Assembly: GCF_963664075.1 (NCBI RefSeq)
Contig: NZ_OY760916.1
Span: forward strand, 4,622,710 to 4,686,709
DNA from: an uncultured Desulfobulbus sp.
GTDB lineage: Bacteria; Desulfobacterota; Desulfobulbia; Desulfobulbales; Desulfobulbaceae
Length of the DNA stretch: 64,000 bases
Direction of reading: 5' to 3'
Shown piece after piece: positions 1-64,000 of the stretch; within the stretch, counting starts at the first letter, position 1; every line of letters begins with the position of its first letter. Position numbers and translations under genes: made by a program. The notes beneath the pieces are model-generated. The model was not told the origin of the DNA, searched no databases, and saw nothing but the letters and a program-made list of their open reading frames with translations.

Positions 1-587
1 CCCAGTTTTTCAAGCAGATAGTGATCCCGGTACCGCTCAACGAGGTTGAAGGCGGGCGGACGGCTTTCAACCAGATCTGCCTGGGTCGCGGGGCGCTGGC
101 GCTGCACCACTGGTGTATCGGGAGTGACCGGATAGATCCCTTGCGGAAGGGGGTTTTGGTGCTCCATACCCTTTTCAAGCATGGCGATGAGTTCGCTGAA
201 GGACTTCTTGCCGAGTCCACAGACAATGTAATCAACCTCTTTGCGGTTGAAAAAATTGGGATCATTACTGGCGTGGATGCCACCGACAACAATGATTGCA
301 TCTGAGCTGGCGCGGACAGTTGCGGCAATCTGAACCACCGTGTTTGCCTCACAGGTTACCCCCGTGATACCGACAACATCCGGAGTATATTCTGTGAGTG
401 CAGCCTGCAGTCCAGCCGGTTCTGCCTTGAGGTCGAGCAAGTGGACTGAGTGTTCCAGCAAGTTGCCTGCAAGTTCCTCGAGCCCAAGTGGTTCCCCTCG
501 AAAAATTTGTTTGATCGAGGTGATACCATACCGTTCTTCGGGAATGCTGCGGCCACAGTTGGGCGGGTTGATTAAGAGTATATTCAT
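1..587 (-). CDS. B12-binding radical SAM protein, N-terminal part (runs off the window)
   Basis: An open frame starts at ATG 587 and runs through position 1 without a stop, giving about 195 visible residues. The N-terminus reads MNILLINPP, followed by alternating beta/alpha segments (VVGITGVTCEAN, IIVVGGIHAS, VDYIVCGLG) typical of the cobalamin-binding Rossmann domain that precedes the radical SAM barrel in this family. The CxxxCxxC cluster motif would lie beyond the window edge, so the radical SAM half is inferred from the family, not seen. It is the last visible gene of the leftward arm, 37 bp after the stop of the SPASM radical SAM gene, and is probably co-transcribed with it. Expected role: B12-dependent radical modification, often methylation or C-C bond chemistry, of a lipid or polyketide intermediate. 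Confidence 0.75.
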   Translation of the reverse strand, partial: MNILLINPPNCGRSIPEERYGITSIKQIFRGEPLGLEELAGNLLEHSVHLLDLKAEPAGLQAALTEYTPDVVGITGVTCEANTVVQIAATVRASSDAIIVVGGIHASNDPNFFNRKEVDYIVCGLGKKSFSELIAMLEKGMEHQNPLPQGIYPVTPDTPVVQRQRPATQADLVESRPPAFNLVERYRDHYLLEKL

Positions 588-624
588 GCAGGTGGTCAGG
601 TGTAGTCAATGCGCTGGAGTTTCT

Positions 625-1683
625 TCACATATTCGTTATGGGAGACTGCGCGCAGGCCGTTTCCAGATTTTTCCAGCAGGTAGGATCCGAGGCCAGGTAG
701 TCGCCGGTCAACTGGTAGGCAGCACCACGGCAACCATAGCACTCTTCACTTTTTTCACAGGTTCCACAGGGACCCTTAATCGTCATCCGATAATTTTTCA
801 AGTTTTGCACAATTTCACTCTGCTTCAGAATCTCGGCAAGTGGCTGTTGGCGAACATTGCCAAGGGCTATGGTCACCCCGACACAGGGCATCACATCGCC
901 TTGGGCAGTGACAACGCAGGAGACCTGGTGTCGCATACAACGATTACCCACCAGCGGTGGCTGTGGCTCCCAGTCCCGACCGTAGTGCTCCCGATCAAGA
1001 GCTGAGAGGTGCCTGAAAAGATCGTGCAGTTCCTGGGGACTCACCTCAAGCCAGTTGTTTTTCAAGGCATTGGCCTGAGGAGTGAGCACTTCAAAGTACG
1101 GTTCGATCTTCTGCTGACGTAGCCATTGCCACAACTCGACCAACTCTCCCAGGTTCGGCTGACAGATAACCGTGCTGGCGGCGAGAAACAGCTCTTTAGA
1201 GGGGTAGCCCACGCGTTGCAGGCGTTGTATTGCCTGTTCGATGATGGCAAAGGCCCCTTTTTTTCCTGCCAAGTGGTCCTGGATAGAGGCATCCCGGGAA
1301 TTCATCTTCACCACGACCCGCACCCGTTCTTCAGCCAAGACCTGTGCAAGCTCATCCGTGATGCCGCTGCCGTTGGTGAAAAGTTCAATCTCCAAATGCA
1401 GCGAGCCGAGGAAGCGAACCATTTCGATGAGATGTGGATAAATCGAAGGCTCTCCTCCCAGGATGATGATTTTACGAGCCCCCAGAGCCTGAGCCTGCAG
1501 AATAATATCTTTGATCTCCTGGCGTGACATCTCCCCTGCAAGCGAGGGCTGCTCTTCCACATAGCAGTATTTGCAGCGGAAATTGCATTTTCGACTGAAT
1601 TCTATCTCCATGGACAGGAGTCGGTCGGCAGCGGCAGCGGTCCGTATTTCTTCCTCGGTGAATTCCAGGTTATAGAGCTGCAT
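625..1683 (-). CDS. radical SAM/SPASM-type protein
   Basis: 352 residues. The 4Fe-4S site for S-adenosylmethionine cleavage is CNFRCKYC at about residues 33-40, followed by a glycine-rich GGEP motif (about 76) that contacts SAM. The C-terminus has a Cys-rich segment (CGTCEKSEECYGCRGAAY, then a further Cys after DYLASDPT), the pattern of a SPASM or twitch domain binding auxiliary Fe-S clusters. SPASM enzymes usually modify peptides or small molecules oxidatively. Here the neighbours are ketosynthases, ACPs and acyltransferases, so a lipid-linked substrate is more likely; that is inference. It lies 2 bp after the stop of the upstream B12-radical SAM gene, in the same leftward operon. Confidence 0.85.
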   Translation of the reverse strand: MQLYNLEFTEEEIRTAAAADRLLSMEIEFSRKCNFRCKYCYVEEQPSLAGEMSRQEIKDIILQAQALGARKIIILGGEPSIYPHLIEMVRFLGSLHLEIELFTNGSGITDELAQVLAEERVRVVVKMNSRDASIQDHLAGKKGAFAIIEQAIQRLQRVGYPSKELFLAASTVICQPNLGELVELWQWLRQQKIEPYFEVLTPQANALKNNWLEVSPQELHDLFRHLSALDREHYGRDWEPQPPLVGNRCMRHQVSCVVTAQGDVMPCVGVTIALGNVRQQPLAEILKQSEIVQNLKNYRMTIKGPCGTCEKSEECYGCRGAAYQLTGDYLASDPTCWKNLETACAQSPITNM

Positions 1684-1685
1684 AG

Positions 1686-3176
1686 TTAATATCCTTCAAG
1701 ATCCGTGAACGTATTGATTCTCTCCCAGCGTTGGACTTCCCGTTGGTAGCGTCCCTCCCAACCCCCCTTGCGCATGATCCGCCAGAAGTGCAATTTGAGA
1801 AATGGCTTAAAGGCAAAGCGCCAGATCGAGGTCCAGAGCCGCCCCTGTTTACGGGCCGGATCCGAAGGATTCCACCAGCCGATAACCTGCTGTCGTTGCA
1901 GCCAGAACTGGTATTGGAGGGCCTCCGAACTCAGGTATCTGGTACGGACATTGGCCCAGAGACCGCTGTATTTTTTGTAGTTGCTCTGATTGTCGATCAG
2001 CCCCTGTTCCAGGAGTTGCTGCCGCATGCCTGTCTTCGGGTAGGGGGTGAGAATCTGGCAGTAGGAGGCATCGGCACCGAGTTCGACAAAAAACTCATAA
2101 TTTTCCCGTATGGAGTCCTCGTCGTCCTCGGGGAAACCAAAAATTAAGCCGCCAATGACCATCAACCCATATTTATGACAATTTTCAATCGCCTGCTTCG
2201 ATGCCGCGACAATATCCCCCTTGCCGGCTGCACTGAGATTTTTCTTTGAGCCGTTTTCTATTCCCAGAAACACAGAGCGGAAGCCTGCCTGGGCCATCTT
2301 GGCAACCATGGGTTCGTTGGTGGCCATGGAAATGCAGTCTGCCTGGACCACCAGGTTGAGTCCCGTATAGTTGCGGGCGATGATGGCCTCACAGAGTTCC
2401 ATGACCCGGGCCGGATTGAGCACGATGTTATCGTCGGTGATGAAGACCCAACGCGTTTTGCGCTTGAAGTAAATATCGTCCAAATCCGCGAGAACCCGAC
2501 TGATGGGATAGGTCCGAAAGGTGCGCCCGTACATATGCTTCATGCTGCAAAAGTTACAGGAGCGGGTACAGCCTCGCGAGGTCTCAAGGAGCTCGATTTT
2601 GGAATAAAGGATGTGGTAGCCCCAGGTCAGACGACGTTCATCACGAATGGGTAAGCGCAGTGTGCTCAGCTCGAGATTCTCCCCCCTTGGGTTGTGCACA
2701 AAGCTGCCATCCTCTTTGTGTGAGAGGGAGGGAATTGCTGCGAGCTGGTCCCCTCCAGCCAGAGCGTTGACCAGGCGGCGGCAGCACTCTTCACCTTCTC
2801 CGCGGATGATAAAATCAATCCACTGGGCCTCTGACGCGCTGGCAATTTCTTCAGCCATCAGGGTAGCATGATATCCGCCCAGGGCTATTTTGGCGGTCGG
2901 GCGTATCTCTTTGAGGAGATGAGCAATTTTTATAGAGGTATCGTACTGCCAGGCCATGGCCGAAAGTCCAATGAGATCGGGCTGTATGCGATTCACGACC
3001 TTGGTCAGGTATTTTTTGATTGCATGACGCTTACGGATCAGATCAATCAGAAAAACTTCATGTTCAGGATCGATATTTCCGCCTACACAGGCTATGCCGT
3101 GATTGGGCATATGGACCGCCATCTCGTGGATGATAATGGGCACCACGTCGGGCATGGAGATAAGAAGAACCTTCAT
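1686..3176 (-). CDS. B12-binding domain radical SAM protein
   Basis: 496 residues. The N-terminal ~170 residues form a B12-binding Rossmann-like domain (MKVLLISMPDVV start, IGLSAMAW, IALGGYHATLMAEEIA, FIIRGEGEE). The radical SAM motif follows in ETSRGCTRSCNFCSMK, with CTRSCNFC as the CxxxCxxC site, and a later GIENGSKKNL segment is typical of the barrel. No DxHxxG base-off cobalamin motif is obvious. ATG 3176 overlaps the stop of the PlsC-like gene by 4 bp, which supports translational coupling. The family (Elp3/MiaB-like core with B12 domain) includes methylases and ring-forming enzymes; the substrate here is presumed to be an acyl intermediate of the locus. Confidence 0.85.
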   Translation of the reverse strand: MKVLLISMPDVVPIIIHEMAVHMPNHGIACVGGNIDPEHEVFLIDLIRKRHAIKKYLTKVVNRIQPDLIGLSAMAWQYDTSIKIAHLLKEIRPTAKIALGGYHATLMAEEIASASEAQWIDFIIRGEGEECCRRLVNALAGGDQLAAIPSLSHKEDGSFVHNPRGENLELSTLRLPIRDERRLTWGYHILYSKIELLETSRGCTRSCNFCSMKHMYGRTFRTYPISRVLADLDDIYFKRKTRWVFITDDNIVLNPARVMELCEAIIARNYTGLNLVVQADCISMATNEPMVAKMAQAGFRSVFLGIENGSKKNLSAAGKGDIVAASKQAIENCHKYGLMVIGGLIFGFPEDDEDSIRENYEFFVELGADASYCQILTPYPKTGMRQQLLEQGLIDNQSNYKKYSGLWANVRTRYLSSEALQYQFWLQRQQVIGWWNPSDPARKQGRLWTSIWRFAFKPFLKLHFWRIMRKGGWEGRYQREVQRWERINTFTDLEGY

Positions 3177-3991
3177 TGTACGCTCTCGGAAGAGGAGGAA
3201 TGAGTGGAAGAAGGGTGGGAGAGATGTTCAGCAGCTTGAGCCACGCCATCTTCCATGGCTTGGCGAATACGCTTGCCTAGATCAGGCAGGCTGTCTTGCA
3301 AGTCTTCAACTGGAATGGTTGCAACCAGCTGGAGTTGAATGAGGTTTTTTTTACTGGCGGCAAAGCGAAAGACGCCCGGACGGAAGAGTCGTTCCGTATT
3401 TGTGACGACGAGGACATGCAGGGGGGCGTGCAATTGACGGGCAATCTTCAGTGCACCCGGGTGCAGTGGCTTGATTTGTCCGTCTCGACTTCTCGTACCT
3501 TCGGGAAAGACAAAGAGATTTCCTCCTGCTGCAAGGTAGGCAGGCATGGTCTCCATTCGAGAGAGCAGCAGAGGGGCAAACCGACCGTTTGCGGTGGCGG
3601 GCAGGTACCCGGCGGTTCGAATGACCCGACCAAAGATGGGCAGAGTAAAAAAAACAGATTTGACAGTGGTGATCGAGCGTTCAAGGTGGGCGATCAGCAG
3701 CAGCGGGTCCAGGTAGGAGCGGTGGTTGCAAACTATGACCGACCCGCGAATGGTCGCTATGCGGTCATCGATGGTCCATTGTTGTTGGGGAGCGATGGTC
3801 TGGAGGAGTCGGAAAAACCCCCGGTAGAACAAACGATTGTATCGTTGAAATGCCGCCTCTTTATTTGCAGAAAAAAGTCCGCTGACGAGATAGCGAGGAG
3901 CAAACAGCAGCAAAAATCCCAGGGTGAAATAACACCAGCAGGTTAAGGTGACAGCGAGGTCGAAGACAGTCTCCAGACTCCAAGGCCGCAC
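3173..3991 (-). CDS. PlsC-like 1-acylglycerol-3-phosphate acyltransferase
   Basis: 272 residues starting at GTG 3991. It carries the LPLAT signature NHRSYLDP (H-x4-D catalytic dyad) at about residue 93 and FPEGTRSRDG at about 188, plus an N-terminal hydrophobic segment (about 11-35) that would anchor it to the inner membrane. The family transfers an acyl group to lysophosphatidic acid or a related hydroxyl acceptor. Next to a dedicated ketosynthase and ACP, it probably moves the specialised acyl chain onto a glycerol or other head group. It lies 2 bp downstream of the ketosynthase and overlaps the next radical SAM gene by 4 bp. Confidence 0.85.
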   Translation of the reverse strand: MRPWSLETVFDLAVTLTCWCYFTLGFLLLFAPRYLVSGLFSANKEAAFQRYNRLFYRGFFRLLQTIAPQQQWTIDDRIATIRGSVIVCNHRSYLDPLLLIAHLERSITTVKSVFFTLPIFGRVIRTAGYLPATANGRFAPLLLSRMETMPAYLAAGGNLFVFPEGTRSRDGQIKPLHPGALKIARQLHAPLHVLVVTNTERLFRPGVFRFAASKKNLIQLQLVATIPVEDLQDSLPDLGKRIRQAMEDGVAQAAEHLSHPSSTHSSSSESVQ

Positions 3992-3993
3992 CT

Positions 3994-5238
3994 TTAGTGG
4001 ACCTCGAGACCGTTTCGCACCAGCAGGCAGGTGTTGACTCCGCCAAAAGCGAAATTTTGAATTGAGGCAATGTGGGTCGTGGCCTCAATAACCTCTGGGG
4101 TATAGTTGAGCTGGGCGCAGCGGGGATCCACCTCGTCCAGATTCAGGGTAGGGGCGAGAAATCCTTCGGCCATCATATAGAGGGTCATGATCAGCTCCAT
4201 GGCACCACAGGTCCCCATGGTATGCCCCGTGTAACTCTTCAGCCCGGTCACATGGGGGTGCGGCCCATAGATTGCTTCAATTGCCTGCGATTCAATGATA
4301 TCTCCCATCTTGGTAGCTGTGGCGTGGGCGCTGATATAGTCAACCGCCTCTGCTTCGATGGCGGCATCGTTCAGGGCGAGGCGCAGGGTGGTGGTGATTC
4401 CTTGCAGGTTGGGCAGAATGAGGTCGCCCCCGTTGTTATTGCAGGCAAAGCCAATGACCTCGCCCAGGATGGTCGCTCCTCGTTTTTTGGCAGATTCATA
4501 CTCTTCAAGCAGGACTGCTGCCCCGCCTTCTCCCACCACCAGGCCATCTCGTTTTTTGTCAAAGGGACGGGGGGTAGATGAGGGAGAGTCATTATAGCCA
4601 ACCGAGCAGGCAAGGAGGTTATCGAAGACCGCCACCGTGGTTGTATCGTATTCGTCAGCACCGCCGCAGAGCATAGCATCCTGCATGCCGTACTTGATCA
4701 TTTCGTAGCCGTAGCCAATGGCCTGACTGCTGGTGGTGCAGGCAGTGGAAGAGGCGATGACGCGGCCAGTGATTCCAAACATGCGGGTGATGTTCACCGC
4801 GGTGGTGTGCACCATGGAGCGGAGATAATCAACGGCGCCAATGGAAGAAAATTCGGTGTCCAGGTTCTGAAAGAAGGTCTTGTAGATTTCCCGTTGAACC
4901 GTTGGACTCCCGTGGGTAGAGCCAAAGGCAACGCCTAACCGGCCAGATTCAATAAATTCTTTGGAAAGCCCCGAAGCGCTCAGTACATCCTTGGCAACCT
5001 GGCAGGCGTAGTAGGCTACCGGCCCCATGGTTTTACGCTGGGAGCGGTTGAACTCGTAAGGGATGGGGTAATCAACTGTGCCAAAGACACGGGAATGGAT
5101 ATGACCGCTTAAAAGGCCATCATCGCGCAGGGGCTTGACGCCGGAGATGCCGTGGCGCAGACTGTTGACTATGGCTTCCTGGCCATAGCCGATGGGGGTG
5201 ATGGCGGAACAGGCAGTAATAACGACGCGACGGTTCAT
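3994..5238 (-). CDS. beta-ketoacyl-ACP synthase (FabF-like)
   Basis: I chose ATG 5238 (MNRRVVITA, 414 residues) over an upstream TTG at 5247. The thiolase-fold catalytic triad is complete: Cys in STACTTSS, His in SAHATATKMGD and His in SYTGHTMGTCG, with the glycine-rich C-terminal FAFGGVN motif. It condenses an ACP-bound acyl starter with malonyl-ACP. It follows the ACP gene by 17 bp and precedes the PlsC gene, forming an ACP-KS-acyltransferase unit within the leftward arm. It is the only ketosynthase in that arm; four more KS-type domains lie in the rightward arm. Confidence 0.93.
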   Translation of the reverse strand: MNRRVVITACSAITPIGYGQEAIVNSLRHGISGVKPLRDDGLLSGHIHSRVFGTVDYPIPYEFNRSQRKTMGPVAYYACQVAKDVLSASGLSKEFIESGRLGVAFGSTHGSPTVQREIYKTFFQNLDTEFSSIGAVDYLRSMVHTTAVNITRMFGITGRVIASSTACTTSSQAIGYGYEMIKYGMQDAMLCGGADEYDTTTVAVFDNLLACSVGYNDSPSSTPRPFDKKRDGLVVGEGGAAVLLEEYESAKKRGATILGEVIGFACNNNGGDLILPNLQGITTTLRLALNDAAIEAEAVDYISAHATATKMGDIIESQAIEAIYGPHPHVTGLKSYTGHTMGTCGAMELIMTLYMMAEGFLAPTLNLDEVDPRCAQLNYTPEVIEATTHIASIQNFAFGGVNTCLLVRNGLEVH

Positions 5239-5255
5239 GGAAAACAACGCAGCAC

Positions 5256-5513
5256 CTACTGGGTGCGCCCCTGTTGTATCCTCTCCAGATAGTCAAGGAT
5301 ATCGTTGATTGTTCTGATTTCCATCGCTTTTTCTTTTTCTTCACGGGTGAGGGAAAAACCGAGGATACGTTCTATCTTGCCAAGCAGTTCAATGGCATCG
5401 ATACTATCAAAACCGTGGTCGTCACGAAGATTGTCATCCAGGCCTGGTTGCTGAAATTCAAAGTCCTGGATAAGGATTGTGAGGATCTGTTCCTGCAGTA
5501 CATCTCTAGTCAT
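5256..5513 (-). CDS. acyl carrier protein
   Basis: Read from ATG 5513 (MTRDVLQEQ) this is 85 residues, a normal ACP length. A longer frame opens at 5603, but the added 30 residues do not look like ACP sequence. The phosphopantetheine attachment site is the Ser in HGFDSIDAIEL (about residue 37), followed by an acidic helix III and LLGKIERIL. It would carry the growing acyl chain for the adjacent ketosynthase. It is one of three ACPs in the locus. The 281 bp upstream (5514-5794) contain no gene I can support and could hold an internal promoter. Confidence 0.9.
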   Translation of the reverse strand: MTRDVLQEQILTILIQDFEFQQPGLDDNLRDDHGFDSIDAIELLGKIERILGFSLTREEKEKAMEIRTINDILDYLERIQQGRTQ

Positions 5514-5794
5514 GGTTCTTTTGTTGAAAGCGATGCTTGATGACCTCGAAAAAGCGTGAAATTCCTCAATTGGATACACCAGAAAGGGAGTATCGAGGGT
5601 CAACAGGTCGTTCTAAAGTTGAGTAAAGGAGCTGCAATTATGCGGGCTATGCGAATTATCTGAAAAAAAATAAGATACTACTCCGAATTTAGCCAAAAAG
5701 AAAAGAAAATTCTCCTTGACGTTCCCCCCTTTGAGAGAAGCACAAGTGAGCCGGAGGGTGGCCGCAAAACGATGAGTCTGACGAGAATCTCAGC

Positions 5795-6682
5795 TTAAGA
5801 AAATTCGTCGGGGGCGTGGAGAAAGCGCTCGAAATGATACCACTCACAGGGATGGGCCAGCATGGCTGCCTCAAGGAGATGGGCATACTGTTGGGCCGCC
5901 TCGGCAATGACCCTGCCTCGCTCTTCCCGACTCGTACTTTTGACCCAAATGGGAGCGGAAAAAGTGAAATGATAGCGGTTGCGACCGGTGCGAAAGGCAA
6001 AAAAGATGATGATGGGGGCGCCGGAGACCAGGGCAAAGACAAAAGGGGCCTCTGCCACATAGGCCCTCTGCCCCAGTACAACCACCGGTATTTGTCGTTG
6101 ATCTTCCCGCCAGCTCACATCGCCTGTCATGGAGACGAAGCCCCCCTCCCGCAGAATGCGCAATCCTTCGACCGCGGTAAAGGGATCCCCTGTTCCCTGA
6201 TCGACACCGATGATGGAGACCCCCGCCTGCAGTAGCTCCTGTTTTTGCCTTCGTTCCACGCCTTCTTTTTCTTTGATCCCCATGTACAGCAGCAGCGGTG
6301 TTTTGTGACTCTGGCGCATCAGCATTCTGGCCGCCATCTCCCAGTTCCCCAAATGGGACATCAACAGTACGGCGCCTCCCTGACCGCTGCGGGCCTCCAG
6401 GAATTCTGCCCCACTTGCGGTGTAGGTCGGTGCGCTTCCACTGTTGTTTAAAAAACGGTCAAAATGAATGGTGGTAAAATTCTGGTATTGGCGGAAGGTA
6501 CACCAGAGATGAAACCAACGGCTTCGCTGTGGAAAAACAAGCGCATACAACCGTCGACTTTCTTGCACCCTGGGGGAGAAGAGAAAGTAGCCTACGGCAA
6601 TGAGGCGCGCCACGCCAGTGAAAAACCAGGAACCAAGCAGCGAGGATAGCCGTACCAGAAAAGAATAAAAATCGATACGCAT
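5795..6682 (-). CDS. LpxL/HtrB-type lysophospholipid acyltransferase
   Basis: 295 residues with an N-terminal membrane segment (about 12-36). The catalytic motif is SHLGNWEMA (H-x4-E) at about residue 109, as in lipid A late acyltransferases and in the acyltransferases of aryl-polyene clusters. A conserved GDVSWRED segment follows. It probably uses an acyl-ACP donor at the inner membrane to acylate a lipid or glycan head group. Its ATG overlaps the stop of the GT2 glycosyltransferase by one base (TAATG), so the glycosylation and acylation steps are likely co-translated. Confidence 0.85.
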   Translation of the reverse strand: MRIDFYSFLVRLSSLLGSWFFTGVARLIAVGYFLFSPRVQESRRLYALVFPQRSRWFHLWCTFRQYQNFTTIHFDRFLNNSGSAPTYTASGAEFLEARSGQGGAVLLMSHLGNWEMAARMLMRQSHKTPLLLYMGIKEKEGVERRQKQELLQAGVSIIGVDQGTGDPFTAVEGLRILREGGFVSMTGDVSWREDQRQIPVVVLGQRAYVAEAPFVFALVSGAPIIIFFAFRTGRNRYHFTFSAPIWVKSTSREERGRVIAEAAQQYAHLLEAAMLAHPCEWYHFERFLHAPDEFS

Positions 6683-7380
6683 TATCTGCGGTCCAAACCA
6701 AAGATGCGGCTGCAGATCAACCTGGAGAAGGTCGCTGAGTTACGCAGAAAATCGCGCCAGGGACGAAAGTGACTGACGCGCACCCCTTTGGGCTGATAAA
6801 TAACGGAAACGGGGACTTCAATCGTTGCAATGCCGCGTCGTTGTGCCCGGACCAGCACCTCCACCTCGAACTGGTAACGCCTGGCTTGCACTCCAAGCTC
6901 GAGGGTTTCGGGAAGGGGATAGAGGCGGAATCCTGATTGCGAATCGGCTATCCAGGGGCCACCGGAAACCCAGACCCAAAAGTTGGAAAAACCACGACCA
7001 AAGCGACTGGTCCAGGGAACATGCCCACCATCCATCCCCTGGCGATTGCCTACGACAATGACGCGTGCTTTCTTTTGGGTGCAAGCAAGCAGGGGCCAGG
7101 CGTCCGCCGGATCATGCTGCCCATCTGCATCCAGTGTGAGGGCGTAGTCGCAGTGGTGGGACGCCTCGGTAAAACCGCTGAGCAGAGCGGCGCCTTTTCC
7201 CTGGTTATGGCTATGGTGGAGAACCGTGATATCTGTATGTTGCTGCAGGACTTCGCTGGTCGTGTCGGTGGACCCATCGTTGACCACAATAATCGGTAAG
7301 CCCAGAGAGCGGGCCGAGGCGATCACATCATTAATTTGAGGGCCGTGGTTATAGACTGGAATGACGATAGCGGCATGCAT
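6682..7380 (-). CDS. glycosyltransferase family 2
   Basis: Read from ATG 7380 (MHAAIVIPVYNHG, 232 residues); the longer frame begins with TTG at 7398. Motifs typical of GT2, dolichol-phosphate-mannose-synthase-like enzymes are visible: VIPVYNHG, VVNDGSTD and the metal-binding TLDADGQHDP. There are no obvious membrane helices. Aryl-polyene clusters encode a similar GT2 enzyme thought to act on the head group or lipid anchor of the product. The start lies 1 bp after the stop of the fatty-acid-kinase fusion. Confidence 0.87.
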   Translation of the reverse strand: MHAAIVIPVYNHGPQINDVIASARSLGLPIIVVNDGSTDTTSEVLQQHTDITVLHHSHNQGKGAALLSGFTEASHHCDYALTLDADGQHDPADAWPLLACTQKKARVIVVGNRQGMDGGHVPWTSRFGRGFSNFWVWVSGGPWIADSQSGFRLYPLPETLELGVQARRYQFEVEVLVRAQRRGIATIEVPVSVIYQPKGVRVSHFRPWRDFLRNSATFSRLICSRIFGLDRR

Positions 7381-7381
7381 G

Positions 7382-9088
7382 TCAAATGCTCTCGGCAAAG
7401 GCTAAGGACCAGGTACCCGGCCCCATATGGACCCCTGAGGTCAGGGAAAGCGGGATTCGGAGAATCTCAGCCTCTGGGAGAAGCTGGTGTAACGCCGGTT
7501 GGACAGTTTCCTCTACCCAGGTTTCGTTGTCTGAATACTGGAGCAGAAGCACTCCACTCTCGGGCCTGCTGATTTCGCTTTGGAGCTTGTTGAGAGCAAA
7601 GTTGAGTTGGGCGTGTTGGCTGCGGACAACGCCCATTTTTTTCACCCCTTCAGGAGTTGGGCTGATCACAGGTTTGAGTCCAAGGAGATTACCAAAGAGG
7701 CCACTTGTCCGTGAGAGGCGGCCTCCGGCAACCAGGTAGTGCAGGGTATCGATAAATACATATTCCCGGCAGGATTGAATCAGGCCGCGGGCATAGGCCG
7801 TCACTGCTTCGGCATCGTCGGTCCGTTGGGCCAGGCGGGCGCAGAGCAGAGCCATCAGGCCCAGGCGGCCGGAGGCGGCACCGGTATCGATGATTGTCAG
7901 AGGGAGGCTTTGCTGTTTTTTTTGCAAGGCAGAGGCAACCTCATAATTCCCGGTAAAGGCTGATCCAACGCAGAGGTACAGCGTTTTCCCAAACTCCTCA
8001 CAGACACTTTGATAGCGCTGATGTCGTTCAGCCAGGGAGGCCTGGGCCGTGGTGAGACGCTGCTGTTGCCGCATCAGGCGATAGAGGTCTTCGGGGGGCC
8101 AGAGGCTTTCGGGGAGGGCCCGGTCTCCATGAATGATATAGCTGTCCAGGAGGCTGATCCCGTATTGCTGTGCCAGGTATCTGGGCAGGGAACCAGCGGC
8201 ATCGGTCATGATATGCAGGGAGCCAGGGGGGAGGCTCATTTGAGTGGAGCTTTGCTCTTTGTACAGCGGTTCTGCGGAGAATTGGCCCACCTCTCCCAGA
8301 TCGGTCAGTTGTCTCTGCAGCTTTTGCGGATCTGGCGTGTGGATATGTATTTTGAAACTTGTTTGTTTGGGGACCATCACCAGGCTCTCTCCCAGCTGGG
8401 AGAGGGAGGTGGCGTCCAGCGATCCTTCCTTGCTTGGAGTAAGAAGTAGATCAACGCAGTACTCCGCGCTGGCGGGCGGTTGATACCCTTCTCTCCAGGA
8501 AAGGCGACCGGGAAAGAGGGTGAAGAGTGAAGGGATCGCTCCCTCAATTGGAAGCAAGCTGCGGAAAAAGGCATCAAAAAAGATGTACATCCCCAGGGCC
8601 CCGGCATCAACCACCCCGGCCTGGCGGCATCTGTCCTGAATTTGGGTCGTGTCGAGTACACTCTGCTGCAGGGCACCTAGGACGGTTTCTCCCGATGTGG
8701 CCGTCAATCTAGGGCAGGAGGACAGGGTCGTTGCCAGGGTTGCAAAGACCGAGAGCATGGTGCCCTCTTTGGGATCGGCGATCGCCTCTCGCGCTTTGTT
8801 ATATCCCGTACCAACGTGTTGAGCAAGCTCCTCAAGACGGTGGGCTTTCACAAGGATGCTGAAAAATGCTGCCGCAATATTGCCGGAATTGCCGGTGGCA
8901 GCATGGATGATCCGGTTTGCGAGTTGTTCCCGGTCCTGGCTGCAGGTGCGCAGGGGGCTCAGGCTGATACGAAGGTTGGCTCCAGTGTCGGCATCGGCAA
9001 CGGGAAAAACATTGATGCGGTCAAGCAGATCAGACCAGGCGCTTAGGCTTGTATAACCGGCAGTGAATGCTTCGTGTAAAGACGTCAT
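7382..9088 (-). CDS. fused fatty acid kinase: DAK2/FakA-like domain plus DegV/FakB-like domain
   Basis: 568 residues. Residues 1-195 form a DhaL/DAK2 kinase domain with NVFPVADADTGANL, a variant of the NVFPVPDGDTGTN Mg-ATP motif that keeps the Asp residues. Residues about 200-290 correspond to the FakA C-terminal region. Residues about 290-568 are a DegV/EDD fold (HIMTDAAGSLP, TTAQASLAE, VGSAFTGNYE, DTGAASGRLGL, LVAGGRLS), the family that binds a free fatty acid for phosphorylation. In Firmicutes FakA and FakB are separate proteins; here they are joined. The inferred reaction is fatty acid + ATP to acyl phosphate, which could recycle or feed acyl chains into this pathway. ATG 9088 overlaps the stop of the ligase gene. 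Confidence 0.85.
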   Translation of the reverse strand: MTSLHEAFTAGYTSLSAWSDLLDRINVFPVADADTGANLRISLSPLRTCSQDREQLANRIIHAATGNSGNIAAAFFSILVKAHRLEELAQHVGTGYNKAREAIADPKEGTMLSVFATLATTLSSCPRLTATSGETVLGALQQSVLDTTQIQDRCRQAGVVDAGALGMYIFFDAFFRSLLPIEGAIPSLFTLFPGRLSWREGYQPPASAEYCVDLLLTPSKEGSLDATSLSQLGESLVMVPKQTSFKIHIHTPDPQKLQRQLTDLGEVGQFSAEPLYKEQSSTQMSLPPGSLHIMTDAAGSLPRYLAQQYGISLLDSYIIHGDRALPESLWPPEDLYRLMRQQQRLTTAQASLAERHQRYQSVCEEFGKTLYLCVGSAFTGNYEVASALQKKQQSLPLTIIDTGAASGRLGLMALLCARLAQRTDDAEAVTAYARGLIQSCREYVFIDTLHYLVAGGRLSRTSGLFGNLLGLKPVISPTPEGVKKMGVVRSQHAQLNFALNKLQSEISRPESGVLLLQYSDNETWVEETVQPALHQLLPEAEILRIPLSLTSGVHMGPGTWSLAFAESI

Positions 9089-10446
9089 GATGCAAAAAGA
9101 CGGAGTACGGCTTCGCGGTCGATTTTACCGTTGCTCTTAACGGGAAGGCGTTCGATGGTTTTGATGGCTCGGGGCAAGGCATAGGGTTCGAAGCGGCGGG
9201 TCAGGACGTCTCGAATCGTATCAATTTCCAGCAATGAGGTTTCCACCAGGGCGACGATGCGGTTACCGCGACCGCTGGCATCGGGGAGAGCAAGCACCAG
9301 GCAGTCGGAAACATCGGCTATGTCCTTGATGGCTGTTTTGATCTCTTCCAGGTCGACCCGTTTCCCTCCCACCTTGGTGACAGAATCACTGCGGCCTTTG
9401 AGCTGGAATCCCCGTGGACCGTCAGCCTCGACTCGATCTCCGGTACAAAAGAAGCCTTCCTGGTTGAGAACCAGGCTGGGGGAGAGGTAGGGAGAGCGGA
9501 TCAGCAGCTGCTCATCATCCAGCTGCCAGTTGATGGTGGCGTAGGGAGTAAACCCGGTTTCTCCACGGGAGCGGTTGCGCAGGGCAATGCCGCCGGTCTC
9601 CGTGGAACCGTAGACCTCAAAAATACCACAGGGGTTGCAACGGCAGAACTCGCTGTTATCGTTGGGATCGAGCATACCAGCAGAGGAAAAAGCCAGGCGG
9701 AGTGAAGGGGCCAGAGGGTCTTTGCCTCGGAGCACCCGATAATGGGGGGGCACGCTGACAAAGATGGTCGCTGCACATTCTTGAACGGTTCGGACGATTT
9801 CCTCAGGAAAGGATGGCATGGAGGGAATAACGGTTGCTCCAGCAACCAGAGGCAGGAGCACTGAATAGAGTAAGCCGTAGATATGCGCAGGTGAAATGGT
9901 GGCAACAATGCGATCGTCTGCTGAGACAGAAAAATGATCGCGCAAAAACAGGGTTTCTCCCAGGAGGTTGGTGCCGGTTTTAGACCAGAGCTGGGGGGTA
10001 CCGGTGGATCCACCGGTGTAGAGACGGAGCAGTTCCCGCTCAAGTTGCAGGGAGGGGAGGGGGCCATCAGCCTGTGCGTGTTGGGGCGGACAGATTGGCT
10101 CCATATGTGGGGGAGAGGATTGATTGGAGTCGACCAGCGCCAGTTTGCAGCCGGTCGCCTGGCTCAGGCCTGACAGCGCCTGCGCAGAAAAACTGTACGG
10201 CAGCAAGGCGATAGGACCGCCAGCCAGAGAGGAGAGAATGGCTGCCGCAATCAGGGCACGATTTTCGGTCGCCAGGCAGATCGTTTCACGTTGTTCGGTG
10301 TGTGCCAGGCGGCTCGAGAGCCAGGTCGCCATCCCGTAAACTTCGCCATGGGTTACGCCACCGTCCAAAAAGGGTTTTGCCGCATCAAGGGGGCGGGAAA
10401 GCAGGTGGGAAAGGTCCAAACGGTCACAGGGGCGAGCCGAATTCAT
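9085..10446 (-). CDS. acyl-AMP ligase (acyl-CoA/acyl-ACP synthetase family)
   Basis: 453 residues of the ANL adenylate-forming superfamily. The P-loop-like A3 motif is YTGGSTGTPQLWSKTG (about residue 128); FEVYGSTETGGIA is the A5 motif, FCTGDRVEAD the A7 motif, and the C-terminal LPVKSNGKIDREA carries the catalytic lysine. It is shorter than typical CoA ligases (500-600 residues), matching the compact ligases of aryl-polyene clusters. It should activate a carboxylic acid starter or a recovered fatty acid for loading on ACP. It overlaps its upstream and downstream neighbours by 4 bp each, so it is firmly inside the operon. Confidence 0.87.
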   Translation of the reverse strand: MNSARPCDRLDLSHLLSRPLDAAKPFLDGGVTHGEVYGMATWLSSRLAHTEQRETICLATENRALIAAAILSSLAGGPIALLPYSFSAQALSGLSQATGCKLALVDSNQSSPPHMEPICPPQHAQADGPLPSLQLERELLRLYTGGSTGTPQLWSKTGTNLLGETLFLRDHFSVSADDRIVATISPAHIYGLLYSVLLPLVAGATVIPSMPSFPEEIVRTVQECAATIFVSVPPHYRVLRGKDPLAPSLRLAFSSAGMLDPNDNSEFCRCNPCGIFEVYGSTETGGIALRNRSRGETGFTPYATINWQLDDEQLLIRSPYLSPSLVLNQEGFFCTGDRVEADGPRGFQLKGRSDSVTKVGGKRVDLEEIKTAIKDIADVSDCLVLALPDASGRGNRIVALVETSLLEIDTIRDVLTRRFEPYALPRAIKTIERLPVKSNGKIDREAVLRLFAS

Positions 10447-11711
10447 CTGCCTCGTTGCTCCTTGCCAAAGGTTTGTCCTGCAAGTTCACGGTTTCTCGGC
10501 CTGAAGGTGTTGTCTGCCATTTCCTTGCGGACCACGTGCTGAAAGAGCTTGGCCATTTTGATGTTTTGCGATTCGTCCTGGTAAAAACTCTCCCAGGCGT
10601 AGGCGAGTAACTCCTCCAGTCGTTCCGGCGACATATGCTTGGGTTGGTAGACAACTTTGTCTGCTGAGTAATCGTCCCAGTTTGTCGAGAGGATGCGATT
10701 CTGACGTTTGAGGTCCTCGTAGGCCTTGGTGTGGGGGAAAGGGGTGAGTACGGTGAACTCAGCCAGATCCAGCTCGATATCAAGGAGGAAGTCAATCAAT
10801 CGCTTGATGGAATCCTCGGTGTGGTTATCCAGGCCGAGGAGAATTGTGCCTTCGACGCCGATGCCATGGTCATGATAGCGTTTAATCCGTTCACGAATGT
10901 AGTCAGAGGTGTCAAAGACTGCTTGATAGACATACCAGGCACCTGCCTGGGCGGCGAGATCAAGCACCTCGGGTTTGTCTTCGATGGGATGGCAACACCA
11001 TTTCTTTTTAAGAGGGATCATTTCCCGAAAAAGATCCAGTTCCCAGGCTGTATCCTGGGCAAGGGAATTATCGACCAGAAATAAGCGGTTGTTGTCGATG
11101 GCCTCCATCTCGGCAATGGTTTTCTCTATGGGGCGCGGACGGAATTCTCTACCGCCTAAATAGGCGACAGCACAGGGATAGCAATGGAAGCGGCAGCCTC
11201 GTGAGGCATGGACCAGATCGACCATCTGCACCCCTTTGTGGTTATAGAGAGGGCGGTTGAGAATATCACGCCGGGCTGTCCCCACCAGGCTGATATCGGG
11301 GCGCTGGTCAAGGAAATTGTAGCAGGGTTTGAGTGTCCCCTGGTGGAAGTCAGCAAAGACCTCTTCCATCCGTCCTTCGGCTTCACCCAGAAAGACAGCA
11401 TCTGCGTGCTCCATGGTTTCTTCGGCATGGAGCATGGTGGCAATACCACCAAAGATAACCTTGATGCCCTTTGCTCGGTAGGCATCGGCAATGGCCCATC
11501 CACGCTTGACCTGCACGGTTAACATCATCGAAATACCGACAAAATCGACCGGTTCGTCCAGGTCCAGTGTTTCCAGGTTCTCGTCGACAAAGTCCACATC
11601 CACAAAGTCGGGCAGGGTGGCAGCAAAAACCACCGGGCCGTGGGGCGGCAGATGGAACTCGGTTTGCTGGGACAACTTGGGCCATTTGGGGTAGATCAGG
11701 CGAAATTTCAT
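10443..11711 (-). CDS. B12-binding domain radical SAM protein
   Basis: 422 residues. The N-terminal ~150 residues form a cobalamin-binding-type domain (FVGISMMLTVQVKRG, IKVIFGGIATMLHAEE, ADAVFLGEAEGR). The radical SAM site CRFHCYPC lies in HASRGCRFHCYPCAVAYLGG. The barrel continues through GVEGTILLGLDNHTED, and the C-terminal ~80 residues are family-specific. Its position between the export-type DUF3261 lipoprotein and the acyl ligase marks it as an integral pathway enzyme. The substrate cannot be read from sequence; a B12-dependent methyl transfer or cyclisation on an acyl chain is the family-based guess. Confidence 0.85.
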   Translation of the reverse strand: MKFRLIYPKWPKLSQQTEFHLPPHGPVVFAATLPDFVDVDFVDENLETLDLDEPVDFVGISMMLTVQVKRGWAIADAYRAKGIKVIFGGIATMLHAEETMEHADAVFLGEAEGRMEEVFADFHQGTLKPCYNFLDQRPDISLVGTARRDILNRPLYNHKGVQMVDLVHASRGCRFHCYPCAVAYLGGREFRPRPIEKTIAEMEAIDNNRLFLVDNSLAQDTAWELDLFREMIPLKKKWCCHPIEDKPEVLDLAAQAGAWYVYQAVFDTSDYIRERIKRYHDHGIGVEGTILLGLDNHTEDSIKRLIDFLLDIELDLAEFTVLTPFPHTKAYEDLKRQNRILSTNWDDYSADKVVYQPKHMSPERLEELLAYAWESFYQDESQNIKMAKLFQHVVRKEMADNTFRPRNRELAGQTFGKEQRGR

Positions 11712-11718
11712 GGTCGGT

Positions 11719-12447
11719 TTATGGCGTAGCGGCCGGTAAAGGCTCGGCAGTAAGTAAGCGCAGGTTTAAGGTGTAACCGGATCTTCCAAGACCGGTCAAG
11801 CTCAGGTTTCGGGCTAGAAGGCTGTTGCCTCTTTCGATGCAGGAGTGTGCGGCAACCGCACGAGTTTGTACCGGGAGGCCAACCTCTGTTGCTGAAACCT
11901 GGTCGTAGGTGGAGAGGCGAAAGCATCCGGCCGAATCGGGGAAAATATCCGTCACCTCCTCGGGGTTGGTGTAACGACAGAGTCTGTCTCCCTGCCCCAG
12001 ATGGCCGGTGCTGGGGATTCCCCCGGGCTTAATGAACAAGGTTCGAATATCGGCAATGAGGCCTTCTGCAAAAGAGGGGCTGTCAAAGGGAGGCAGGGCG
12101 CGATAAATTTCCAGGGGGGCGCCCTCTGCTGAGCGGGCTTCAAACAGCGTCAGCCCTTCAATACTCAGTAAGGCACAGTTGAGCGTCGTTCCCTCAATCG
12201 TCAGTACTCCCAAGGCGTTGCCGTTGGTCCCATCGGCGAGGTGGAAGTTGATCGCGTGGGTGAACTGCCATTTCCCCTGGGGGAAAAAAGTGTTGCAACG
12301 TCGAGCCAGATCTGAAGATGGGGCGGTTATTATCTGTGGCAGATGGGTTGGCCGGAGCCCACTGCAAGAGGCAAGGAGAACAGAGAGCAAGAGAAGGCCA
12401 CCCCACCAGCTGTGGAGACGTCGGTTGTGTTTGGTCGCCCTACTCAT
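11719..12447 (-). CDS. DUF3261-like outer-membrane-type lipoprotein
   Basis: Read from ATG 12447 (242 residues; a TTG lies 9 bp upstream). The N-terminus is basic, then hydrophobic, ending in LLLLSVLLASCSG, a clear lipobox with Cys at about residue 28, so it should be a processed lipoprotein. The rest is beta-rich with several cysteines. The pattern and neighbourhood (LolA-like, acyltransferases, MMPL exporter) match the DUF3261 lipoproteins of aryl-polyene clusters, which are thought to help place the product in the outer membrane. The family assignment is from context and memory of the pattern. It sits 7 bp upstream of the B12-radical SAM gene. Confidence 0.7.
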   Translation of the reverse strand: MSRATKHNRRLHSWWGGLLLLSVLLASCSGLRPTHLPQIITAPSSDLARRCNTFFPQGKWQFTHAINFHLADGTNGNALGVLTIEGTTLNCALLSIEGLTLFEARSAEGAPLEIYRALPPFDSPSFAEGLIADIRTLFIKPGGIPSTGHLGQGDRLCRYTNPEEVTDIFPDSAGCFRLSTYDQVSATEVGLPVQTRAVAAHSCIERGNSLLARNLSLTGLGRSGYTLNLRLLTAEPLPAATP

Positions 12448-12536
12448 TTTTAGCAAGATCTCTGCATACAGGATGCACCAAGATAGAGGTGATAGCTCAA
12501 ATAAAACGGCTCATTGGCCACCCCCTGTTTTTCTGA

Positions 12537-13136
12537 TCAGGGGGTGATAAAACGTTCTGCTGCAATATCCTGATTGACAATCACCTGGGAAAAGGTAATC
12601 ACCGTGGACGCATCCTCAGACTCGATGATCGTCACCCGGTCCACAACGCCTTGTTTGTGCCCCAGGTGTAATTCTATAGCCTGAATGACCGTTTCCATAC
12701 TCGGGTCTTTAGGGCTCAAGACGACATCTTCAGGGCCGCGCTGATGGACTGAAAAGAGCGGGTTATCACTGAAGCGGCCATCAAGCCAGCTGCCGATATC
12801 CTGAAGAATAATCTGCATGGTCCCCACTCCAGCCCCATTATCTTCAACAAAATGTCCATCATGCTCGATACGTTTGTCGATTTGACCGTCGTGGAGGAGC
12901 AGAACCGAGTGCATGGGGTCTGTATATTCCCAGCGCAGCGATTGTGGTGCTTGGAAGAGGAGGGTCCCTCGGGAAATCAAGGGGCGGGCCAGAATACGCA
13001 GATGCTTTTCCTGGGTAAAAACGGCCTGCACCGAGCGCAGTTGCGGGGAGTCGTTGCTGGGGGAGGCAGCGTGGCAACGTAGGCTGTTGGCTCCGAGCAG
13101 GCTCAGCAGGAGTACCAGGAGCGTAAGCTGTTTCAC
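12537..13136 (-). CDS. LolA-like periplasmic lipoprotein/lipid carrier
   Basis: 199 residues beginning at GTG 13136, which overlaps the FabG stop in a GTGA junction. A signal peptide is plain ([18 protein letters not shown], cleaved near CHAAS). The mature part matches the LolA/LolB half-barrel fold: [33 protein letters not shown] and a late hydrophobic strand region. Housekeeping LolA ferries lipoproteins across the periplasm. A cluster-encoded copy implies that a hydrophobic product or intermediate is carried to the outer membrane. Together with the DUF3261-like lipoprotein and MMPL exporter it completes an envelope export route. Confidence 0.82.
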
Positions 13137-13870
13137 AGCATGCCACCGTTCACCGAGATGACCTGGCCCGTCACGTAGGAGGCCGCATCTGAGCAGAGAA
13201 AAGCAACCACCTGGGCCACTTCTTCTGGGCGTCCAATGCGCGCCATGGGAATCAAGCCTTTGATGTGTTCTTTGGGAGCCTTGGCGATCATTTCGGTCTC
13301 GATCAATCCGGGGGCGACAACGTTGACCCGGATGCCCATGCGAGCGACCTCTGAGGCCACGGTCTTGCTTGCGGCATTGAGTCCGGCTTTGGCGGCGGCG
13401 TAATTTGCCTGTCCCCGATTGGGCATGAGTGAAGCCGCAGAAGAGATGGAGACGATGGAGCCGCGTCTGCCCCGGACCATATGTTCCAGCACCGGACGGG
13501 TCATGTTGTAAAAACCGTGTAAACTTGTCTCGATGACACCATGCCAGTTTTCAGGGGGCATCATCATAAACAAACCGTCAGCCAGGGTACCCGCGTTATT
13601 GACTAGGATATCAATGGTGCCCAGCCGCTTGGCAATATCTTCGATGGCGGCTTCTGCTGCCGCCTGGTCACGAACATCAAATTGATAGACCTCGCCTTGA
13701 CCACCTGCGGCCTCAACCTCGGTCAAGGTTTGTTGGGCTCCATCGAGGTTGCGCATGTAATTGATAACGACATAACAATCGCGTTGCGCAAGCTTCGTGC
13801 ATACGGCTCGTCCGATCCCACCGCTGCCGCCGGTGACAATTGCTACCTGGGTGTTACTGTGTGTACTCAT
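13133..13870 (-). CDS. 3-oxoacyl-ACP reductase (FabG-like SDR)
   Basis: 245 residues from ATG 13870 ([15 protein letters not shown]); the frame is open further upstream but that part overlaps the preceding hotdog gene. It is a classical short-chain dehydrogenase: NADPH-binding [14 protein letters not shown] at about 90, and catalytic Ser-Tyr-Lys in SISSAAS and NYAAAKAG, ending [13 protein letters not shown]. It reduces 3-ketoacyl-ACP made by the locus ketosynthases. It is the only ketoreductase in the cluster, so it must serve all the condensing enzymes unless housekeeping FabG also contributes. Confidence 0.93.
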
Positions 13871-13880
13871 CGTCTGTTTT

Positions 13881-14315
13881 TTAGGCCTGGAAAAGTTGAA
13901 GAACCACCGAAGCCACAAGCTGGCCATCCTGGTGGAGTTGGCTTTCGACTTCGCGAAACTTATCGAAAACAAGGGTGTTCTTGGCGCTGGCCTCAATGCT
14001 GCTGCCAAGAGGGAGAAAATCGACAAAAAACTCGGCCCGTTTCACTGCGACTAACCACCCCATCTGCTCAGAATCCAGGCCTCGGTTTTTAATCCGGTCC
14101 CAACCATTACAGACACCGGCCGTCTGGGCTGCCAGTTCAACGCAAATCAGGGGCTCTGCCCCCTCTGGTCCGGTAAGGGGCCAATTGGCATTGACGCTAC
14201 TCACGGTCCTGGCCTGGATGGTGTTTACTTCCAATACCTCACCAATAAGCAACATCCTGTCACGGTGCGGAACGAGATCTTCAATCTGTAGGTGCGCGAG
14301 TTCCATGGCATTCAT
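13881..14315 (-). CDS. hotdog-fold 3-hydroxyacyl-ACP dehydratase (ApeP-like)
   Basis: 144 residues from ATG 14315, which has GGAGG five bases upstream; a TTG at 14327 would put that Shine-Dalgarno inside the gene. The sequence [14 protein letters not shown] is the N-terminal signature of hotdog dehydratases found in aryl-polyene clusters, and [15 protein letters not shown] is the central hot-dog helix with the acidic residue in the expected place. Expected reaction: dehydration of 3-hydroxyacyl-ACP to the enoyl form. It is the first gene of the leftward arm, directly behind the divergent control region and a perfect palindrome at 14334-14351. Confidence 0.8.
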
Positions 14316-14333
14316 CTCTTCCTCCAATACCTT

Positions 14334-14351
14334 GGTCGGTTCGAACCGACC
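14334..14351. repeat. 18-bp perfect palindrome in the leader of the leftward arm
   Basis: GGTCGGTTC is followed directly by its reverse complement GAACCGACC. It lies about 8 bp upstream of the ribosome binding site of the hotdog dehydratase, inside the presumed 5' UTR. It could be an operator for a dimeric regulator or an RNA hairpin affecting translation. Confidence 0.6.
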
Positions 14352-14465
14352 GGCCCAGGGGCGTTTCGCAGTTTCACCATGGGAACCCCGGGCTTTCCCC
14401 CTAATCTGAATGCGGGCGCCGTTTGTGCTCGCTCAGATTTGGGGACGAATAAACAGTGAGTCTTG

Positions 14466-14493
14466 GTGACAAATGGGTAAAAACATATATAAT
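14466..14493 (+). promoter_or_regulatory. candidate sigma-70 promoter for the rightward arm
   Basis: GTGACA (14466-14471, 5 of 6 matches to TTGACA) and a perfect TATAAT (14488-14493) are separated by 16 bp. This sits about 140 bp upstream of the ACP gene that opens the rightward operon. Confidence 0.55.
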
Positions 14494-14636
14494 AATCCAT
14501 TTTTTTGCATCCTTGCATTATTTTTTCCTGAATCCGTGGGCGCCTGTCGTCACGAATTCCGGTTATTCACAAACCCACGGCTCGCTTTCCGGGACGAGCC
14601 GATTGCTTACCGAGGCCAGCCTACGTGGACAGCACG

Positions 14637-14903
14637 ATGAATGAACTGATTGAAGAATTGAAGGGCAAACTGATCGAACTGCTCAACCTCACCACGCTCA
14701 CTCCCGACCAATTTGACGCCCAAGCCCGGCTGGTGGGGGGGGAGCTTGGTATTGACTCCATCGACGTTTTGGAGATGGTCGTCATGGTGGAAAAAGACTA
14801 CGGGGTAATGATCAACTCCCAGGAGGTCGGTGAAAAAGTTTTTGCCTCCGTGGCCTCTCTTGCAGCCTACATCGAGGCTCATCGGGCCGGAGGAGCCGCG
14901 TGA
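14637..14903 (+). CDS. acyl carrier protein
   Basis: 88 residues from ATG 14637 (MNELIEELKGKL); an in-frame GTG at 14625 with GAGG upstream is an alternative start. The 4'-phosphopantetheine Ser is in LGIDSIDVLEMVVMVEK. The C-terminal tail is Ala/Gly rich. It opens the rightward arm and its stop overlaps the GTG start of the ketosynthase fusion (GTGA at 14900-14903), so carrier and condensing enzyme are probably made in step. It is similar in layout to the ACP that precedes the KS-alpha/KS-beta pair in type II polyketide and polyene systems. Confidence 0.9.
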   Translation: MNELIEELKGKLIELLNLTTLTPDQFDAQARLVGGELGIDSIDVLEMVVMVEKDYGVMINSQEVGEKVFASVASLAAYIEAHRAGGAA

Positions 14904-17065
14904 GCAAGGGCTCGGTCTTTATTGCAGCCGCCGGAATTATCAGCCCTCTAGGCTGTGGCCTTGAAGAGACTGAGGCGGCCTTGCGCGATGAGCGATCTGC
15001 CATCGCCCCCTTGGACCTTTTTGCTCTTTTGCAGGGATCTCCTCTGCCTGCTGGGCAGGTCAGGTCTTTTGCCAGTGTCGAACCCCAGCCTCCCAGGGCG
15101 CATCAGCTGGCCTGCAAAGCTGCAGAAATGGCCCTGGAGGGACAGAGCGAACCGCCGGATGCGATTGTGGTGGGATGCACCACTGGCGGCATCCTGACCA
15201 CTGAAACGCTGCTTCGTCAGCAGGAGAGCTCTCCTGGCGCCTACAGGGCACACGGTTTATTGAGTTTAGCTGAGGAAATCGCCACACTCTGCCACTGTTC
15301 AGGCCCAGCGCTGACAGTTTCAACAGCCTGTTCTTCTGGGGCGGTGGCCATTGGCCTGGCCCTGAATCTGTTGCGAAGCGGTCAGGCGCGGCGGGTTCTT
15401 GCAGGCGGCGTTGACTCACTGAGTCGTTTAACCTACTACGGTTTTCATTCACTCCAGCTGGTCGACCGAAATGGTTGTCGTCCTCTCGATGCCACGCGGC
15501 AGGGACTTGCGGTGGCAGAAGGTGCGGGTATGCTCCTCTTGACAGTCGATCCGCCTGACAAACCTCTGGCAACGCTCATGGGGGCAGGCTTTTCCTGTGA
15601 CGCCTATCATCCCACCGCTCCCCATCCCGAAGGCAAGGGGGCACGGGCCGCCATGGCAGCAGCGCTTGCGGACGCGGGGCTTGCCCCTGAAGACATCGAC
15701 TATATCAACCTGCATGGCACCGGTACTCCGGATAATGATCTGGCAGAGACCCGTGCCATCGCTTCACTCTTCTCTACCCCGCCGCCCCTGTCTTCCATTA
15801 AAGGAGCCACCGGACATAGCCTTGCTGCATCAGGAGCGCTCGAGGCCGTGGTCTCCTCACTGTGCGTATCCCGTTCTCTGGTGCCAGGTACCGTGGGCTG
15901 CAAACAACCTGATCCCGCCTTTGGTTTCACCCCGCAGCTCCACCTTGCAGAGTGGTCGGTGGAAACTGTACTTTCAAACTCCTTTGGTTTTGGCGGCAAC
16001 AATGGTTGCCTGGTCATTGGTGCAGGGGGCTCTACGCAACCCATTGCTGCCGACCACGAGACTGTCTATCTTGCGGTGCATGGCACAAGCTGCCTCACGG
16101 GAGCGGGATTGCTGCCGACCACATTTGCGCGTCTCCAGGAGGGAGAGGCTGTCGCAGGCCAGTTGCCTGATACTGTCCTGGCGGAGCACCTGCCTCCCCG
16201 GCAGATTCGTCGGGTCAAGCGTCTGGCACGTCTTGCCCTTTTGCTGGCACAGGAGACGGTTGAAGATACCCGGAGAGAAGAAACCCCTGGAGCTGTTTTC
16301 ATGGGAACCGGCTGGGGAGCGTTATCGGAAACCTGGGATTTTCTTGATCGCCTCACCAGTTCAGGGGAACAGTTCCCCAGTCCCACCGATTTTGTTGGTT
16401 CGGTGCACAACAGCCCCGCCGGACAGGTAGCAATGCGGTTTCAGGCCACGGGTGCCAACGTCACCGTCAGTGGTGGAGATTATTCTTTTGAACAGGCCCT
16501 GCTTGCAGCGCAAACTTTGCTCCCCCAAAGCGGTCAGTCGGCATTGCTCATCGGGGCTGATGAGGGGCATGCACAGTTCTCGCCTTTACTCGATCGATCT
16601 GTAGCGGCAGGGCCGCTCTCCGATGGAGGGGGAGCGCTGTATGTCAACCGAGACTGGAGCGGGGCTCAATGTTTGCTTCGCCTTGCCTTTTACGGCCGTG
16701 GGGGAGGGCGCGATCTTCCCGAGCAGATGCTTGCAGCCTTGGGGGGGATGCATACTCTGCAAGAGCAGCCGCTGGTTGTTTTTGCCGGTCTCCCTGCAGC
16801 TGGTCGGGAGGAGGGAGAAGAGCAGTTACGCCAATTTCTGGCCCTTTTGGGGGCAGAGCCACTTGTTTGGCGTTACCGGAGCTTCACCGGTGAGTTTGCT
16901 TCAGCCTCAGCTGTCGCGGCAGCTCTGGCTGTCCAGTGTCTTGAGGTGGGGTTTGTTCCTGGTTCTCTGATCGGGGGGCAGGATCTGCTCCTGCCTGCCG
17001 GAAGCAGGATTCTTGTTCTGGGGACCGGTCAGTGCCTCACAGCCATGGAGTGCGTACAGCCGTGA
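14900..17065 (+). CDS. ketosynthase fused to a chain-length-factor-like second KS domain
   Basis: 721 residues from GTG 14900, with GGAGGAG upstream. Residues 1 to about 385 are an active-type ketosynthase: Cys in VSTACSSGAVA, His in NLHGTGTPDND and in KGATGHSLAASG, then SFGFGGNNG. Residues about 390-721 form a second, diverged thiolase-fold half (VHGTSCLTGAG start, VHNSPAGQVAM, LLIGADE) in which the position of the active Cys reads TVSGGDYSF, with no Cys. That is the pattern of a KS-beta/chain length factor joined to its KS-alpha partner. It would set chain length for a polyene or polyketide-like acyl chain. The GTGA overlaps at both ends indicate tight coupling to the ACP and to the next radical SAM gene. 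Confidence 0.85.
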   Translation: MSKGSVFIAAAGIISPLGCGLEETEAALRDERSAIAPLDLFALLQGSPLPAGQVRSFASVEPQPPRAHQLACKAAEMALEGQSEPPDAIVVGCTTGGILTTETLLRQQESSPGAYRAHGLLSLAEEIATLCHCSGPALTVSTACSSGAVAIGLALNLLRSGQARRVLAGGVDSLSRLTYYGFHSLQLVDRNGCRPLDATRQGLAVAEGAGMLLLTVDPPDKPLATLMGAGFSCDAYHPTAPHPEGKGARAAMAAALADAGLAPEDIDYINLHGTGTPDNDLAETRAIASLFSTPPPLSSIKGATGHSLAASGALEAVVSSLCVSRSLVPGTVGCKQPDPAFGFTPQLHLAEWSVETVLSNSFGFGGNNGCLVIGAGGSTQPIAADHETVYLAVHGTSCLTGAGLLPTTFARLQEGEAVAGQLPDTVLAEHLPPRQIRRVKRLARLALLLAQETVEDTRREETPGAVFMGTGWGALSETWDFLDRLTSSGEQFPSPTDFVGSVHNSPAGQVAMRFQATGANVTVSGGDYSFEQALLAAQTLLPQSGQSALLIGADEGHAQFSPLLDRSVAAGPLSDGGGALYVNRDWSGAQCLLRLAFYGRGGGRDLPEQMLAALGGMHTLQEQPLVVFAGLPAAGREEGEEQLRQFLALLGAEPLVWRYRSFTGEFASASAVAAALAVQCLEVGFVPGSLIGGQDLLLPAGSRILVLGTGQCLTAMECVQP

Positions 17066-18411
17066 GAATTCTGCTCCTCTCCCCCAATACCCTGATCGCA
17101 CCCTATCCGGTGTATCCTCTGGGGCTGGATTATGTGGCCGCAGCAATTGGCCCCGAGCATCAGGTTGAAATAGCAGACTTTCACGTCGTTGATCGGGCAG
17201 CGCTTGCCTCTCTGCTCCAATCGTTTGTACCTGAGGTTATCGGTATTGCCTGCCGCAATATTGACAATACCGACGGTACTGATTCGCTGTTTTTGCTTAA
17301 AGAGTATCGAGAGTTGGTCAGTTGGCTGCGTACGTGTTCCTCGGCGGTCATTGTCTGCGGTGGCAGTGGCTTCACTATCATGCCTGAGCGGATATTGTCT
17401 TTTTTGGGTGCCGACTTTGGTCTTATTGGTGAAGGAGAGCGGTTCGCGCTGCTGGTTGATGCCCTGGACCAGGGGCGAGATCCCGCTGCAATTGCAGGCG
17501 TGCTTGCTGCTGGTGGTGTTGCGAGTAATTCCCCGCTTCCCTGGCAAGGAAGGATAGCGCGCAGGTTGCCCACGATGGGGCAACAGAGCGATTTTTACCT
17601 GCGAAACGGAGGGATGCTGAACCTGCAGAGTAAGCGAGGCTGCTCGTTTTCCTGTCTTTATTGCCCCTATCCCCGTATTGAGGGGAATGTGCACCGTTTG
17701 GTGGAACCCGATGAGGTGGCCCGTATTGCAGTTGGGCTGCAGGAGGCAGGAGCCCGCTATCTCTTTATAACGGATTCCGCCTTCAACTCGGATGTGGAAC
17801 ATAGCCTGGCCGTGGCCAGGGAGTTTCAACGAAAGGGATTGTCTATTCCCTGGGGAGCTTTTTTCGCTCCTATTGCCTTGCCAGAGGAGTATTTCGAGGT
17901 CATGGCGGCTTCCGGCTGCAGGCACGTCGAATTTGGCACTGAATCTCTTTCTGACCCCATGTTGAAAGCCTACCGCAAACCCTTTCGTTGCTCGCAGGTT
18001 GTAAGGGCCCATCAACAGGCCCGAAAAGCCCGGTTGCATGTTGCCCATTATTTTCTCCTGGGGGGGCCCGGAGAGAGTGAGGCCACCGTGGATGAAACTC
18101 TTGATCGTGTTGAGCAGCTGGAACGAGCGGTTTTTTTCTTCTTTGTCGGGATCAGAATGTACCCCGGGACCGGTCTCTATGAACATGCCTTGGCCGAGGG
18201 CGTCATCAACCAGCAAACAGACCTGCTTCAACCGCTTTTCTATCATCCCAATCAAATTACCTTGGATGCGATTGAAGCCCAGGTTACCCAGCGGGCCGGA
18301 CAGCGGAGCAACTGGCTGGTCGGTTCTGGTGGAGAGCACGTTTCAACCGTCATTCAAAGCTTGCATCAGCGGGGAATGGTCGGGCCGCTTTGGGAGTTTC
18401 TGGCCGCTTAG
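17062..18411 (+). CDS. B12-binding radical SAM protein (lipid-biosynthesis type)
   Basis: 449 residues taking GTG 17062, which overlaps the upstream stop as GTGA; a longer frame opens at 17032 but lies inside the ketosynthase gene. The N-terminal half is a B12-binding-type domain (LLLSPNTLIAPYPVYPLGL, VIGIACRNIDNTD, VCGGSGFTIMPE, FGLIGEGER). The radical SAM motif is CSFSCLYC in SKRGCSFSCLYCPYPR, and FGTESLSD plus HYFLLGGPGESE are barrel motifs. The substrate is inferred to be an acyl-ACP or lipid because it is coupled to an ACP-KS/CLF unit. A 134-bp gap follows before the next gene. Confidence 0.87.
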   Translation: MRILLLSPNTLIAPYPVYPLGLDYVAAAIGPEHQVEIADFHVVDRAALASLLQSFVPEVIGIACRNIDNTDGTDSLFLLKEYRELVSWLRTCSSAVIVCGGSGFTIMPERILSFLGADFGLIGEGERFALLVDALDQGRDPAAIAGVLAAGGVASNSPLPWQGRIARRLPTMGQQSDFYLRNGGMLNLQSKRGCSFSCLYCPYPRIEGNVHRLVEPDEVARIAVGLQEAGARYLFITDSAFNSDVEHSLAVAREFQRKGLSIPWGAFFAPIALPEEYFEVMAASGCRHVEFGTESLSDPMLKAYRKPFRCSQVVRAHQQARKARLHVAHYFLLGGPGESEATVDETLDRVEQLERAVFFFFVGIRMYPGTGLYEHALAEGVINQQTDLLQPLFYHPNQITLDAIEAQVTQRAGQRSNWLVGSGGEHVSTVIQSLHQRGMVGPLWEFLAA

Positions 18412-18545
18412 TCACTAGGCTGCGGTGGGAATTTCTGGGGCAGGATGGTCTCTGCAAAAGATGCCCCTCCCCGTTTGCAAGACAATCTCTTTGGAGAGAA
18501 TGGAAAGGACTATTTTGACATTTTACCTGGACATAAAATGATAAC

Positions 18546-18881
18546 ATGTGGTATTTGCTCCTTGATTTAGAAACGCCTGCACCAGACGAAATTCGGGCAG
18601 GGGTGATTGTCGATCAGAACTCACCTTGGTTTGATGGTCACTTTCCCGAGACCCCCATTTTGCCGGGTATTGCCCAACTCAAGATGGTTGCCGATGTCAT
18701 TGCTCAGGCACGGCAGACGCCCCTATACATCAGACGCTTGAATCGGGTGAAGTTTAAACGGATTATCAAACCGGGAGAACAACTCGATATCCACGCCAAG
18801 GGCACTGGCGACCTCTATTCGTTTCGCATAACTCATAACAAAGAGGATGTCTGCTCCGGCATGATGTCCCTTGATGCTTAA
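18546..18881 (+). CDS. FabZ-like hotdog protein lacking the usual catalytic Glu
   Basis: 111 residues, shorter than FabZ (about 145). The FabZ signature is present as DGHFPETPILPGIAQLK, with the catalytic His retained. The residue 14 positions later, normally Glu in FabZ (PGVLIIEA), reads Lys here, with Gln two positions earlier. It may therefore be a dehydratase with altered chemistry, an isomerase, or a binding subunit. No ribosome binding site is seen before ATG 18546; TTGACA occurs at 18515-18520 without a convincing -10 box. It precedes the second ACP of this arm by 19 bp. Confidence 0.75.
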   Translation: MWYLLLDLETPAPDEIRAGVIVDQNSPWFDGHFPETPILPGIAQLKMVADVIAQARQTPLYIRRLNRVKFKRIIKPGEQLDIHAKGTGDLYSFRITHNKEDVCSGMMSLDA

Positions 18882-18900
18882 AAGCACACAGAAATAACCC

Positions 18901-19167
18901 ATGAATACTACTCTTGATCAAACCATCCTTCGTATCGCCGAAATCATCATCAACGAATTGAAATTGGAAGATGTAACCCCGGAAACCTTTGACCCCGATC
19001 TTGATCTGGTTGATGAGGTGGGCATCGACAGCATGGACCTGGCAACCATTGCCTTGGTGATTCGCGATGAATTCGGTGTGCGTATCGATGAGGATGACTA
19101 CCCCAAACTGACCACCTTGCGGATTATCGGCGAGTACATTGCCGGAAAACTCCAGGGCGAGGAATAA
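18901..19167 (+). CDS. acyl carrier protein
   Basis: 88 residues. The phosphopantetheine Ser is in VGIDSMDLATIAL, with an unusually acidic N-terminal helix region (DPDLDLVDE) before it. It differs clearly from the ACP at 14637, so the locus uses distinct carriers, perhaps for separate stages. The ATG of the following radical SAM gene comes immediately after the stop codon, and a FabZ-like gene lies just upstream, so this carrier probably presents the substrate to the adjacent paired radical SAM enzymes. Confidence 0.9.
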   Translation: MNTTLDQTILRIAEIIINELKLEDVTPETFDPDLDLVDEVGIDSMDLATIALVIRDEFGVRIDEDDYPKLTTLRIIGEYIAGKLQGEE

Positions 19168-20235
19168 ATGTCCTCTCAGGTGGAGCAGGAGGCAAACTGG
19201 AAGTTTGCTGATATTGTCGGGATTCCAACTATACGTGATCGTTGGGAAAAGGTTAGGAAATACTTTTTTCTTCGGGAATCTACCTACGATATGACCCATC
19301 GCTGTAATATTCGCTGCGATGGGTGTTACTATTTTAACGGTGAAAAACAGTTCGCTGTCGAAAATGGTGACCCCGCTGCCTGGCGAGAGCTGATGGCCGC
19401 AGAAAAAGAGCGCGGCATTACCTTTGCTGTGCTTGCCGGTGCCGAGCCTTCGCTGGTACCCGAGTTGTGCCGTATCTGTGCCGATACCATACCGCTTGGA
19501 GCCATCGCAACCAACGGTTTGAAGCCGCTGCCCCCTGAGATCGCGTACCGAATTCACATCTCCGTCTGGGGCAACGATGCCAGCAGTCAGGCCGTGCGTA
19601 AAGCCGATGATATGCTTAAACGGCAGATGGCAAACTACCACGATGATCCTCGAGCGGTCTTTGTCTATACCTTTACCTCGCAGAATATCGATGAGGCCTT
19701 TGAGGTGACCCAAGAGTTGGCTCAGGGCGGCCAGAAAATAACCTTCAACATGTTTTCTGCGCCGGAAGGCTATACGGGCCCATTGCGGCATACCCCTGAA
19801 AGTCTTGCAAAGACGGCAGCTATGATGACCAGGCTGCTGGAGCTCTTTCCCGAGGCGGTCCTGTTTTCCCACTACAATATTGTCGCCCACACCCATCCGT
19901 TGGGGCTGCATGCGCTGTATTCCTGTTCCTATCCGAGAATGAATCCGTCGGCTCATGTGGGACTGGGAAAATCGTTTCGCCAATACCGGACCGATCTCCA
20001 GTGGGATCGTGCTGCGGCCTGCTGCGTTCCGGACACCGACTGTACCGATTGTCGACATTACGCAGCCGGAAGCGCAGTGGTTACCGCCCGAATGTATCGC
20101 CACGCATCCAATCCCGAGACTTTTTCAGCCTGGCTTGATTATGTCGACACCTACCTGGCGGTCTGGGTCCAGGGATATGACAAGAGTCCCAATCTCTGTG
20201 ACCGTCCCGTCACACCTCCTTTAGAGGGGCAATAG
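19168..20235 (+). CDS. radical SAM protein (first of a tandem pair)
   Basis: 355 residues. The cluster motif is CNIRCDGC in DMTHRCNIRCDGCYYF (about residues 50-57). A variant GAEPS replaces the usual GGEP SAM-binding motif. A C-terminal Cys cluster, CCVPDTDCTDC near residues 288-298, suggests an auxiliary Fe-S cluster. There is no B12 domain. The next gene is a clear homologue with the same layout, so the two may act sequentially or as a heterodimer. The start codon abuts the ACP stop. Confidence 0.87.
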   Translation: MSSQVEQEANWKFADIVGIPTIRDRWEKVRKYFFLRESTYDMTHRCNIRCDGCYYFNGEKQFAVENGDPAAWRELMAAEKERGITFAVLAGAEPSLVPELCRICADTIPLGAIATNGLKPLPPEIAYRIHISVWGNDASSQAVRKADDMLKRQMANYHDDPRAVFVYTFTSQNIDEAFEVTQELAQGGQKITFNMFSAPEGYTGPLRHTPESLAKTAAMMTRLLELFPEAVLFSHYNIVAHTHPLGLHALYSCSYPRMNPSAHVGLGKSFRQYRTDLQWDRAAACCVPDTDCTDCRHYAAGSAVVTARMYRHASNPETFSAWLDYVDTYLAVWVQGYDKSPNLCDRPVTPPLEGQ

Positions 20236-20251
20236 AGGCAACGTTACTCGT

Positions 20252-21250
20252 ATGAAAACAGTCAGTTCACTTCTCAGTCCTCAGTGGCACGAACGTTATA
20301 AACGTATTTCCAAGCTCAACATCCGCAGTTCCATCTATGATGTAACCGATCGCTGTAATCTGCGTTGCAAGGGATGTTTCTTTTTTTCCTCAGACGAGCA
20401 CAAGGCGGCCTCGGAAGAAAAGGATGTGAGCAAATGGCACGCCTTTGTCGAGAGTGAAATGGCGCGGGGTGTCAATCTGGCCATACTCATCGGTGGTGAG
20501 CCGACACTGTGTATGGATCGGATCGAGGCCTTTTATTCGCGTTTGCCCACCTTCTGTGCCACCAACGGCATCATCAAGGTCGATCGGGCTCGATTTCCTG
20601 ATCTGATGGTCGGTATTTCTCTCTGGGGGGATCGCGAAGACGAAATTCTGCTTCGGGGCAAGGATACCTTTGCCATTTCCAGTGCCAACTATGCTGGAGA
20701 CCCCAACGCCTATTACCTCTACACCATTACGCCAAAGCAGTTGGGCAAGATCGAAAATAACATCCAACGTATCAAGGATGTCGGCCTTAAGGTCCATATG
20801 CAGCTACTCTCCAACGATGAAGGCGTCGATGGATTTTCCTGGCAGCCCGATGAACTGGTTGCGGTTCGGGCAGAGATGGATCAGATGCTGGACAGTTATC
20901 CTGAGACCGTTATCTCTTCGAAGTATTACCACAAAGTTATCACCACCGGCACCATGTGTGGCCGTACCTTTGGCTGGATGGAGTGTCCTTCGGTCACCGA
21001 TCCCATTGATAAACGGAATCCTCGGCCGAAACGGTTGACCAATTTTATTCGTTGGGCGTCGGATCTGAAGACCATGCACCGATGTTGCACCTCTGAAACT
21101 CGTGACTGTTCCACCTGTAAGGATGGTGCGGCGCATATGAGTTGGGTTATGGTGAATAAGCGAGCCCATATGCAAAGCAGTGAAGACCTGCAAAACTGGG
21201 TCGAGGTGTACGAAATGTTTGCCAAGCTGTACCGATTTATCCCTTGGTAG
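20252..21250 (+). CDS. radical SAM protein (second of a tandem pair)
   Basis: 332 residues. It shares the plan of the preceding gene: CNLRCKGC in DVTDRCNLRCKGCFFF (about residues 35-42), a standard IGGEPT SAM motif, an FCATNG segment that mirrors AIATNG of its neighbour, and a C-terminal CCTSETRDCSTCKDG motif. It appears to be an ancient duplicate of the upstream gene. It lies 16 bp downstream of that gene and 6 bp upstream of a ketosynthase. Radical desaturation, ring closure or methylene insertion on an acyl chain are possible roles; none can be assigned. Confidence 0.87.
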   Translation: MKTVSSLLSPQWHERYKRISKLNIRSSIYDVTDRCNLRCKGCFFFSSDEHKAASEEKDVSKWHAFVESEMARGVNLAILIGGEPTLCMDRIEAFYSRLPTFCATNGIIKVDRARFPDLMVGISLWGDREDEILLRGKDTFAISSANYAGDPNAYYLYTITPKQLGKIENNIQRIKDVGLKVHMQLLSNDEGVDGFSWQPDELVAVRAEMDQMLDSYPETVISSKYYHKVITTGTMCGRTFGWMECPSVTDPIDKRNPRPKRLTNFIRWASDLKTMHRCCTSETRDCSTCKDGAAHMSWVMVNKRAHMQSSEDLQNWVEVYEMFAKLYRFIPW

Positions 21251-21256
21251 TTTTTT

Positions 21257-22516
21257 GTGCAGTTTTCGGAAGCACAGAGAGCCGTCATCGTCGGATATGA
21301 TGCAATTTCACCCCTGGGGGGCGATCTTGAGGAGCAATGGAGTAATGCGATAGCAGGGCGAAGTGGTGTTGGCCCCCTGACTCGTTTTCCCCTCAGAGAA
21401 AATTTCCCGGTACGCATTGCCGGTGAGCTTCCTGAGATTGACCATCTCGACTACCCCTTTCTTACGGCCCGGCACCAAGCTGCCTGGCATTCCCCCATCT
21501 TTAAATACGGAATGCTGACCGTGGCCCGTGCCCTGGAGCACAGCGGCATTCATATCGATGCCGACCTGGCTCCACGGGTTGCTATCACCTACAGTTCCGC
21601 AGTCGGCGGTGTGGATGCAGTGCTTACTGCGGACCGGCGACTTCAGGCTGAAGGGAAGTTACCCCACCCCTACGCCAATCCCAACTCCTGTATCAATATG
21701 ATTGGCGGCAAGATCTCCATGCTGACCGGAGCCCAGGGGCCAATTCTTTCGACGATTACCGCCTGTGCCACTGGACTGAGTTCGATGCTTGTCGGGTCCA
21801 TGCTGCTGGCGCAAGGGCGAGCCGATGTTGCCCTCTGCGGCGCTGTTGACTGCTCTCTGGTTGAACCGATTCTTGCCGGATTTCACACCATGAACGGTGC
21901 CTACTTCCCCAAAAAAGGAGAAGAAAACGATCCTCCTGAATCTGTAAGTCGACCTTTCTCTCAGCATCGTCGGGGATTTGTTGTCTCCGAGGGGGCAGGA
22001 GCCGTTATTCTCACCACCAAAGAATTTGCAGCCGCCCATGGTCTGCATCCCCGGGCTGAGCTGGCAGGGTGGGGCATGACCTCGGATGCCCACCACTTTG
22101 TCATGCCAGCTGAGGCTACCGTTCGCCAGTGCATGCTGCAGGCCCTGGCCGATGCCGGGGTGGCCCCCACGGATATTGCTGCAGTCAATGCCCATGCCAC
22201 CTCAACCAAGGCTGGCGATCAGGTGGAATTCGATGCGCTCCACAAAGTGTTTGCAGGGGCATTGCCGCCGGTCAGCGCCAATAAATCGCAACTCGGCCAT
22301 GCCATGGGAGCCTCCAGTGTGATTGAGACCATTCTCACCCTGCGCGGCATGGAAGAAAACCTTATTTTACCCACGATTAATTATCAACCCGATCCCCAGA
22401 TGGAGCTGGACTGCGTTGCCCAAGGTACGCGCTCGCTTGTTCAGGAACATGTGCTGAAAAATGCCTTTGGGTTTGGCGGCTGTAATGCTTGCGCGGTGTT
22501 GAAAAAAATTGATTGA
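21257..22516 (+). CDS. beta-ketoacyl-ACP synthase (FabF-like)
   Basis: 419 residues from GTG 21257; no good Shine-Dalgarno is visible. The catalytic set is complete: Cys in TITACATGLSS, His in NAHATSTKAGD, and Lys/His in ANKSQLGHAMGASS, followed by NAFGFGGCNA. It has the long internal loop (FPKKGEENDPP) also found, in altered form, in the next gene. The following ketosynthase is a paralogue, so the pair may form a heterodimer or act at different chain lengths. Located between the paired radical SAM genes and that paralogue. Confidence 0.92.
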   Translation: MQFSEAQRAVIVGYDAISPLGGDLEEQWSNAIAGRSGVGPLTRFPLRENFPVRIAGELPEIDHLDYPFLTARHQAAWHSPIFKYGMLTVARALEHSGIHIDADLAPRVAITYSSAVGGVDAVLTADRRLQAEGKLPHPYANPNSCINMIGGKISMLTGAQGPILSTITACATGLSSMLVGSMLLAQGRADVALCGAVDCSLVEPILAGFHTMNGAYFPKKGEENDPPESVSRPFSQHRRGFVVSEGAGAVILTTKEFAAAHGLHPRAELAGWGMTSDAHHFVMPAEATVRQCMLQALADAGVAPTDIAAVNAHATSTKAGDQVEFDALHKVFAGALPPVSANKSQLGHAMGASSVIETILTLRGMEENLILPTINYQPDPQMELDCVAQGTRSLVQEHVLKNAFGFGGCNACAVLKKID

Positions 22517-22546
22517 AAAACACCCACTACAAAGAGAATCATCCGC

Positions 22547-23812
22547 ATGAAGGCACCGCAGAACAGAAAAGTTGTCGTTCTTGGTTATGGGGCCGCTTCC
22601 GCCCTGGGTAACACCTTTGCTTCCACCTGGAAGGGGGCCGTGGCCGGGAAGGCTGGTTTCCGGGTGCTAACTCGTTGCGAGGTGGAAACACGGAGTCGGG
22701 TGGTCGGCGAGATACCGGATTGGGATCCAAGTACGCTCCCCTATGTCAGCAGAAAGGATGCCTCGCTCTGGAACGCAGATTTTGTTTTCCTCACCATGGA
22801 GATTTGCCGGCAGGCGCTGGAAGATGCTGGCCTGGTGATTGACGAGCAGGTCGCACCGCGCACCGCCTGTCTGATGGGCTCGGCGCTCAATGGTTCAGAT
22901 GCCTACCGGATCGCCATGGATAACTATACCCGCCTGGGACCGACCAAGGTCAGTCCCTATCTGCTGCCCAATCTCTGCGCGAATCTTCCGGCCGGTAAGG
23001 CCGGCATGCTGCTTGGATTCACCGGGCCGATTTTTTCTCCCCAGGGGGCCTGCGCCTCGGGTAACCACGCCATTGGTATCGGGGCCCGCATGATTCGAGA
23101 CGGAGATTGCGACTTTGCCCTGGCCGGAGGGGTAGATACTTGCCTCATCCCTGAGATTATTCTCGGCTTTTCCAATATGTTGGCCACCATCAAGGTTGGG
23201 CCTAAAGACCGCTCCTTTGAAGATCCAACCCAGGCCTCCCGCCCTTTTAGTATCGACCGCAAAGGCTTTGTCCTTGCTGAGGGGGCTGGCGCCCTGGTAC
23301 TGGCAGCTGAAGAGGTGGCCCGAGCCCATGGTCTGATCCCCAGAGCTGAAATTGCCGGAATCGGCTGGAACTCGGATGCCCACCATTTTACTCGACCCAA
23401 TCAAGAGACGGTGACCCGGGCCATGCAGGATGCTCTGGAGGATGCCGAAATTACCGCCCGTGATATTGGGGCGATCAATGCCCATGGCACCTCGACTCCC
23501 ACCGGAGATACCACCGAGGCTCAATGTCTGCGGACAGTCTTTGGCAAGCAGCTGCCCAATATTCCTATTTCAGCTAATAAATCACAGGTCGGTCACAGCC
23601 TGGGTGCTTCTGCCGCCATTGAAGCAGCGCTGGGCATTGAGGCCATGCGTCAGGGGCTGGTCTTACCGACGGTCAATCATCTGCCGGATCCAGCTCTTGC
23701 CGATCTGGATGTCGTGCCCAATCACAGCCGCAAACATGCCCACGAGTTTTTTCTGTCGAACTCCTTCGGCTTCGGGGGCACCAACTGCTGTATAGTTTTC
23801 AGAGGTCAGTAA
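22547..23812 (+). CDS. beta-ketoacyl-ACP synthase (FabF-like), paralogue of the preceding gene
   Basis: 421 residues. Cys in SPQGACASGNHAIG, His in NAHGTSTPTGD and Lys/His in ANKSQVGHSLGASA are all present, with SNSFGFGGTNCC at the C-terminus. Both copies keep their active-site Cys, so neither is a chain-length factor. The stop codon overlaps the thioesterase start by one base (TAATG). With the KS/CLF fusion and the leftward-arm enzyme, the locus has four active ketosynthases, which implies several condensing specificities. Confidence 0.92.
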   Translation: MKAPQNRKVVVLGYGAASALGNTFASTWKGAVAGKAGFRVLTRCEVETRSRVVGEIPDWDPSTLPYVSRKDASLWNADFVFLTMEICRQALEDAGLVIDEQVAPRTACLMGSALNGSDAYRIAMDNYTRLGPTKVSPYLLPNLCANLPAGKAGMLLGFTGPIFSPQGACASGNHAIGIGARMIRDGDCDFALAGGVDTCLIPEIILGFSNMLATIKVGPKDRSFEDPTQASRPFSIDRKGFVLAEGAGALVLAAEEVARAHGLIPRAEIAGIGWNSDAHHFTRPNQETVTRAMQDALEDAEITARDIGAINAHGTSTPTGDTTEAQCLRTVFGKQLPNIPISANKSQVGHSLGASAAIEAALGIEAMRQGLVLPTVNHLPDPALADLDVVPNHSRKHAHEFFLSNSFGFGGTNCCIVFRGQ

Positions 23813-24288
23813 TGCGCCCTAAACCTTTTGTCCCCGAGCCCCATGAGCGTCCATCCTACGTGCGTGACACCAAAACCGGTCTGGTCTGGCATCGCTGCGA
23901 GCTGCGAACCTTATACGCAGATACAGATCGTTCTCAGGTGGTCTATCATGCCAACTATCTGCGGTATTTTGAATTCGGTCGGGCCTCATTGATGCGCGAG
24001 GCTCAGTACCCGTATAAAGATATTGAAGAGAGTGGCTACATCTACCCCATCATAAAAACGGAGCTCAATTATCATTCGCCGCTCTTTTATGATGATCTGA
24101 TGTATATCCACACCCGCCTCACCCGACTGGAGCTCGTCAAAGTTCAGTTTGATTATCTCATCACCAAGGCTGATGACGGCGAGATCTGCTGTACCGGGAT
24201 GACCCGGCACTGCGCAGTGAATGCCAACCATATTCCTGTGGAGATTGACGAGAAGACCATCGCCCTCTGGAATCAGTTCCCCAGCTGA
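23812..24288 (+). CDS. 4HBT/YbgC-type acyl thioesterase
   Basis: 158 residues of the hotdog thioesterase family. The signature LYADTDRSQVVYHANYLRYF contains the catalytic Asp, as in YbgC and 4-hydroxybenzoyl-CoA thioesterase; EFGRASLMRE and YHSPLFYDDL follow the family pattern. It should release a product from ACP or CoA by hydrolysis. Aryl-polyene clusters carry a similar thioesterase. One-base stop/start overlaps with both the upstream ketosynthase and the downstream dehydratase show co-translation. Confidence 0.87.
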   Translation: MRPKPFVPEPHERPSYVRDTKTGLVWHRCELRTLYADTDRSQVVYHANYLRYFEFGRASLMREAQYPYKDIEESGYIYPIIKTELNYHSPLFYDDLMYIHTRLTRLELVKVQFDYLITKADDGEICCTGMTRHCAVNANHIPVEIDEKTIALWNQFPS

Positions 24289-25130
24289 TGACTGCCACCC
24301 AGACAGAGCATAGGCTCTCCATTTTTCCCTGGATGAGCGATCACTGCTTTGGCGGTCGTACGGTCCTGGCCGCGGTGGAGGCTATGCAGCTCCTGGCAAA
24401 CTGTGTGCAGGCGGCAGATCCCCAGATGGAGGTCCGGACAATGGATGCTGCCCGTTTTGCCAAACTGCTGGTGATCCCGCCCTCTGCGAACGCGATGGAA
24501 GTCGTTGTCGAGCTGGAAACTTCCGAGAAGCAAGGAATTCGAGCTCGTCTGCTCAGCCGGACCCAGGGCAAAGTCATGACTCGTCTCGTCAGCCATTGCG
24601 AATTAGGTTTTCTCCCTCAAGCGCCTTGCCATCCAGAGAAAGCACTCTGGAGAGAGACTGCCAATGCCCCGGCCACGATGAGTGTGCCAGCCTCCAGAAT
24701 CTACCAGGAGCTGGTTCCCTTTGGCCCCAGCTACCGCACCCTACAGGACCGGCTTTATATTTCTGGAGACAGGGCCTGGGGAAGCCTGCTGGCCTTTGAT
24801 CCGGGAGACTCGAGCGCCAAACCGTTGGGGGCGCCCTTTCCACTGGATGGGGCCATGCACGCCGCCTGTGTACACGGTCAGGGGTTGGTCGATTTTGTCC
24901 CTTTTCCAGTGGGCTTTGCCGCGCGACAGATCGTTACACCAACACGGGCGGGGGAACTCTATCAAACCCAGGTACAGCTGCAGCGTTTGGCCGCAGACGA
25001 ACTTATCTATGATCTCGTTATTTGTGACCAGAAGGGGGGAATTCGGGAATGGGTGCAGGCATTGCGCATGCGGGATGTGAGTCAGGGGCGGATTAGGCCA
25101 CCGGCCTGGATTAAGGGCCAGAAGCGATAG
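24288..25130 (+). CDS. polyketide-synthase-type dehydratase, double hotdog
   Basis: 280 residues. The first hotdog has MSDHCFGGRTVLAAVEAM, where His (about residue 19) matches the catalytic His of PKS dehydratases. The second has FPLDGAMHAACVHGQ, where Asp matches the catalytic Asp. YQELVPFGPSYRTLQ at the start of the second fold is also characteristic. It is a stand-alone version of a domain usually embedded in modular PKSs or PUFA synthases. It is the third dehydratase-type protein in the locus and the last gene before a short inverted gene. Confidence 0.83.
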   Translation: MTATQTEHRLSIFPWMSDHCFGGRTVLAAVEAMQLLANCVQAADPQMEVRTMDAARFAKLLVIPPSANAMEVVVELETSEKQGIRARLLSRTQGKVMTRLVSHCELGFLPQAPCHPEKALWRETANAPATMSVPASRIYQELVPFGPSYRTLQDRLYISGDRAWGSLLAFDPGDSSAKPLGAPFPLDGAMHAACVHGQGLVDFVPFPVGFAARQIVTPTRAGELYQTQVQLQRLAADELIYDLVICDQKGGIREWVQALRMRDVSQGRIRPPAWIKGQKR

Positions 25131-25149
25131 CTTTCAATATAGGCCCTTT

Positions 25150-25539
25150 TTAACGGGGTAGCTCAGGTCGACGGCCCGGAACGGCCCAGGCCAGGCAGCG
25201 TTCCACCAGCACTCGAACCAGCCAGCGACAAAAGATCAGGGAATAGGTGGCACCGGAGAGATACATTCCTGCGAGAAAAACGAGATGGGAAAGGCCGTAG
25301 ACCAGGGGGCCGCCGATTGCAATGATCCAAGGCGTATGCCAGTGGAGTGAGAGTATTCCCAGGGCGGTCACCGCTGGCCATCCGAGTAAGGAACCCAGGA
25401 TAATGAGAAAGACACCAAGGAGCACCTTGGCCGTGGGTTTTTCACGAAAGGCGGAAAGATCTGCCTGTTCGGCAATTGCAGAGCGCACAAATTCGGTGGA
25501 TGCGATCCAAAGGATGTATTTGGCACAGAGCTGTTTCAT
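25150..25539 (-). CDS. small integral membrane protein of unknown function
   Basis: 129 residues with three likely transmembrane helices (about 40-62, 70-92, 93-115) and a basic C-terminal tail. No family recognised. It runs against the surrounding rightward genes, ends 20 bp from the dehydratase stop, and has AGGAAAA upstream of ATG 25539. It may help anchor or export the product, but that is only context. Confidence 0.65.
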   Translation of the reverse strand: MKQLCAKYILWIASTEFVRSAIAEQADLSAFREKPTAKVLLGVFLIILGSLLGWPAVTALGILSLHWHTPWIIAIGGPLVYGLSHLVFLAGMYLSGATYSLIFCRWLVRVLVERCLAWAVPGRRPELPR

Positions 25540-25640
25540 TTTTTCCTGAGAGCCTCAGCAACATGAGAGGGGAGTAAACTGTGGACGCTTGTGAGGCTGC
25601 CCAGAATGACAATATATCCCAGAGAGCGTGGTGAGGCAAG

Positions 25641-26375
25641 ATGGGTGTGGTCCAAAACAGGATGAGCCAGGGCGACGGCTGGGATTTTTTTGACGCTATC
25701 TGTTGTATTACTCTGGAGAGCCGGCCAGACCGCATGCAGGCCGCTAAAGAGCAGTTTGCTTTGGTCGGCCTGGAGGAGCGGGTGGAGTTCGTTGTGGTCA
25801 AACGCGACGATGCAAACCCCGAACGCGGCATCTACACCTCCCATCAGCTGTGCCTCAGACGAGCACTCGCGGTGGGGGCTCGCCACATTCTCATCTTTGA
25901 AGACGACGTTTTTTTTCGAAAGTTCGATCGTCAGCGACTGCAGGAAGCGTGTCAATTTCTCCAACAGAGACACTGGGATGGTTTTGCCCTCGGTTGTCTC
26001 ACCTCATACAGTCAGCCGACCAGTGAAACAGGGGTGGTTCGTATTGGCTATCGCTGTCTGACCCATGGGTATGCACTCAATCGCTCCTTTGCTGAACGCA
26101 TTGTGGAATGCTCCTGGCACGGCGTGCCCATCGACGGTCTGTTTCATTCCATGAAAGGAGAGTTTTTCGCCCTCTATCCGATGTGTGCCTTTCAGGGGCA
26201 GGCTGCAAGCGACAACAAGACTGTCTGGATTGACCGATTGCGTACCCTCTTCGGTGGCCTGGCCCGTATTCAACGTGGTAACGAGTTCTACTGTAATCAT
26301 AAGGGGCTCATTTTTGGGGGCCACGTCGTTGCAGCTGCGGCTCTCATCGCTCTCTCTCTTTTTTTGTGTTCATGA
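25641..26375 (+). CDS. glycosyltransferase family 25-like protein
   Basis: 244 residues. CITLESRPDRMQAAKEQF resembles the N-terminal motif of GT25 LPS-type galactosyltransferases, and LIFEDDVFF provides the acidic metal-binding motif. HGYALNRSF corresponds to the conserved block downstream. A single hydrophobic helix at the C-terminus (VVAAAALIALSLFL) would fix it to the membrane, which is unusual for soluble GT25 enzymes. It probably adds a sugar to the lipid product. Its stop overlaps the MMPL exporter start as ATGA. Confidence 0.75.
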   Translation: MGVVQNRMSQGDGWDFFDAICCITLESRPDRMQAAKEQFALVGLEERVEFVVVKRDDANPERGIYTSHQLCLRRALAVGARHILIFEDDVFFRKFDRQRLQEACQFLQQRHWDGFALGCLTSYSQPTSETGVVRIGYRCLTHGYALNRSFAERIVECSWHGVPIDGLFHSMKGEFFALYPMCAFQGQAASDNKTVWIDRLRTLFGGLARIQRGNEFYCNHKGLIFGGHVVAAAALIALSLFLCS

Positions 26376-29300
26376 AATCCTCATCAGTCAACTACCCTGC
26401 GCTTCTCCTTGTTGTCCTGGCGATCTCTCTCTCTGCCTACCTGGGGCTGACACGGTTGCATATCGATACCGATATTGTCAAAACGCTGCCTGCCCACGAA
26501 CAGGTTATTGGTGATGCCCTGGAAATTTTCCAAAACCATCCCATCCACGATCAAGTGGCTGTGGATCTAGCCGTTGACCGTAAGGCCCCCGATGTCTTGG
26601 TTGCATCCGCGAAAATGCTTGAAGAAAAAATGCAATCCAGCGGGCTCTTTGCTGAGGTCGGAGGAGGGGAGACCAGCGCCTTGCTGCCGGAAATCGCCCA
26701 GCATGCAGCCCGGTCGCTGCTGTTGCTTTTTTCTCAAGAGGTACTCAGTGAAAGTATTGGGCCCCGTCTGACGAAAACTGATATTGAGCAACGCTTACAG
26801 GAGCTCATGGAGAAGATGTCGGGTTTAGACGGCATTGGGCAGGCGGCGTTTCTGTCCCTGGATCCCCTGGGGTTTAAGGATCAGATTCTTGCCCAGCTCC
26901 TTTACCTGGCTCCATCCCAGGAAGCGAGCATCTATAAAGGGTATCTGTTGTCACAGGATGGGCAACATCTCCTGATCACGGCAAGGCCTGCAACGGCCGG
27001 CACCGATGGTGCGGCAGCTCGTCGACTGGCCACATTTTTTGTAGAGGCAGAGCGAGAGCTTGCCCAGAGTGGTACTGCTGCAGGGATGCAACTGAAGCTG
27101 ACTCCAGCGGGGGCCTTTCGAGCCGCGCTTGATAACGAGTCCATCATTCGCCACGATGTGCAACTGGCCCTCGGGCTGACCACGGTGGGCATAGCCCTGT
27201 TATTGCTGGTTGCCTTTCCCCGGCCTTTGATCGGGCTGCTCTCCCTGTTACCAGCAGTTGCAGGGACTGCCATGGCCCTTTTCTTGTATTCGCTGTTGCA
27301 TGATTCGATCTCGATCATGGTTCTGGGATTTTCCGGCGCCTTGATTTCCATGATGGACGATCACAGCATTACCTACCTGCTCTTTCTCGATCGCCCCCAT
27401 GCAACCCGTGGCAGCGAGGCAGCGCGCGAGGTCCAGTCGGTTGGTGGCACCATGGCCCTCTTGACGACTATCGGCGCCTTTCTGGCCATCAGCCTGAGCG
27501 ATTTTCCCGTCTTTCGCGAGCTGGGGCAATTTACCGCCCTTGGTTTTATCTCCACCTATTTTTTCATCCATGTCATCTTCCCCCGCATCTTTCCCCATAT
27601 GCCTGCGGGAGGGAAACGTGTACTGCCTCTGCACTGGCTGGCTGAGCGTCTCTTCAATACAGGGAAAATCGGAGCTGTTTTGGCTCTGGGCCTTGCCTGT
27701 GTCCTGTTCTTTTTCGCTAAACCCGAGTTTCATATCAGCCTCAGTGCAATGAATACGGTCAGCGCCCAGACCCAGGTCGATGATCAGATGTTTGCGCAGG
27801 TTTGGGGAAACCCGGGTTCCAAGATATATCTGATGACCAGCGCCGACTCGCTTGCCGAGCTGCAGAAAAACAATGACCAGCTCCTGGCTCAGTTGGAGCA
27901 TGACCACCAGGCTGGGCGGGTTGGAGAGGTCTTTGTCTCTTCCCTGATCTTTCCCGGGCCGGAACGCAGCCGGGAGAATTTTGCTGCCTGGCGGAATTTC
28001 TGGTCGGAAACACGGGTCCAGCAGGTGGAAGATACCTTGATTGCGGAAGGGCAACGTCTGGGGTTAACCCGCGACGCCTTTGCACCCTTTTTTGCCCAGC
28101 TAGAAACGACGATTCAGCCTGCAACACCCGTACTTGCGAGTCGGTATGACAAACTCCTGGGGATAACCACCCGGGAAGATGGCCAGATCATCCAGTTCAC
28201 AGCCCTGAGCCCCGGGGCATCCTATGATCCCGCAGCTTTTCTCAAACGCTATGGCCAGGAGGGAAAGGTCTTTGATGGGAATTATTTTTCAGATCGCCTT
28301 GGAGCTACGCTCTTTTCCACCTTTACGAGCTTGCTGCTGATTATAGCGGCCATGGTAAGTTTGCTGCTCTACCTCCAGTTGCTCAACTGGCGGCTGAGCT
28401 GTATTGCTCTGTCGCCTCTGGTCTTTGCCTTTATCTGTACCCTGGGCACCCTGAAATTGCTCGGGCATCCCCTTGATATCCCGGCGTTGATGCTTTCAGT
28501 CGTCATTCTTGGCATGGGCGTGGATTACACCATCTATACGGTCTGTGGGTGTCAGTGGTACGGGACGGTCGATCATCCAGGACATGTCCTGGTCCGCAGT
28601 GCGATCCTTATGGCGGCAGCTTCAACCTTCATTGGCTTTGGTGTGTTGTGCCTGGCCCAGCACAGCACGCTGAAAAGTATTGGCATCACCTCGCTGCTCG
28701 GCATTGGCTACTCCCTGCTTGGCACCTTTGTGTTGCTGCCTCCGCTGTTGCGCAGGTATTTTGATCCCAACCGCAACCAGATTCTTTCGACTGCTCCACT
28801 CACGGAGCGGATAGTGCACCGGTATCGTCTGGTGGAGGCCTATCCTCGAATGTTTGCCCGCTTTAAGCTGAAACTTGATCCTTTATTTCATGAGTTACCC
28901 CAGTGGCTGGACGGACGAAGTGAAGGTAAAACCATCCTGGATATCGGCTGTGGGTATGGTGTTCCGGCCTGCTGGTGCTTGGAGAACTATCCTGCAAGTA
29001 GGGTGATCGGTGTAGATCCTGATGGTCGGCGAATACATGTGGCGGCTCGTGCTACAGGGGAGCGGGGAACCATGCTGGTAGGTGCTGCGCCGGAGCTCCC
29101 TGATATACCTGGACCGGTCGATGTGATTTTACTGCTCGATATGTCGCATTATCTTGATGACCAGCAGTTTGCAGCAACCTGCGCCCGTTGCTGGGAGTTA
29201 CTGGCTCCAGGTGGAATCGTCTTGATTCGTTTCGTCACTCGACCTGAGGGGAGGCTGTCGGCCACCTGGTATCTTGAGGAGTGGCGGGTGCGCCTCGCAG

Positions 29301-29452
29301 GAGGCCAAACCTGGTATCGGACCCCAGAAACGCTGGAGAGGATACTTGCAGAACAAGGGTTTAGCGGGTTGGAACTGAAAGCGGCAGTGAGTAGCGAGCT
29401 CTTTTGGATCAGCGGGCAGAAGGACGCAGTGGCGGGCAATGAGCCAAGGTAA
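26372..29452 (+). CDS. MMPL-type RND exporter fused to a SAM-dependent methyltransferase
   Basis: 1026 residues from ATG 26372 (ATGA overlap with the GT25 stop; a GTG lies 6 bp upstream). Residues 1 to about 800 form an RND/MMPL transporter: an N-terminal helix, a periplasmic loop (about 30-265), a helix bundle (about 268-445) with SMMDDHSITYLL, a second loop, and a second bundle (about 640-800) with ILGMGVDYTIYT. From about residue 835 a class I methyltransferase follows, with ILDIGCGYG as the SAM-binding loop and GVDPDGRR as motif II. In aryl-polyene clusters exporter and methyltransferase are separate genes. The fused enzyme would sit on the cytoplasmic side, methylating substrate as it is exported. 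Confidence 0.85.
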   Translation: MKSSSVNYPALLLVVLAISLSAYLGLTRLHIDTDIVKTLPAHEQVIGDALEIFQNHPIHDQVAVDLAVDRKAPDVLVASAKMLEEKMQSSGLFAEVGGGETSALLPEIAQHAARSLLLLFSQEVLSESIGPRLTKTDIEQRLQELMEKMSGLDGIGQAAFLSLDPLGFKDQILAQLLYLAPSQEASIYKGYLLSQDGQHLLITARPATAGTDGAAARRLATFFVEAERELAQSGTAAGMQLKLTPAGAFRAALDNESIIRHDVQLALGLTTVGIALLLLVAFPRPLIGLLSLLPAVAGTAMALFLYSLLHDSISIMVLGFSGALISMMDDHSITYLLFLDRPHATRGSEAAREVQSVGGTMALLTTIGAFLAISLSDFPVFRELGQFTALGFISTYFFIHVIFPRIFPHMPAGGKRVLPLHWLAERLFNTGKIGAVLALGLACVLFFFAKPEFHISLSAMNTVSAQTQVDDQMFAQVWGNPGSKIYLMTSADSLAELQKNNDQLLAQLEHDHQAGRVGEVFVSSLIFPGPERSRENFAAWRNFWSETRVQQVEDTLIAEGQRLGLTRDAFAPFFAQLETTIQPATPVLASRYDKLLGITTREDGQIIQFTALSPGASYDPAAFLKRYGQEGKVFDGNYFSDRLGATLFSTFTSLLLIIAAMVSLLLYLQLLNWRLSCIALSPLVFAFICTLGTLKLLGHPLDIPALMLSVVILGMGVDYTIYTVCGCQWYGTVDHPGHVLVRSAILMAAASTFIGFGVLCLAQHSTLKSIGITSLLGIGYSLLGTFVLLPPLLRRYFDPNRNQILSTAPLTERIVHRYRLVEAYPRMFARFKLKLDPLFHELPQWLDGRSEGKTILDIGCGYGVPACWCLENYPASRVIGVDPDGRRIHVAARATGERGTMLVGAAPELPDIPGPVDVILLLDMSHYLDDQQFAATCARCWELLAPGGIVLIRFVTRPEGRLSATWYLEEWRVRLAGGQTWYRTPETLERILAEQGFSGLELKAAVSSELFWISGQKDAVAGNEPR

Positions 29453-30278
29453 AGAACGGCACCGGTTCAGTCAGGCAGAAAAGACAGGACTGGCTGCTTT
29501 TTGTGCAGCGATCCTGGTGGGCTGTGTTGGTGGCCCGCAGATGGCCAGCATCCCCTTGGCTCTTTTTCTCTTGATTTGCCTGACAGCGCCGTTTTTTCCC
29601 CGATTCTCGTTTTTTCTACCTGTGATCTGGAAAGGGAGGCCCGGAAGCAAGGGGATAGCCCTAACCTTTGACGATGGCCCTTTTCCAGCTTCTACCCCGA
29701 TTATACTGGAGCTCTTGGCCCGTTATCGTCTGCCAGCCACCTTTTTTGTGGTGGGAGAACGTGCCGCCACCCATCCTGAGCTCATTGCCGAGATTCTAAG
29801 CCAGGGGCATACCATTGGTAACCACTCGCTTACCCATGATAATCTGCTCATGGTGCGTGACTGTGCAACCTTGAGCAGAGATATCGGGCAGACCCAGGAG
29901 ATTCTTGGCCAGCTGGGAGTTCGGCCCCGTTTTTTCAGACCGCCCATCGGTATTATCAGTCCTCGCCTTCAAGCCGCTCTTACCACTCATAATCTTCAGG
30001 CCATGACCTTTAGCAGTCGAATCTTTGATCATGGAAATCGTAAAATTGACAACTATGTTGCAAGGGTCTGCAAACAGGTCAAGCCAGGGGATATCCTTCT
30101 GCTGCACGATAATCCTCCACTGACAGAGGAACAGAGAGCATACTGGCAACAAGAGCTTGAACAGTTGTTTGCCCATTTTGCTCGGGAAAAGAGTGTGGTA
30201 GCCCTTGCAGAGCTTATCGGGCAGCCCGTGATGTACCATGAGCAGGAGGCTGATTTCATCGCGCCGCAGGCGAGATAA
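29439..30278 (+). CDS. polysaccharide deacetylase (NodB/CE4 family)
   Basis: 279 residues. Two hydrophobic segments (about 16-34 and 37-62) place it in the membrane. The NodB motifs are complete: LTFDDGP (catalytic and metal Asp), GNHSLTHDN (metal-binding His-x3-His), RPPIG and DILLLHD. It removes N-acetyl or other acyl groups from a sugar. As the last gene of the rightward arm it may trim the head-group sugar added by the glycosyltransferases. It overlaps the exporter gene by 14 bp. Confidence 0.85.
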   Translation: MSQGKERHRFSQAEKTGLAAFCAAILVGCVGGPQMASIPLALFLLICLTAPFFPRFSFFLPVIWKGRPGSKGIALTFDDGPFPASTPIILELLARYRLPATFFVVGERAATHPELIAEILSQGHTIGNHSLTHDNLLMVRDCATLSRDIGQTQEILGQLGVRPRFFRPPIGIISPRLQAALTTHNLQAMTFSSRIFDHGNRKIDNYVARVCKQVKPGDILLLHDNPPLTEEQRAYWQQELEQLFAHFAREKSVVALAELIGQPVMYHEQEADFIAPQAR

Positions 30279-30308
30279 ATAGGTGGGGATTTATGGGGAG
30301 TCGCGGGA

Positions 30309-30629
30309 CAATCTACCGTATTTGTCGAATTCATGCTGAGAGCATTGCGCGATACTCTTTTTGAGGCCGTGGAAACCGACCAAGTAACCGACCAAGTAAC
30401 CGACCAAGTAGAAGCAGTTATGAAAATACTTGCAAAAGAGGAGGTGGGAAGCGGTGATTTGATGCGAATGCTGGGGCTCTCTCATCGACCGACGTTTCGT
30501 AAAAACTACCTGAGTCCGGCGCTGGAAGGGGCATGGATCGAACGTACTCAACCCGATTCTCCGCGCAGCCCGACACAGCGGTATCGCTTGACCACTCAAG
30601 GAAAACGCTGGCTTGCACAGAAGAAATAA
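30309..30629 (+). pseudogene. C-terminal remnant of a Fic-family or AAA-4-type protein
   Basis: The open frame reads TVFVEFMLRALRDTL, then three TDQV repeats, then a winged-helix tail (LGLSHRPTFRKNYL, SPTQRYRLTTQGKRWL). This is the familiar C-terminal end of Fic or Alba/AAA-4 proteins, but the catalytic part is missing: the frame is closed by the stop of the upstream deacetylase at 30276. If translated, ATG 30333 would give 98 residues. I read it as a decayed insertion rather than a functional gene. Confidence 0.65.
30375..30410 (+). repeat. three perfect 12-bp tandem repeats
   Basis: ACCGACCAAGTA occurs three times without change, encoding TDQV in the Fic-type remnant. Such arrays can vary in copy number by slippage. 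Confidence 0.9.
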
Positions 30630-30638
30630 TCTTAAATC

Positions 30639-31991
30639 ATGACTAAAAATCGTAAAAAAAAGCTGAGGGACCTCGGCCCAGATGTGTTGGCGAAGGCTTT
30701 GCTCGAGTTGGCCGTCTATTCTGAAGCTGCTGCGGAAGTGGTCGAGCGATTACTGGCAGCGCCTGACGAAAACTGCACACGCATTCGAGAGAGACTCTCT
30801 GCATTACAATGGTTAGAACATTATTACAATTGGCGAGAAAGTAGTGATTTTTCCAGGGAACTCGGGCTCCTGCTTCAGGATGTTCGGGCAAGTATAACTG
30901 ATCCTGAAATAGGCCTTTCCTGCGTGGCTCTTTTTTTTGAGGCTGACTCGAGTATTTTTGAACACTGTGATGATTCTAGTGGCTATGTCGGGGATATTTT
31001 TCGAGGGGAAGCTAAGGACCTCTTTGTCTATTACGCCGCACAGTATACCGATAAGGAGCAAGTCGCAGAGCTTATCTTGCAATTGAACCGCCAGGATGAG
31101 TACGGTGTCCGTGATATCTTGATAGATTGCGCGGGAAAGGTCTTACCCAAGCCTTTGGTCTACGAGATGATCGCTTCATTGCAGCAAAGTGTGGAGGCGC
31201 AAGTCCAGAGTCACGAAAAACGGCACTTTCTCTTCATGATCGAATCGTTGGCCAGGCAACTCAAAGATGCTCCGCTTTTTGAAAAAACGCGCACGGCTGC
31301 ATGGGGCACGCTGAATGCGCCAGCATATCTTGATATTGCTGAGGTGTATCTGGAAAGCGGCGACCTTGATACAGCTCAAGCCTGGCTTGACAAGGTCGAT
31401 CACAAAGAGAGTATGTACTCGTCAGTACGGGATGAATTGTTGCTTAGGATCTATAAAAAGCAGGGAGATTCTCAGCAAACGGAAGCCATGCTGCTGCAAA
31501 TTTTTCGATCCTTTCGCTCTCTTGACGCATTGCAGGACTTGCTCGATGTCATCGGCCAGGAGAAACGTGAAGCCGTCATAGCAGAAGAAGCTGCAGAGAT
31601 TATGGAGGCAGAGAGGTTTCAGGAGTCTGATGCGTATTTCCTGGCCCTTGTCGGTGCCGTTGATACAGCAGAGGAGTACCTGCTTAAACACTCTGATCAA
31701 ATCGACGGCAGTTATTACGGAGAGTTACTCCATATAGCTGAAGCACTAGAGAAAGCAAACCGCCCTCTTGCGCTCAGTTTGATCTATCGAAGTTTATTGA
31801 GTTCTATTTTGGAGCGTGGTTACTCCAAAGCTTATTCACACGGCGTACGTTATTTGAAAAGATTGGACAGGCTTGCTCAGCAGATGAACGATTGGAAAGA
31901 AATTCCAGACCACTCGACATTTAAGGAGCAAATACAGCAAAGGCATGGCCGCAAACGTAGCTTCTGGACAAAATACCAGGGGGAAATATGA
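30639..31991 (+). CDS. conserved protein of unknown function (DUF6880-like)
   Basis: 450 residues, acidic and almost entirely helical, with TPR-like helix pairs (AYLDIAEVYLESGDLDTAQAW). The basic C-terminal motif QQRHGRKRSFWTKY, preceded by YLKRLDRLAQ, is what I associate with DUF6880 proteins; this is from memory. No catalytic motif is visible. The next gene, 28 bp downstream, is also uncharacterised and probably co-expressed. DUF6880 proteins are often encoded beside SWIM zinc-finger proteins; here a SWIM helicase gene lies about 5 kb further on. Confidence 0.65.
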   Translation: MTKNRKKKLRDLGPDVLAKALLELAVYSEAAAEVVERLLAAPDENCTRIRERLSALQWLEHYYNWRESSDFSRELGLLLQDVRASITDPEIGLSCVALFFEADSSIFEHCDDSSGYVGDIFRGEAKDLFVYYAAQYTDKEQVAELILQLNRQDEYGVRDILIDCAGKVLPKPLVYEMIASLQQSVEAQVQSHEKRHFLFMIESLARQLKDAPLFEKTRTAAWGTLNAPAYLDIAEVYLESGDLDTAQAWLDKVDHKESMYSSVRDELLLRIYKKQGDSQQTEAMLLQIFRSFRSLDALQDLLDVIGQEKREAVIAEEAAEIMEAERFQESDAYFLALVGAVDTAEEYLLKHSDQIDGSYYGELLHIAEALEKANRPLALSLIYRSLLSSILERGYSKAYSHGVRYLKRLDRLAQQMNDWKEIPDHSTFKEQIQQRHGRKRSFWTKYQGEI

Positions 31992-32019
31992 AAACAGGCA
32001 AAGGTTGTGAGGTGGCTGC

Positions 32020-33162
32020 ATGAGCGAGTATCAGTACCTGGAATTTCTAGCCATTGATCGGCCCCTGACCGAGAAGCAGGTAGATGATTTGCGCAATATT
32101 TCCACCCGGGCACAGATAACTCCGGTCAGTTTTGTCAATGAATACAACTGGAGCGGATTGAAGGCTGATCCTGTTGATTTTATGCGGCACTACTTTGATC
32201 TGCATGTTTTTCTCGCTGAGTGGGGAGATGCTATTTTTATGGTGCGTTTGCCCAAGGAAAGCCTGGAAAAGAAAATACTTGAGGCCTTTTGCAGCAGTCC
32301 CTATCTGAAATATGAAGTGTTCTCGGACTACTGTCTTCTGACTTGGTCGCTCGAGGTCAGTGATGACTACGAGCGGTTTGCATTTATCGAAGACACGGGC
32401 TGGATGCCGCGGCTGGCTCCTCTGCGTGAGGAATTGTTGCGCGGTGATCTGCGAAGTCTTTATATCGGTTGGTTGCGGTATATCAGTAATGAAGATGGGG
32501 ACCCAAAGGAATTGGAGCCTATGGTTATCGAAGGGATGGGGCAGCTTACTGCCGCCCAGCATTCACTGGCGGAGTTCCTTGAAATCGATATTGATTTGTT
32601 GGCTGGAGCGGGGAGCGGCCAGGTAGAAACAAGGACGCAGGTGAAGGATGACGCGTCTGTTGACGTATGGTTGGATTCTTTGTCCAGGGATGAAATCCGA
32701 GGATATCTGCGACAAATGGTGCAAGGACAGGGGGCGCAGGCCGAACGGGTAGTGAAGCGTGAGTATGGAGCTTGGCAAAGGCGGACGGTACCTACGCAAT
32801 CCGCACCTCGCTCTGTTGGACAATTGTGGCAGTTAGCAAAACAGGCCCAGAAGATACGGCTTATTGAGGAAAACAGAGCGCAGAAACAGGCTGAGGCGGA
32901 GCAACAACAAAAACGCAATGCCTGGTTGGCGCAATTAGCGGCAGATTTCCCTCGGGCTTGGCGGGTTGCCCATCAATATGCTGGCAAAGGGCACGCAAGC
33001 GCATATGACACAGCCTGTCAGCAGCTCGTAGATCTGCGCGATGCCTACAAACAGCATGACAGTGCGACCGCATTTCAACATCATCTTCATGAATTCAGAA
33101 TGCAACACCAGCGACGTCGTGCCTTGCTGCAACGGCTCGATAGAGCTGGGCTGCACTCGTAA
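32020..33162 (+). CDS. conserved hypothetical protein, partner of the DUF6880-like gene
   Basis: 380 residues, not recognised. The N-terminal ~190 residues look globular and rich in aromatics (LEFLAIDRPLTEKQVDDLR, SFVNEYNWSGL). Residues about 265-305 form a charged coiled coil (KAQKIRLIEENRAQKQAEAE), followed by a basic helical tail. ATG 32020 follows the previous stop by 28 bp. It probably acts together with the upstream protein; the function is unknown. Confidence 0.65.
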   Translation: MSEYQYLEFLAIDRPLTEKQVDDLRNISTRAQITPVSFVNEYNWSGLKADPVDFMRHYFDLHVFLAEWGDAIFMVRLPKESLEKKILEAFCSSPYLKYEVFSDYCLLTWSLEVSDDYERFAFIEDTGWMPRLAPLREELLRGDLRSLYIGWLRYISNEDGDPKELEPMVIEGMGQLTAAQHSLAEFLEIDIDLLAGAGSGQVETRTQVKDDASVDVWLDSLSRDEIRGYLRQMVQGQGAQAERVVKREYGAWQRRTVPTQSAPRSVGQLWQLAKQAQKIRLIEENRAQKQAEAEQQQKRNAWLAQLAADFPRAWRVAHQYAGKGHASAYDTACQQLVDLRDAYKQHDSATAFQHHLHEFRMQHQRRRALLQRLDRAGLHS

Positions 33163-33255
33163 GACAATTGGATTGGAAGCTCATAGTCTGATAATTTTCG
33201 TTTTTGAAAAAAGCCCAAAGAAGTCATTCATCAAATCGAAGCTGTTTGGAAGCGG

Positions 33256-34233
33256 TCACAGGCACCTCATCTGATCGGTTCCAGCTGATTGACAGTCACA
33301 TTGCGGATCGTTGCAGAGATGTGTTTCGATGGTGACGTGTTGTATCTGCTTGAGATGGGCAAGGCGGGGGAAATACTCTGAGGGACTTCGCAGCTTTTGA
33401 GAGACCACAGTCAATGCCAGCGCCTGTGCATTGGCCTCAATAGGCCAGAGATGGAGATCTGCAACCACACTGTCGCCATCGGCTTCAATGGAGGATCGTA
33501 TTTCCTGCCGCAGGGCGGTATCCTGCGTACCATCGAGTAAAATAAGGGCAGTGCTTTTCAAAAGGCCCCAGGCCCATTTGCCGATCAATATTCCTCCCAC
33601 TATACCCATGACCGGGTCAAGAAAATTCCATCCCAGATATTTACCAAAGACAAGGGCGACAATGGCCAGGACCGAGGTCAGGGCATCGGTTGCCACGTGA
33701 AGGTAGGCGGCTCGAAGGTTATGGTCATGCTGATGGTCCTGTTCGTGATCGTGGTGGTGCTCATGATCGTGATGATGATGGTGATCACCAAGCATCCACA
33801 TACTTGCCAGATTGACCACAAGACCAGCGATAGCCACGAATATAGCCTCATTAAAGGCAATCTGAACCGGGTGGATAAAGCGACTACATGATTCGACAAT
33901 CATATAGAGTGCCGTAGCGCCTAAAAAAAGCGTACTCGTATATCCGGCAAGAACACCGAACTTCCCTGTGCCAAAGCTAAATTGGGGCGCCTCCGAAAAT
34001 TTTCGGGCCATGATATAGGCAAAATAGGTAATGCCCAGAGCAAAGGCGTGGGTCGCCATGTGCCATCCGTCGGCAAGCAGGGCCATGGAGCCGGTTAATA
34101 TCCCGGTGATGATTTCAAGGGCCATGGTGACGGCTGTCAGTATGATCACGCGGAGGGTATTTTTTTCATTGGCACTGCTATCCAGGCCAAAGGAGTGTGG
34201 GTGGCGAAGGTCGGTAACGGTCTTGTTGTGCAT
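33256..34233 (-). CDS. dmeF: cation diffusion facilitator, DmeF-like Co/Ni exporter
   Basis: 325 residues with six predicted transmembrane helices. The second helix carries LLADGWHMATHAF, the form of the metal site seen in DmeF, and helix five carries HVATDALTS. Between helices four and five is a His-rich loop (GDHHHHHDHEHHHDHE and more, residues about 148-168), and the N-terminus has HPHSF. The C-terminal cytoplasmic domain ends with DPQCDCQS. It exports divalent metal (probably cobalt or nickel) in exchange for protons. It is transcribed alone, opposite to its neighbours. Confidence 0.85.
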   Translation of the reverse strand: MHNKTVTDLRHPHSFGLDSSANEKNTLRVIILTAVTMALEIITGILTGSMALLADGWHMATHAFALGITYFAYIMARKFSEAPQFSFGTGKFGVLAGYTSTLFLGATALYMIVESCSRFIHPVQIAFNEAIFVAIAGLVVNLASMWMLGDHHHHHDHEHHHDHEQDHQHDHNLRAAYLHVATDALTSVLAIVALVFGKYLGWNFLDPVMGIVGGILIGKWAWGLLKSTALILLDGTQDTALRQEIRSSIEADGDSVVADLHLWPIEANAQALALTVVSQKLRSPSEYFPRLAHLKQIQHVTIETHLCNDPQCDCQSAGTDQMRCL

Positions 34234-34844
34234 GGAATGGGTACCCTATACAGTGTCGTTGCAGGGGGGGATTTTTTCGGTAAAAGATGCTTGCTGGCAA
34301 GTTACTCGGGATGGTTTGATTCGTCAAATAAAATTAGGGCCCCCAAAGACGTGATGAGGCTCCGCGCATTCGTGCTGCTCGCGTCACTGGTGAGCTGAGA
34401 GGGTACAGGCTGATGCCCATTGAGCGGTTGGAAGAGGAAGGCAATCGTTGCAGATTGTGTGGGACTGCCAGCGAATTCATGATTACTCAGGGCTGCCAGA
34501 TGGTTCAGAACAATATGTTATAACTATCGGGAAAAAATATTTTATTGCTGAGAAAGCGCAGTAGTTCTCTTCCTGTTTGATTTTTTTTTACTTAAGTGTT
34601 CTAAAAACTCGAATGTGTCTTGAAGTATTAAAATTTCAAGATTCTCTTGAAGATGCTTGAATCGCATCCATAAAACTCCCTCGTAACTGAAGTATGTATG
34701 CTGCTTGAGATACAACGTATATTTACAGGCTACAAATATTTGTGAAAGGGCAGGATAATCTGTGCCTGTTCGCTTCCGCTCCGGGGTGGTGGGGTAACCT
34801 CTTGCGGTTCAGGCCAAACTCACTTTAGTGGAGAATTGGTGAAC
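34234..34844. other. 611-bp intergenic region without a supported gene
   Basis: Only very short frames are present. One of 36 codons at 34413-34523 has a CRLC motif but no homology I can recognise. AT-rich sequence before 34800 may hold the promoters of the flanking divergent genes. A GGAGA sequence at about 34830 is the ribosome binding site of the DUF4197 gene. Confidence 0.5.
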
Positions 34845-35633
34845 ATGCGTACACAAAAAATTGGTGTTTCCGTCGTAACCTTCGCTTTTGCATTGGCATT
34901 TGGAGTACAAACAACAGCTGTGGCTGGAACGTCCTTGTTTGATAAAGGCTCTAGCCTCTTGAATTCACTCAATTCGAGTAAAACAGAGAGCTCTTCCAAC
35001 AGTTCCACCAGCACAAAGAGCAGCTCGAGCAGCCTCTCTTCCAGTGACATTGTCTCTGGCCTGAAAGAGGCCCTGGAAACAGGAGCCAGTACTGTTGTGG
35101 GCCAATTGGGAACCCAAAATGGATTTAATTCTGACTCGTCCATTCATATCCCTCTGCCAAATGGACTCTCCAAGGCCAAGGCATTGATGGCTAAGGCTGG
35201 ATTGGGATCTTATGCGGATGAGGTGGAACTTAAATTGAACCGTGCTGCTGAGGCTGCAACTCCAAAGGCCAAAGAACTCTTTGTCAAAGCGATCACTGAA
35301 ATGACTTTTAGTGATGCTACATCGATTCTCAATGGTGAAGACGATGCAGCCACCCAATACTTTAAGAAAAAAATGTCACCGGATCTGACCGAGGCCTTTA
35401 CCCCGGTTGTTGAGGATTCTCTGGGAGAGGTGGGGGCTGTTCAAGCCTATGACACAATGGTAACACAGTATAAAACTCTGCCCTTTGTACCGGACGTTAA
35501 AGGAAATCTGACCAGCTACACTGTAGAAAAAACTTTGGACGGGATTTTTTACTACCTGGCTCAGGAGGAGAAAGCCATTCGGGAAAATCCGGCTAAACAG
35601 ACCACAGCGTTGCTGAAAAAATTGTTCAACTGA
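34845..35633 (+). CDS. DUF4197 exported protein
   Basis: 262 residues from ATG 34845; GTG 34839 and TTG 34836 are possible but sit too close to the GGAGA site. A signal peptide is clear (VSVVTFAFALAFGVQTTAVA, cut before GTSL). A Ser-rich linker (about 29-65) precedes the DUF4197 domain, recognisable by HIPLPNGL, LKLNRAAEAATPKAKELF, ILNGEDDAATQYF and SLGEVGAVQAYD. The family is widespread in Gram-negative periplasms with no assigned function. It is a single-gene unit ended by a strong terminator. Confidence 0.88.
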   Translation: MRTQKIGVSVVTFAFALAFGVQTTAVAGTSLFDKGSSLLNSLNSSKTESSSNSSTSTKSSSSSLSSSDIVSGLKEALETGASTVVGQLGTQNGFNSDSSIHIPLPNGLSKAKALMAKAGLGSYADEVELKLNRAAEAATPKAKELFVKAITEMTFSDATSILNGEDDAATQYFKKKMSPDLTEAFTPVVEDSLGEVGAVQAYDTMVTQYKTLPFVPDVKGNLTSYTVEKTLDGIFYYLAQEEKAIRENPAKQTTALLKKLFN

Positions 35634-35674
35634 TTTCTGCTCACCCCCAGCATTAAGGCCGGGATACAAACAAG

Positions 35675-35711
35675 ACCCTGAATATCATAACGATGTTCAG
35701 GGTTTTTTTTT
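35675..35711 (+). terminator. rho-independent terminator after the DUF4197 gene
   Basis: ACCCTGAA (35675-35682) pairs with TTCAGGGT (35696-35703), followed directly by a run of nine T. Confidence 0.88.
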
Positions 35712-35733
35712 GCCATTGCTTTAGATAATTCTT

Positions 35734-36504
35734 TCAAGGAAGCCTGAGAATTCGGCGGGCGTTCTGTGTGGTGTAGGCGGCCGTGATTTCAGGAGCTTCT
35801 TTTCTGATGCTGGCAAGATTACTGAGTATTTCAGGCAGATATTCCGGTAGGTTGCAGGGCTCGTTCCGATGCTGAGCCACAATGATATCTGGAGCATCGG
35901 TTTCAAGGACCAACCATTCCTGAGGGAGTTCAGCGCAGTTTTTACGAATTTTCGTTGCCCGGTCATAGGTGATCGTGCCGCCAATCCCAATACCGAAGCC
36001 GAGTTTGATATACTCCATTGCCTGTTGGAAGCTGCCGGAAAAAGCGTGGACAATCCCGCCGTGGGGAAATTTTTTTCGTCGCAGGGTCGAGAGCACCTGA
36101 TCATGGGCCTTACGTGCATGCAGCAAGACCGGTAGGTGCGATTTGTGGGCAAGAGCTAATTGTGCCTCAAACAGCAACTGTTGTTCACTGCGGTCAAGAT
36201 CCGGGACAAAGTAATCGAGGCCGATCTCGCCCAGCGCGATAATCTGCCCATTCTCTGCCAGGGCCGCCAGTTCTTCAAGATCCGCGGGCTGATGCAGTGA
36301 CAGATACATGGGGTGTAAGCCCGGGGCCGCATGGAGTCCTGAGTCTTGTCGACAAAGTTCCAGTAATCGCTGCCAGCCTTCTCTGTCCACTCCAGGGACG
36401 ACACAATCTTGCACCCCAACTGCACGAGCCCGCTGGAGCACCTGGCCAACTTGGCCATAGATTGGGGAAACATCAAGATGACAGTGGGTGTCGAAAAGCT
36501 CCAT
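35734..36504 (-). CDS. tatD: TatD-family metal-dependent hydrolase/DNase
   Basis: 256 residues from ATG 36504, which has GGAG at a suitable distance; the frame extends 12 bp further. Metal ligands of the TIM-barrel amidohydrolase fold are visible: DTHCHLD at the N-terminus, GEIGLDY (Glu), LLHARKAHDQ (His), GIVHAFSG (His) and LETDAPD (Asp). TatD proteins are 3'-5' exonucleases acting in DNA repair and RNA turnover. It is transcribed alone and converges with the DUF4197 gene. Confidence 0.88.
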   Translation of the reverse strand: MELFDTHCHLDVSPIYGQVGQVLQRARAVGVQDCVVPGVDREGWQRLLELCRQDSGLHAAPGLHPMYLSLHQPADLEELAALAENGQIIALGEIGLDYFVPDLDRSEQQLLFEAQLALAHKSHLPVLLHARKAHDQVLSTLRRKKFPHGGIVHAFSGSFQQAMEYIKLGFGIGIGGTITYDRATKIRKNCAELPQEWLVLETDAPDIIVAQHRNEPCNLPEYLPEILSNLASIRKEAPEITAAYTTQNARRILRLP

Positions 36505-36769
36505 GGGGAACTCCACTTGGGTCTAGGGCTAACATTTTGGGAAGATATCTGTCGACGGAATGGTGTTCTTTTGGCAATATCGTTCTCGTAAAAAGCCCTG
36601 AGAACGACGTTCCGATCTTCGTAACCTATTTATTTCACAATGTGTGATTTCTCGACTTCTGACTTTTTACGAATCCATCACTATTCACGGGCTAAAATAA
36701 TCAATACGAGAGTGAATGCAAAGTCCCTTGCGCAGGGCCTGTTCAATTCGGCTTTGGAGGAATGATGTG

Positions 36770-39700
36770 ATGCACAGTCCTGTTGAGGAACAGATCGAAG
36801 ACCCGTTTTTCTATGATCGTGAAGCGCTGGAGATGGTGGCCGGTGCCGCCGCAGTCGCCGAAGGGCTGCGCTGCTTTAAAGAACATCGAGTTCTGAGCGT
36901 AGATCAGGAGCAGGACCGACTCTGGGCGCAGGTCGAAGACGACGATTGGGAGCTGCCCTGCGATGTGCTTATCGTCGCCGATGACGAGGGGCTGGACGTC
37001 CAGTGCACCTGTCTCTCCGAAGACGAATTCTGCTGGCATGTGGTCGCGGCCCTCTATGCCTATGCGGAACAGAAAGAGGCCGTGGGGCAACTTTTTACCG
37101 CTACGGATACGGCGATTCGTGATCGCATCAAACGTGGTCGCTCTGAGGTTGCGGTTACACAGACCAGCGGTAAACACTGGTTTGGCCGCTGGCAGGCGAA
37201 AACCATCGGCTCTGAGACCCATTTCCCCCAAGAGTACACCGTCACCATTCGGAGTCTCAGTCGACGCACGAATCTCTGCACCTGCCCGGATTTTCAACTC
37301 AATCAGCTTGGTACCTGCAAGCATATCGAGGCAGTGCTGCATAAGCTGAGCAAACGCAAGGACTCCCCCAAGATACAAAGACTGCAGGCACCGATTTCGT
37401 ATGTCTATCTCGCCTGGGATGTCGAAGATGCCCCCCAGGTGCGTCTCTATCGTTGTCCCGATTTGGATCTTGGCTCAGCCGCTTTGCTCGCAACCTTTTT
37501 TGATGGCGCCGGTCGGTTTACGGGGCGCTTTCCCGATGATCTCTTTCGTCTGGCCGAACTGGTTGAAAGCCGCGATAATATCGAGGTCGGCGAAGACGCG
37601 CTTGCCCATGCCCGATACCACGCAAGCCAGGCGACACAACGTTTGCGGGCAGAAAAGATTAAAGCCCAGATTCTTGCCAGCAACGGGCGACTTCCAGGTG
37701 TCAAGGCCAGGCTCTACCCCTATCAAATCGAAGGGGTGGCCTTTCTTGCCGGGACCGGTCGGGCGCTGCTTGCTGACGATATGGGGCTGGGGAAAACCCT
37801 GCAGGCGATCGCCGCTGCTCAGTGGCTCTGCAGCAACGAAGGTGTACGCAAGGTCCTGGTTATTTGTCCGGCATCACTGAAACATCAGTGGGCGCGGGAA
37901 ATCGAGCGTTTCACCGACCGGGCGGTCCAGGTTGTTCAGGGGCCGGCCAGGGAGCGAGGGACCCAATACCGTCAAGAGGCCACTTTTTTTATCGTCAACT
38001 ATGAACTGATTTTGCGTGACCTTTCGGTGATGAACGAGTTGCTCTGTCCGGATCTGGTCATCATGGATGAGGCCCAGCGAATCAAGAACTGGCGCACCAA
38101 GATTGCGGCTGCGGTTAAGCTGATTCCCTGTCGTTTTGCCTTTGTTCTTTCGGGAACGCCCCTGGAAAACCGGCTTGAAGATCTCTACAGCCTGATGCAG
38201 GTGGTCGACGCCAAGGTGCTGGGGCCACTCTGGCGCTATATGATTGATTTTCATGTAAGCGATGATCGCGGCAAGGTTTTGGGCTACCGTAACCTCTTGG
38301 TCCTACGTAAGCGCTTGGCCCCGGTGATGCTCCGGCGCGACCGTCGCCTGGTCCGGGATCAGCTGCCAGATAAGATCGTCCAGCGGCTGGACGTCGGCAT
38401 GACGGCAAAACAGTGTGAGCTGCACGATTCTGCCATGGGCGTGGCCGGGCGCCTGGCACAGATTGCTCGCAAACGTCCTTTAACCCCCAGCGAGAAGAAC
38501 CGGATGCTCGCCGCCCTGCAGCAGGCGCGTATGGCCTGCAACGCTGCCGGGTTGGTGGACAAAGAGACCCCGGGCTCGCCCAAGCTCGATGAACTGGCCG
38601 ACATCCTTGATGAGATCTGTTTGCAGTCGGGGCTGAAGGCGGTGGTCTTTTCCCAGTGGGAGCGGATGACCATGCTTGCGGAGCAGCGACTCGGGCGGTT
38701 GGGGCTGGGTTGTGTGCGGCTCCATGGCGGTGTGCCGACCGCAAAGCGCGGTGAGCTGATGGATCGGTTTCGCGACGATGATTCGATCCAGGTGTTCATC
38801 TCCACTGATGCCGGTGGGGTGGGCCTGAATCTGCAGAGTGGCGCGGTGTTGGTCAACCTGGATGTCCCCTGGAACCCGGCGGTGCTTGAACAACGGAATG
38901 CCCGTATCCACCGGTTGGGCCAGACACGGACCGTCCAGATCATCACCATGGTCGCCACCGATTCCTATGAGGAGCAGGTCTTTGCCCTGGTGCAGAACAA
39001 GCAGAACCTCTTTGATAACGTCATTGGCGAGGATGCCAGCGAGGACGTGGTCGGGATCTCGAAAAAACTGCTCGAGACCCTGGTCGAGGATCTGGCCGGC
39101 CCCAAGGAAGAGGCGGCCGATGCCGAGGTGGTCGCGCTGGAGGCGGAGAGCGTCGAGGCAGAGCAGACGGCCACCCCGGCACCCGCTGCCGCGCCGGTCG
39201 TCGAAGATTCTCTGAGCCGGGCCCTACGTCACTGCGTCGAAGGGCTGCAGCAGGCCTTTGGTACGCGGATCGAACGGATTTTCGGCTCCGGCGGCGGGCT
39301 GGTCGTCGTGCTTGACCGGGTGGATGCCGAGGCGGATAAGGTGGCCGAGCAGCTCTCGGCAGAGGTGCCGGTGGCTCTGATCGATCGCCTGGCGCTGAAG
39401 GGCTTGCAGCGACTGGGGGCGGGATCGCCCCTTGCCGAGGCGGAGTCCCTCTATGATGCCGCCGTGGAGGAAGAAAAGAGCGGTGAGTCGCGGCTGGTGC
39501 GGCAGGCCAAAGAAAAGCTCAAGGCGGCGCAATTGCTCCTGGAACAGGGGATGTGCGGCAGTGCCCTGGAGATGGTTTTTGCCGCTCTGCTCACTGCGGC
39601 GGCGGCCAGGGCCGATTTGGCGGCACCGCTCGAACGGAGCGAAATCGGTGTCTGGGCCTACGGCGAGGCCCTGCCCCAGGGGCTGCTCAATCAGGAGGAG

Positions 39701-39808
39701 GTCGGTCTGCTCATGCGGGCCCTGGGGTTTGTCCAGGGCGGCATGGCCCCCGAACCCCTGGTCCGGGCCTTGCTCGACGATGCCGAGGCTTTTCTCGCCT
39801 CGGCATAA
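36770..39808 (+). CDS. SNF2-family helicase with two SWIM-type zinc motifs
   Basis: 1012 residues from ATG 36770, with GGAGG 9 bp upstream. Two CxCx(n)CxH motifs occur: CTCLSEDEFCWHVV (about 79) and CTCPDFQLNQLGTCKH (about 169). The SNF2 ATPase follows: DDMGLGKTLQA (Walker A, about 336), DEAQRIKNW (about 432), VFSQWERM, STDAGGVGLNLQSG (about 677) and NARIHRLGQTR. The last ~210 residues are helical and specific to this subfamily. It is likely a dsDNA translocase. The gene is visibly richer in G+C than most of the window and is followed after 21 bp by the giant RecQ/UvrD fusion, so the two probably work together. Confidence 0.88.
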   Translation: MHSPVEEQIEDPFFYDREALEMVAGAAAVAEGLRCFKEHRVLSVDQEQDRLWAQVEDDDWELPCDVLIVADDEGLDVQCTCLSEDEFCWHVVAALYAYAEQKEAVGQLFTATDTAIRDRIKRGRSEVAVTQTSGKHWFGRWQAKTIGSETHFPQEYTVTIRSLSRRTNLCTCPDFQLNQLGTCKHIEAVLHKLSKRKDSPKIQRLQAPISYVYLAWDVEDAPQVRLYRCPDLDLGSAALLATFFDGAGRFTGRFPDDLFRLAELVESRDNIEVGEDALAHARYHASQATQRLRAEKIKAQILASNGRLPGVKARLYPYQIEGVAFLAGTGRALLADDMGLGKTLQAIAAAQWLCSNEGVRKVLVICPASLKHQWAREIERFTDRAVQVVQGPARERGTQYRQEATFFIVNYELILRDLSVMNELLCPDLVIMDEAQRIKNWRTKIAAAVKLIPCRFAFVLSGTPLENRLEDLYSLMQVVDAKVLGPLWRYMIDFHVSDDRGKVLGYRNLLVLRKRLAPVMLRRDRRLVRDQLPDKIVQRLDVGMTAKQCELHDSAMGVAGRLAQIARKRPLTPSEKNRMLAALQQARMACNAAGLVDKETPGSPKLDELADILDEICLQSGLKAVVFSQWERMTMLAEQRLGRLGLGCVRLHGGVPTAKRGELMDRFRDDDSIQVFISTDAGGVGLNLQSGAVLVNLDVPWNPAVLEQRNARIHRLGQTRTVQIITMVATDSYEEQVFALVQNKQNLFDNVIGEDASEDVVGISKKLLETLVEDLAGPKEEAADAEVVALEAESVEAEQTATPAPAAAPVVEDSLSRALRHCVEGLQQAFGTRIERIFGSGGGLVVVLDRVDAEADKVAEQLSAEVPVALIDRLALKGLQRLGAGSPLAEAESLYDAAVEEEKSGESRLVRQAKEKLKAAQLLLEQGMCGSALEMVFAALLTAAAARADLAAPLERSEIGVWAYGEALPQGLLNQEEVGLLMRALGFVQGGMAPEPLVRALLDDAEAFLASA

Positions 39809-39829
39809 GGATGTTGTTCCGGCCTCCCC

Positions 39830-42800
39830 ATGTCTGATGCCGCCAGGAAATTTCTTCAGCGCTGCCTGCTTCTTGACATAGAAGTCAATGAGCGGGGTGA
39901 GATCTATGCCCTTGGCGCAGTCCTGGGGGAGGAGGTTTACCAATGGACAGGCAGGCGACGGCCCGACAAGGGCCTCTTTGCCGAGCTTGAAGCCTTTGCC
40001 CGTGAGGCCCGCTTTGTCCTGGGACACAATGTTCTGGTCCACGATCTCCCCCGGCTCAGGCAGTGCCTACCTGAGCTGAGCCTGCTTACCAAGCCGGTCA
40101 TCGACACCCTCTTTCTCTCCCCTCTGGCCTATCCCGCCAACCCCTACCACCGACTCATCAAAAATTATCAGCTCGTCCGCGACTCGATCAACGATCCTGT
40201 GCAGGACGCAGGTCTGGCAGGACAGGTGTTTTGCGAGCAATGGGACGCCCTTGCCCTGCAATTTGCCGATAACGCCGATCCGGTGCTTCTCTATCGCGGC
40301 TTGCTGGCCATGGATGGCCGGTTCGAAGGCATTGGCCGAGCCCTGGAGGCGATGGGGATTTCTCTGCTCACCGGAGCCGATCTCATTGAAACCCTGGCCA
40401 GGTTTATCCGCAGGAACGCCTGTATCAGGGCGGTCGAACAGCTGCTTGCGCAGGTGCAGGATCGCTCCATTTCCCTTGCTCCCCTGGCCTATGTGGTGGC
40501 CTGGCTCTCGGTGGCCGACGGCAACTCGGTGCTGCCCGCCTGGGTGCGCCATCAGTTCCCCCAGGTGGCGAGCCTGCTGCACCGGCTACGGGAAAGCGAC
40601 TGCGGCGATGCGGTCTGCCCCTACTGCCGGACCCATCACGACCCGCAAACCTTTCTCGCGCAGTATTACGGCTTCCCCTCCTTTCGTGCCGAACCCGCCA
40701 CCGGGGAGGGCAAAAGTCTGCAGGAAGAAATCGTTCGCGCTGCCGCCCGGGGCCGCTCCATCTTTGCCACCCTGCCCACCGGGGGCGGCAAGTCCCTGTG
40801 TTATCTGCTCCCGGCCCTGATGCGCTATTTGCGGCGCAACCTGCTCACCATCGTTATTTCCCCGCTTCAGGCCCTGATGAAGGATCAGGTCGACAACTTT
40901 GCCCGCCTGACCGGCACCCGCATCGCGGCCGCGCTCTACGGCATGCTGACCATGCCGGAACGGGCCGAAATCCTGGAGGGGATTCGGCTGGGCGATATCG
41001 GCATCCTCCTGGTCTCGCCGGAGCAACTGCGCAACACCTCCTTTCGCGCCGTTATCAGCCAGCGGGAGATCGGAGCCTGGATCTTTGACGAGGCCCATTG
41101 TCTCTCCAAATGGGGCCATGACTTTCGCCCTGATTATCTCTATGCTATTCGTTTTATAAAGGAGTTTGCCGGGCAGGAGCAGGTGCCGATTCCACCGGTG
41201 CAGTGTTTCACCGCCACTGCCAAAAAAGATGTGCGCACCGAGATCGTCGACCTGATCCAGGGGCAGCTCGGTCTGCGCGTGGTCCAGTTTGCCGGTGGGC
41301 ATGCCCGCACCAATCTCCATTACGAGGTCTGGTCAGTTGAGCGATTCGACAAATACCAGACTGTGCTCGAGTTACTCAAAGCCCGTTTTGAGGAGCAGGG
41401 CAGTGTGGTCATCTACTGTGCCACCAGGCGCAATACCGAGCTGCTGGCGGAGTTCCTCCAGGAAAACGGCTGGAATGCCGAAGCCTTCCACGCCGGTCTT
41501 GAACCCTCGCTCAAAAAACGGATTCAGGAAAATTTTGTCGGCAATGTCACCCCCATTATCTGCGCCACCAACGCCTTTGGCATGGGTATCGACAAGGAAG
41601 ACGTCCGCCTGGTGATTCATCTCGATATTCCCGGTTCGCTGGAAAATTATCTGCAGGAGGCGGGGCGTGCCGGGCGCGATCGAAAGGACGCGGAATGCAT
41701 TCTCATCTTCAATGAACAGGACATCGAAGGACAGTTTCGCCTCAGTGCAAACTCCATGCTCAATCAGCGGGATATTGGCCGGTTCCTGCGAGGGCTTCGC
41801 TACGCGGCCAGGGGAACCAACTCGGTGGTGATTACCCCGGGGGATCTCCTGCGCCTGGACGTGGTGGATATCGACCCTGATCTCCACGATGGCGCAACCA
41901 GGGTGCGTACGGCCCTGGCCTGGTTGGAGCGAGCCGGTTACCTCCAGCGCAATGAAAACAAGACCCAGATCTTCCAGGGCAAGCCGACCCATAGAACAAT
42001 GGAGGAGGCCCGGGAAGCGATTGCCGCCCGTAATCTTTCCCAGCGGCAGCAGCACCGGTGGCTCGCGATCATCCAGGCCTTGATGGAACGTAGTCGCTTG
42101 AATCAACCCTTCAGTGCCGACGAACTGGCCGAGCTTTCCGCCTTTACGGCCATGGAAGGGGATGCGGACACTGAGTCCGAGACCCAGCGCGTTATCCGGA
42201 CCCTTCACGACATGTCGGCCCAGGGGATGCTCGAACAGACCACCCTGCTCAGCGCCTATATCCGCTACAAGGTTACCGAAAGCTCGGAGAAAAAACTGCA
42301 GCAGGTCATGGCCATGGAGCGTGATTTTCTGGTCAGGCTTGGTGAGCTGGCGCCGGAGGTCGAGGTGCAGACCCATCTGGAGCTGGACCTGCGTTTGATC
42401 AATCAGTTGATGATCGATGGGGGGCATACGGACAGCTCGCCGCAGGCGCTCAAACTGTTTCTTTACGGTCTGAGTCGTGACGGCAAGGGCCTGGCCGGGG
42501 CCCGGGGAAGCCTGTCGTTCAAGGCTCGGGGCAATAACCGCTTTTCCGTTTTCCTGCACCGGGATTGGTCGGTGCTCGTCAAGACCGTCGAGCTGCGCCA
42601 GCTCGTGTCCCAGCGGAGTCTACGCACCATTGTCGAGGCAGTGCCGCCCGAGACCCATGCCGGGGCCAACCTCTTGGTGGAATTCAGTCTGGAGCAGATC
42701 ATCCGGGGCTTGCGCGGCGACCTGTTGCTTGCGGACCGGCTCAAAGATCCGCTGGCAGCCGCCGAACGAGGCCTGATGTACATGCATGAACAGCAGGTGC

Positions 42801-44992
42801 TTGATCTGCAGCAGGGGTTGGCCGTGTTTCGTCAGGCCATGACCGTCGAGCTCAATCCGGAGGCCAAGGGGCGACGCTACTCCAAACAGGATTTCTTGCC
42901 GCTGCAGACTCACTACAGCGAACGAACCTTTCAGATCCATGTGATGAACGAGTATGCCCGCCTTGCCTTGGATGCGCTCAGCGGTGCCTGGCAGTATGTG
43001 GCTTCCTATTTCGAGGATGACAAGGAGCAGTTCCTCAAACGTTTTTTCGCCGGCAAAGAAAAGTTCTTTGAGCGGGCCACCAGCAAACAGTCGTATCAGA
43101 AAATTGTCGAGGAGCTGCACAATCCCTCCCAGGAGCGGATTGTTGCCGCAGATCAGGGGAAAAATCTGCTGGTCCTGGCCGGGCCGGGGGCAGGGAAGAC
43201 ACGGGTGGTGGCGCACCGGGTCGCCTATCTGCTGCGGGTGTCTCGGATCAGTCCCCGGGCGATTCTGGTGCTCTGTTTTAACCGCAGCGCCATCCAGAGC
43301 CTGCGCAGGCGACTGCGCGATCTTGTCGGTGAGGATATGGCCGGAGTGACCCTGCTGACCTTTCATGGGCTGGCCCTGCGCCTGACCGGACAGTCGTTTG
43401 TTCGGGGGGAGCGGCAGAACAGCCGTGAGGAGATTGATTTTTCCTCCATCATCCGCGACGCCATTGCCCTGCTCAAGGGCAAAAAAGCGGTGATCGGCCT
43501 GGAGGATATCCCGCCCGATTTTGCCCTGATCGGCAGGTTCAGCCATATTTTGGTGGATGAATACCAGGATATCGACGCCGAGCAGTACGAACTGGTTTCC
43601 CTGGTGGCCGGAAAAACGCGGGCGGAGCGGGACGAAAATCCGGCCATCCTCGCCGTGGGCGACGATGATCAGAATATCTATCGCTTTCGCGGGGCAAGTG
43701 TCGAATTCATCAAAAGGTTCCAAAAAGAGTACAACGCCGAAGTCCATTACCTGGTGGAAAATTACCGTTCGACCGCCAATATCATCGAAGCCTGCAACCG
43801 GTTAATTGCCCACAATGAGGAGCGGATGAAGACCGATGCCCCCATCCGCATCAACGCTGCCCGTGCCGCCCTGCCGCCCGGCGGCAACTGGCAACACCTG
43901 GACGCCTTGGTGCAGGGCAGGGTCCAGGTATTGGAGGTCGATGAGTCCATGCACCAGGCGGGGACAATTGTGGACGAGCTTGCGCGCCTGGAGGGCTGTG
44001 CTTCCTTTGATCTGGACCACTGTGCCGTGCTTGCCCGGGAATGGAACGACCTGGAGCCTGTGCGCCGGGCCTGCGAGGAGCACAATATCCCGGTTCGCTT
44101 TTGCTGGGGCCGGCAGAACGCCTTTCCCCGGTTGCCGAGAATTCGGGAAAATGCCCAGTTGCTGGCTTGGCTGGGGCAGCGGCGCACGGAATCGATATCT
44201 GTGGGGTACCTGGTTGCCTGGGTGCAGCAACAGAATCCTGTCGCCACCATCTGGAGCGACAATCTGTGCCGGATTTTCGCGCAGTGGCTCCAGGAGGTCG
44301 GCGAGAGTCCACAGCCGGTGGTTGCGATCGAAGAGTTTCTTTACGAGATGTTTGCCGAACAGGGGCGGAACAAAAGCGTTGGCCACGGTCTCTTGACGGC
44401 CACGGCCCATGCAGTCAAAGGGCTTGAGTTTGACCATGTCTTTATCCTGGGAGACAACTGGCAAGAGAGGCAGGAGGACGACCTGGAAGATGAACGGCGG
44501 CTCTATTATGTGTCGATGTCCCGCGCCAGGGAGACTCTGCACCTTTTTGCAGTGGGGCAACGGGACAATCCTCACCTCTGCCTTGTGGAGGGAGATTTCC
44601 TCCTGCGACGGAAAATACCGCCCGTCACCTTGCTGGAATCAGGGCACCGTCGTTCCACCTTGCTTGGGTTGGAGGATGTTTTTCTTGATTTTGCCGGCCT
44701 GAAAGCACCGCAGCATCCAAGCCGTCTCGCTCTGGAGCGGCTGGTAGCCGGAGATGCGCTGCACATGGCCAAGCGCAACGGCTCCCTGGAACTTCTCGAT
44801 AGCGATCAGGTCGTCTGCGGGCGTCTTTCGAAAAAAGCCCAAGGCGAATGGGAGGGAAACATCGAGGCGATCCGCGATATTCGGGTTGTGGCCATGGTCC
44901 GCCGCTTCCGGGAGGATGTTACGGACCAGAAATTTCAGGCCGCCTGTAAGGGACAGGAATGGTTGGTGCCGATAGTTGAAATAATCTGCTGA
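39830..44992 (+). CDS. three-part DNA-processing protein: DEDD exonuclease-like, RecQ helicase, UvrD/PcrA helicase
   Basis: 1720 residues. The N-terminus (1 to about 200) has LLLDIEV (Asp16, Glu18) and GHNVLVHDLPRL (Asn67, Asp72), which fit motifs I and II of a DnaQ-like 3'-5' exonuclease; motif III is not certain. A RecQ helicase follows: LPTGGGKSLCYLLPA (about 315), DEAHCLSKWGHDFRPDY (about 418) and YLQEAGRAGRD. A UvrD-type helicase occupies the C-terminus: LAGPGAGKTRVV (about 1116), VDEYQDID (about 1242), GDDDQNIYRFRGA and HAVKGLEFDHVFIL (about 1526). Two helicases of different superfamilies in one chain with an exonuclease suggest end resection or foreign-DNA processing. It is probably an operon with the SNF2 gene. 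Confidence 0.87.
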   Translation: MSDAARKFLQRCLLLDIEVNERGEIYALGAVLGEEVYQWTGRRRPDKGLFAELEAFAREARFVLGHNVLVHDLPRLRQCLPELSLLTKPVIDTLFLSPLAYPANPYHRLIKNYQLVRDSINDPVQDAGLAGQVFCEQWDALALQFADNADPVLLYRGLLAMDGRFEGIGRALEAMGISLLTGADLIETLARFIRRNACIRAVEQLLAQVQDRSISLAPLAYVVAWLSVADGNSVLPAWVRHQFPQVASLLHRLRESDCGDAVCPYCRTHHDPQTFLAQYYGFPSFRAEPATGEGKSLQEEIVRAAARGRSIFATLPTGGGKSLCYLLPALMRYLRRNLLTIVISPLQALMKDQVDNFARLTGTRIAAALYGMLTMPERAEILEGIRLGDIGILLVSPEQLRNTSFRAVISQREIGAWIFDEAHCLSKWGHDFRPDYLYAIRFIKEFAGQEQVPIPPVQCFTATAKKDVRTEIVDLIQGQLGLRVVQFAGGHARTNLHYEVWSVERFDKYQTVLELLKARFEEQGSVVIYCATRRNTELLAEFLQENGWNAEAFHAGLEPSLKKRIQENFVGNVTPIICATNAFGMGIDKEDVRLVIHLDIPGSLENYLQEAGRAGRDRKDAECILIFNEQDIEGQFRLSANSMLNQRDIGRFLRGLRYAARGTNSVVITPGDLLRLDVVDIDPDLHDGATRVRTALAWLERAGYLQRNENKTQIFQGKPTHRTMEEAREAIAARNLSQRQQHRWLAIIQALMERSRLNQPFSADELAELSAFTAMEGDADTESETQRVIRTLHDMSAQGMLEQTTLLSAYIRYKVTESSEKKLQQVMAMERDFLVRLGELAPEVEVQTHLELDLRLINQLMIDGGHTDSSPQALKLFLYGLSRDGKGLAGARGSLSFKARGNNRFSVFLHRDWSVLVKTVELRQLVSQRSLRTIVEAVPPETHAGANLLVEFSLEQIIRGLRGDLLLADRLKDPLAAAERGLMYMHEQQVLDLQQGLAVFRQAMTVELNPEAKGRRYSKQDFLPLQTHYSERTFQIHVMNEYARLALDALSGAWQYVASYFEDDKEQFLKRFFAGKEKFFERATSKQSYQKIVEELHNPSQERIVAADQGKNLLVLAGPGAGKTRVVAHRVAYLLRVSRISPRAILVLCFNRSAIQSLRRRLRDLVGEDMAGVTLLTFHGLALRLTGQSFVRGERQNSREEIDFSSIIRDAIALLKGKKAVIGLEDIPPDFALIGRFSHILVDEYQDIDAEQYELVSLVAGKTRAERDENPAILAVGDDDQNIYRFRGASVEFIKRFQKEYNAEVHYLVENYRSTANIIEACNRLIAHNEERMKTDAPIRINAARAALPPGGNWQHLDALVQGRVQVLEVDESMHQAGTIVDELARLEGCASFDLDHCAVLAREWNDLEPVRRACEEHNIPVRFCWGRQNAFPRLPRIRENAQLLAWLGQRRTESISVGYLVAWVQQQNPVATIWSDNLCRIFAQWLQEVGESPQPVVAIEEFLYEMFAEQGRNKSVGHGLLTATAHAVKGLEFDHVFILGDNWQERQEDDLEDERRLYYVSMSRARETLHLFAVGQRDNPHLCLVEGDFLLRRKIPPVTLLESGHRRSTLLGLEDVFLDFAGLKAPQHPSRLALERLVAGDALHMAKRNGSLELLDSDQVVCGRLSKKAQGEWEGNIEAIRDIRVVAMVRRFREDVTDQKFQAACKGQEWLVPIVEIIC

Positions 44993-45020
44993 TTCCTCAA
45001 CCTGGGGCGCAGGAAAAAAA

Positions 45021-45057
45021 AGCCCGTCTCGACCTGCATCGGTCCAGACGGGCTTTT
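45021..45057. terminator. bidirectional terminator between convergent genes
   Basis: AGCCCGTCT (45021-45029) pairs with AGACGGGCT (45046-45054). It is flanked by an A run (45014-45020) and a T run (45054-45057), so it can stop both the RecQ/UvrD transcript and the symporter transcript. Confidence 0.85.
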
Positions 45058-45183
45058 CTGGTGTAAAGAAGGAAACTTGGTACCCTCGTGAAAAGTCGAA
45101 ACGCTGAAAAATATCTATCGTGAAATCAGCACGTTGCGAAGAGCGCAACGTCATCCTCGGGGCTTTTGACGAGGACAGCAAGC

Positions 45184-46521
45184 TTACTGAAAGTATTTCT
45201 TGGTTTCCTTAATAATCACCGGGGTGAGGAAGATCAGGGCAATGAGGTTCGGCACGGCCATGAGACCGTTTAAAGTATCACTTATATTCCATACCAGGCT
45301 CAGTTTGGCCATGGCGCCGACCCCGATAAAGACGATGAAAACCAGGCGATAAGGAAGAACAGACTTGACGCCAAAGAGGTATTCGATCGATTTTTCGCCA
45401 TAATAGCACCAGCCTAAAATGGTGGAGTAGGCAAAGAGCGCGATCCCGATGGTGACCACGTGCGCGCCACCCGGCATGCCAGCCGCGTAGGCAATGGTGC
45501 TCAGCTCGGCACCGGTGGCACCGTTGGACCAGCTGTTGGTCAGGATCAGGACCAGCCCGGTCATGGTGCAGACCACGATGGTATCGATAAAAGTCTGGGT
45601 CATGGAGACCAGCGCCTGGCTGATGGGGCTGCGGGTCTGGGCGGCGGCGGCGGCGATGGGCGCGCTACCAAGACCGGACTCGTTGGAGAAAACTCCCCGG
45701 GCAACACCAAAGCGAATGGCCATCATCACTGTGGAACCTGCAAAACCACCCACAGCGGCGGTGGGATTAAAGGCCTGGTTGATGATCAGCGCGAAGGCAT
45801 CAGGGACTGCACCGATATTGGTGAAGATGATGTAGCAGGAGCCGACAATATAGAAAATGATCATGAAGGGAACAAAAATACCGGTGAATTGACCGATTTT
45901 TTTGATACCACCCAAGACAACCAGGGTGGTTCCCGCCATCAAGATCAGGCCGGAGACCCAGGTCGGAATATGATAGGTGGCAAGCATGGCGTCCGCCACC
46001 GAGTTGGCCTGGACCATGTTGCCGATCCCAAAGGCGGCGCAGGCGGCAAAGATGGCGAAGATGGTCCCCAGCCAGGGCAGGCCCAGGCCTTTGGAGATAT
46101 AGTACATCGGTCCACCGCTCATTTCGCCGTTTTCGTCGACTTCACGGTATTTAACCGCGAGAACAGCCTCGGAATACTTGGTGGCCATGCCGACCAGGCC
46201 AGTGATCCACATCCAGAACAGCGCGCCCGGGCCGCCAGCTGCAATGGCTGTTGCCACACCGGCTATATTACCGGTTCCAACCGTAGCGGAGAGGGCGGTC
46301 ATCAAAGCCTGGAAATGGGTGATGTCACCGGGTTGGTCAGATTTTTCTTTACGTTTAATCAGGGCAAGGTAGAGGGCGTGGCCAAGTTTTCTAAATTGCA
46401 GGCCACGCAAGGCGATGGTTAGCCAGAATCCTGTTCCAACAAGCAATATTAGCATGGGGGGGCCCCAGGCAAAGGAGCCAATTTTTCCGACAAGGGCATC
46501 CAGTTGATTGTAAAAATCCAT
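45184..46521 (-). CDS. sodium:alanine/glycine symporter (AGCS family)
   Basis: 445 residues with about ten transmembrane helices. Family signatures are seen: [20 protein letters not shown] (N-terminal AGCS motif), [41 protein letters not shown], and YCGEKS-like [15 protein letters not shown]. It imports alanine or glycine with Na+. Transcribed alone and ended by the shared terminator at 45021-45057. Confidence 0.92.
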
Positions 46522-46969
46522 TTCCGCACTCCTGGGTTGAATTATCTAGGTTGTCGTAATAACTTAAAAAAAATAAAGGGGATACAAAGTTAGTTTTTTT
46601 GCAGCTAAAACGACGCTTTCCGCCCTCCTGACTACGGCAACCAGGATTGTTTGCCGGTAGCAAGACAGCAAAAAGGGGATACCATACAGAGGATGGGGCA
46701 ATTCGTCAAAAAAATGGGGCATTGTTCAGGTTTTTTTTCCCTAAGCCTTGAAATTTGCGTTCATCCGGGCTTGATCAAAAAAATGAAAATTTTCAAGACA
46801 TAGCCTGTCATTAATGCATAAGGTAGAAAATCATGCAGCCCAAGCCCCCTGCTAGCTTCTGGATTATTGGGTATGCCCCGTGATCCGTCTGGGTGCTGCG
46901 GGGTGTGCTGTATCTGGTTTTCTGTCTGGAAGAAATTGGTTTGAAGAAAATTAATTACCTAATTTATCT
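46522..46969. other. 448-bp divergent intergenic region
   Basis: No gene is supported. It should hold promoters for the leftward symporter and the rightward antiporter. An 8-bp direct repeat ATGGGGCA occurs at 46693-46700 and 46714-46721, spaced 21 bp (two helical turns). Several A/T tracts follow at about 46730-46800. Confidence 0.5.
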
Positions 46970-47938
46970 ATGGTTACTGCTAGTTTAAGTCTGCTGGTTG
47001 GGCTGCTGCTCTTGGTTTGGAGTGCGGATCGTTTTGTTGAAGGGGCTGCTGCTACAGCCCGCCATTTGGGAATGCCCTCGCTGTTGATTGGCATGGTCAT
47101 TGTCGGATTTGGCACCTCGGCCCCGGAGATGGTGGTGTCGGCCCTGTCAGCCTCCCAGGGAAATCCAGGTATTGCCCTGGGCAATGCCTATGGTTCCAAT
47201 ATAACGAATATTGCTCTGATCCTGGGCTTGACCGCAGTGATCAGTCCTATAGTTGTTCATTCCCAGGTGTTGAAAAAAGAGTTGCCCCTGTTGCTTGTGG
47301 TGACGGGCATGGCAGGCTGGCAGTTGGCAGACGGAGAAATTTCGCGTCTCGATGGCTGGGTTATGCTGGCAGTGTTTGCGATTTTGATGGGCTGGGCCAT
47401 TCGCCAGGGACTGCAGGCTTCAGGGGACTCCCTGGGCGTTGACGTGGAGCACGAACAGGTTGGGGAGGATATGCCGCTTGGCCGGGCACTTGTGTGGCTT
47501 TTACTCGGCTTGGTGGTTCTCGTCGTCAGCTCTAGAATACTCGTCTGGGGGGCTGTGGAGATCGCCCGTTCACTGGGGGTGAGTGATCTGCTTATCGGGT
47601 TAACCATCGTTGCCATTGGAACGTCCCTGCCGGAGCTGGCAGCAGCCATTGCAGCGACAAGAAAGGGCGAGCATGATCTGGCCCTGGGCAACGTCATGGG
47701 GTCAAATCTTTTCAATACCTTGGCTGTAGTCGGTATTGCCGGGACCATTCATCCCATGAAGGTCGGGCCTGAGGTTTTTTCACGGGATCTCATGGTGATG
47801 GCCTCTCTGACCCTTACCCTTTGTGTTTTCGGCTATGGCTGGCACGATCCGGGACGCATCAATCGCTGGGAAGGGGCTTTTTTGCTGCTTGTCTATGTTG
47901 GCTATACCGGATACCTGATTCAGCATTTTTTGAGTTAG
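46970..47938 (+). CDS. calcium/sodium antiporter (CaCA family, YrbG-like)
   Basis: 322 residues with about ten helices in two inverted halves. Each half holds the alpha-repeat signature: GFGTSAPEMVVSALSA with GNAYGSNITNIALI in the first, and AIGTSLPELAAAIAATRKG with GNVMGSNLFNTLAVVG in the second. These residues bind Ca2+ and Na+ in the exchanger core. It exports calcium using the sodium gradient. A long hairpin follows the stop. Confidence 0.9.
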   Translation: MVTASLSLLVGLLLLVWSADRFVEGAAATARHLGMPSLLIGMVIVGFGTSAPEMVVSALSASQGNPGIALGNAYGSNITNIALILGLTAVISPIVVHSQVLKKELPLLLVVTGMAGWQLADGEISRLDGWVMLAVFAILMGWAIRQGLQASGDSLGVDVEHEQVGEDMPLGRALVWLLLGLVVLVVSSRILVWGAVEIARSLGVSDLLIGLTIVAIGTSLPELAAAIAATRKGEHDLALGNVMGSNLFNTLAVVGIAGTIHPMKVGPEVFSRDLMVMASLTLTLCVFGYGWHDPGRINRWEGAFLLLVYVGYTGYLIQHFLS

Positions 47939-47970
47939 CTGTTCCTCTATGCCGTAACAGATGAGGACAA

Positions 47971-48013
47971 AATCAAGCAAGCCCGTCAGTTGTCCTGGCG
48001 GGCTTGCTTGATT
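47971..48013. terminator. long hairpin after the antiporter gene
   Basis: AATCAAGCAAGCCCG (47971-47985) pairs perfectly with CGGGCTTGCTTGATT (47999-48013) around a 13-nt loop. No T run follows on the plus strand; a short one (ATTTTG) follows on the minus strand. It probably ends transcription from one or both sides. Confidence 0.65.
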
Positions 48014-48065
48014 GAAGCGATAGCGCAGCAGTGTCTTGATGGCTACTTGTCGGTCTGTGCTGCTC

Positions 48066-48776
48066 TCAGGAGTGGATCGTGCAATGATAGCGATCACACC
48101 AGGAGAGCCTAAGACGGAGGTTATGAATATGGGCCTCAATGATATTGGCTGCTTTAGCTGCTGCCAGGGTGGTATCGGCCTCAAGAAAACTGGTCAGTTC
48201 AAAAGTCGTACACGCTGTGTTCTCTCCCCACTGGCTCGTGGAGCTGAGCAGGGCTACGGGCAAATCAGCACAGGTGAGTTCTGCGTGCTGGGCCAAGCTG
48301 GTCCAAAATCCGATGATTCTCTTGCTTTCAGCACAGTGTCCGATCTTGATCACGGGAGAAAGGTCAAGGCAATCGCAGCTTTCAGCCAGGCCGTCTCCGG
48401 CAAAGGTGAAGCCATCCTCTTCCAGCACCCCTGCCTGTGCTGTTCGGGATGCAGTACAGGCTGAAACCAAGACGAGAATATCACGTTGGAGTAACTCTCG
48501 CATGAGTGAGGCCTGTAAAGCGTCAAGTTCTGCTGAGGATGCCCCCTCCCCACCCACCATACAGACCATGCCCCGTAAGCGGCCAGCTTTCAGTGCGTTG
48601 AGTAAGACCTTGGGGGCGTCGAGGCATGCCTCCAAAGCTGTTTCTTCCTGAGGAGCGTTGCTGGTGCATGTGCTGCACGCAAGAACAGGTGCAGCAGTAA
48701 GGGGATTCATCTCTGAAAAAATTGCCGGGTTCTCTTCAACATTTTCGCAAACTGTGTTGTGGCATTCTCTGGTCAT
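48066..48776 (-). CDS. stand-alone CO-dehydrogenase (CooS)-like C-terminal domain protein
   Basis: 236 residues from ATG 48776, which has AGGAGA upstream; the frame extends to 48851. LNALKAGRLRGMVCMVGGEG, DILVLVSACTASRTAQAGVL, KIGHCAESKRI and DLPVALLSSTSQW line up with the C-terminal Rossmann region of Ni-CO dehydrogenase (whose equivalents read GCNN, TGCAA and GSCVDNSR). Full CooS is about 630 residues; only this part exists here. The N-terminal ~55 residues hold three Cys (ACSTCTSN and others). Some cluster ligands may be kept, but CO oxidation by this piece alone seems unlikely. Possibly a cluster-binding or regulatory derivative. Confidence 0.65.
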   Translation of the reverse strand: MTRECHNTVCENVEENPAIFSEMNPLTAAPVLACSTCTSNAPQEETALEACLDAPKVLLNALKAGRLRGMVCMVGGEGASSAELDALQASLMRELLQRDILVLVSACTASRTAQAGVLEEDGFTFAGDGLAESCDCLDLSPVIKIGHCAESKRIIGFWTSLAQHAELTCADLPVALLSSTSQWGENTACTTFELTSFLEADTTLAAAKAANIIEAHIHNLRLRLSWCDRYHCTIHS

Positions 48777-49004
48777 GGGCTTCTCCTGCTTATTTTCTGT
48801 GTCAAAGCCGGAAACTCTCGTCATTAAAGGGGGAGGCCATCCGGCGTTCAAGTGTAGGTTGCTGATCTTTCCTTGGAGCCTACAATGAATACCATGAGAA
48901 TGTCTGTCATCTGAGTGACAACTATCTAAAAATATGTTGAAAAACAGATTCGGCTAAACGGATTTTGTTTTACAGAAATGTGTTTTTAAGGGGTGAAACA
49001 AAAA

Positions 49005-49038
49005 AGAGGCTCTCTCAGCAATGCCTGAAAGAGCCTCT
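49005..49038 (-). terminator. terminator of the liv operon
   Basis: AGAGGCTCT (49005-49013) pairs with AGAGCCTCT (49030-49038). Read on the minus strand the hairpin is followed by TTTTTTG. Confidence 0.85.
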
Positions 49039-49077
49039 TCTGGGGCTGCGATTTCCCACATAGCTTAGCCTGCGTTT

Positions 49078-49803
49078 TTATCCACCCAGATATGCTTTCT
49101 TGACCTCTGGGTTCCCCAGCAACTCACTCCCAGGCCCCTCGGCAACGATGTTGCCGGTATCAAGCACGTAACCCCGGTGGGCCAGTTCTAATGCGAGCTT
49201 GGCATTCTGCTCAACCAGAAGAATGGTCATGCCTTGTTCGTTGAGTCGCTTGAGCGTTTGGAACAGCTCGTATTTCAGCACGGGGGCAAGCCCCATGGAA
49301 GGCTCATCGAGCATGAGAAAGTTGCAGCCGGTCATCATCGCTCGGCCAACAGCGAGCATCTGCTGTTCACCACCGGAGAGTGACTCACTGCGTTGCTTGC
49401 GACGCTCTGCCAGGCGGGGAAAGAGCTCGAAGATCTTCTGGTAATCCTGTTCAAGGTCGTCCTGTTTGGGACGAGAATAGGTTGCCAGCTCCAGGTTTTC
49501 CTGGACGGTGAGGTTGCCAAAAATGTGTCGTCCTTCAGGAACCAACGCCAGCTTGAGGTCTTTGACCACGCTGTCGGGGGGAGTTTTGAGGATTGACTGC
49601 CCCGCAAAACAAATGTCACCGGCGATGACCCGTGGCGCCTCGGGTGGCCGCAGGCGGGCAATGGCATACAGACTGGTAGTTTTCCCTGCGCCGTTGGCCC
49701 CAATCAGGGTGACGATTTCACCGGCGTTGACGTGAAAATTGATACCGTGAAGCGCCTGGATATTGCCGTATTTGACTTCGAGGTGTTCAATGGAGAGCAG
49801 CAT
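49078..49803 (-). CDS. livF: branched-chain amino acid ABC transporter ATP-binding protein LivF
   Basis: 241 residues. Walker A is GANGAGKTTS, the signature is SLSGGEQQMLAVGRA, Walker B is LMLDEPSMGL, and ILLVEQNAKLAL contains the switch His-equivalent region of LivF proteins. It hydrolyses ATP with LivG to drive import through LivHM. It starts on the base where livG ends (ATG overlap), and is the last gene of a five-gene operon closed by a clear terminator. Confidence 0.95.
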   Translation of the reverse strand: MLLSIEHLEVKYGNIQALHGINFHVNAGEIVTLIGANGAGKTTSLYAIARLRPPEAPRVIAGDICFAGQSILKTPPDSVVKDLKLALVPEGRHIFGNLTVQENLELATYSRPKQDDLEQDYQKIFELFPRLAERRKQRSESLSGGEQQMLAVGRAMMTGCNFLMLDEPSMGLAPVLKYELFQTLKRLNEQGMTILLVEQNAKLALELAHRGYVLDTGNIVAEGPGSELLGNPEVKKAYLGG

Positions 49804-50600
49804 CAGATTGTCTCATTCCCCAGGTAGGCGGTGATAACCGCCGGGTGATTGCGGACTTCTTCAGGAGTCCCTTCAGCAATGGTCTGTCCGAAATCGATCA
49901 CCTTGATCCGTTGGCAGAGTTCCATCATCACATCCATATGGTGCTCGATCATCCAGATGGTGACATCAAAGGTTTCGTGGATCCAGCGGACTAATCGAAT
50001 CAGTTCCTGGACATCAATCGAGTTGAGCCCGGCAGCTGGTTCATCCAGAAGCAACAGTTTGGGCTTTTCCGAGAGGGCACGGACAATCTCAACTTTGCGC
50101 TGCAGTCCGTAGGGGAGATTGCGAGGCAGCTCATCGGCGTACTGGTCGAGTTGGAATACTTCAAGTAATGCATGGGCCTCTTGGACAATCTCGGCCTCCC
50201 TGGCCTGGTAGGTTCGACTACGGGCGATGGCATGGAAAAATCCATAGCCAAGTTTTCCGTGTTGAGCGACCCGGATGTTATCCAGGACGGACATCTCATT
50301 CCACAAGCGAATATTCTGAAAGGTGCGGGCAACTCCCAGAGCAGTGACCTTGTGGGGCTTGAGCCCGGCAGTCGGCTTGCCGTCGATAAAAATTTTTCCT
50401 TCACTTGGCTGGTAAAAGCCACTGACCAGGTTAAATATCGTTGTCTTTCCGGCACCATTGGGCCCTATCAGACCAACCAGTTCACGCTGGTCGAGCGAGA
50501 CGTTGAAGTCACTGATTGCCATCAGGCCGCCGAAACGTTGGGTGAGCCCGTTGATCTCGAGGACCGGAACCTGAGCTGTCTGTTGTGCAGTTGCGGTCAT
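49803..50600 (-). CDS. livG: branched-chain amino acid ABC transporter ATP-binding protein LivG
   Basis: 265 residues. Walker A is GPNGAGKTTIFN, the LivG-type signature region is LPYGLQRKVEIVRAL, and Walker B is LLLLDEPAAGLN. The N-terminal extension before VLEINGLTQRFGG is short. Partner of LivF on the cytoplasmic face. It abuts livM upstream with a one-base overlap. Confidence 0.95.
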   Translation of the reverse strand: MTATAQQTAQVPVLEINGLTQRFGGLMAISDFNVSLDQRELVGLIGPNGAGKTTIFNLVSGFYQPSEGKIFIDGKPTAGLKPHKVTALGVARTFQNIRLWNEMSVLDNIRVAQHGKLGYGFFHAIARSRTYQAREAEIVQEAHALLEVFQLDQYADELPRNLPYGLQRKVEIVRALSEKPKLLLLDEPAAGLNSIDVQELIRLVRWIHETFDVTIWMIEHHMDVMMELCQRIKVIDFGQTIAEGTPEEVRNHPAVITAYLGNETI

Positions 50601-51616
50601 TATTTAAACCTATAGAATTTCTTCAGCCAGGGGAAGATATCTCCCAGTTCCTTATTCCCCATTATGCCTTCCGGTCGGAACTGCATCAGGATGACCAGCA
50701 AGAGAGGAATCACAATCCATTTAATGATCTGGAGCGGACGCAGGGCCTCAAGCAGGATGGTGAAGAGGATGGCTGAAAGCACTGATCCCGAGAGTGAACC
50801 CATGCCGCCCAAGTAGACCATGACCATTGCCTCCGTCGACTTGAGAACATTGAAACTCCCCGGGTTGACATAGCCTATCACGTAGGCAAACAAAGCGCCT
50901 GCAATCCCGGCCAAGCCGGAGGACAGCATGAAGCTGATGGTTTTGATCTTGTTGGTGTTGACGCTCATGATCTCTGCTGCGACCTCATCCTGACAGATGG
51001 CGCTGACCCCCTTGCCAAAGGTCGAGGAGACGTAGCGGCGGATAATCCAGATGGTGAAGACGGTGAACAGGAAGACCCAGATCACCATCCAGGGTAAGTA
51101 GACGGTATCTTCCATGGCATTAATCACCGATTTCATGCCCATGAAACCTCTGGATCCACCGATTACTCCCAGATTCTGGATAATACTTATAATAATGTAG
51201 TTGGCAGCGATGGTGATAATGGCCAGATAGTCCCCCCGAGTTTTGTAGGAGGGAATGGCCACCAGGAGCCCGGCAAAGGCTGCGGCGACACCGCCTGCCA
51301 GGACCACGAAGGGGAAGGCCCAGATCGCCATGGAAGGATCGAGCAGGGGAGGGCCGAAGATTTTGTCCTTGGTGAAGAGGAGGACACCGAGGATCGAGCT
51401 GACATAGGCGCCGACGCACATAAAGCCGGCATGGCCACAGGAAAATTCACCCATGTAACCGTTGACCAGGTTGAGACTGGTCGACATGATCACATTGATC
51501 CCCATGAACATCAAGACCGAGAGAAAATAGAGGCTGACCATCTCCTCATAGGCGAGGTAGGTGATCAGGCCTCCGGCACAAATTAACAGGGTGTGGACCG
51601 AATAGCGTTTGAGCAT
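50600..51616 (-). CDS. livM: branched-chain amino acid ABC transporter permease LivM
   Basis: 338 residues from ATG 51616 (MLKRYSVHTLL), preceded by a GAGG site; the longer frame overlaps livH. There are eight to nine hydrophobic helices and the family motifs NLVNGYMGEFSCGHAGFM and SKAI-type coupling segment GDYLAIITIAANYI. It forms the channel together with LivH. Confidence 0.93.
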   Translation of the reverse strand: MLKRYSVHTLLICAGGLITYLAYEEMVSLYFLSVLMFMGINVIMSTSLNLVNGYMGEFSCGHAGFMCVGAYVSSILGVLLFTKDKIFGPPLLDPSMAIWAFPFVVLAGGVAAAFAGLLVAIPSYKTRGDYLAIITIAANYIIISIIQNLGVIGGSRGFMGMKSVINAMEDTVYLPWMVIWVFLFTVFTIWIIRRYVSSTFGKGVSAICQDEVAAEIMSVNTNKIKTISFMLSSGLAGIAGALFAYVIGYVNPGSFNVLKSTEAMVMVYLGGMGSLSGSVLSAILFTILLEALRPLQIIKWIVIPLLLVILMQFRPEGIMGNKELGDIFPWLKKFYRFK

Positions 51617-51623
51617 AGAACCT

Positions 51624-52535
51624 CTAGATCTTGGTGGTCTTGGCCACACCGAACAGCCCGGTTGGTTTGAACACCAGGATGATCAGCAGCACGGTAAAGG
51701 CAAACAAATCACGGTATGACGAGGGGAAGAAGGCAACGACCATAATCTCGACAGCGCCCAGCAGAAAACCGCCAATGAATGCACCGCGAATATCGCCGAT
51801 CCCGCCAACCACCGCAGCGATGAAAGCCTTCCAGCCAATTAAAGCCCCCATGTAGGGCTCCAACACCGGATAACTCATAGCAAAGAGTAAACCTGCCAAC
51901 CCCGCAAAGCCGGAACCAAGAACAAAGGTGATAACGATAATATGGTCGATGGGAATGCCCATCAGCGGTACGGCAAATTTATCGTAGGAGATGGCGCGCA
52001 TGGCCATGCCGACCCGGGTTTTCGTGACCACCCAGTTCAAGAAGAGAAAGACCGCCACCGCGGTGAAGATTACCCCGATCTTGAGGTTGGTGAAGGTGAC
52101 CCCGCCAACATTATAGACCGTTTCCTCAATCAACCGAGGAAAGGCCTTACGACTGGCCCCAAGAAAGGCCAGGTTGGCGTGCTCAAGGATGAGCCCACAC
52201 ATCAGGGCTGTGATGACCACGTACAGCCGGTTGGCTCCCTTGCGCCGTAATGGCCGGTAGGCAACCCGTTCAAGGGTGACGCCCACCACGGAGGTGAAGA
52301 GCATGGTCAGGGGAATGGTCAGTGCCAATGCCGCCCAGCCCGGCAGCGATGCCGAGCCAAGCAGAAAAGTGGCAATGAAGAAAGCGAGGTAGGCACCGAC
52401 CATGAATACATCGCCATGGGCGAAGTTGATCAGGACCAGGACCCCGTAGACAAGGGTATAGCCCAGGGCAATGAGGGCGTAAAAACTCCCCCATTGCAGA
52501 GCATTGATAACATTTTGTAAGAAGGTTGCCAGCAT
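51624..52535 (-). CDS. livH: branched-chain amino acid ABC transporter permease LivH
   Basis: 303 residues from ATG 52535 (MLATFLQNVINALQWGS); the open frame extends to 52631 into livK but that part does not fit the family. ALIALGYTLVYGVLVLINFAHGD is the standard LivH N-terminal signature, and GWKAFIAAVVGGIGDIRGA the later conserved loop. It pairs with LivM. The gene starts 4 bp after the livK stop. Confidence 0.93.
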   Translation of the reverse strand: MLATFLQNVINALQWGSFYALIALGYTLVYGVLVLINFAHGDVFMVGAYLAFFIATFLLGSASLPGWAALALTIPLTMLFTSVVGVTLERVAYRPLRRKGANRLYVVITALMCGLILEHANLAFLGASRKAFPRLIEETVYNVGGVTFTNLKIGVIFTAVAVFLFLNWVVTKTRVGMAMRAISYDKFAVPLMGIPIDHIIVITFVLGSGFAGLAGLLFAMSYPVLEPYMGALIGWKAFIAAVVGGIGDIRGAFIGGFLLGAVEIMVVAFFPSSYRDLFAFTVLLIILVFKPTGLFGVAKTTKI

Positions 52536-52539
52536 AGTA

Positions 52540-53694
52540 TCAGGGACAGACAGATTCCTTAAATTCGAACTCCCCCTTATCGCTGATTTTGACCACAACG
52601 GCGCATTTAATCGGGTCGCCTTGCTCATCAAACTTCATGTTGCCGGTGATGCCCTCAAAGGTGGAGATGGCAGCAATACCTTCGCGGATTGCTTTGCGGT
52701 CACGCTTCAATTTACCGGTCAACTTGCCAGCGTTCTGAATGCCTTGAAGAACGACTCGGGTCGCGTCCCAGGTGAGGGCGGCAACGTCATCGGGTACCAG
52801 GTTGTACTTGGCCTGAAAGCGGTCAATGAATTCCTTGGTCGGACCGGTGGCGCCTGCTGCAGCGTAATGGGTCGAGAAAGACAGGCCCTTGCAGTCGTCG
52901 CCGCAGAGGGTCATCAACTCTGCAGAACCCCAGGCATCAGACCCCATAAATTCGCCTTTATAGCCAAGTTTGCGGGACTGAGGAACGATCAGGGCCACCT
53001 GGTTGTAGTTGTCAGGAACGAAAATGAAATCCGGATTGGTGGCAATGATTTTTGTCAGCTGGGCAGAGAAGTCCTGATCTTTGGTGCTATGGCTCTCAAA
53101 AGCAAGAACGGTCCCTTTGCCCATTTTTTTCTCAAATGCATCACGGAATATCTCTGCCAGACCTTTAGAGTAATCGTTTTCCAGGTCGTAGAGTACAGCG
53201 GCGTTTTTGGCGTTAAAGGTTTTTACTGCATAATTTACCGCAACAGGGCCCTGAAATGGGTCGAGGAAGGCAGCCCGAAAAACCCAGGGGCGGTCAAGGG
53301 TGGTGTCCGGGTTGGTCGACCAGGGGGTGATCATGACGGTGCGATTGTCATTGGCCACCTGGCCAGCCGGAACAGCCTGTTTGGAGGAGTTGGGGCCGAT
53401 CATCGCCAGCACCCGATCCTTGTCAATCAGCTTGAGGGCAGTGGTGACGGCAGATTCGGCCTTTGCTTCGTTGTCCTCGTAGACGAATTCGAGCATATAC
53501 TTTTTACCACCGACATCCAGACCACCTGCACCGTTGATATCGGCCTTGAGCATCTCACCGGCATCTTTCGACATCTCCCCAACTTTTGGGATGTCGCCGG
53601 TCAAAGGGATGTTGAAACCAATCTTGATGGTGTCCGTCGCCCAGGCAGAGCTGGCGATACAAAGCAGGGAACACAACAGCAGGGAGCGTTTCAT
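52540..53694 (-). CDS. livK: branched-chain amino acid-binding periplasmic protein LivK
   Basis: 384 residues. A signal peptide (MKRSLLLCSLLCIASSAWA) is followed by the type I periplasmic binding fold: IKIGFNIPLTGDIP, LAMIGPNSSKQAVPAG, VMITPWSTNPD and AAVLYDLENDYSKGLAE. It delivers Leu/Ile/Val or related amino acids to LivHM. It is the first gene of the operon, with GGAGGAAAA before ATG 53694. The presence of all five components in order K-H-M-G-F shows a complete, probably functional system. Confidence 0.95.
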   Translation of the reverse strand: MKRSLLLCSLLCIASSAWATDTIKIGFNIPLTGDIPKVGEMSKDAGEMLKADINGAGGLDVGGKKYMLEFVYEDNEAKAESAVTTALKLIDKDRVLAMIGPNSSKQAVPAGQVANDNRTVMITPWSTNPDTTLDRPWVFRAAFLDPFQGPVAVNYAVKTFNAKNAAVLYDLENDYSKGLAEIFRDAFEKKMGKGTVLAFESHSTKDQDFSAQLTKIIATNPDFIFVPDNYNQVALIVPQSRKLGYKGEFMGSDAWGSAELMTLCGDDCKGLSFSTHYAAAGATGPTKEFIDRFQAKYNLVPDDVAALTWDATRVVLQGIQNAGKLTGKLKRDRKAIREGIAAISTFEGITGNMKFDEQGDPIKCAVVVKISDKGEFEFKESVCP

Positions 53695-54218
53695 ACGTAT
53701 TTTTCCTCCGTTATGGGATGGGGACCGGAATCACGGACCGGTCAAGTCAGGCCTTGGGGCTTGCAGTATACTACGTTCCTGACGAGGCAAAACAGCCAGC
53801 AGAATCGTGACAGTTTTCTGGATTATTTAACATCCTTGTAACGCTGAGGCTGGTATCTTACTGACTCATCGTGAAACTAATTAATGTAAACTCTTTAGAA
53901 TGACAACGCTTTTATTTGAGTGCCTTAAAGGACGTGGTATTGCTTGAAAAGTACCAATTGGGAGAGGGGGGAGGAGTGAAGCGAGGAGTGCCGCAGGTTA
54001 TGGCGTGAAGAGGAGACGCTCAATTATATATAGGATGAGAGGGACCTGTAATGAGTAATAACCCCTTACCGTCAACCTTTGCTTTTGGAGGGCAAAGTTG
54101 GCAATAAGGGGCAGTCTCTAAGAGGATAAGTTAACTGGATCAGTAAGCGCTTTTTTAGGTAAACGTACTTGTTTTTTTTTCAGGGATGAAGCTGAAGGAG
54201 TGTAACCTGAATTCAGAT
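53695..54218. other. 524-bp intergenic region upstream of the liv operon
   Basis: No supported gene. On the minus strand a TATACT box (53770-53765) lies about 70 bp before livK, without a good -35 element. A 50-bp imperfect hairpin lies at 54062-54111. A T run (54172-54180) precedes the end of the NifX-like gene. Confidence 0.5.
54062..54111. repeat. 50-bp imperfect inverted repeat
   Basis: CCCCTTA (54062-54068) pairs with TAAGGGG (54105-54111); inside, CAAC pairs with GTTG and TTTGC with GCAAA around a short loop. No T run follows, so it is not a standard terminator. It could be a remnant of a small mobile repeat or a folded RNA. Confidence 0.6.
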
Positions 54219-54722
54219 TTAAAATTGACGCCTTCCCTTTCCACCACCACCCATTCCCCGTCCACCGCCTCCCCCCATACCTCTGCCACCGCCCATGCCG
54301 CGGCCACCACCACCCATCCCCATTCCTGTGCCTGCCATACATGCGGAATTGCCTGGTTCGTTTGCGGCAGAGGCTGTGGATTGAGCAGCCGTCCCACCTG
54401 TTTCCTGTCCGCTGGCTTTAAACGTTTCGAGCGCTTCTCGTACGGTGCCGGATTGCCCCGTAACCAGCTGAACCCCAGAACCGCTGAACACATCTCCGGC
54501 CTTGGGGCCAACGCTCCCGGTGAGGACCGCCTGCACACCCTTGGAGAGGACAAAGCTTGCCGACTGAATCCCAGCCCCGCCTGACGCATTCATGTTTTCA
54601 TTGGGGTATGCATCCACCTGATTGGTTTCTGTATCAATGACCAGAAAATAGTCACTTCGGCCAAAACGAGGATTGATCATGGCGTCAAGATCGGCGCCGT
54701 GCGCACTGACAGCAATTTTCAT
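54219..54722 (-). CDS. NifX/NifB-family molybdenum-iron cluster-binding protein with a Gly/Met/Arg-rich tail
   Basis: 167 residues. Residues 1-105 form the dinitrogenase iron-molybdenum cofactor domain: MKIAVSAHGADLDAMINPRFGRSD-type start, NENMNASGGAGIQSA, and KGVQAVLTGSVGPKAGDVF. A spacer (about 106-130) leads to a tail made of repeated GMGGGG and RGMGGG units (about 132-160) ending KGRRQF. The domain binds Fe-S or Fe-Mo clusters; proteins of this type are common in anaerobes outside nif operons. The tail resembles nucleic-acid- or metal-binding low-complexity tails; its role is unknown. No nif genes are nearby. Confidence 0.82.
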   Translation of the reverse strand: MKIAVSAHGADLDAMINPRFGRSDYFLVIDTETNQVDAYPNENMNASGGAGIQSASFVLSKGVQAVLTGSVGPKAGDVFSGSGVQLVTGQSGTVREALETFKASGQETGGTAAQSTASAANEPGNSACMAGTGMGMGGGGRGMGGGRGMGGGGGRGMGGGGKGRRQF

Positions 54723-55041
54723 AATTTTTTTCCTTGGTTTTGAAAAATGAAAGTTTATTTCGCGGCTTTTAACTTTTACGCATCGATCAAAGTTTAATGC
54801 GCTGATAAAAGTAAGACTTGTCTAATTTTTTAAGACTATGATACAAAAAATGCAAATGAAATTATAGTAGAATCAGTGATGACGATGGGCAAGGAAGTTT
54901 GCCCGCTGGGAATACGTGCAACTCATGGATTTTCTAACCGATGGACGATCTGGCCAGTGGCATGGAGAAGTGTAGGGGGGGTTTGCTCAAATTGGGGCAA
55001 TGCGCTACATTTGCAACAAAAAACACGTATGGGGATTGAGT
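54723..55041. other. 319-bp intergenic region
   Basis: AT-rich sequence between the leftward NifX-like gene and the rightward ParD-like gene, presumably with both promoters. A 63-codon frame at 54876-55067 has no recognisable features and overlaps the ParD-like start; I do not call it. Confidence 0.45.
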
Positions 55042-55263
55042 ATGTCTACTTCCAGTGTTCGACTTGACCAAGAGTTAGTGAACAAAGCAGCCATTAAGGC
55101 AAAAGAATTAAACCGTACTACGCGAGAGCAAATTGAGCACTGGGCTAAAATCGGTGAAATGATGGAGGGGACTCCAGACTTGCCCTATGAGTTTATTAGG
55201 CAGTCCATCATCGCAAAAGCTGAAAAAGAAGCCAATAAGCTTGAGGAGTATACCTTTGGGTAA
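55042..55263 (+). CDS. ParD-like antitoxin family protein (orphan)
   Basis: 73 residues from ATG 55042 (MSTSSVRLDQELV); the frame extends 42 bp upstream. SVRLDQELVNKAAIKAKELN and TREQIEHWAKIGEMM follow the ParD-like ribbon-helix-helix pattern (PF11903 type, from memory). Such proteins bind DNA and neutralise a toxin, but no toxin gene is adjacent: downstream is only an integrase-like remnant. It is probably an orphan regulator at a tRNA-linked insertion hot spot. Confidence 0.7.
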   Translation: MSTSSVRLDQELVNKAAIKAKELNRTTREQIEHWAKIGEMMEGTPDLPYEFIRQSIIAKAEKEANKLEEYTFG

Positions 55264-55265
55264 AA

Positions 55266-55424
55266 TACCATCAAGGTGTGCGCCAGAGGGGTAATCAGCA
55301 CCATTTGCGGCACGATCATCTTTCCGCAACCGAACGATATCTTCACAAGCTTATGGAAGAGCGGTCAGTGGTAGATACTCTGACCGGATTGAAGGAGGTC
55401 TTTCAGAGTAAAGGCTCTCCCTAA
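55266..55424 (+). pseudogene. possible C-terminal remnant of a tyrosine recombinase
   Basis: A 52-codon frame ends at TAA 55422-55424 and has no start of its own. HLRHDHLSATERYLHKL resembles the C-terminal box of tyrosine integrases (LGHxSxxTTxRYxH, with the nucleophilic Tyr). It stands next to a tRNA-Glu fragment, the usual target of such enzymes. It is short, so the match may be coincidental. Confidence 0.4.
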
Positions 55425-55429
55425 AAAGA

Positions 55430-55466
55430 AACGGCATGTTAACTCTGTGAGCTAACATGCCGTTTT
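55430..55466. terminator. bidirectional terminator beside the tRNA-Glu fragment
   Basis: AACGGCATGTTA (55430-55441) pairs with TAACATGCCGTT (55453-55464), with CTC/GAG pairing in the loop and T runs on both strands. It is probably the original terminator of the tRNA-Glu gene, which is read leftward. Confidence 0.85.
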
Positions 55467-55469
55467 ATA

Positions 55470-55519
55470 TGGCGTCCCCAACCGGATTTGAACCGGTGTT
55501 GCCGGCGTGAAAGGCCGTT
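55470..55519 (-). tRNA. 3' fragment of tRNA-Glu (UUC), likely attachment site of an integrated element
   Basis: Read on the minus strand the sequence gives the anticodon loop CTTTCAC (anticodon TTC) with part of its stem, the T arm ACCGG-TTCAAAT-CCGGT, the 3' acceptor strand TGGGGAC, discriminator G and encoded CCA (55472-55470). The 5' half (acceptor GTCCCC, D arm) is absent: identity stops within the anticodon stem near 55520. This is the expected scar where an element has integrated into the 3' half of tRNA-Glu. The retained terminator to the left marks the chromosome side, so the element lies to the right. Confidence 0.75.
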
Positions 55520-55520
55520 A

Positions 55521-55985
55521 GAGGAAATACAAGGCGGTGCCACCCAGCCCTTTTTCGCAGGTTTCAGGCTTCACCAGTTTTCAAGTGGCGTCTTGGGTGA
55601 AATTAAAGGCCCCCAAAAGGGCCCCCGAACTTTTTCGTTTCCGAGTAGGGGGGCTGGGGATCGGCAGAGCCGAAGGCGGCCGTAAGGCCGACTGACCCCA
55701 GCTAGGCGCAACCAGCGCCGTAGCCCATACCGGGTTCAAAAATGTTTGGAGAAATTATCAGATGATGGGGCTAGCGAGTGAACTTGTTTTTATCCTTTTT
55801 CAAGGCCAGTGCCACAGGCCATCAGGGGACGTAAGTCCCCGTCGGCGAGCGCAGCGATGACGCCGGAAAACTTGGTGCAGACACTGTTTACTCAAAAATA
55901 CGGTTTCTTCTGTGAGTGAATGACGGAGATTTGACCCCGTCGTTTTATAGGATCTCTGTAAAAATATTATTTCCTACATTTTTAA
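55521..55985. other. 465-bp non-coding, structured region inside the element's left end
   Basis: No gene is supported. The plus strand can fold into a three-way junction: GCTGGGG (55653-55659) with CCCCAGC (55696-55702) enclosing CGGC/GCCG (55662-55665/55669-55672) and CGGCC-GTAA-GGCCG (55677-55690). A hairpin GGCGC/GCGCC (55705-55709/55715-55719) and GGGGAC-GTAA-GTCCCC (55825-55840) follow. Two loops are GNRA-type when read on the plus strand. Confidence 0.6.
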
Positions 55986-58900
55986 TCAGTCTTCAAGCAA
56001 AAGAAGTAGCCATGATGACATCGCTTTCAAAGCATTTGCGTTTGGATCGATTTCAAAATTAACAACAATGGTGTGATCGGAACCAATGGCAGAAAAGGTA
56101 TATTTCTCAACAGGTCCAATGCTTACATCGTCGACGATAACATCGGCCACCAAGTATCCTTGATCTGCTGCAATGGTATATGTCTGGTTGGTTCCTTGAG
56201 GGTACCAAATTTTTCCTGTTGGAAAAATTATACCATTCTCCTCTGCAGCAGAAATAATTGAGAACACCTTATCCACTGTCACTTGTACGGTCATGTTGGT
56301 ACTTAAGGTTCCATCGCTGGCCACAAATGTGAAAGAGTAGCTTCCTCTTTGGTTATAGCCTGGGGTCCACTGAAAAGTATTGTTTTCAAATGTCGCCCCA
56401 TCAGGCAGAGTCCCCAAAAGGCTGATGCTCACCTCATCATCGGAGTTTGGATCATTTGCAACGACTTGAAAAGTAATTGTTCCACCTGGACTTGCCACAA
56501 TGTCCCCCACTTGTGAGACTAGCGGGGCCTTGTTGGTCAACGGATTGACATAAAGATGGATAAAGGCTGTCACCGGACTGTTCACCCCGTCAAATACCTG
56601 GACCTTGAGACGCTGAAATCCAACATTTGCACTTGTTGGTGTCCAGCGTAAGGTACTTCCGGACAACGTGACAGCTCCGGTGGTCAGGAGGGAATAGGTG
56701 AGATTGTCTTCGGAATCCGTGGCAGAAAGTGTATACGACCATGTTTGCCCCACGGTAAGAATCTGGTCTGGAATCTCGTTCCATTCAGGAGGACTATTAA
56801 GCCCTTTCTCCACAAAGGTGGCAGTGACCTGTTTTGCAGAGGTCATAGTTACCGTACAGGTATCGGAAATTCCGCTGGCATTACCTCCCCATTTCGAAAA
56901 TTGCCAACCTGCAGCAGGAGAAGCTTTCAAAACCACTTCGGTTCCAGGATCATAATTTTCCGAATTATCGCTTCCAAAGGCGATTCCGGATCTGTTAGTG
57001 CTGGTAATCGTACCAGAGCCTACTTTACTTACCGTAAGTGGGTACACGGTCTCCTGTTCAATTTCTACATAGAGGTAGACATTGTTGTACTCTTCCCAAC
57101 CATATATCATCCCGTACCACGTACCTGAGTCAGGATTCTGAACCGTAACAATTTCAGTATTGCCGTCTGTATATGGTCGATAGTCAAAGTTGAGTTCATT
57201 GGGGCGGCTGCCCTGCCGTACATACAAATCTCCATCCCCGTCACCACCGTACATCCACCAGGTCATTTTCGTGGTGTTTGGAGGAATTTCCAGGCTGAAA
57301 AATCGTTCACTATCCTCTTCTCCGGAAAAAGGCCCGACGATTTGGCCTGAGTTCAGGCTTCTAGGAAGCCCGTTTCCTTCTCCTTCTTCGCTGCTTACGC
57401 CTGTGTCTGCAAAAAGTCCTGCCCCCCCAGCCACATAGGCAATACCGTTGACTTGGCAGATGGAATAGAAATCCCTGGCAATTTCTGTTTCACCGTAAAG
57501 CCAGGTTCTTCCAAGGTCGGTAGATTGAAAATAGCGGCCTTCGTCTCCAACAGCTACAAAGCCGAGTGCGCCAAAACTGATGCTGTTGACATTAATATCG
57601 CTGACAACTTCATAGTACCAGTCTACTCCGTTCACAGAGCGGGTGACGGAGCCATTTTCCCCCCCAGCCACAAAAACACCAAGGCCATAAGCAACGCTGT
57701 TGAGTGTCTCTGTTGCATCAGTTGTTCGTAGTGTCCAGACAGTCCCGTTGGTGGAGGTTTGTATCGTGCCGTTGGCTCCTACCGCCACAAATGTTCCATT
57801 GCCGTAGGTTACGCCGTAGAGGTAGTTTGTTGTAGCTGTTGTTGCCTCGCTCCAATTAATGCCGTTAGAGCTGGTTAAAACTTCCCCCGAAGAGCCGACT
57901 GTCACAAATTTTCCATTGCCGTAAACTACAGTGCTTAGGTAGTGATTAAGGTCTAAGCGTTTGGTCCAACTCACGCCGTCTGGTGAGGTAAAAATATTGC
58001 CAGTATAGCCCACAGCAACATAGAGGCTTCCGTCATGGGCGATACTCCTTATAGAAGAAGAGTCGTTAGTGTCGTTGGAGGTCCAGGTGATGCCGTCAGG
58101 TGAGCAGTGTATTTCCCCATAGTTCCCAGCAGCCAAAAATTGACCACCAGCATAAATAAGAGAATACAAAGTTGCTGTTGTAGCTGTTGTTGCCTCGCTC
58201 CAGTCAATGCCGTTAGTACTGGTTAAAACTTCCCCCGAAGAGCCGACTGTCACAAATTTTCCATTGCCGTAAACTACAGTGCTTAGGTAGTGATTAAGGT
58301 CTAAGCGTTTGGTCCAACTCACGCCGTCTGGTGAGGTAAAAATATTGCCAGTATAGCCCACAGCAACATAGAGGCTTCCGTCATGGGCGATACTCCTTAT
58401 AGAAGAAGAGTCGTTAGTGTCGTTGGAGGTCCAGGTGATGCCGTCAGGTGAGCAGTGTATTTCCCCATAGTTCCCAGCAGCCAAAAATTGACCACCAGCA
58501 TAAATAAGAGAATACAAAGTTGCTGTTGTATTAGCTGTCCGAGAAGTCCAGTTTATTCCATCAGAGCTGGTCATGACTTGGCCTTGATAACCGACAGTCA
58601 GAAAACAGTCGTTACCGTAGGTAATAGCATACAATGCACCAGTACCATTGGTTTTCTGAGTCCAAGACTCGCCGGTTGTGCTAGACCAGATTTCTCCTGC
58701 GTCATCCACGGCCACAAATAAACCGTTTCCAAAAGCGACACCGTTAAGATCAGTGCTGGTGTCACCTAAGGAATTACATTGCCAATTGAGTCCATCATCG
58801 GAATAGCATGCCGTACCGTTTTCTCCCACGGCCATGAATCGTCCGTTGCCGTAGGTGACTGCGTTCAGCGTCTTATCGGTACCAGAAGCCCGTATCTCCC

Positions 58901-61900
58901 ATTGAAGTCCGTCCTGGCTTATCATGATTGCGCCGCTGCTGCCGACAGTTACATAGAGGCCGTTTTCATAGGCTGCTCCATGTAAGTATTGGTTTGTTTG
59001 GCGGGGAGTCCAGACTAAAGAGGCGCTAGTGTCGGTTGACGAGTTTGAAGAGAGCGTCTTTCCAACGGTTAAAAGGAGACCGCTTTGACCTACGGCCATT
59101 GCAAAATCCCCCACGGCTGTAATGGCATAGATGTTACGACTGGTCACGGTCTGTTCAAGCCAGGTTCTGCCATCTGTCGATGCCAAAACAACTCCGTTGT
59201 CTCCAGCGGCAAACAATTGGCTGGTGCCTGCAGATATACAGTTTAGATCAGCGGTCCCAGCATCCCTATGTTCCCAGTCTGCTCCGTTTACAGAACGGAT
59301 GACGGTGCCATTATCCCCGACAGCAACAAAAACACCAAGGCCATATGCAACGCTGTTGAGTGTCTCTGTTGCATCAGTTGTTCGTAGTGCCCAGACAGTC
59401 CCGTTGGTGGAGGTTTGTATCGTGCCGTTGGCTCCTACCGCCACAAATGTTCCATTGCCGTAGGTTACGCCGTAGAGGTAGTTTGTTGTAGCTGTTGTTG
59501 CCTCGCTCCAATTAATGCCGTTAGAGCTGGTTAAAACTTCCCCCGAAGAGCCGACTGTCACAAATTTTCCATTGCCGTAAACTACAGTGCTTAGGTAGTG
59601 ATTAAGGTCTAAGCGTTTGGTCCAACTCACGCCGTCTGGTGAGGTAAAAATATTGCCAGTATAGCCCACAGCAACATAGAGGCTTCCGTCATGGGCGATA
59701 CTCCTTATAGAAGAAGAGTCGTTAGTGTCGTTGGAGGTCCAGGTGATGCCGTCAGGTGAGCAGTGTATTTCCCCATAGTTCCCAGCAGCCAAAAATTGAC
59801 CACCAGCATAAATAAGAGAATACAAAGTTGCTGTTGTAGCTGTTGTTGCCTCGCTCCAGTCAATGCCGTTAGTACTGGTTAAAACTTCCCCCGAAGAGCC
59901 GACTGTCACAAATTTTCCATTGCCGTAAACTACAGTGCTTAGGTAGTGATTAAGGTCTAAGCGTTTGGTCCAACTCACGCCGTCTGGTGAGGTAAAAATA
60001 TTGCCAGTATAGCCCACAGCAACATAGAGGCTTCCGTCATGGGCGATACTCCTTATAGAAGAAGAGTCGTTAGTGTCGTTGGAGGTCCAGGTGATGCCGT
60101 CAGGTGAGCAGTGTATTTCCCCATAGTTCCCAGCAGCCAAAAATTGACCACCAGCATAAATAAGAGAATACAAAGTTGCTGTTGTATTAGCTGTCCGAGA
60201 AGTCCAGTTTATTCCATCAGAGCTGGTCATGACTTGGCCTTGATAACCGACAGTCAGAAAACAGTCGTTACCGTAGGTAATAGCATACAATGCACCAGTA
60301 CCATTGGTTTTCTGAGTCCAAGACTCGCCGGTTGTGCTAGACCAGATTTCTCCTGCGTCATCCACGGCCACAAATAAACCGTTTCCAAAAGCGACACCGT
60401 TAAGATCAGTGCTGGTGTCACCTAAGGAATTACATTGCCAATTGAGTCCATCATCGGAATAGCATGCCGTACCGTTTTCTCCCACGGCCATGAATCGTCC
60501 GTTGCCGTAGGTGACTGCGTTCAGCGTCTTATCGGTACCAGAAGCCCGTATCTCCCATTGAAGTCCGTCCTGGCTTATCATGATTGCGCCGCTGCTGCCG
60601 ACAGTTACATAGAGGCCGTTTCCATAGGCTGCGCCATAAAGATATTGTTTTGTCTGACGCTCCTTCCATAGGGTAGAAGAGGCGCTATCACTGATGGTGA
60701 CCGTGGTAGAAGACGGTGATGATAAGGATGCTCCACCGCTGGGATTTTCCAGCCTAATGGTAAAAGTTTCATCGGCTTCATCTTCGAGGTCCGCGTAGAT
60801 GGGAATAGCCACCTGCAATATGGTGCCGGAGGTCGTTCCAGTGGGGAATGTGACAGTTTTCTTAGTTCCGTAAAAATCGGCATCTGCCTCTGCACTACCC
60901 GACTTCATAACAATATCCACACTAAAGGGTTCACCCGTGGCTACACCGTCGGTGGTCAGGAGTAATACATTGGTAAGATATCTTCCATCTGCCTCTGCTA
61001 CGCTTCTTGCTGAGGCGGTAAACGACAAATTTGGCGGGTGCGTACTTGCATTTGCCCTGTCCTGCACATGGCTCATAATAGCCTTAAGGTTATTCAGGCG
61101 TTGTTCAGCTTCGGGTGGAATATAAAAAATCACATTCTCCCCACCTGAATAAGATTCCCACACAAATTTGGGCCATGCCCCAGTTTCAGAGCTGCCAAGA
61201 CAAGATTGATTTGGATAGGCTGTGCAGCGACTTACTTCCGCATAGCCACTGCTTTCATCTATTAATTGGCCCAGGCTAATTTCAACGCCTTCTAGGTATT
61301 TATAAAGCTGCTCATCCGTATCGATTTCTGAGGTGGCGGTGATTTCGACGCTTATGGCTAAAAGTGTCCTTGAAATCAACTCATTAACTAGTCCTTTAAC
61401 TAAATCAGAGGACGCATTGAACCAATCGCCAGCGAGTCCCCAATATTCAGAAAGAAGGAGGCCGTGGATCATGTCACGGGAAGAGTCAACAACTTCTATT
61501 GAGGTATTGTCTATATCATCGCTAATTGCATTTATATCAGGTATTTTTGGGGTGCGGCCGAATTCATATGCAAATATACTTTTCATCGTATCTGCAAAAA
61601 TGTTGTACAGAGCCTGTTTTTCTTCGTATGAAATATCTGAGAGGGATTCTATGTCTGATTCTATGTCACCAAATATTGTTCCATCTGACATTTTTTCATG
61701 CATAGGCAGTATATGCAATAATCGGTAGGCTACCATTGTGTAGTAATAGTTTCCCAAGCCATCGAGTGAAGAGTAAAGGACAGAGTGATAAGCAGTTTTT
61801 GAAAAAAAATCTGAAGAGAGCTTACCGCTGGTCTGCAAGCTATAGATGGTTGAAAAACTCATTCTTTCTGTTGGATATGCAAGGAGCTGAACCAACACCT

Positions 61901-62297
61901 TCTCTAACTGAAAAATTAAATTGTAGTATTCTGAGGCAGTTTGAGTGCCAAGGTTTCCAAGTGCGTAATTATTTTCAGCGCGTAGGGTTATAAAACTGCT
62001 GATCGCTTTACTGCCAAGCTTTTGAAGATATTCAGCACGCTCCTGGTCCGTAGGCCAGTGAAGCCATTTCCTCGTATTTGAAGCAAAATTTATATCATCT
62101 TCCAGGTCATCTATTATGTCTGCCATGAAATCGCAGACGCCTGAAGAGTCGGATTTGAGCTCTTCAACGGTGAATTCGTGTCCCAAATCATAACTGGCTG
62201 CCACTGCAGAGGAATATAACAAGAGGATTCCAACAGTTATTGAATAGACGAGAAAAAAGAAGATTGAAAATAAGCGAGTACTCTTCCGGCTGAACAA
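55986..62297 (-). CDS. giant exported multidomain beta-propeller protein
   Basis: 2103 residues from TTG 62297, which has AAGGAG (62311-62306) eight bases upstream; the ATG at 62366 lies inside the preceding gene. A long signal/anchor segment (LFSIFFFLVYSITVGILLL to SSAVAA) is followed by a helical region, a Calx-beta domain (about residues 420-540; EADETFTIRLENPSGG), then about 28 short propeller-type repeats (pattern GNGxFVAVGxxGxIxxSxDGxxW), a PPC domain, two bacterial beta-repeat domains (KASPAAGWQFSKWGG) and two Ig/cadherin-like domains. It should be secreted or surface-bound and adhesive. The repeats were amplified by nested DNA duplications. It is cargo of the tRNA-linked element. Confidence 0.88.
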   Translation of the reverse strand: MFSRKSTRLFSIFFFLVYSITVGILLLYSSAVAASYDLGHEFTVEELKSDSSGVCDFMADIIDDLEDDINFASNTRKWLHWPTDQERAEYLQKLGSKAISSFITLRAENNYALGNLGTQTASEYYNLIFQLEKVLVQLLAYPTERMSFSTIYSLQTSGKLSSDFFSKTAYHSVLYSSLDGLGNYYYTMVAYRLLHILPMHEKMSDGTIFGDIESDIESLSDISYEEKQALYNIFADTMKSIFAYEFGRTPKIPDINAISDDIDNTSIEVVDSSRDMIHGLLLSEYWGLAGDWFNASSDLVKGLVNELISRTLLAISVEITATSEIDTDEQLYKYLEGVEISLGQLIDESSGYAEVSRCTAYPNQSCLGSSETGAWPKFVWESYSGGENVIFYIPPEAEQRLNNLKAIMSHVQDRANASTHPPNLSFTASARSVAEADGRYLTNVLLLTTDGVATGEPFSVDIVMKSGSAEADADFYGTKKTVTFPTGTTSGTILQVAIPIYADLEDEADETFTIRLENPSGGASLSSPSSTTVTISDSASSTLWKERQTKQYLYGAAYGNGLYVTVGSSGAIMISQDGLQWEIRASGTDKTLNAVTYGNGRFMAVGENGTACYSDDGLNWQCNSLGDTSTDLNGVAFGNGLFVAVDDAGEIWSSTTGESWTQKTNGTGALYAITYGNDCFLTVGYQGQVMTSSDGINWTSRTANTTATLYSLIYAGGQFLAAGNYGEIHCSPDGITWTSNDTNDSSSIRSIAHDGSLYVAVGYTGNIFTSPDGVSWTKRLDLNHYLSTVVYGNGKFVTVGSSGEVLTSTNGIDWSEATTATTATLYSLIYAGGQFLAAGNYGEIHCSPDGITWTSNDTNDSSSIRSIAHDGSLYVAVGYTGNIFTSPDGVSWTKRLDLNHYLSTVVYGNGKFVTVGSSGEVLTSSNGINWSEATTATTNYLYGVTYGNGTFVAVGANGTIQTSTNGTVWALRTTDATETLNSVAYGLGVFVAVGDNGTVIRSVNGADWEHRDAGTADLNCISAGTSQLFAAGDNGVVLASTDGRTWLEQTVTSRNIYAITAVGDFAMAVGQSGLLLTVGKTLSSNSSTDTSASLVWTPRQTNQYLHGAAYENGLYVTVGSSGAIMISQDGLQWEIRASGTDKTLNAVTYGNGRFMAVGENGTACYSDDGLNWQCNSLGDTSTDLNGVAFGNGLFVAVDDAGEIWSSTTGESWTQKTNGTGALYAITYGNDCFLTVGYQGQVMTSSDGINWTSRTANTTATLYSLIYAGGQFLAAGNYGEIHCSPDGITWTSNDTNDSSSIRSIAHDGSLYVAVGYTGNIFTSPDGVSWTKRLDLNHYLSTVVYGNGKFVTVGSSGEVLTSTNGIDWSEATTATTATLYSLIYAGGQFLAAGNYGEIHCSPDGITWTSNDTNDSSSIRSIAHDGSLYVAVGYTGNIFTSPDGVSWTKRLDLNHYLSTVVYGNGKFVTVGSSGEVLTSSNGINWSEATTATTNYLYGVTYGNGTFVAVGANGTIQTSTNGTVWTLRTTDATETLNSVAYGLGVFVAGGENGSVTRSVNGVDWYYEVVSDINVNSISFGALGFVAVGDEGRYFQSTDLGRTWLYGETEIARDFYSICQVNGIAYVAGGAGLFADTGVSSEEGEGNGLPRSLNSGQIVGPFSGEEDSERFFSLEIPPNTTKMTWWMYGGDGDGDLYVRQGSRPNELNFDYRPYTDGNTEIVTVQNPDSGTWYGMIYGWEEYNNVYLYVEIEQETVYPLTVSKVGSGTITSTNRSGIAFGSDNSENYDPGTEVVLKASPAAGWQFSKWGGNASGISDTCTVTMTSAKQVTATFVEKGLNSPPEWNEIPDQILTVGQTWSYTLSATDSEDNLTYSLLTTGAVTLSGSTLRWTPTSANVGFQRLKVQVFDGVNSPVTAFIHLYVNPLTNKAPLVSQVGDIVASPGGTITFQVVANDPNSDDEVSISLLGTLPDGATFENNTFQWTPGYNQRGSYSFTFVASDGTLSTNMTVQVTVDKVFSIISAAEENGIIFPTGKIWYPQGTNQTYTIAADQGYLVADVIVDDVSIGPVEKYTFSAIGSDHTIVVNFEIDPNANALKAMSSWLLLLLED
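57676..58972 (-). repeat. copy of a 1656-bp-period duplication, downstream copy
   Basis: About 1.3 kb nearly identical to 59332-60628 at an offset of 1656 bp (552 codons), with only a few single-base differences (for example GTGTCC against GTGCCC near 57727/59383). Confidence 0.9.
57828..58530 (-). repeat. two tandem 348-bp units nested in the larger duplication
   Basis: A 348-bp unit (116 codons, about three propeller repeats) occurs twice here with few differences, and twice again at about 59484-60186. The offset is exact: the block TAAATAAG occurs at 58153 and 58501. Confidence 0.88.
59332..60628 (-). repeat. copy of a 1656-bp-period duplication, upstream copy
   Basis: Partner of 57676-58972. 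The spacer of about 350 bp between the copies (58985-59330) encodes related but diverged propeller repeats. Confidence 0.9.
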
Positions 62298-62325
62298 AAC
62301 TGTTTCTCCTTGAGTTATTAGATGG

Positions 62326-62682
62326 TTACCTTTTTTGACGCCATTCTTTGAATGTTGGAAATGCAATCTCGAATTGCACCTTGAACCAATCCTTTACTTT
62401 GTGGTCCTTGTTGATTTCTTCTTCTAGCCAAATTTCTATTTCTTTTAAATAGCTATTTTCTTCCGGTTTGGGTTTGAGTCGTTTATGACCGTCGCCGGTG
62501 ATCAGCCAGTGTAGGTTGTATCCAATAAGTGCCAGGTCAATGAGCAGGTGTATCTCAGGGGCCTTGCTCCCTTCCTCGTATCTTTGCTGTGTGCGTAGGC
62601 TTACACCTATTTTATCCGCCATTTCTTTCTGCGTAAGACCGAGCTCTTTTCTTATTTCCTTAATTCTGTCTTTAAATGCCAT
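62326..62682 (-). CDS. XRE-family transcriptional repressor
   Basis: 118 residues. The helix-turn-helix is in LGLTQKEMADKIGVSLRTQQ (about 14-33), followed by RYEEGSKAPEIHLL and the phage-repressor-like segment GYNLHWLITGDGH. The C-terminal half is charged and helical (oligomerisation, no protease motif). ATG 62682 has AAAGGAA nine bases upstream. It faces the replication gene across a 245-bp control region with a GACCA-TT-TGGTC palindrome just ahead of its own start, a typical prophage-type lysogeny switch. Its 3' end is 28 bp before the proposed TTG start of the giant gene. Confidence 0.87.
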   Translation of the reverse strand: MAFKDRIKEIRKELGLTQKEMADKIGVSLRTQQRYEEGSKAPEIHLLIDLALIGYNLHWLITGDGHKRLKPKPEENSYLKEIEIWLEEEINKDHKVKDWFKVQFEIAFPTFKEWRQKR

Positions 62683-62708
62683 TATGGGCGTTCCTTTGGG
62701 TAAAATAT

Positions 62709-62720
62709 GACCATTTGGTC
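62709..62720. promoter_or_regulatory. candidate operator palindrome
   Basis: GACCA-TT-TGGTC, a perfect 12-bp palindrome 27 bp upstream of the XRE repressor start, within the divergent control region. Confidence 0.5.
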
Positions 62721-62809
62721 GTTTTTGCTTGACTGTGACTGCTCTGGCGGTATTATTGATCCAGAGATAACTGTTACGTCAAATATGTCAGAAAAAGATA
62801 GGCCCCACA

Positions 62810-62926
62810 ATGAAAAAACAACAGCGTGTAGCTGTTACTCACTCAATTGTTGAGCTGAACCAGCAACCGGCTTCCGGCGTTTGCCGGTGCCGGTTGCTGG
62901 TTCAGCTCCTAATCCTGGGGAAGTAA
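62810..62926 (+). CDS. possible 38-residue leader ORF before the replication gene
   Basis: ATG 62810 to TAA 62924-62926 encodes MKKQQRVAVTHSIVELNQQ and so on, ending one base before the ATG of the replication gene. It runs straight through the large hairpin. Its own ribosome binding site is weak. It may be a coupling leader peptide or a chance frame. Confidence 0.35.
   Translation: MKKQQRVAVTHSIVELNQQPASGVCRCRLLVQLLILGK
62819..62908. repeat. hairpin array upstream of the replication gene (origin-like)
   Basis: Three inverted repeats follow one another: AACAGC/GCTGTT (62819-62835), CTCAA-TTG-TTGAG (about 62842-62854), and a perfect 20-bp-arm hairpin, 62852-62871 with 62889-62908, whose 17-nt loop contains a further CCGG/CCGG pair. 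There is no T run. Such clusters are typical of single- or double-strand origins of rolling-circle replicons. Confidence 0.7.
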
Positions 62927-62927
62927 A

Positions 62928-64000
62928 ATGCGCTCATTCTCAAGACGTTCCCAAGACCCGCTTGCCCGTAAAGTTCGTGCAGCTCTAAAAGGCGAGCAAG
63001 TCGATTTGTCCTATATCCCGACCTTCAATCAACCTTATCCTGATCACCTCAAGGACCTTCCTCTTCAAGAGTATCGCTTTGATCATGGATACCCGCTTTT
63101 TGTTCACCGTGATTCAGCGCCAGTGCATGTTCAAGCGGTTAATGACTCGCCGAAAAATCCGGATTCACAAGCCCGATTAACAAGTGACTTACCAGTAGTA
63201 TCGGTGTTGCCAGGTTTGAGGGTCTCAAGAGGTCTTGATTTTTTGAAAGTGTCTTTTTGGGTGAAATGGGATGGGCGGGAGAGTGACCTCCTCCCCATAC
63301 TCGAGTTCATGAAAAAGCAGGTTCAGGATACCGAGAACGATTGTATCCCAGTTTTTAAGGAACATGGTTTTGATTGGAATCTTTATCGTACCGGGACCAA
63401 ATTTTATACCTACCGGCTGAAGTCCGGTGATATCTCGTTGCTTTTTAACCGTCGGAAAGAAGATGGAAAAATCCCCAACTGTCGCTTGGAGATAGGTTCT
63501 CTTTCCTGCTGGTCGCCTGGTTTTCATGGAATTTATAACCTGGTCAAAGCTTTCTTGGCTCTGCATGGTGGGGATGTGATCAAGGAGCGTGTTTTTGAGG
63601 TCCATCTTGCCGCTGATTTCATCGGGGCCGATATTAAAGCAATGGATCTAGATAATCGCAGCCATTGGATATCCCTTGCCCGAGATGATGGGAATTATGA
63701 TGGCCTCAAGATTTCGAAGCGTGAACCTGATCCGGATGAGCTGAACTTTGATTGTAAACACACAAACCGCAAATTTTCCGGTTTGAACATTGGCAGCGGT
63801 GACATCATGCTTCGTGTTTACGACAAGGTAATCGAGTTGAAACGAAAGCGTGCGACCAATAAACAGCAGGTATTTTCTGAGATATGGGGTGTCAGTGCCT
63901 ATGATGAGCAGCCGGTAACCCGTGTCGAATACCAGATTCGACGGCCACGGCTTCGTGAATTTTCAGATCTTCAGGGAAATCAAATCAACACCGTTTTCGA
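62928..64000 (+). CDS. Rep_trans-type replication initiation protein (runs off the window)
   Basis: 357 residues visible from ATG 62928, with GGGGAAG upstream; the frame is open to position 64000. After a basic N-terminus (MRSFSRRSQDPLARKVR) the segments LDFLKVSFWVKW, GLNIGSGDIMLRVYDKVIEL and TRVEYQIRRPRLREF match the replication initiators of filamentous phages (RstA-like) and of related mobilisable elements. These enzymes nick one strand through a Tyr to start rolling-circle replication. It is transcribed away from the XRE repressor, next to an origin-like hairpin cluster. Confidence 0.75.
   Translation, partial: MRSFSRRSQDPLARKVRAALKGEQVDLSYIPTFNQPYPDHLKDLPLQEYRFDHGYPLFVHRDSAPVHVQAVNDSPKNPDSQARLTSDLPVVSVLPGLRVSRGLDFLKVSFWVKWDGRESDLLPILEFMKKQVQDTENDCIPVFKEHGFDWNLYRTGTKFYTYRLKSGDISLLFNRRKEDGKIPNCRLEIGSLSCWSPGFHGIYNLVKAFLALHGGDVIKERVFEVHLAADFIGADIKAMDLDNRSHWISLARDDGNYDGLKISKREPDPDELNFDCKHTNRKFSGLNIGSGDIMLRVYDKVIELKRKRATNKQQVFSEIWGVSAYDEQPVTRVEYQIRRPRLREFSDLQGNQINTVF

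Follow-up and report, generated by a model that had tools for sequence, protein, structure and literature searches.

Gene content and organization of the locus

The locus takes up the first 30 kb of the window, the whole 64,000-nucleotide stretch analysed here from the contig NZ_OY760916.1 of an uncultured Desulfobulbus sp. Its genes form two divergent runs, in which 21 of the 27 intergenic gaps lie between -34 and +30 bases:

3-587, minus: A1, B12-binding radical SAM protein, truncated at the edge of the window (complete as L001:15996-17297)
625-1683, minus: A2, radical SAM/SPASM protein, equated with Kuste3343/DP1855 since the anammox gene to which it is 43-46% identical has that place in its cluster
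1686-3176, minus: A3, B12 radical SAM protein, BchE/HpnJ-like, below all cut-offs
3173-3991, minus: A4, PlsC-type acyltransferase, ApeD-like role
3994-5247, minus: A5, ketosynthase with Cys-His-His
5256-5603, minus: A6, acyl carrier protein (ACP)
5795-6682, minus: A8, LpxL-type acyltransferase, perhaps with A9 a split ApeJ
6682-7398, minus: A9, family 2 glycosyltransferase
7382-9088, minus: A10, DAK2-FakA middle-DegV fusion, like a fused fatty acid kinase
9085-10446, minus: A11, AMP-forming acyl ligase, ApeH/ArcT/FlxY role
10443-11711, minus: A12, B12 radical SAM protein
11719-12456, minus: A13, lipoprotein-like protein, DUF3261 not confirmed
12537-13136, minus: A14, LolA (closest to LolA2_flexi among NCBI models, at 88.8 where the cut-off is 125)
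13133-14026, minus: A15, FabG-type ketoreductase, real start probably internal
13881-14327, minus: A16, ApeP-like dehydratase
14625-14903, plus: B0, ACP
14900-17065, plus: B1, ketosynthase and chain-length-factor-like domain in one protein (ApeO+ApeC)
17032-18411, plus: B2, B12 radical SAM protein, TIGR04072 rSAM_ladder_B12, counterpart of Kuste3342/DP1853
18546-18881, plus: B3, ApeI-like dehydratase
18901-19167, plus: B4, ACP opening the conserved block
19168-20235, plus: B5, radical SAM protein matching no characterised family, five extra invariant Cys
20252-21250, plus: B6, radical SAM protein, six extra invariant Cys
21257-22516, plus: B7, ketosynthase with Cys-His-His
22547-23812, plus: B8, ketosynthase with Cys-His-His
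23812-24288, plus: B9, 4HBT/YbgC-type thioesterase, ApeK role
24288-25130, plus: B10, double-hotdog PKS-type dehydratase, His19 and Asp187 invariant, below cut-offs
25641-26375, plus: B12, family 25 glycosyltransferase
26366-29452, plus: B13, MMPL/RND exporter with a fused methyltransferase domain, ApeM and perhaps ApeB roles
29439-30278, plus: B14, polysaccharide deacetylase

Profile analysis with Pfam and NCBIfam upheld every gene class counted in the first-pass annotation except the DUF3261-like protein, for which no match was recovered in Pfam at E<=0.001 or E<=10, nor in NCBIfam. There are seven radical SAM genes (A1, A2, A3, A12, B2, B5 and B6), four of them with B12-binding domains (A1, A3, A12 and B2); A12, B5 and B6 score below the PF04055 cut-off, yet keep the CX3CX2C motif. 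The four ketosynthase genes (A5, B1, B7 and B8) encode five domains, two of them in B1, and are accompanied by three ACPs and three dehydratase-type hotdogs (A16, B3 and B10). The DAK2-DegV fusion was absent from the earlier list. PF04055 has 47 matches genome-wide, five of which (A1 included) fall in the 31 kb of the locus where 0.30 are expected (Poisson P about 2e-5, for a stretch chosen post hoc). Most of the gene set is found again in the loci of relatives, and the locus itself extends leftward beyond the window with genes for a DarB-type ketosynthase, an ACP, DarG, DarH and an ABC transporter.

Relationship to aryl polyene systems

The aryl-polyene layout proposed earlier is borne out, in that 15 of the 18 functions of the E. 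coli ape cluster, as tabulated in PMC8253772, have a counterpart of the same domain class at the locus; the functions lacking a recognised counterpart are the lipoprotein ApeA, ApeG and ApeN. Here, and for the arc and flx clusters below, the comparison is of domain classes from published tables, without protein alignment. Shared with the ape clusters of E. coli CFT073 and Xenorhabdus doucetiae are the ketosynthase with its chain-length factor, the ketoreductase, ApeI-like and ApeP-like dehydratases, ACPs, ligase, acyltransferases and glycosyltransferase, thioesterase, LolA, RND exporter and methyltransferase domain. In contrast to those clusters, the present locus has the seven radical SAM genes, the DAK2-DegV fusion and the B4-B10 block, its ketosynthase is fused to the chain-length factor and its ApeJ-like parts are encoded separately.

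The first domain of B1 contains Cys144, His272 and His306, and the second is without an invariant Cys among the relatives compared; the fourth PDB match of B1 is 6qsp_A, from the ApeO:ApeC structure. B1 thus supplies the ketosynthase with a chain-length-factor partner that typifies aryl polyene clusters. The characteristic ApeI:ApeP dehydratase pair is likewise recovered: B3 exceeds the cut-off of the ApeI-like family PF22818 (33.0 against 28.5) and has 6qsr_A as its third PDB match, while A16, at 25.3 bits against a cut-off of 27 for the ApeP-like family PF22817, has 6qsr_B as its best (E=1.9e-5, the next match being at 0.1). The 6qsr structure is the ApeI:ApeP complex. Glu64 is the sole invariant acidic residue of A16 (15 sequences from relatives) and His32 the sole invariant His of B3 (19 sequences), as an active site shared by A16:B3 would require. 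LolA/RND export genes and genes for acyl and glycosyl anchoring are also present, the DUF3261 part excepted. For the acyl ligase A11 the nearest NCBI model, 4-coumarate-CoA ligase, gives 90.5 bits, its cut-off being 334.7; as neither a tyrosine ammonia-lyase nor a chorismatase was matched among the genes scanned, the starter may be non-aromatic.

A probable linked dialkylresorcinol module

To the left of the window, the DarB-type ketosynthase exceeds the cut-off of the StlD/DarB family NF005293 (521.6 bits, cut-off 450) and falls below that of the narrower DarB model NF053539 (429.3, cut-off 550). Similarly, DarG scores 91.6 against its family (cut-off 70) and 92.1 against the flexirubin DarG model (cut-off 170), and DarH scores 460.2 (cut-off 300). 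As the narrower DarB and flexirubin DarG cut-offs are missed, these proteins may be StlD-type or other relatives. In its vicinity lie an ABC ATPase, a permease and an ACP, and ABC2 and BtrH_N domains were identified, so that DarB and, near it, the DarG, DarH and ABC transporter genes that mark flexirubin and arcuflavin systems are all present. These genes amount to much of the Azoarcus dar gene set, alongside arc/flx-like genes, and point to compounds of the flexirubin/arcuflavin type.

The ORFs scanned at the Dar loci included no recognisable DarA aromatase. Wherever A1 and DarB were both seen, at five loci, A1 is the neighbour of DarB, the position that DarA has in Azoarcus, which makes A1 a possible stand-in for DarA. 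DarB, A1 and the Dar genes lie next to the polyene locus in four of 21 loci and about 30 kb away in one more; the module was thus found in 5/21 loci, and in none of eight further genomes, in which shorter stretches were covered.

With the arcuflavin (arc and dar, Azoarcus BH72) and flexirubin (flx and dar, Chitinophaga pinensis) systems the locus shares DarB, a BtrH-like protein, an ABC transporter, an ACP, LolA, a glycosyltransferase, acyltransferases, an exporter, a ligase and a polysaccharide deacetylase of the B14 type; DarA, the ammonia-lyase and a XanB2-type chorismatase were unrecognised here, whereas radical SAM enzymes are added. An alternative is that the locus makes an ordinary aryl polyene or flexirubin and that its radical SAM enzymes only replace oxygen-dependent tailoring such as methylation or aromatisation in an anaerobe. 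The Ape/arc-like set with its Dar genes, the placement of A1 and the nearest models of A1 (HpnR and BchE, scored far under cut-off) and A3 (BchE and HpnJ) are in keeping with this. However, it leaves unexplained the constancy of the B4-B10 block, in loci that were themselves selected by B5, and we regard it as fairly unlikely.

A conserved block with two radical SAM genes

This block (18901-25130), with the order ACP-radical SAM-radical SAM-ketosynthase-ketosynthase-thioesterase-dehydratase, is the new part of the locus. Its last six genes, B5-B10, recur in 20 of 20 loci of relatives (selected by B5). B5 and B6 are 28% identical to each other; the predicted structure of B6, with B5 alone aligned, has a mean pLDDT of 51, too low to be informative. 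Among the relatives B6 is conserved at 69-91%, and A12 at 47-89% in 15 of the 20. B10 scores 25.0 (cut-off 27) and 18.0 (cut-off 23.7) against the Pfam PKS dehydratase models, and the PDB search with B4 gave solely generic carrier-protein matches among those listed (60 of 116).

Relatives of B6 in planctomycetes (four of 246, 31-35% identity) were considered as an extension of the cluster and set aside, there being no other locus gene nearby save, at a single one of these loci, a glycosyltransferase with a weak match (28%). A second CX3CX2C protein is encoded at all four of these loci.

The link to a ladderane-candidate cluster

The first-pass annotation had also spoken of ladderane-like enzymology. 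At the level of sequence, the link to one published ladderane-candidate cluster, kuste3335-3352 with DP1853-1860 of Desulfotalea psychrophila (Rattray 2009), is real but partial. A2 (43-46% identity) and B2 (35-37%) correspond to its adjacent radical SAM pair Kuste3343/3342, via the Jettenia and Brocadia equivalents, and B2 exceeds the TIGR04072 cut-off (378.6 against 360 bits); A12 is 32% identical to an additional B12 radical SAM protein of the Jettenia cluster. Counterparts of the ketosynthase, ACP, family 2 glycosyltransferase, LpxL, LolA and MMPL proteins occur in clusters of this type, as do those of the deacetylase (in Jettenia) and FabG (in two Brocadia). The deacetylase of the Kuenenia cluster is kuste3351, according to PMC2649909. 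The best-scoring TIGR04072 members (480-651 bits) sit in related clusters. In 18 of 36 anammox-lineage genomes there is also a B2 relative scoring near the cut-off (304-342 bits): in Jettenia, as a paralogue beside a gene that exceeds it, and in 17 of the 33 genomes that lack such a gene. It might therefore be supposed that the product is a ladderane or other fused-ring lipid, with radical SAM enzymes cyclising a polyene.

Several observations speak against this, and we consider it very improbable. The shared cluster type, as TIGR04072 matches over cut-off, is confined to three of 36 anammox-lineage genomes, the complete genome of Brocadia pituitae having none, so that orthologues across the ladderane lineage were not found. 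The near-cut-off relatives were rejected as hidden copies of the cluster, since at the 17 loci retrieved no other locus gene occurs within about 1.5 kb, nor is there one in a single 20-kb context. The kuste3603-3608 and kuste2802-2806 cluster types give superfamily-level matches only. B5 has no full-length match in any of ten anammox-lineage genomes, which excludes B5/B6 as the Kuste3343/3342 pair in favour of A2/B2, and B5/B6 are absent from ten contexts of TIGR04072 members in genomes without B5. No phytoene-desaturase-like flavoprotein, present in the kuste3335-3352 type, was recognised in the window locus, although weak relatives (23-26%) occur in the stretches of four of 20 relatives. As other differences between the two systems, A11 lacks a match in that cluster type, and the Jettenia and Brocadia clusters covered lack B5/B6, the DAK2-DegV fusion and a DarB-type gene. 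A link between the methyltransferase domain of B13 and an anammox methyltransferase structure was sought and not found. Finally, D. psychrophila has a related cluster, and ladderanes are reported absent from this species in the accessible text of PMC2649909. The earlier step from this enzymology to fused cyclobutanes is hence not sustained.

The same portion of PMC2649909 describes long-chain polyunsaturated hydrocarbons, C31:8 and C31:9, from D. psychrophila, and this co-occurrence with the related cluster would fit an anaerobically made polyunsaturated acid being converted to such hydrocarbons. The exporter, LolA, glycosyltransferases and acyltransferases indicate instead a membrane-anchored lipid, and Ole genes were unrecognised within the locus, making this quite improbable.

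Proposed pathway

On the basis of these gene contents, active-site residues, family assignments and conservation patterns, we estimate at about 60% the probability that the locus is a member of the aryl-polyene/flexirubin/arcuflavin polyene-lipid superfamily adapted to anaerobic life, with an outer-membrane polyene lipid as its predicted product; the outer-membrane polyunsaturated lipid suggested earlier thus stands as the likeliest product. A11 would activate a starter acid, which would then be loaded on an ACP; B1, the ketoreductase A15 and the dehydratase A16:B3 would build a conjugated polyene; A4, A8 and A9 would anchor it, and B13 with LolA would export it to the outer membrane. The dialkylresorcinol module, with its DarB, DarG, DarH, ABC transporter and ACP, probably provides a resorcinol, to which DarH would join the polyene, perhaps as an ester, with A1 possibly replacing DarA. 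In the B4-B10 block, with its two intact-site ketosynthases, radical chemistry may make or edit an extra acyl unit.

More tentatively, B5 and B6 might be two new radical SAM families acting jointly on an acyl-ACP derived from B4, B7, B8 and B10, and installing a structure unknown from aryl polyenes or flexirubins, such as a ring, a carbon-carbon cross-link or a double bond introduced anaerobically. This would define an undescribed class of outer-membrane lipids across the phylum, with the kuste3335-3352-type cluster producing a related polyene rather than ladderanes.

Implications

Aryl-polyene and flexirubin pathways are now tied to one ladderane-candidate cluster, and the overlap suggests that this cluster makes polyenes instead. 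If so, one of the four clusters proposed in 2009 for Kuenenia would be a polyene-lipid cluster, narrowing the search for the real ladderane genes, and automatic 'ladderane' calls in Desulfobacterota (e.g. PMC9902471) would need re-reading. It would also imply an oxygen-free route to flexirubin-like lipids and two uncharacterised radical SAM families, testable in culturable anaerobes.

Gene content of the locus

The source genome, taken to belong to the Desulfobulbales (phylum Desulfobacterota), is a single contig of 4.78 Mb, in which the window spans positions 4,622,710-4,686,709. Translation of the genes in window positions 1-30,278 and subsequent family scans recovered the counts of the first-pass annotation: seven radical SAM (rSAM) genes, of which four carry B12 domains, five ketosynthase (KS)-type domains in four genes, three acyl carrier proteins (ACPs), one ketoreductase and three dehydratases (ApeP-like, ApeI-like and double-hotdog). 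The thioesterase and AMP ligase, the two acyltransferases, the two glycosyltransferases, the LolA protein and the MMPL exporter on that list were likewise found, the last being fused to a methyltransferase; a DUF3261 protein was the sole item for which scans of the locus genes gave no confirmation. Two genes were missing from the list:

7382-9088, DAK2-DegV fusion
29439-30278, polysaccharide deacetylase

The 31 kb of the locus contain 5 of the 47 PF04055 matches in the genome, against 0.30 expected (Poisson P ~2e-5, for a stretch picked after the fact), with the rSAM genes A12 and B5 lying outside these 47. A small membrane-protein-like ORF (window 25150-25539, minus strand), which had no family match in the scans, is placed antisense within the plus-strand operon, and downstream of the locus two long plus-strand ORFs of 1030 and 1720 aa lie side by side (window 36716-44992). 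Among the papers listed on aryl polyenes, ladderanes, flexirubins and hentriacontanonaene/OleA, with subscription journals largely outside this coverage, none describes the locus in its title or abstract opening.

Relationship to the anammox clusters

Candidate Kuenenia clusters have been described as syntenic with Desulfotalea psychrophila, with the pairs Kuste3343/DP1855 and Kuste3342/DP1853 being named, and phytoene-desaturase-like genes are present in both organisms; C31:8 and C31:9 hydrocarbons and no ladderanes were found in D. psychrophila (Rattray et al. 2009, PMC2649909). The Kuenenia genes are listed by Javidpour et al., where E. coli expression yielded no new fatty acids (PMC4790861); the enzymes building the ladder structure were still not identified as of 2023 (PMC9821293), and automatically called 'ladderane' clusters of unknown function occur in Desulfobacterota (PMC9902471).

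Anammox-lineage genomes were collected via a haem-protein query, some being labelled just Planctomycetota or Brocadiales. The source genome itself encodes a hydroxylamine-oxidoreductase-like multihaem cytochrome (G000:C1:2774018-2774464, stretch L062; best PDB match 4qo5). Brocadia sp. MAG_8 (L232) carries, in order, genes for a ligase, two rSAM proteins, FabG, ACP, a FabZ-like protein, a methyltransferase, MMPL, an amine oxidase/desaturase and a glycosyltransferase, which corresponds to kuste3344 down to kuste3335 in the PMC4790861 list. Jettenia ecosi (L198 and L199) matches this order except that no FabG was seen between rSAM and ACP, and its cluster also encodes LpxL-, LolA- and MMPL-type proteins. 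B. carolinensis (L231) matches it too, but with several ORFs split: in this Candidatus Brocadia carolinensis draft the desaturase, MMPL and ligase ORFs are broken into several frames by either decay or sequencing error.

The first rSAM protein of these clusters is 43-46% identical to the rSAM protein A2 of the window, and the second is 35-37% identical to the B12-type rSAM protein B2. In reverse searches of the source genome, the A2-like protein of Jettenia retrieved A2 at 327 bits, with the next place at 57, while its A12-like protein retrieved A12 by a narrow margin (202 against 168). B2 also passes the cut-off (360 bits) of TIGR04072, the NCBIfam family 'rSAM_ladder_B12'. The link to proposed ladderane loci, which the first-pass annotation had drawn, thus proved right in view of the A2 and B2 counterparts, the reverse searches and the TIGR04072 match.

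Several observations argue against a ladderane product. TIGR04072 is over cut-off in 3 of 36 anammox-lineage genomes, most of them draft MAGs that may be incomplete, and the complete B. pituitae genome belongs to the other 33. On the other side, some match at E<=1e-30 is present in 35/36, and in 18/36 it is full-length or nearly so at 304-342 bits, not far under the cut-off. These near-cut-off proteins represent a second TIGR04072-like B12 rSAM gene of the anammox lineage (L205-L221, L233). At all 17 near-cut-off loci fetched no other gene of the window locus lies within ~1.5 kb, whereas an A2-like gene adjoins at 3/3 over-cut-off loci. Among six anammox genomes searched using a KS as query, Jettenia alone showed the extra KS pair. 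The two other candidate cluster types, assigned by gene content as the kuste3603-3608 type (FabZ, two KS, amine oxidase, rSAM) and the kuste2802-2806 type (rSAM, two KS), give superfamily-level matches only to the window: among the matches listed, KS proteins are 28-43% identical, B12-rSAM proteins 21-31% and one FabG 40%, with one Scalindua B12-rSAM protein at 43% to A3, another B12-type rSAM protein of the locus. B5 has no full-length match in ten anammox-lineage genomes, two of which show partial matches (30-32% over ~108 residues). From the rarity of TIGR04072, the isolated near-cut-off loci, the superfamily-level matches and the want of a full-length B5 match in the ten genomes, we read kuste3335-3352 as a probable polyene-lipid cluster of some anammox bacteria and not as the ladderane pathway.

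The B4-B10 block and the wider cluster family

Genes B4-B10 (ACP, the rSAM pair B5 and B6, two KS, thioesterase, dehydratase; window 18901-25130) form a conserved block. B5 matches were obtained in 47/146 genomes of the order and 22/297 of the phylum of the source, one of the 22 being merely a 32% relative; B6 matches 86/257 genomes of the order; in the phylum to which Brocadia pituitae belongs, 4/246 genomes match, with 31-35% identity. Four Planctomycetota genomes (L226, L227, L228, L229) have distant B6 relatives at 30-34%, each of them encoded beside another CX3CX2C protein (CYANCxYC). Across 20 comparison loci picked for carrying B5, B6-B10 occur in all 20 and B4 in 19, with the order altered in one genome (G220); identity to the window copy is 69-91% for B6, 64-81% for B5 and merely 31-56% for B10. 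The same loci have A12 in 15 (median 80%), B2 in 15, and A2 in five, with four more after reading the flanks. CX3CX2C is kept in 21/21 B5 and B6 proteins; beyond this motif B5 has five further invariant Cys, and B6 has six. Some of these form CC and CxxC motifs close to the C-terminus, suggesting an auxiliary cluster. B7 and B8 retain Cys-His-His, and B10 retains His19 and Asp187.

TIGR04072 at E<=1e-100 occurs in 73/297 genomes of the phylum of the source, over cut-off in 63, and is over cut-off in 0/14 control genomes. It accompanies 19/21 strong B5 matches versus 54/276 other genomes (Fisher P 5e-11, not a strict probability as the genomes are related). Of ten TIGR04072 contexts (stretches of 10-20 kb) from genomes with no B5 match, five encode A12 (58-63%) and four encode A2 (45-57%); A5/A6, A8/A9, B0/B1, LolA, MMPL, the kuste3344-type ligase or the desaturase are present in varying sets, and none of the ten shows B5 or B6. 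By these comparisons the window locus is one branch within a wider family of rSAM polyene-type clusters, and the features that set it apart are the B4-B10 block, the DAK2-DegV fusion (13/20 B5-picked loci) and the rarity of a desaturase-like gene (4/20, at 23-26%).

A dialkylresorcinol-type module beside the locus

DNA left of the window (L001) completes A1, the B12-type rSAM gene cut by the window edge, and reveals a dialkylresorcinol-type (Dar) module beside the polyene locus:

L001:9635-14866 and L001:14856-17297, the module with the B12-type rSAM gene A1 next to DarB
L001, ketosynthase III (DarB), StlD/DarB family, 521.6 against a cut-off of 450
L001:14519-14866, ACP
L001, ABC-2 permease and ATPase
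L001, BtrH-type protein, over the DarH cut-off (460.2 against 300)
L001, DarG-family protein, 91.6 against 70, under the flexirubin DarG cut-off (92.1 against 170)
L001, PagL-like protein

Among the Azoarcus dar genes are darB, BtrH-like darE, the aromatase gene darA and genes for an ACP and for both ABC transporter parts, ATPase and permease (PMC3949708); the scanned ORFs of the Dar loci include no recognisable DarA. In 4/21 loci (the window, G049, G062 and G045) DarB, A1 and module genes lie next to the polyene locus, and a fifth case, G111, has them ~30 kb away in a stretch ending inside the module; this count is a lower bound, as stretch lengths vary and several contigs end early. DarB and A1 adjoin each other in 5/5 loci with both. 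None of the module was seen in the shorter stretches that represent eight further genomes. In G045 an ACP and a phytoene-desaturase-like flavoprotein, under all cut-offs, sit between the permease and A1. G107 and two other clusters also have a PagL-like gene, but by itself.

Predicted functions and product

As guesses, A1 might be an anaerobic aromatase or a methylase acting on the DarB product; A3, A12 and B2 could be methylases or oxidative cyclases; B5 and B6 may work as a pair on acyl-ACP from the block; and the DAK2-DegV protein might be a fatty acid kinase recycling acid freed by the thioesterase B9.

Matched by domain class with the E. coli ape genes in Table 1 of PMC8253772, the locus has counterparts of ApeO and ApeC (B1, a KS and chain-length-factor fusion), ApeQ (A15), ApeI (B3), ApeP (A16), ApeE/F (B0/B4/A6), ApeH (A11), ApeD (A4), ApeJ (A8 and A9), ApeK (B9), ApeL (A14), ApeM and ApeB (B13) and ApeR (A5, or B7/B8); ApeN is at best A13, and on the same basis none was recognised for ApeA and ApeG. 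The polysaccharide deacetylase is common to the locus and the flexirubin set (PMC3992019). The ape counterparts and this flexirubin-type deacetylase support the view that the product is probably an outer-membrane polyene lipid.
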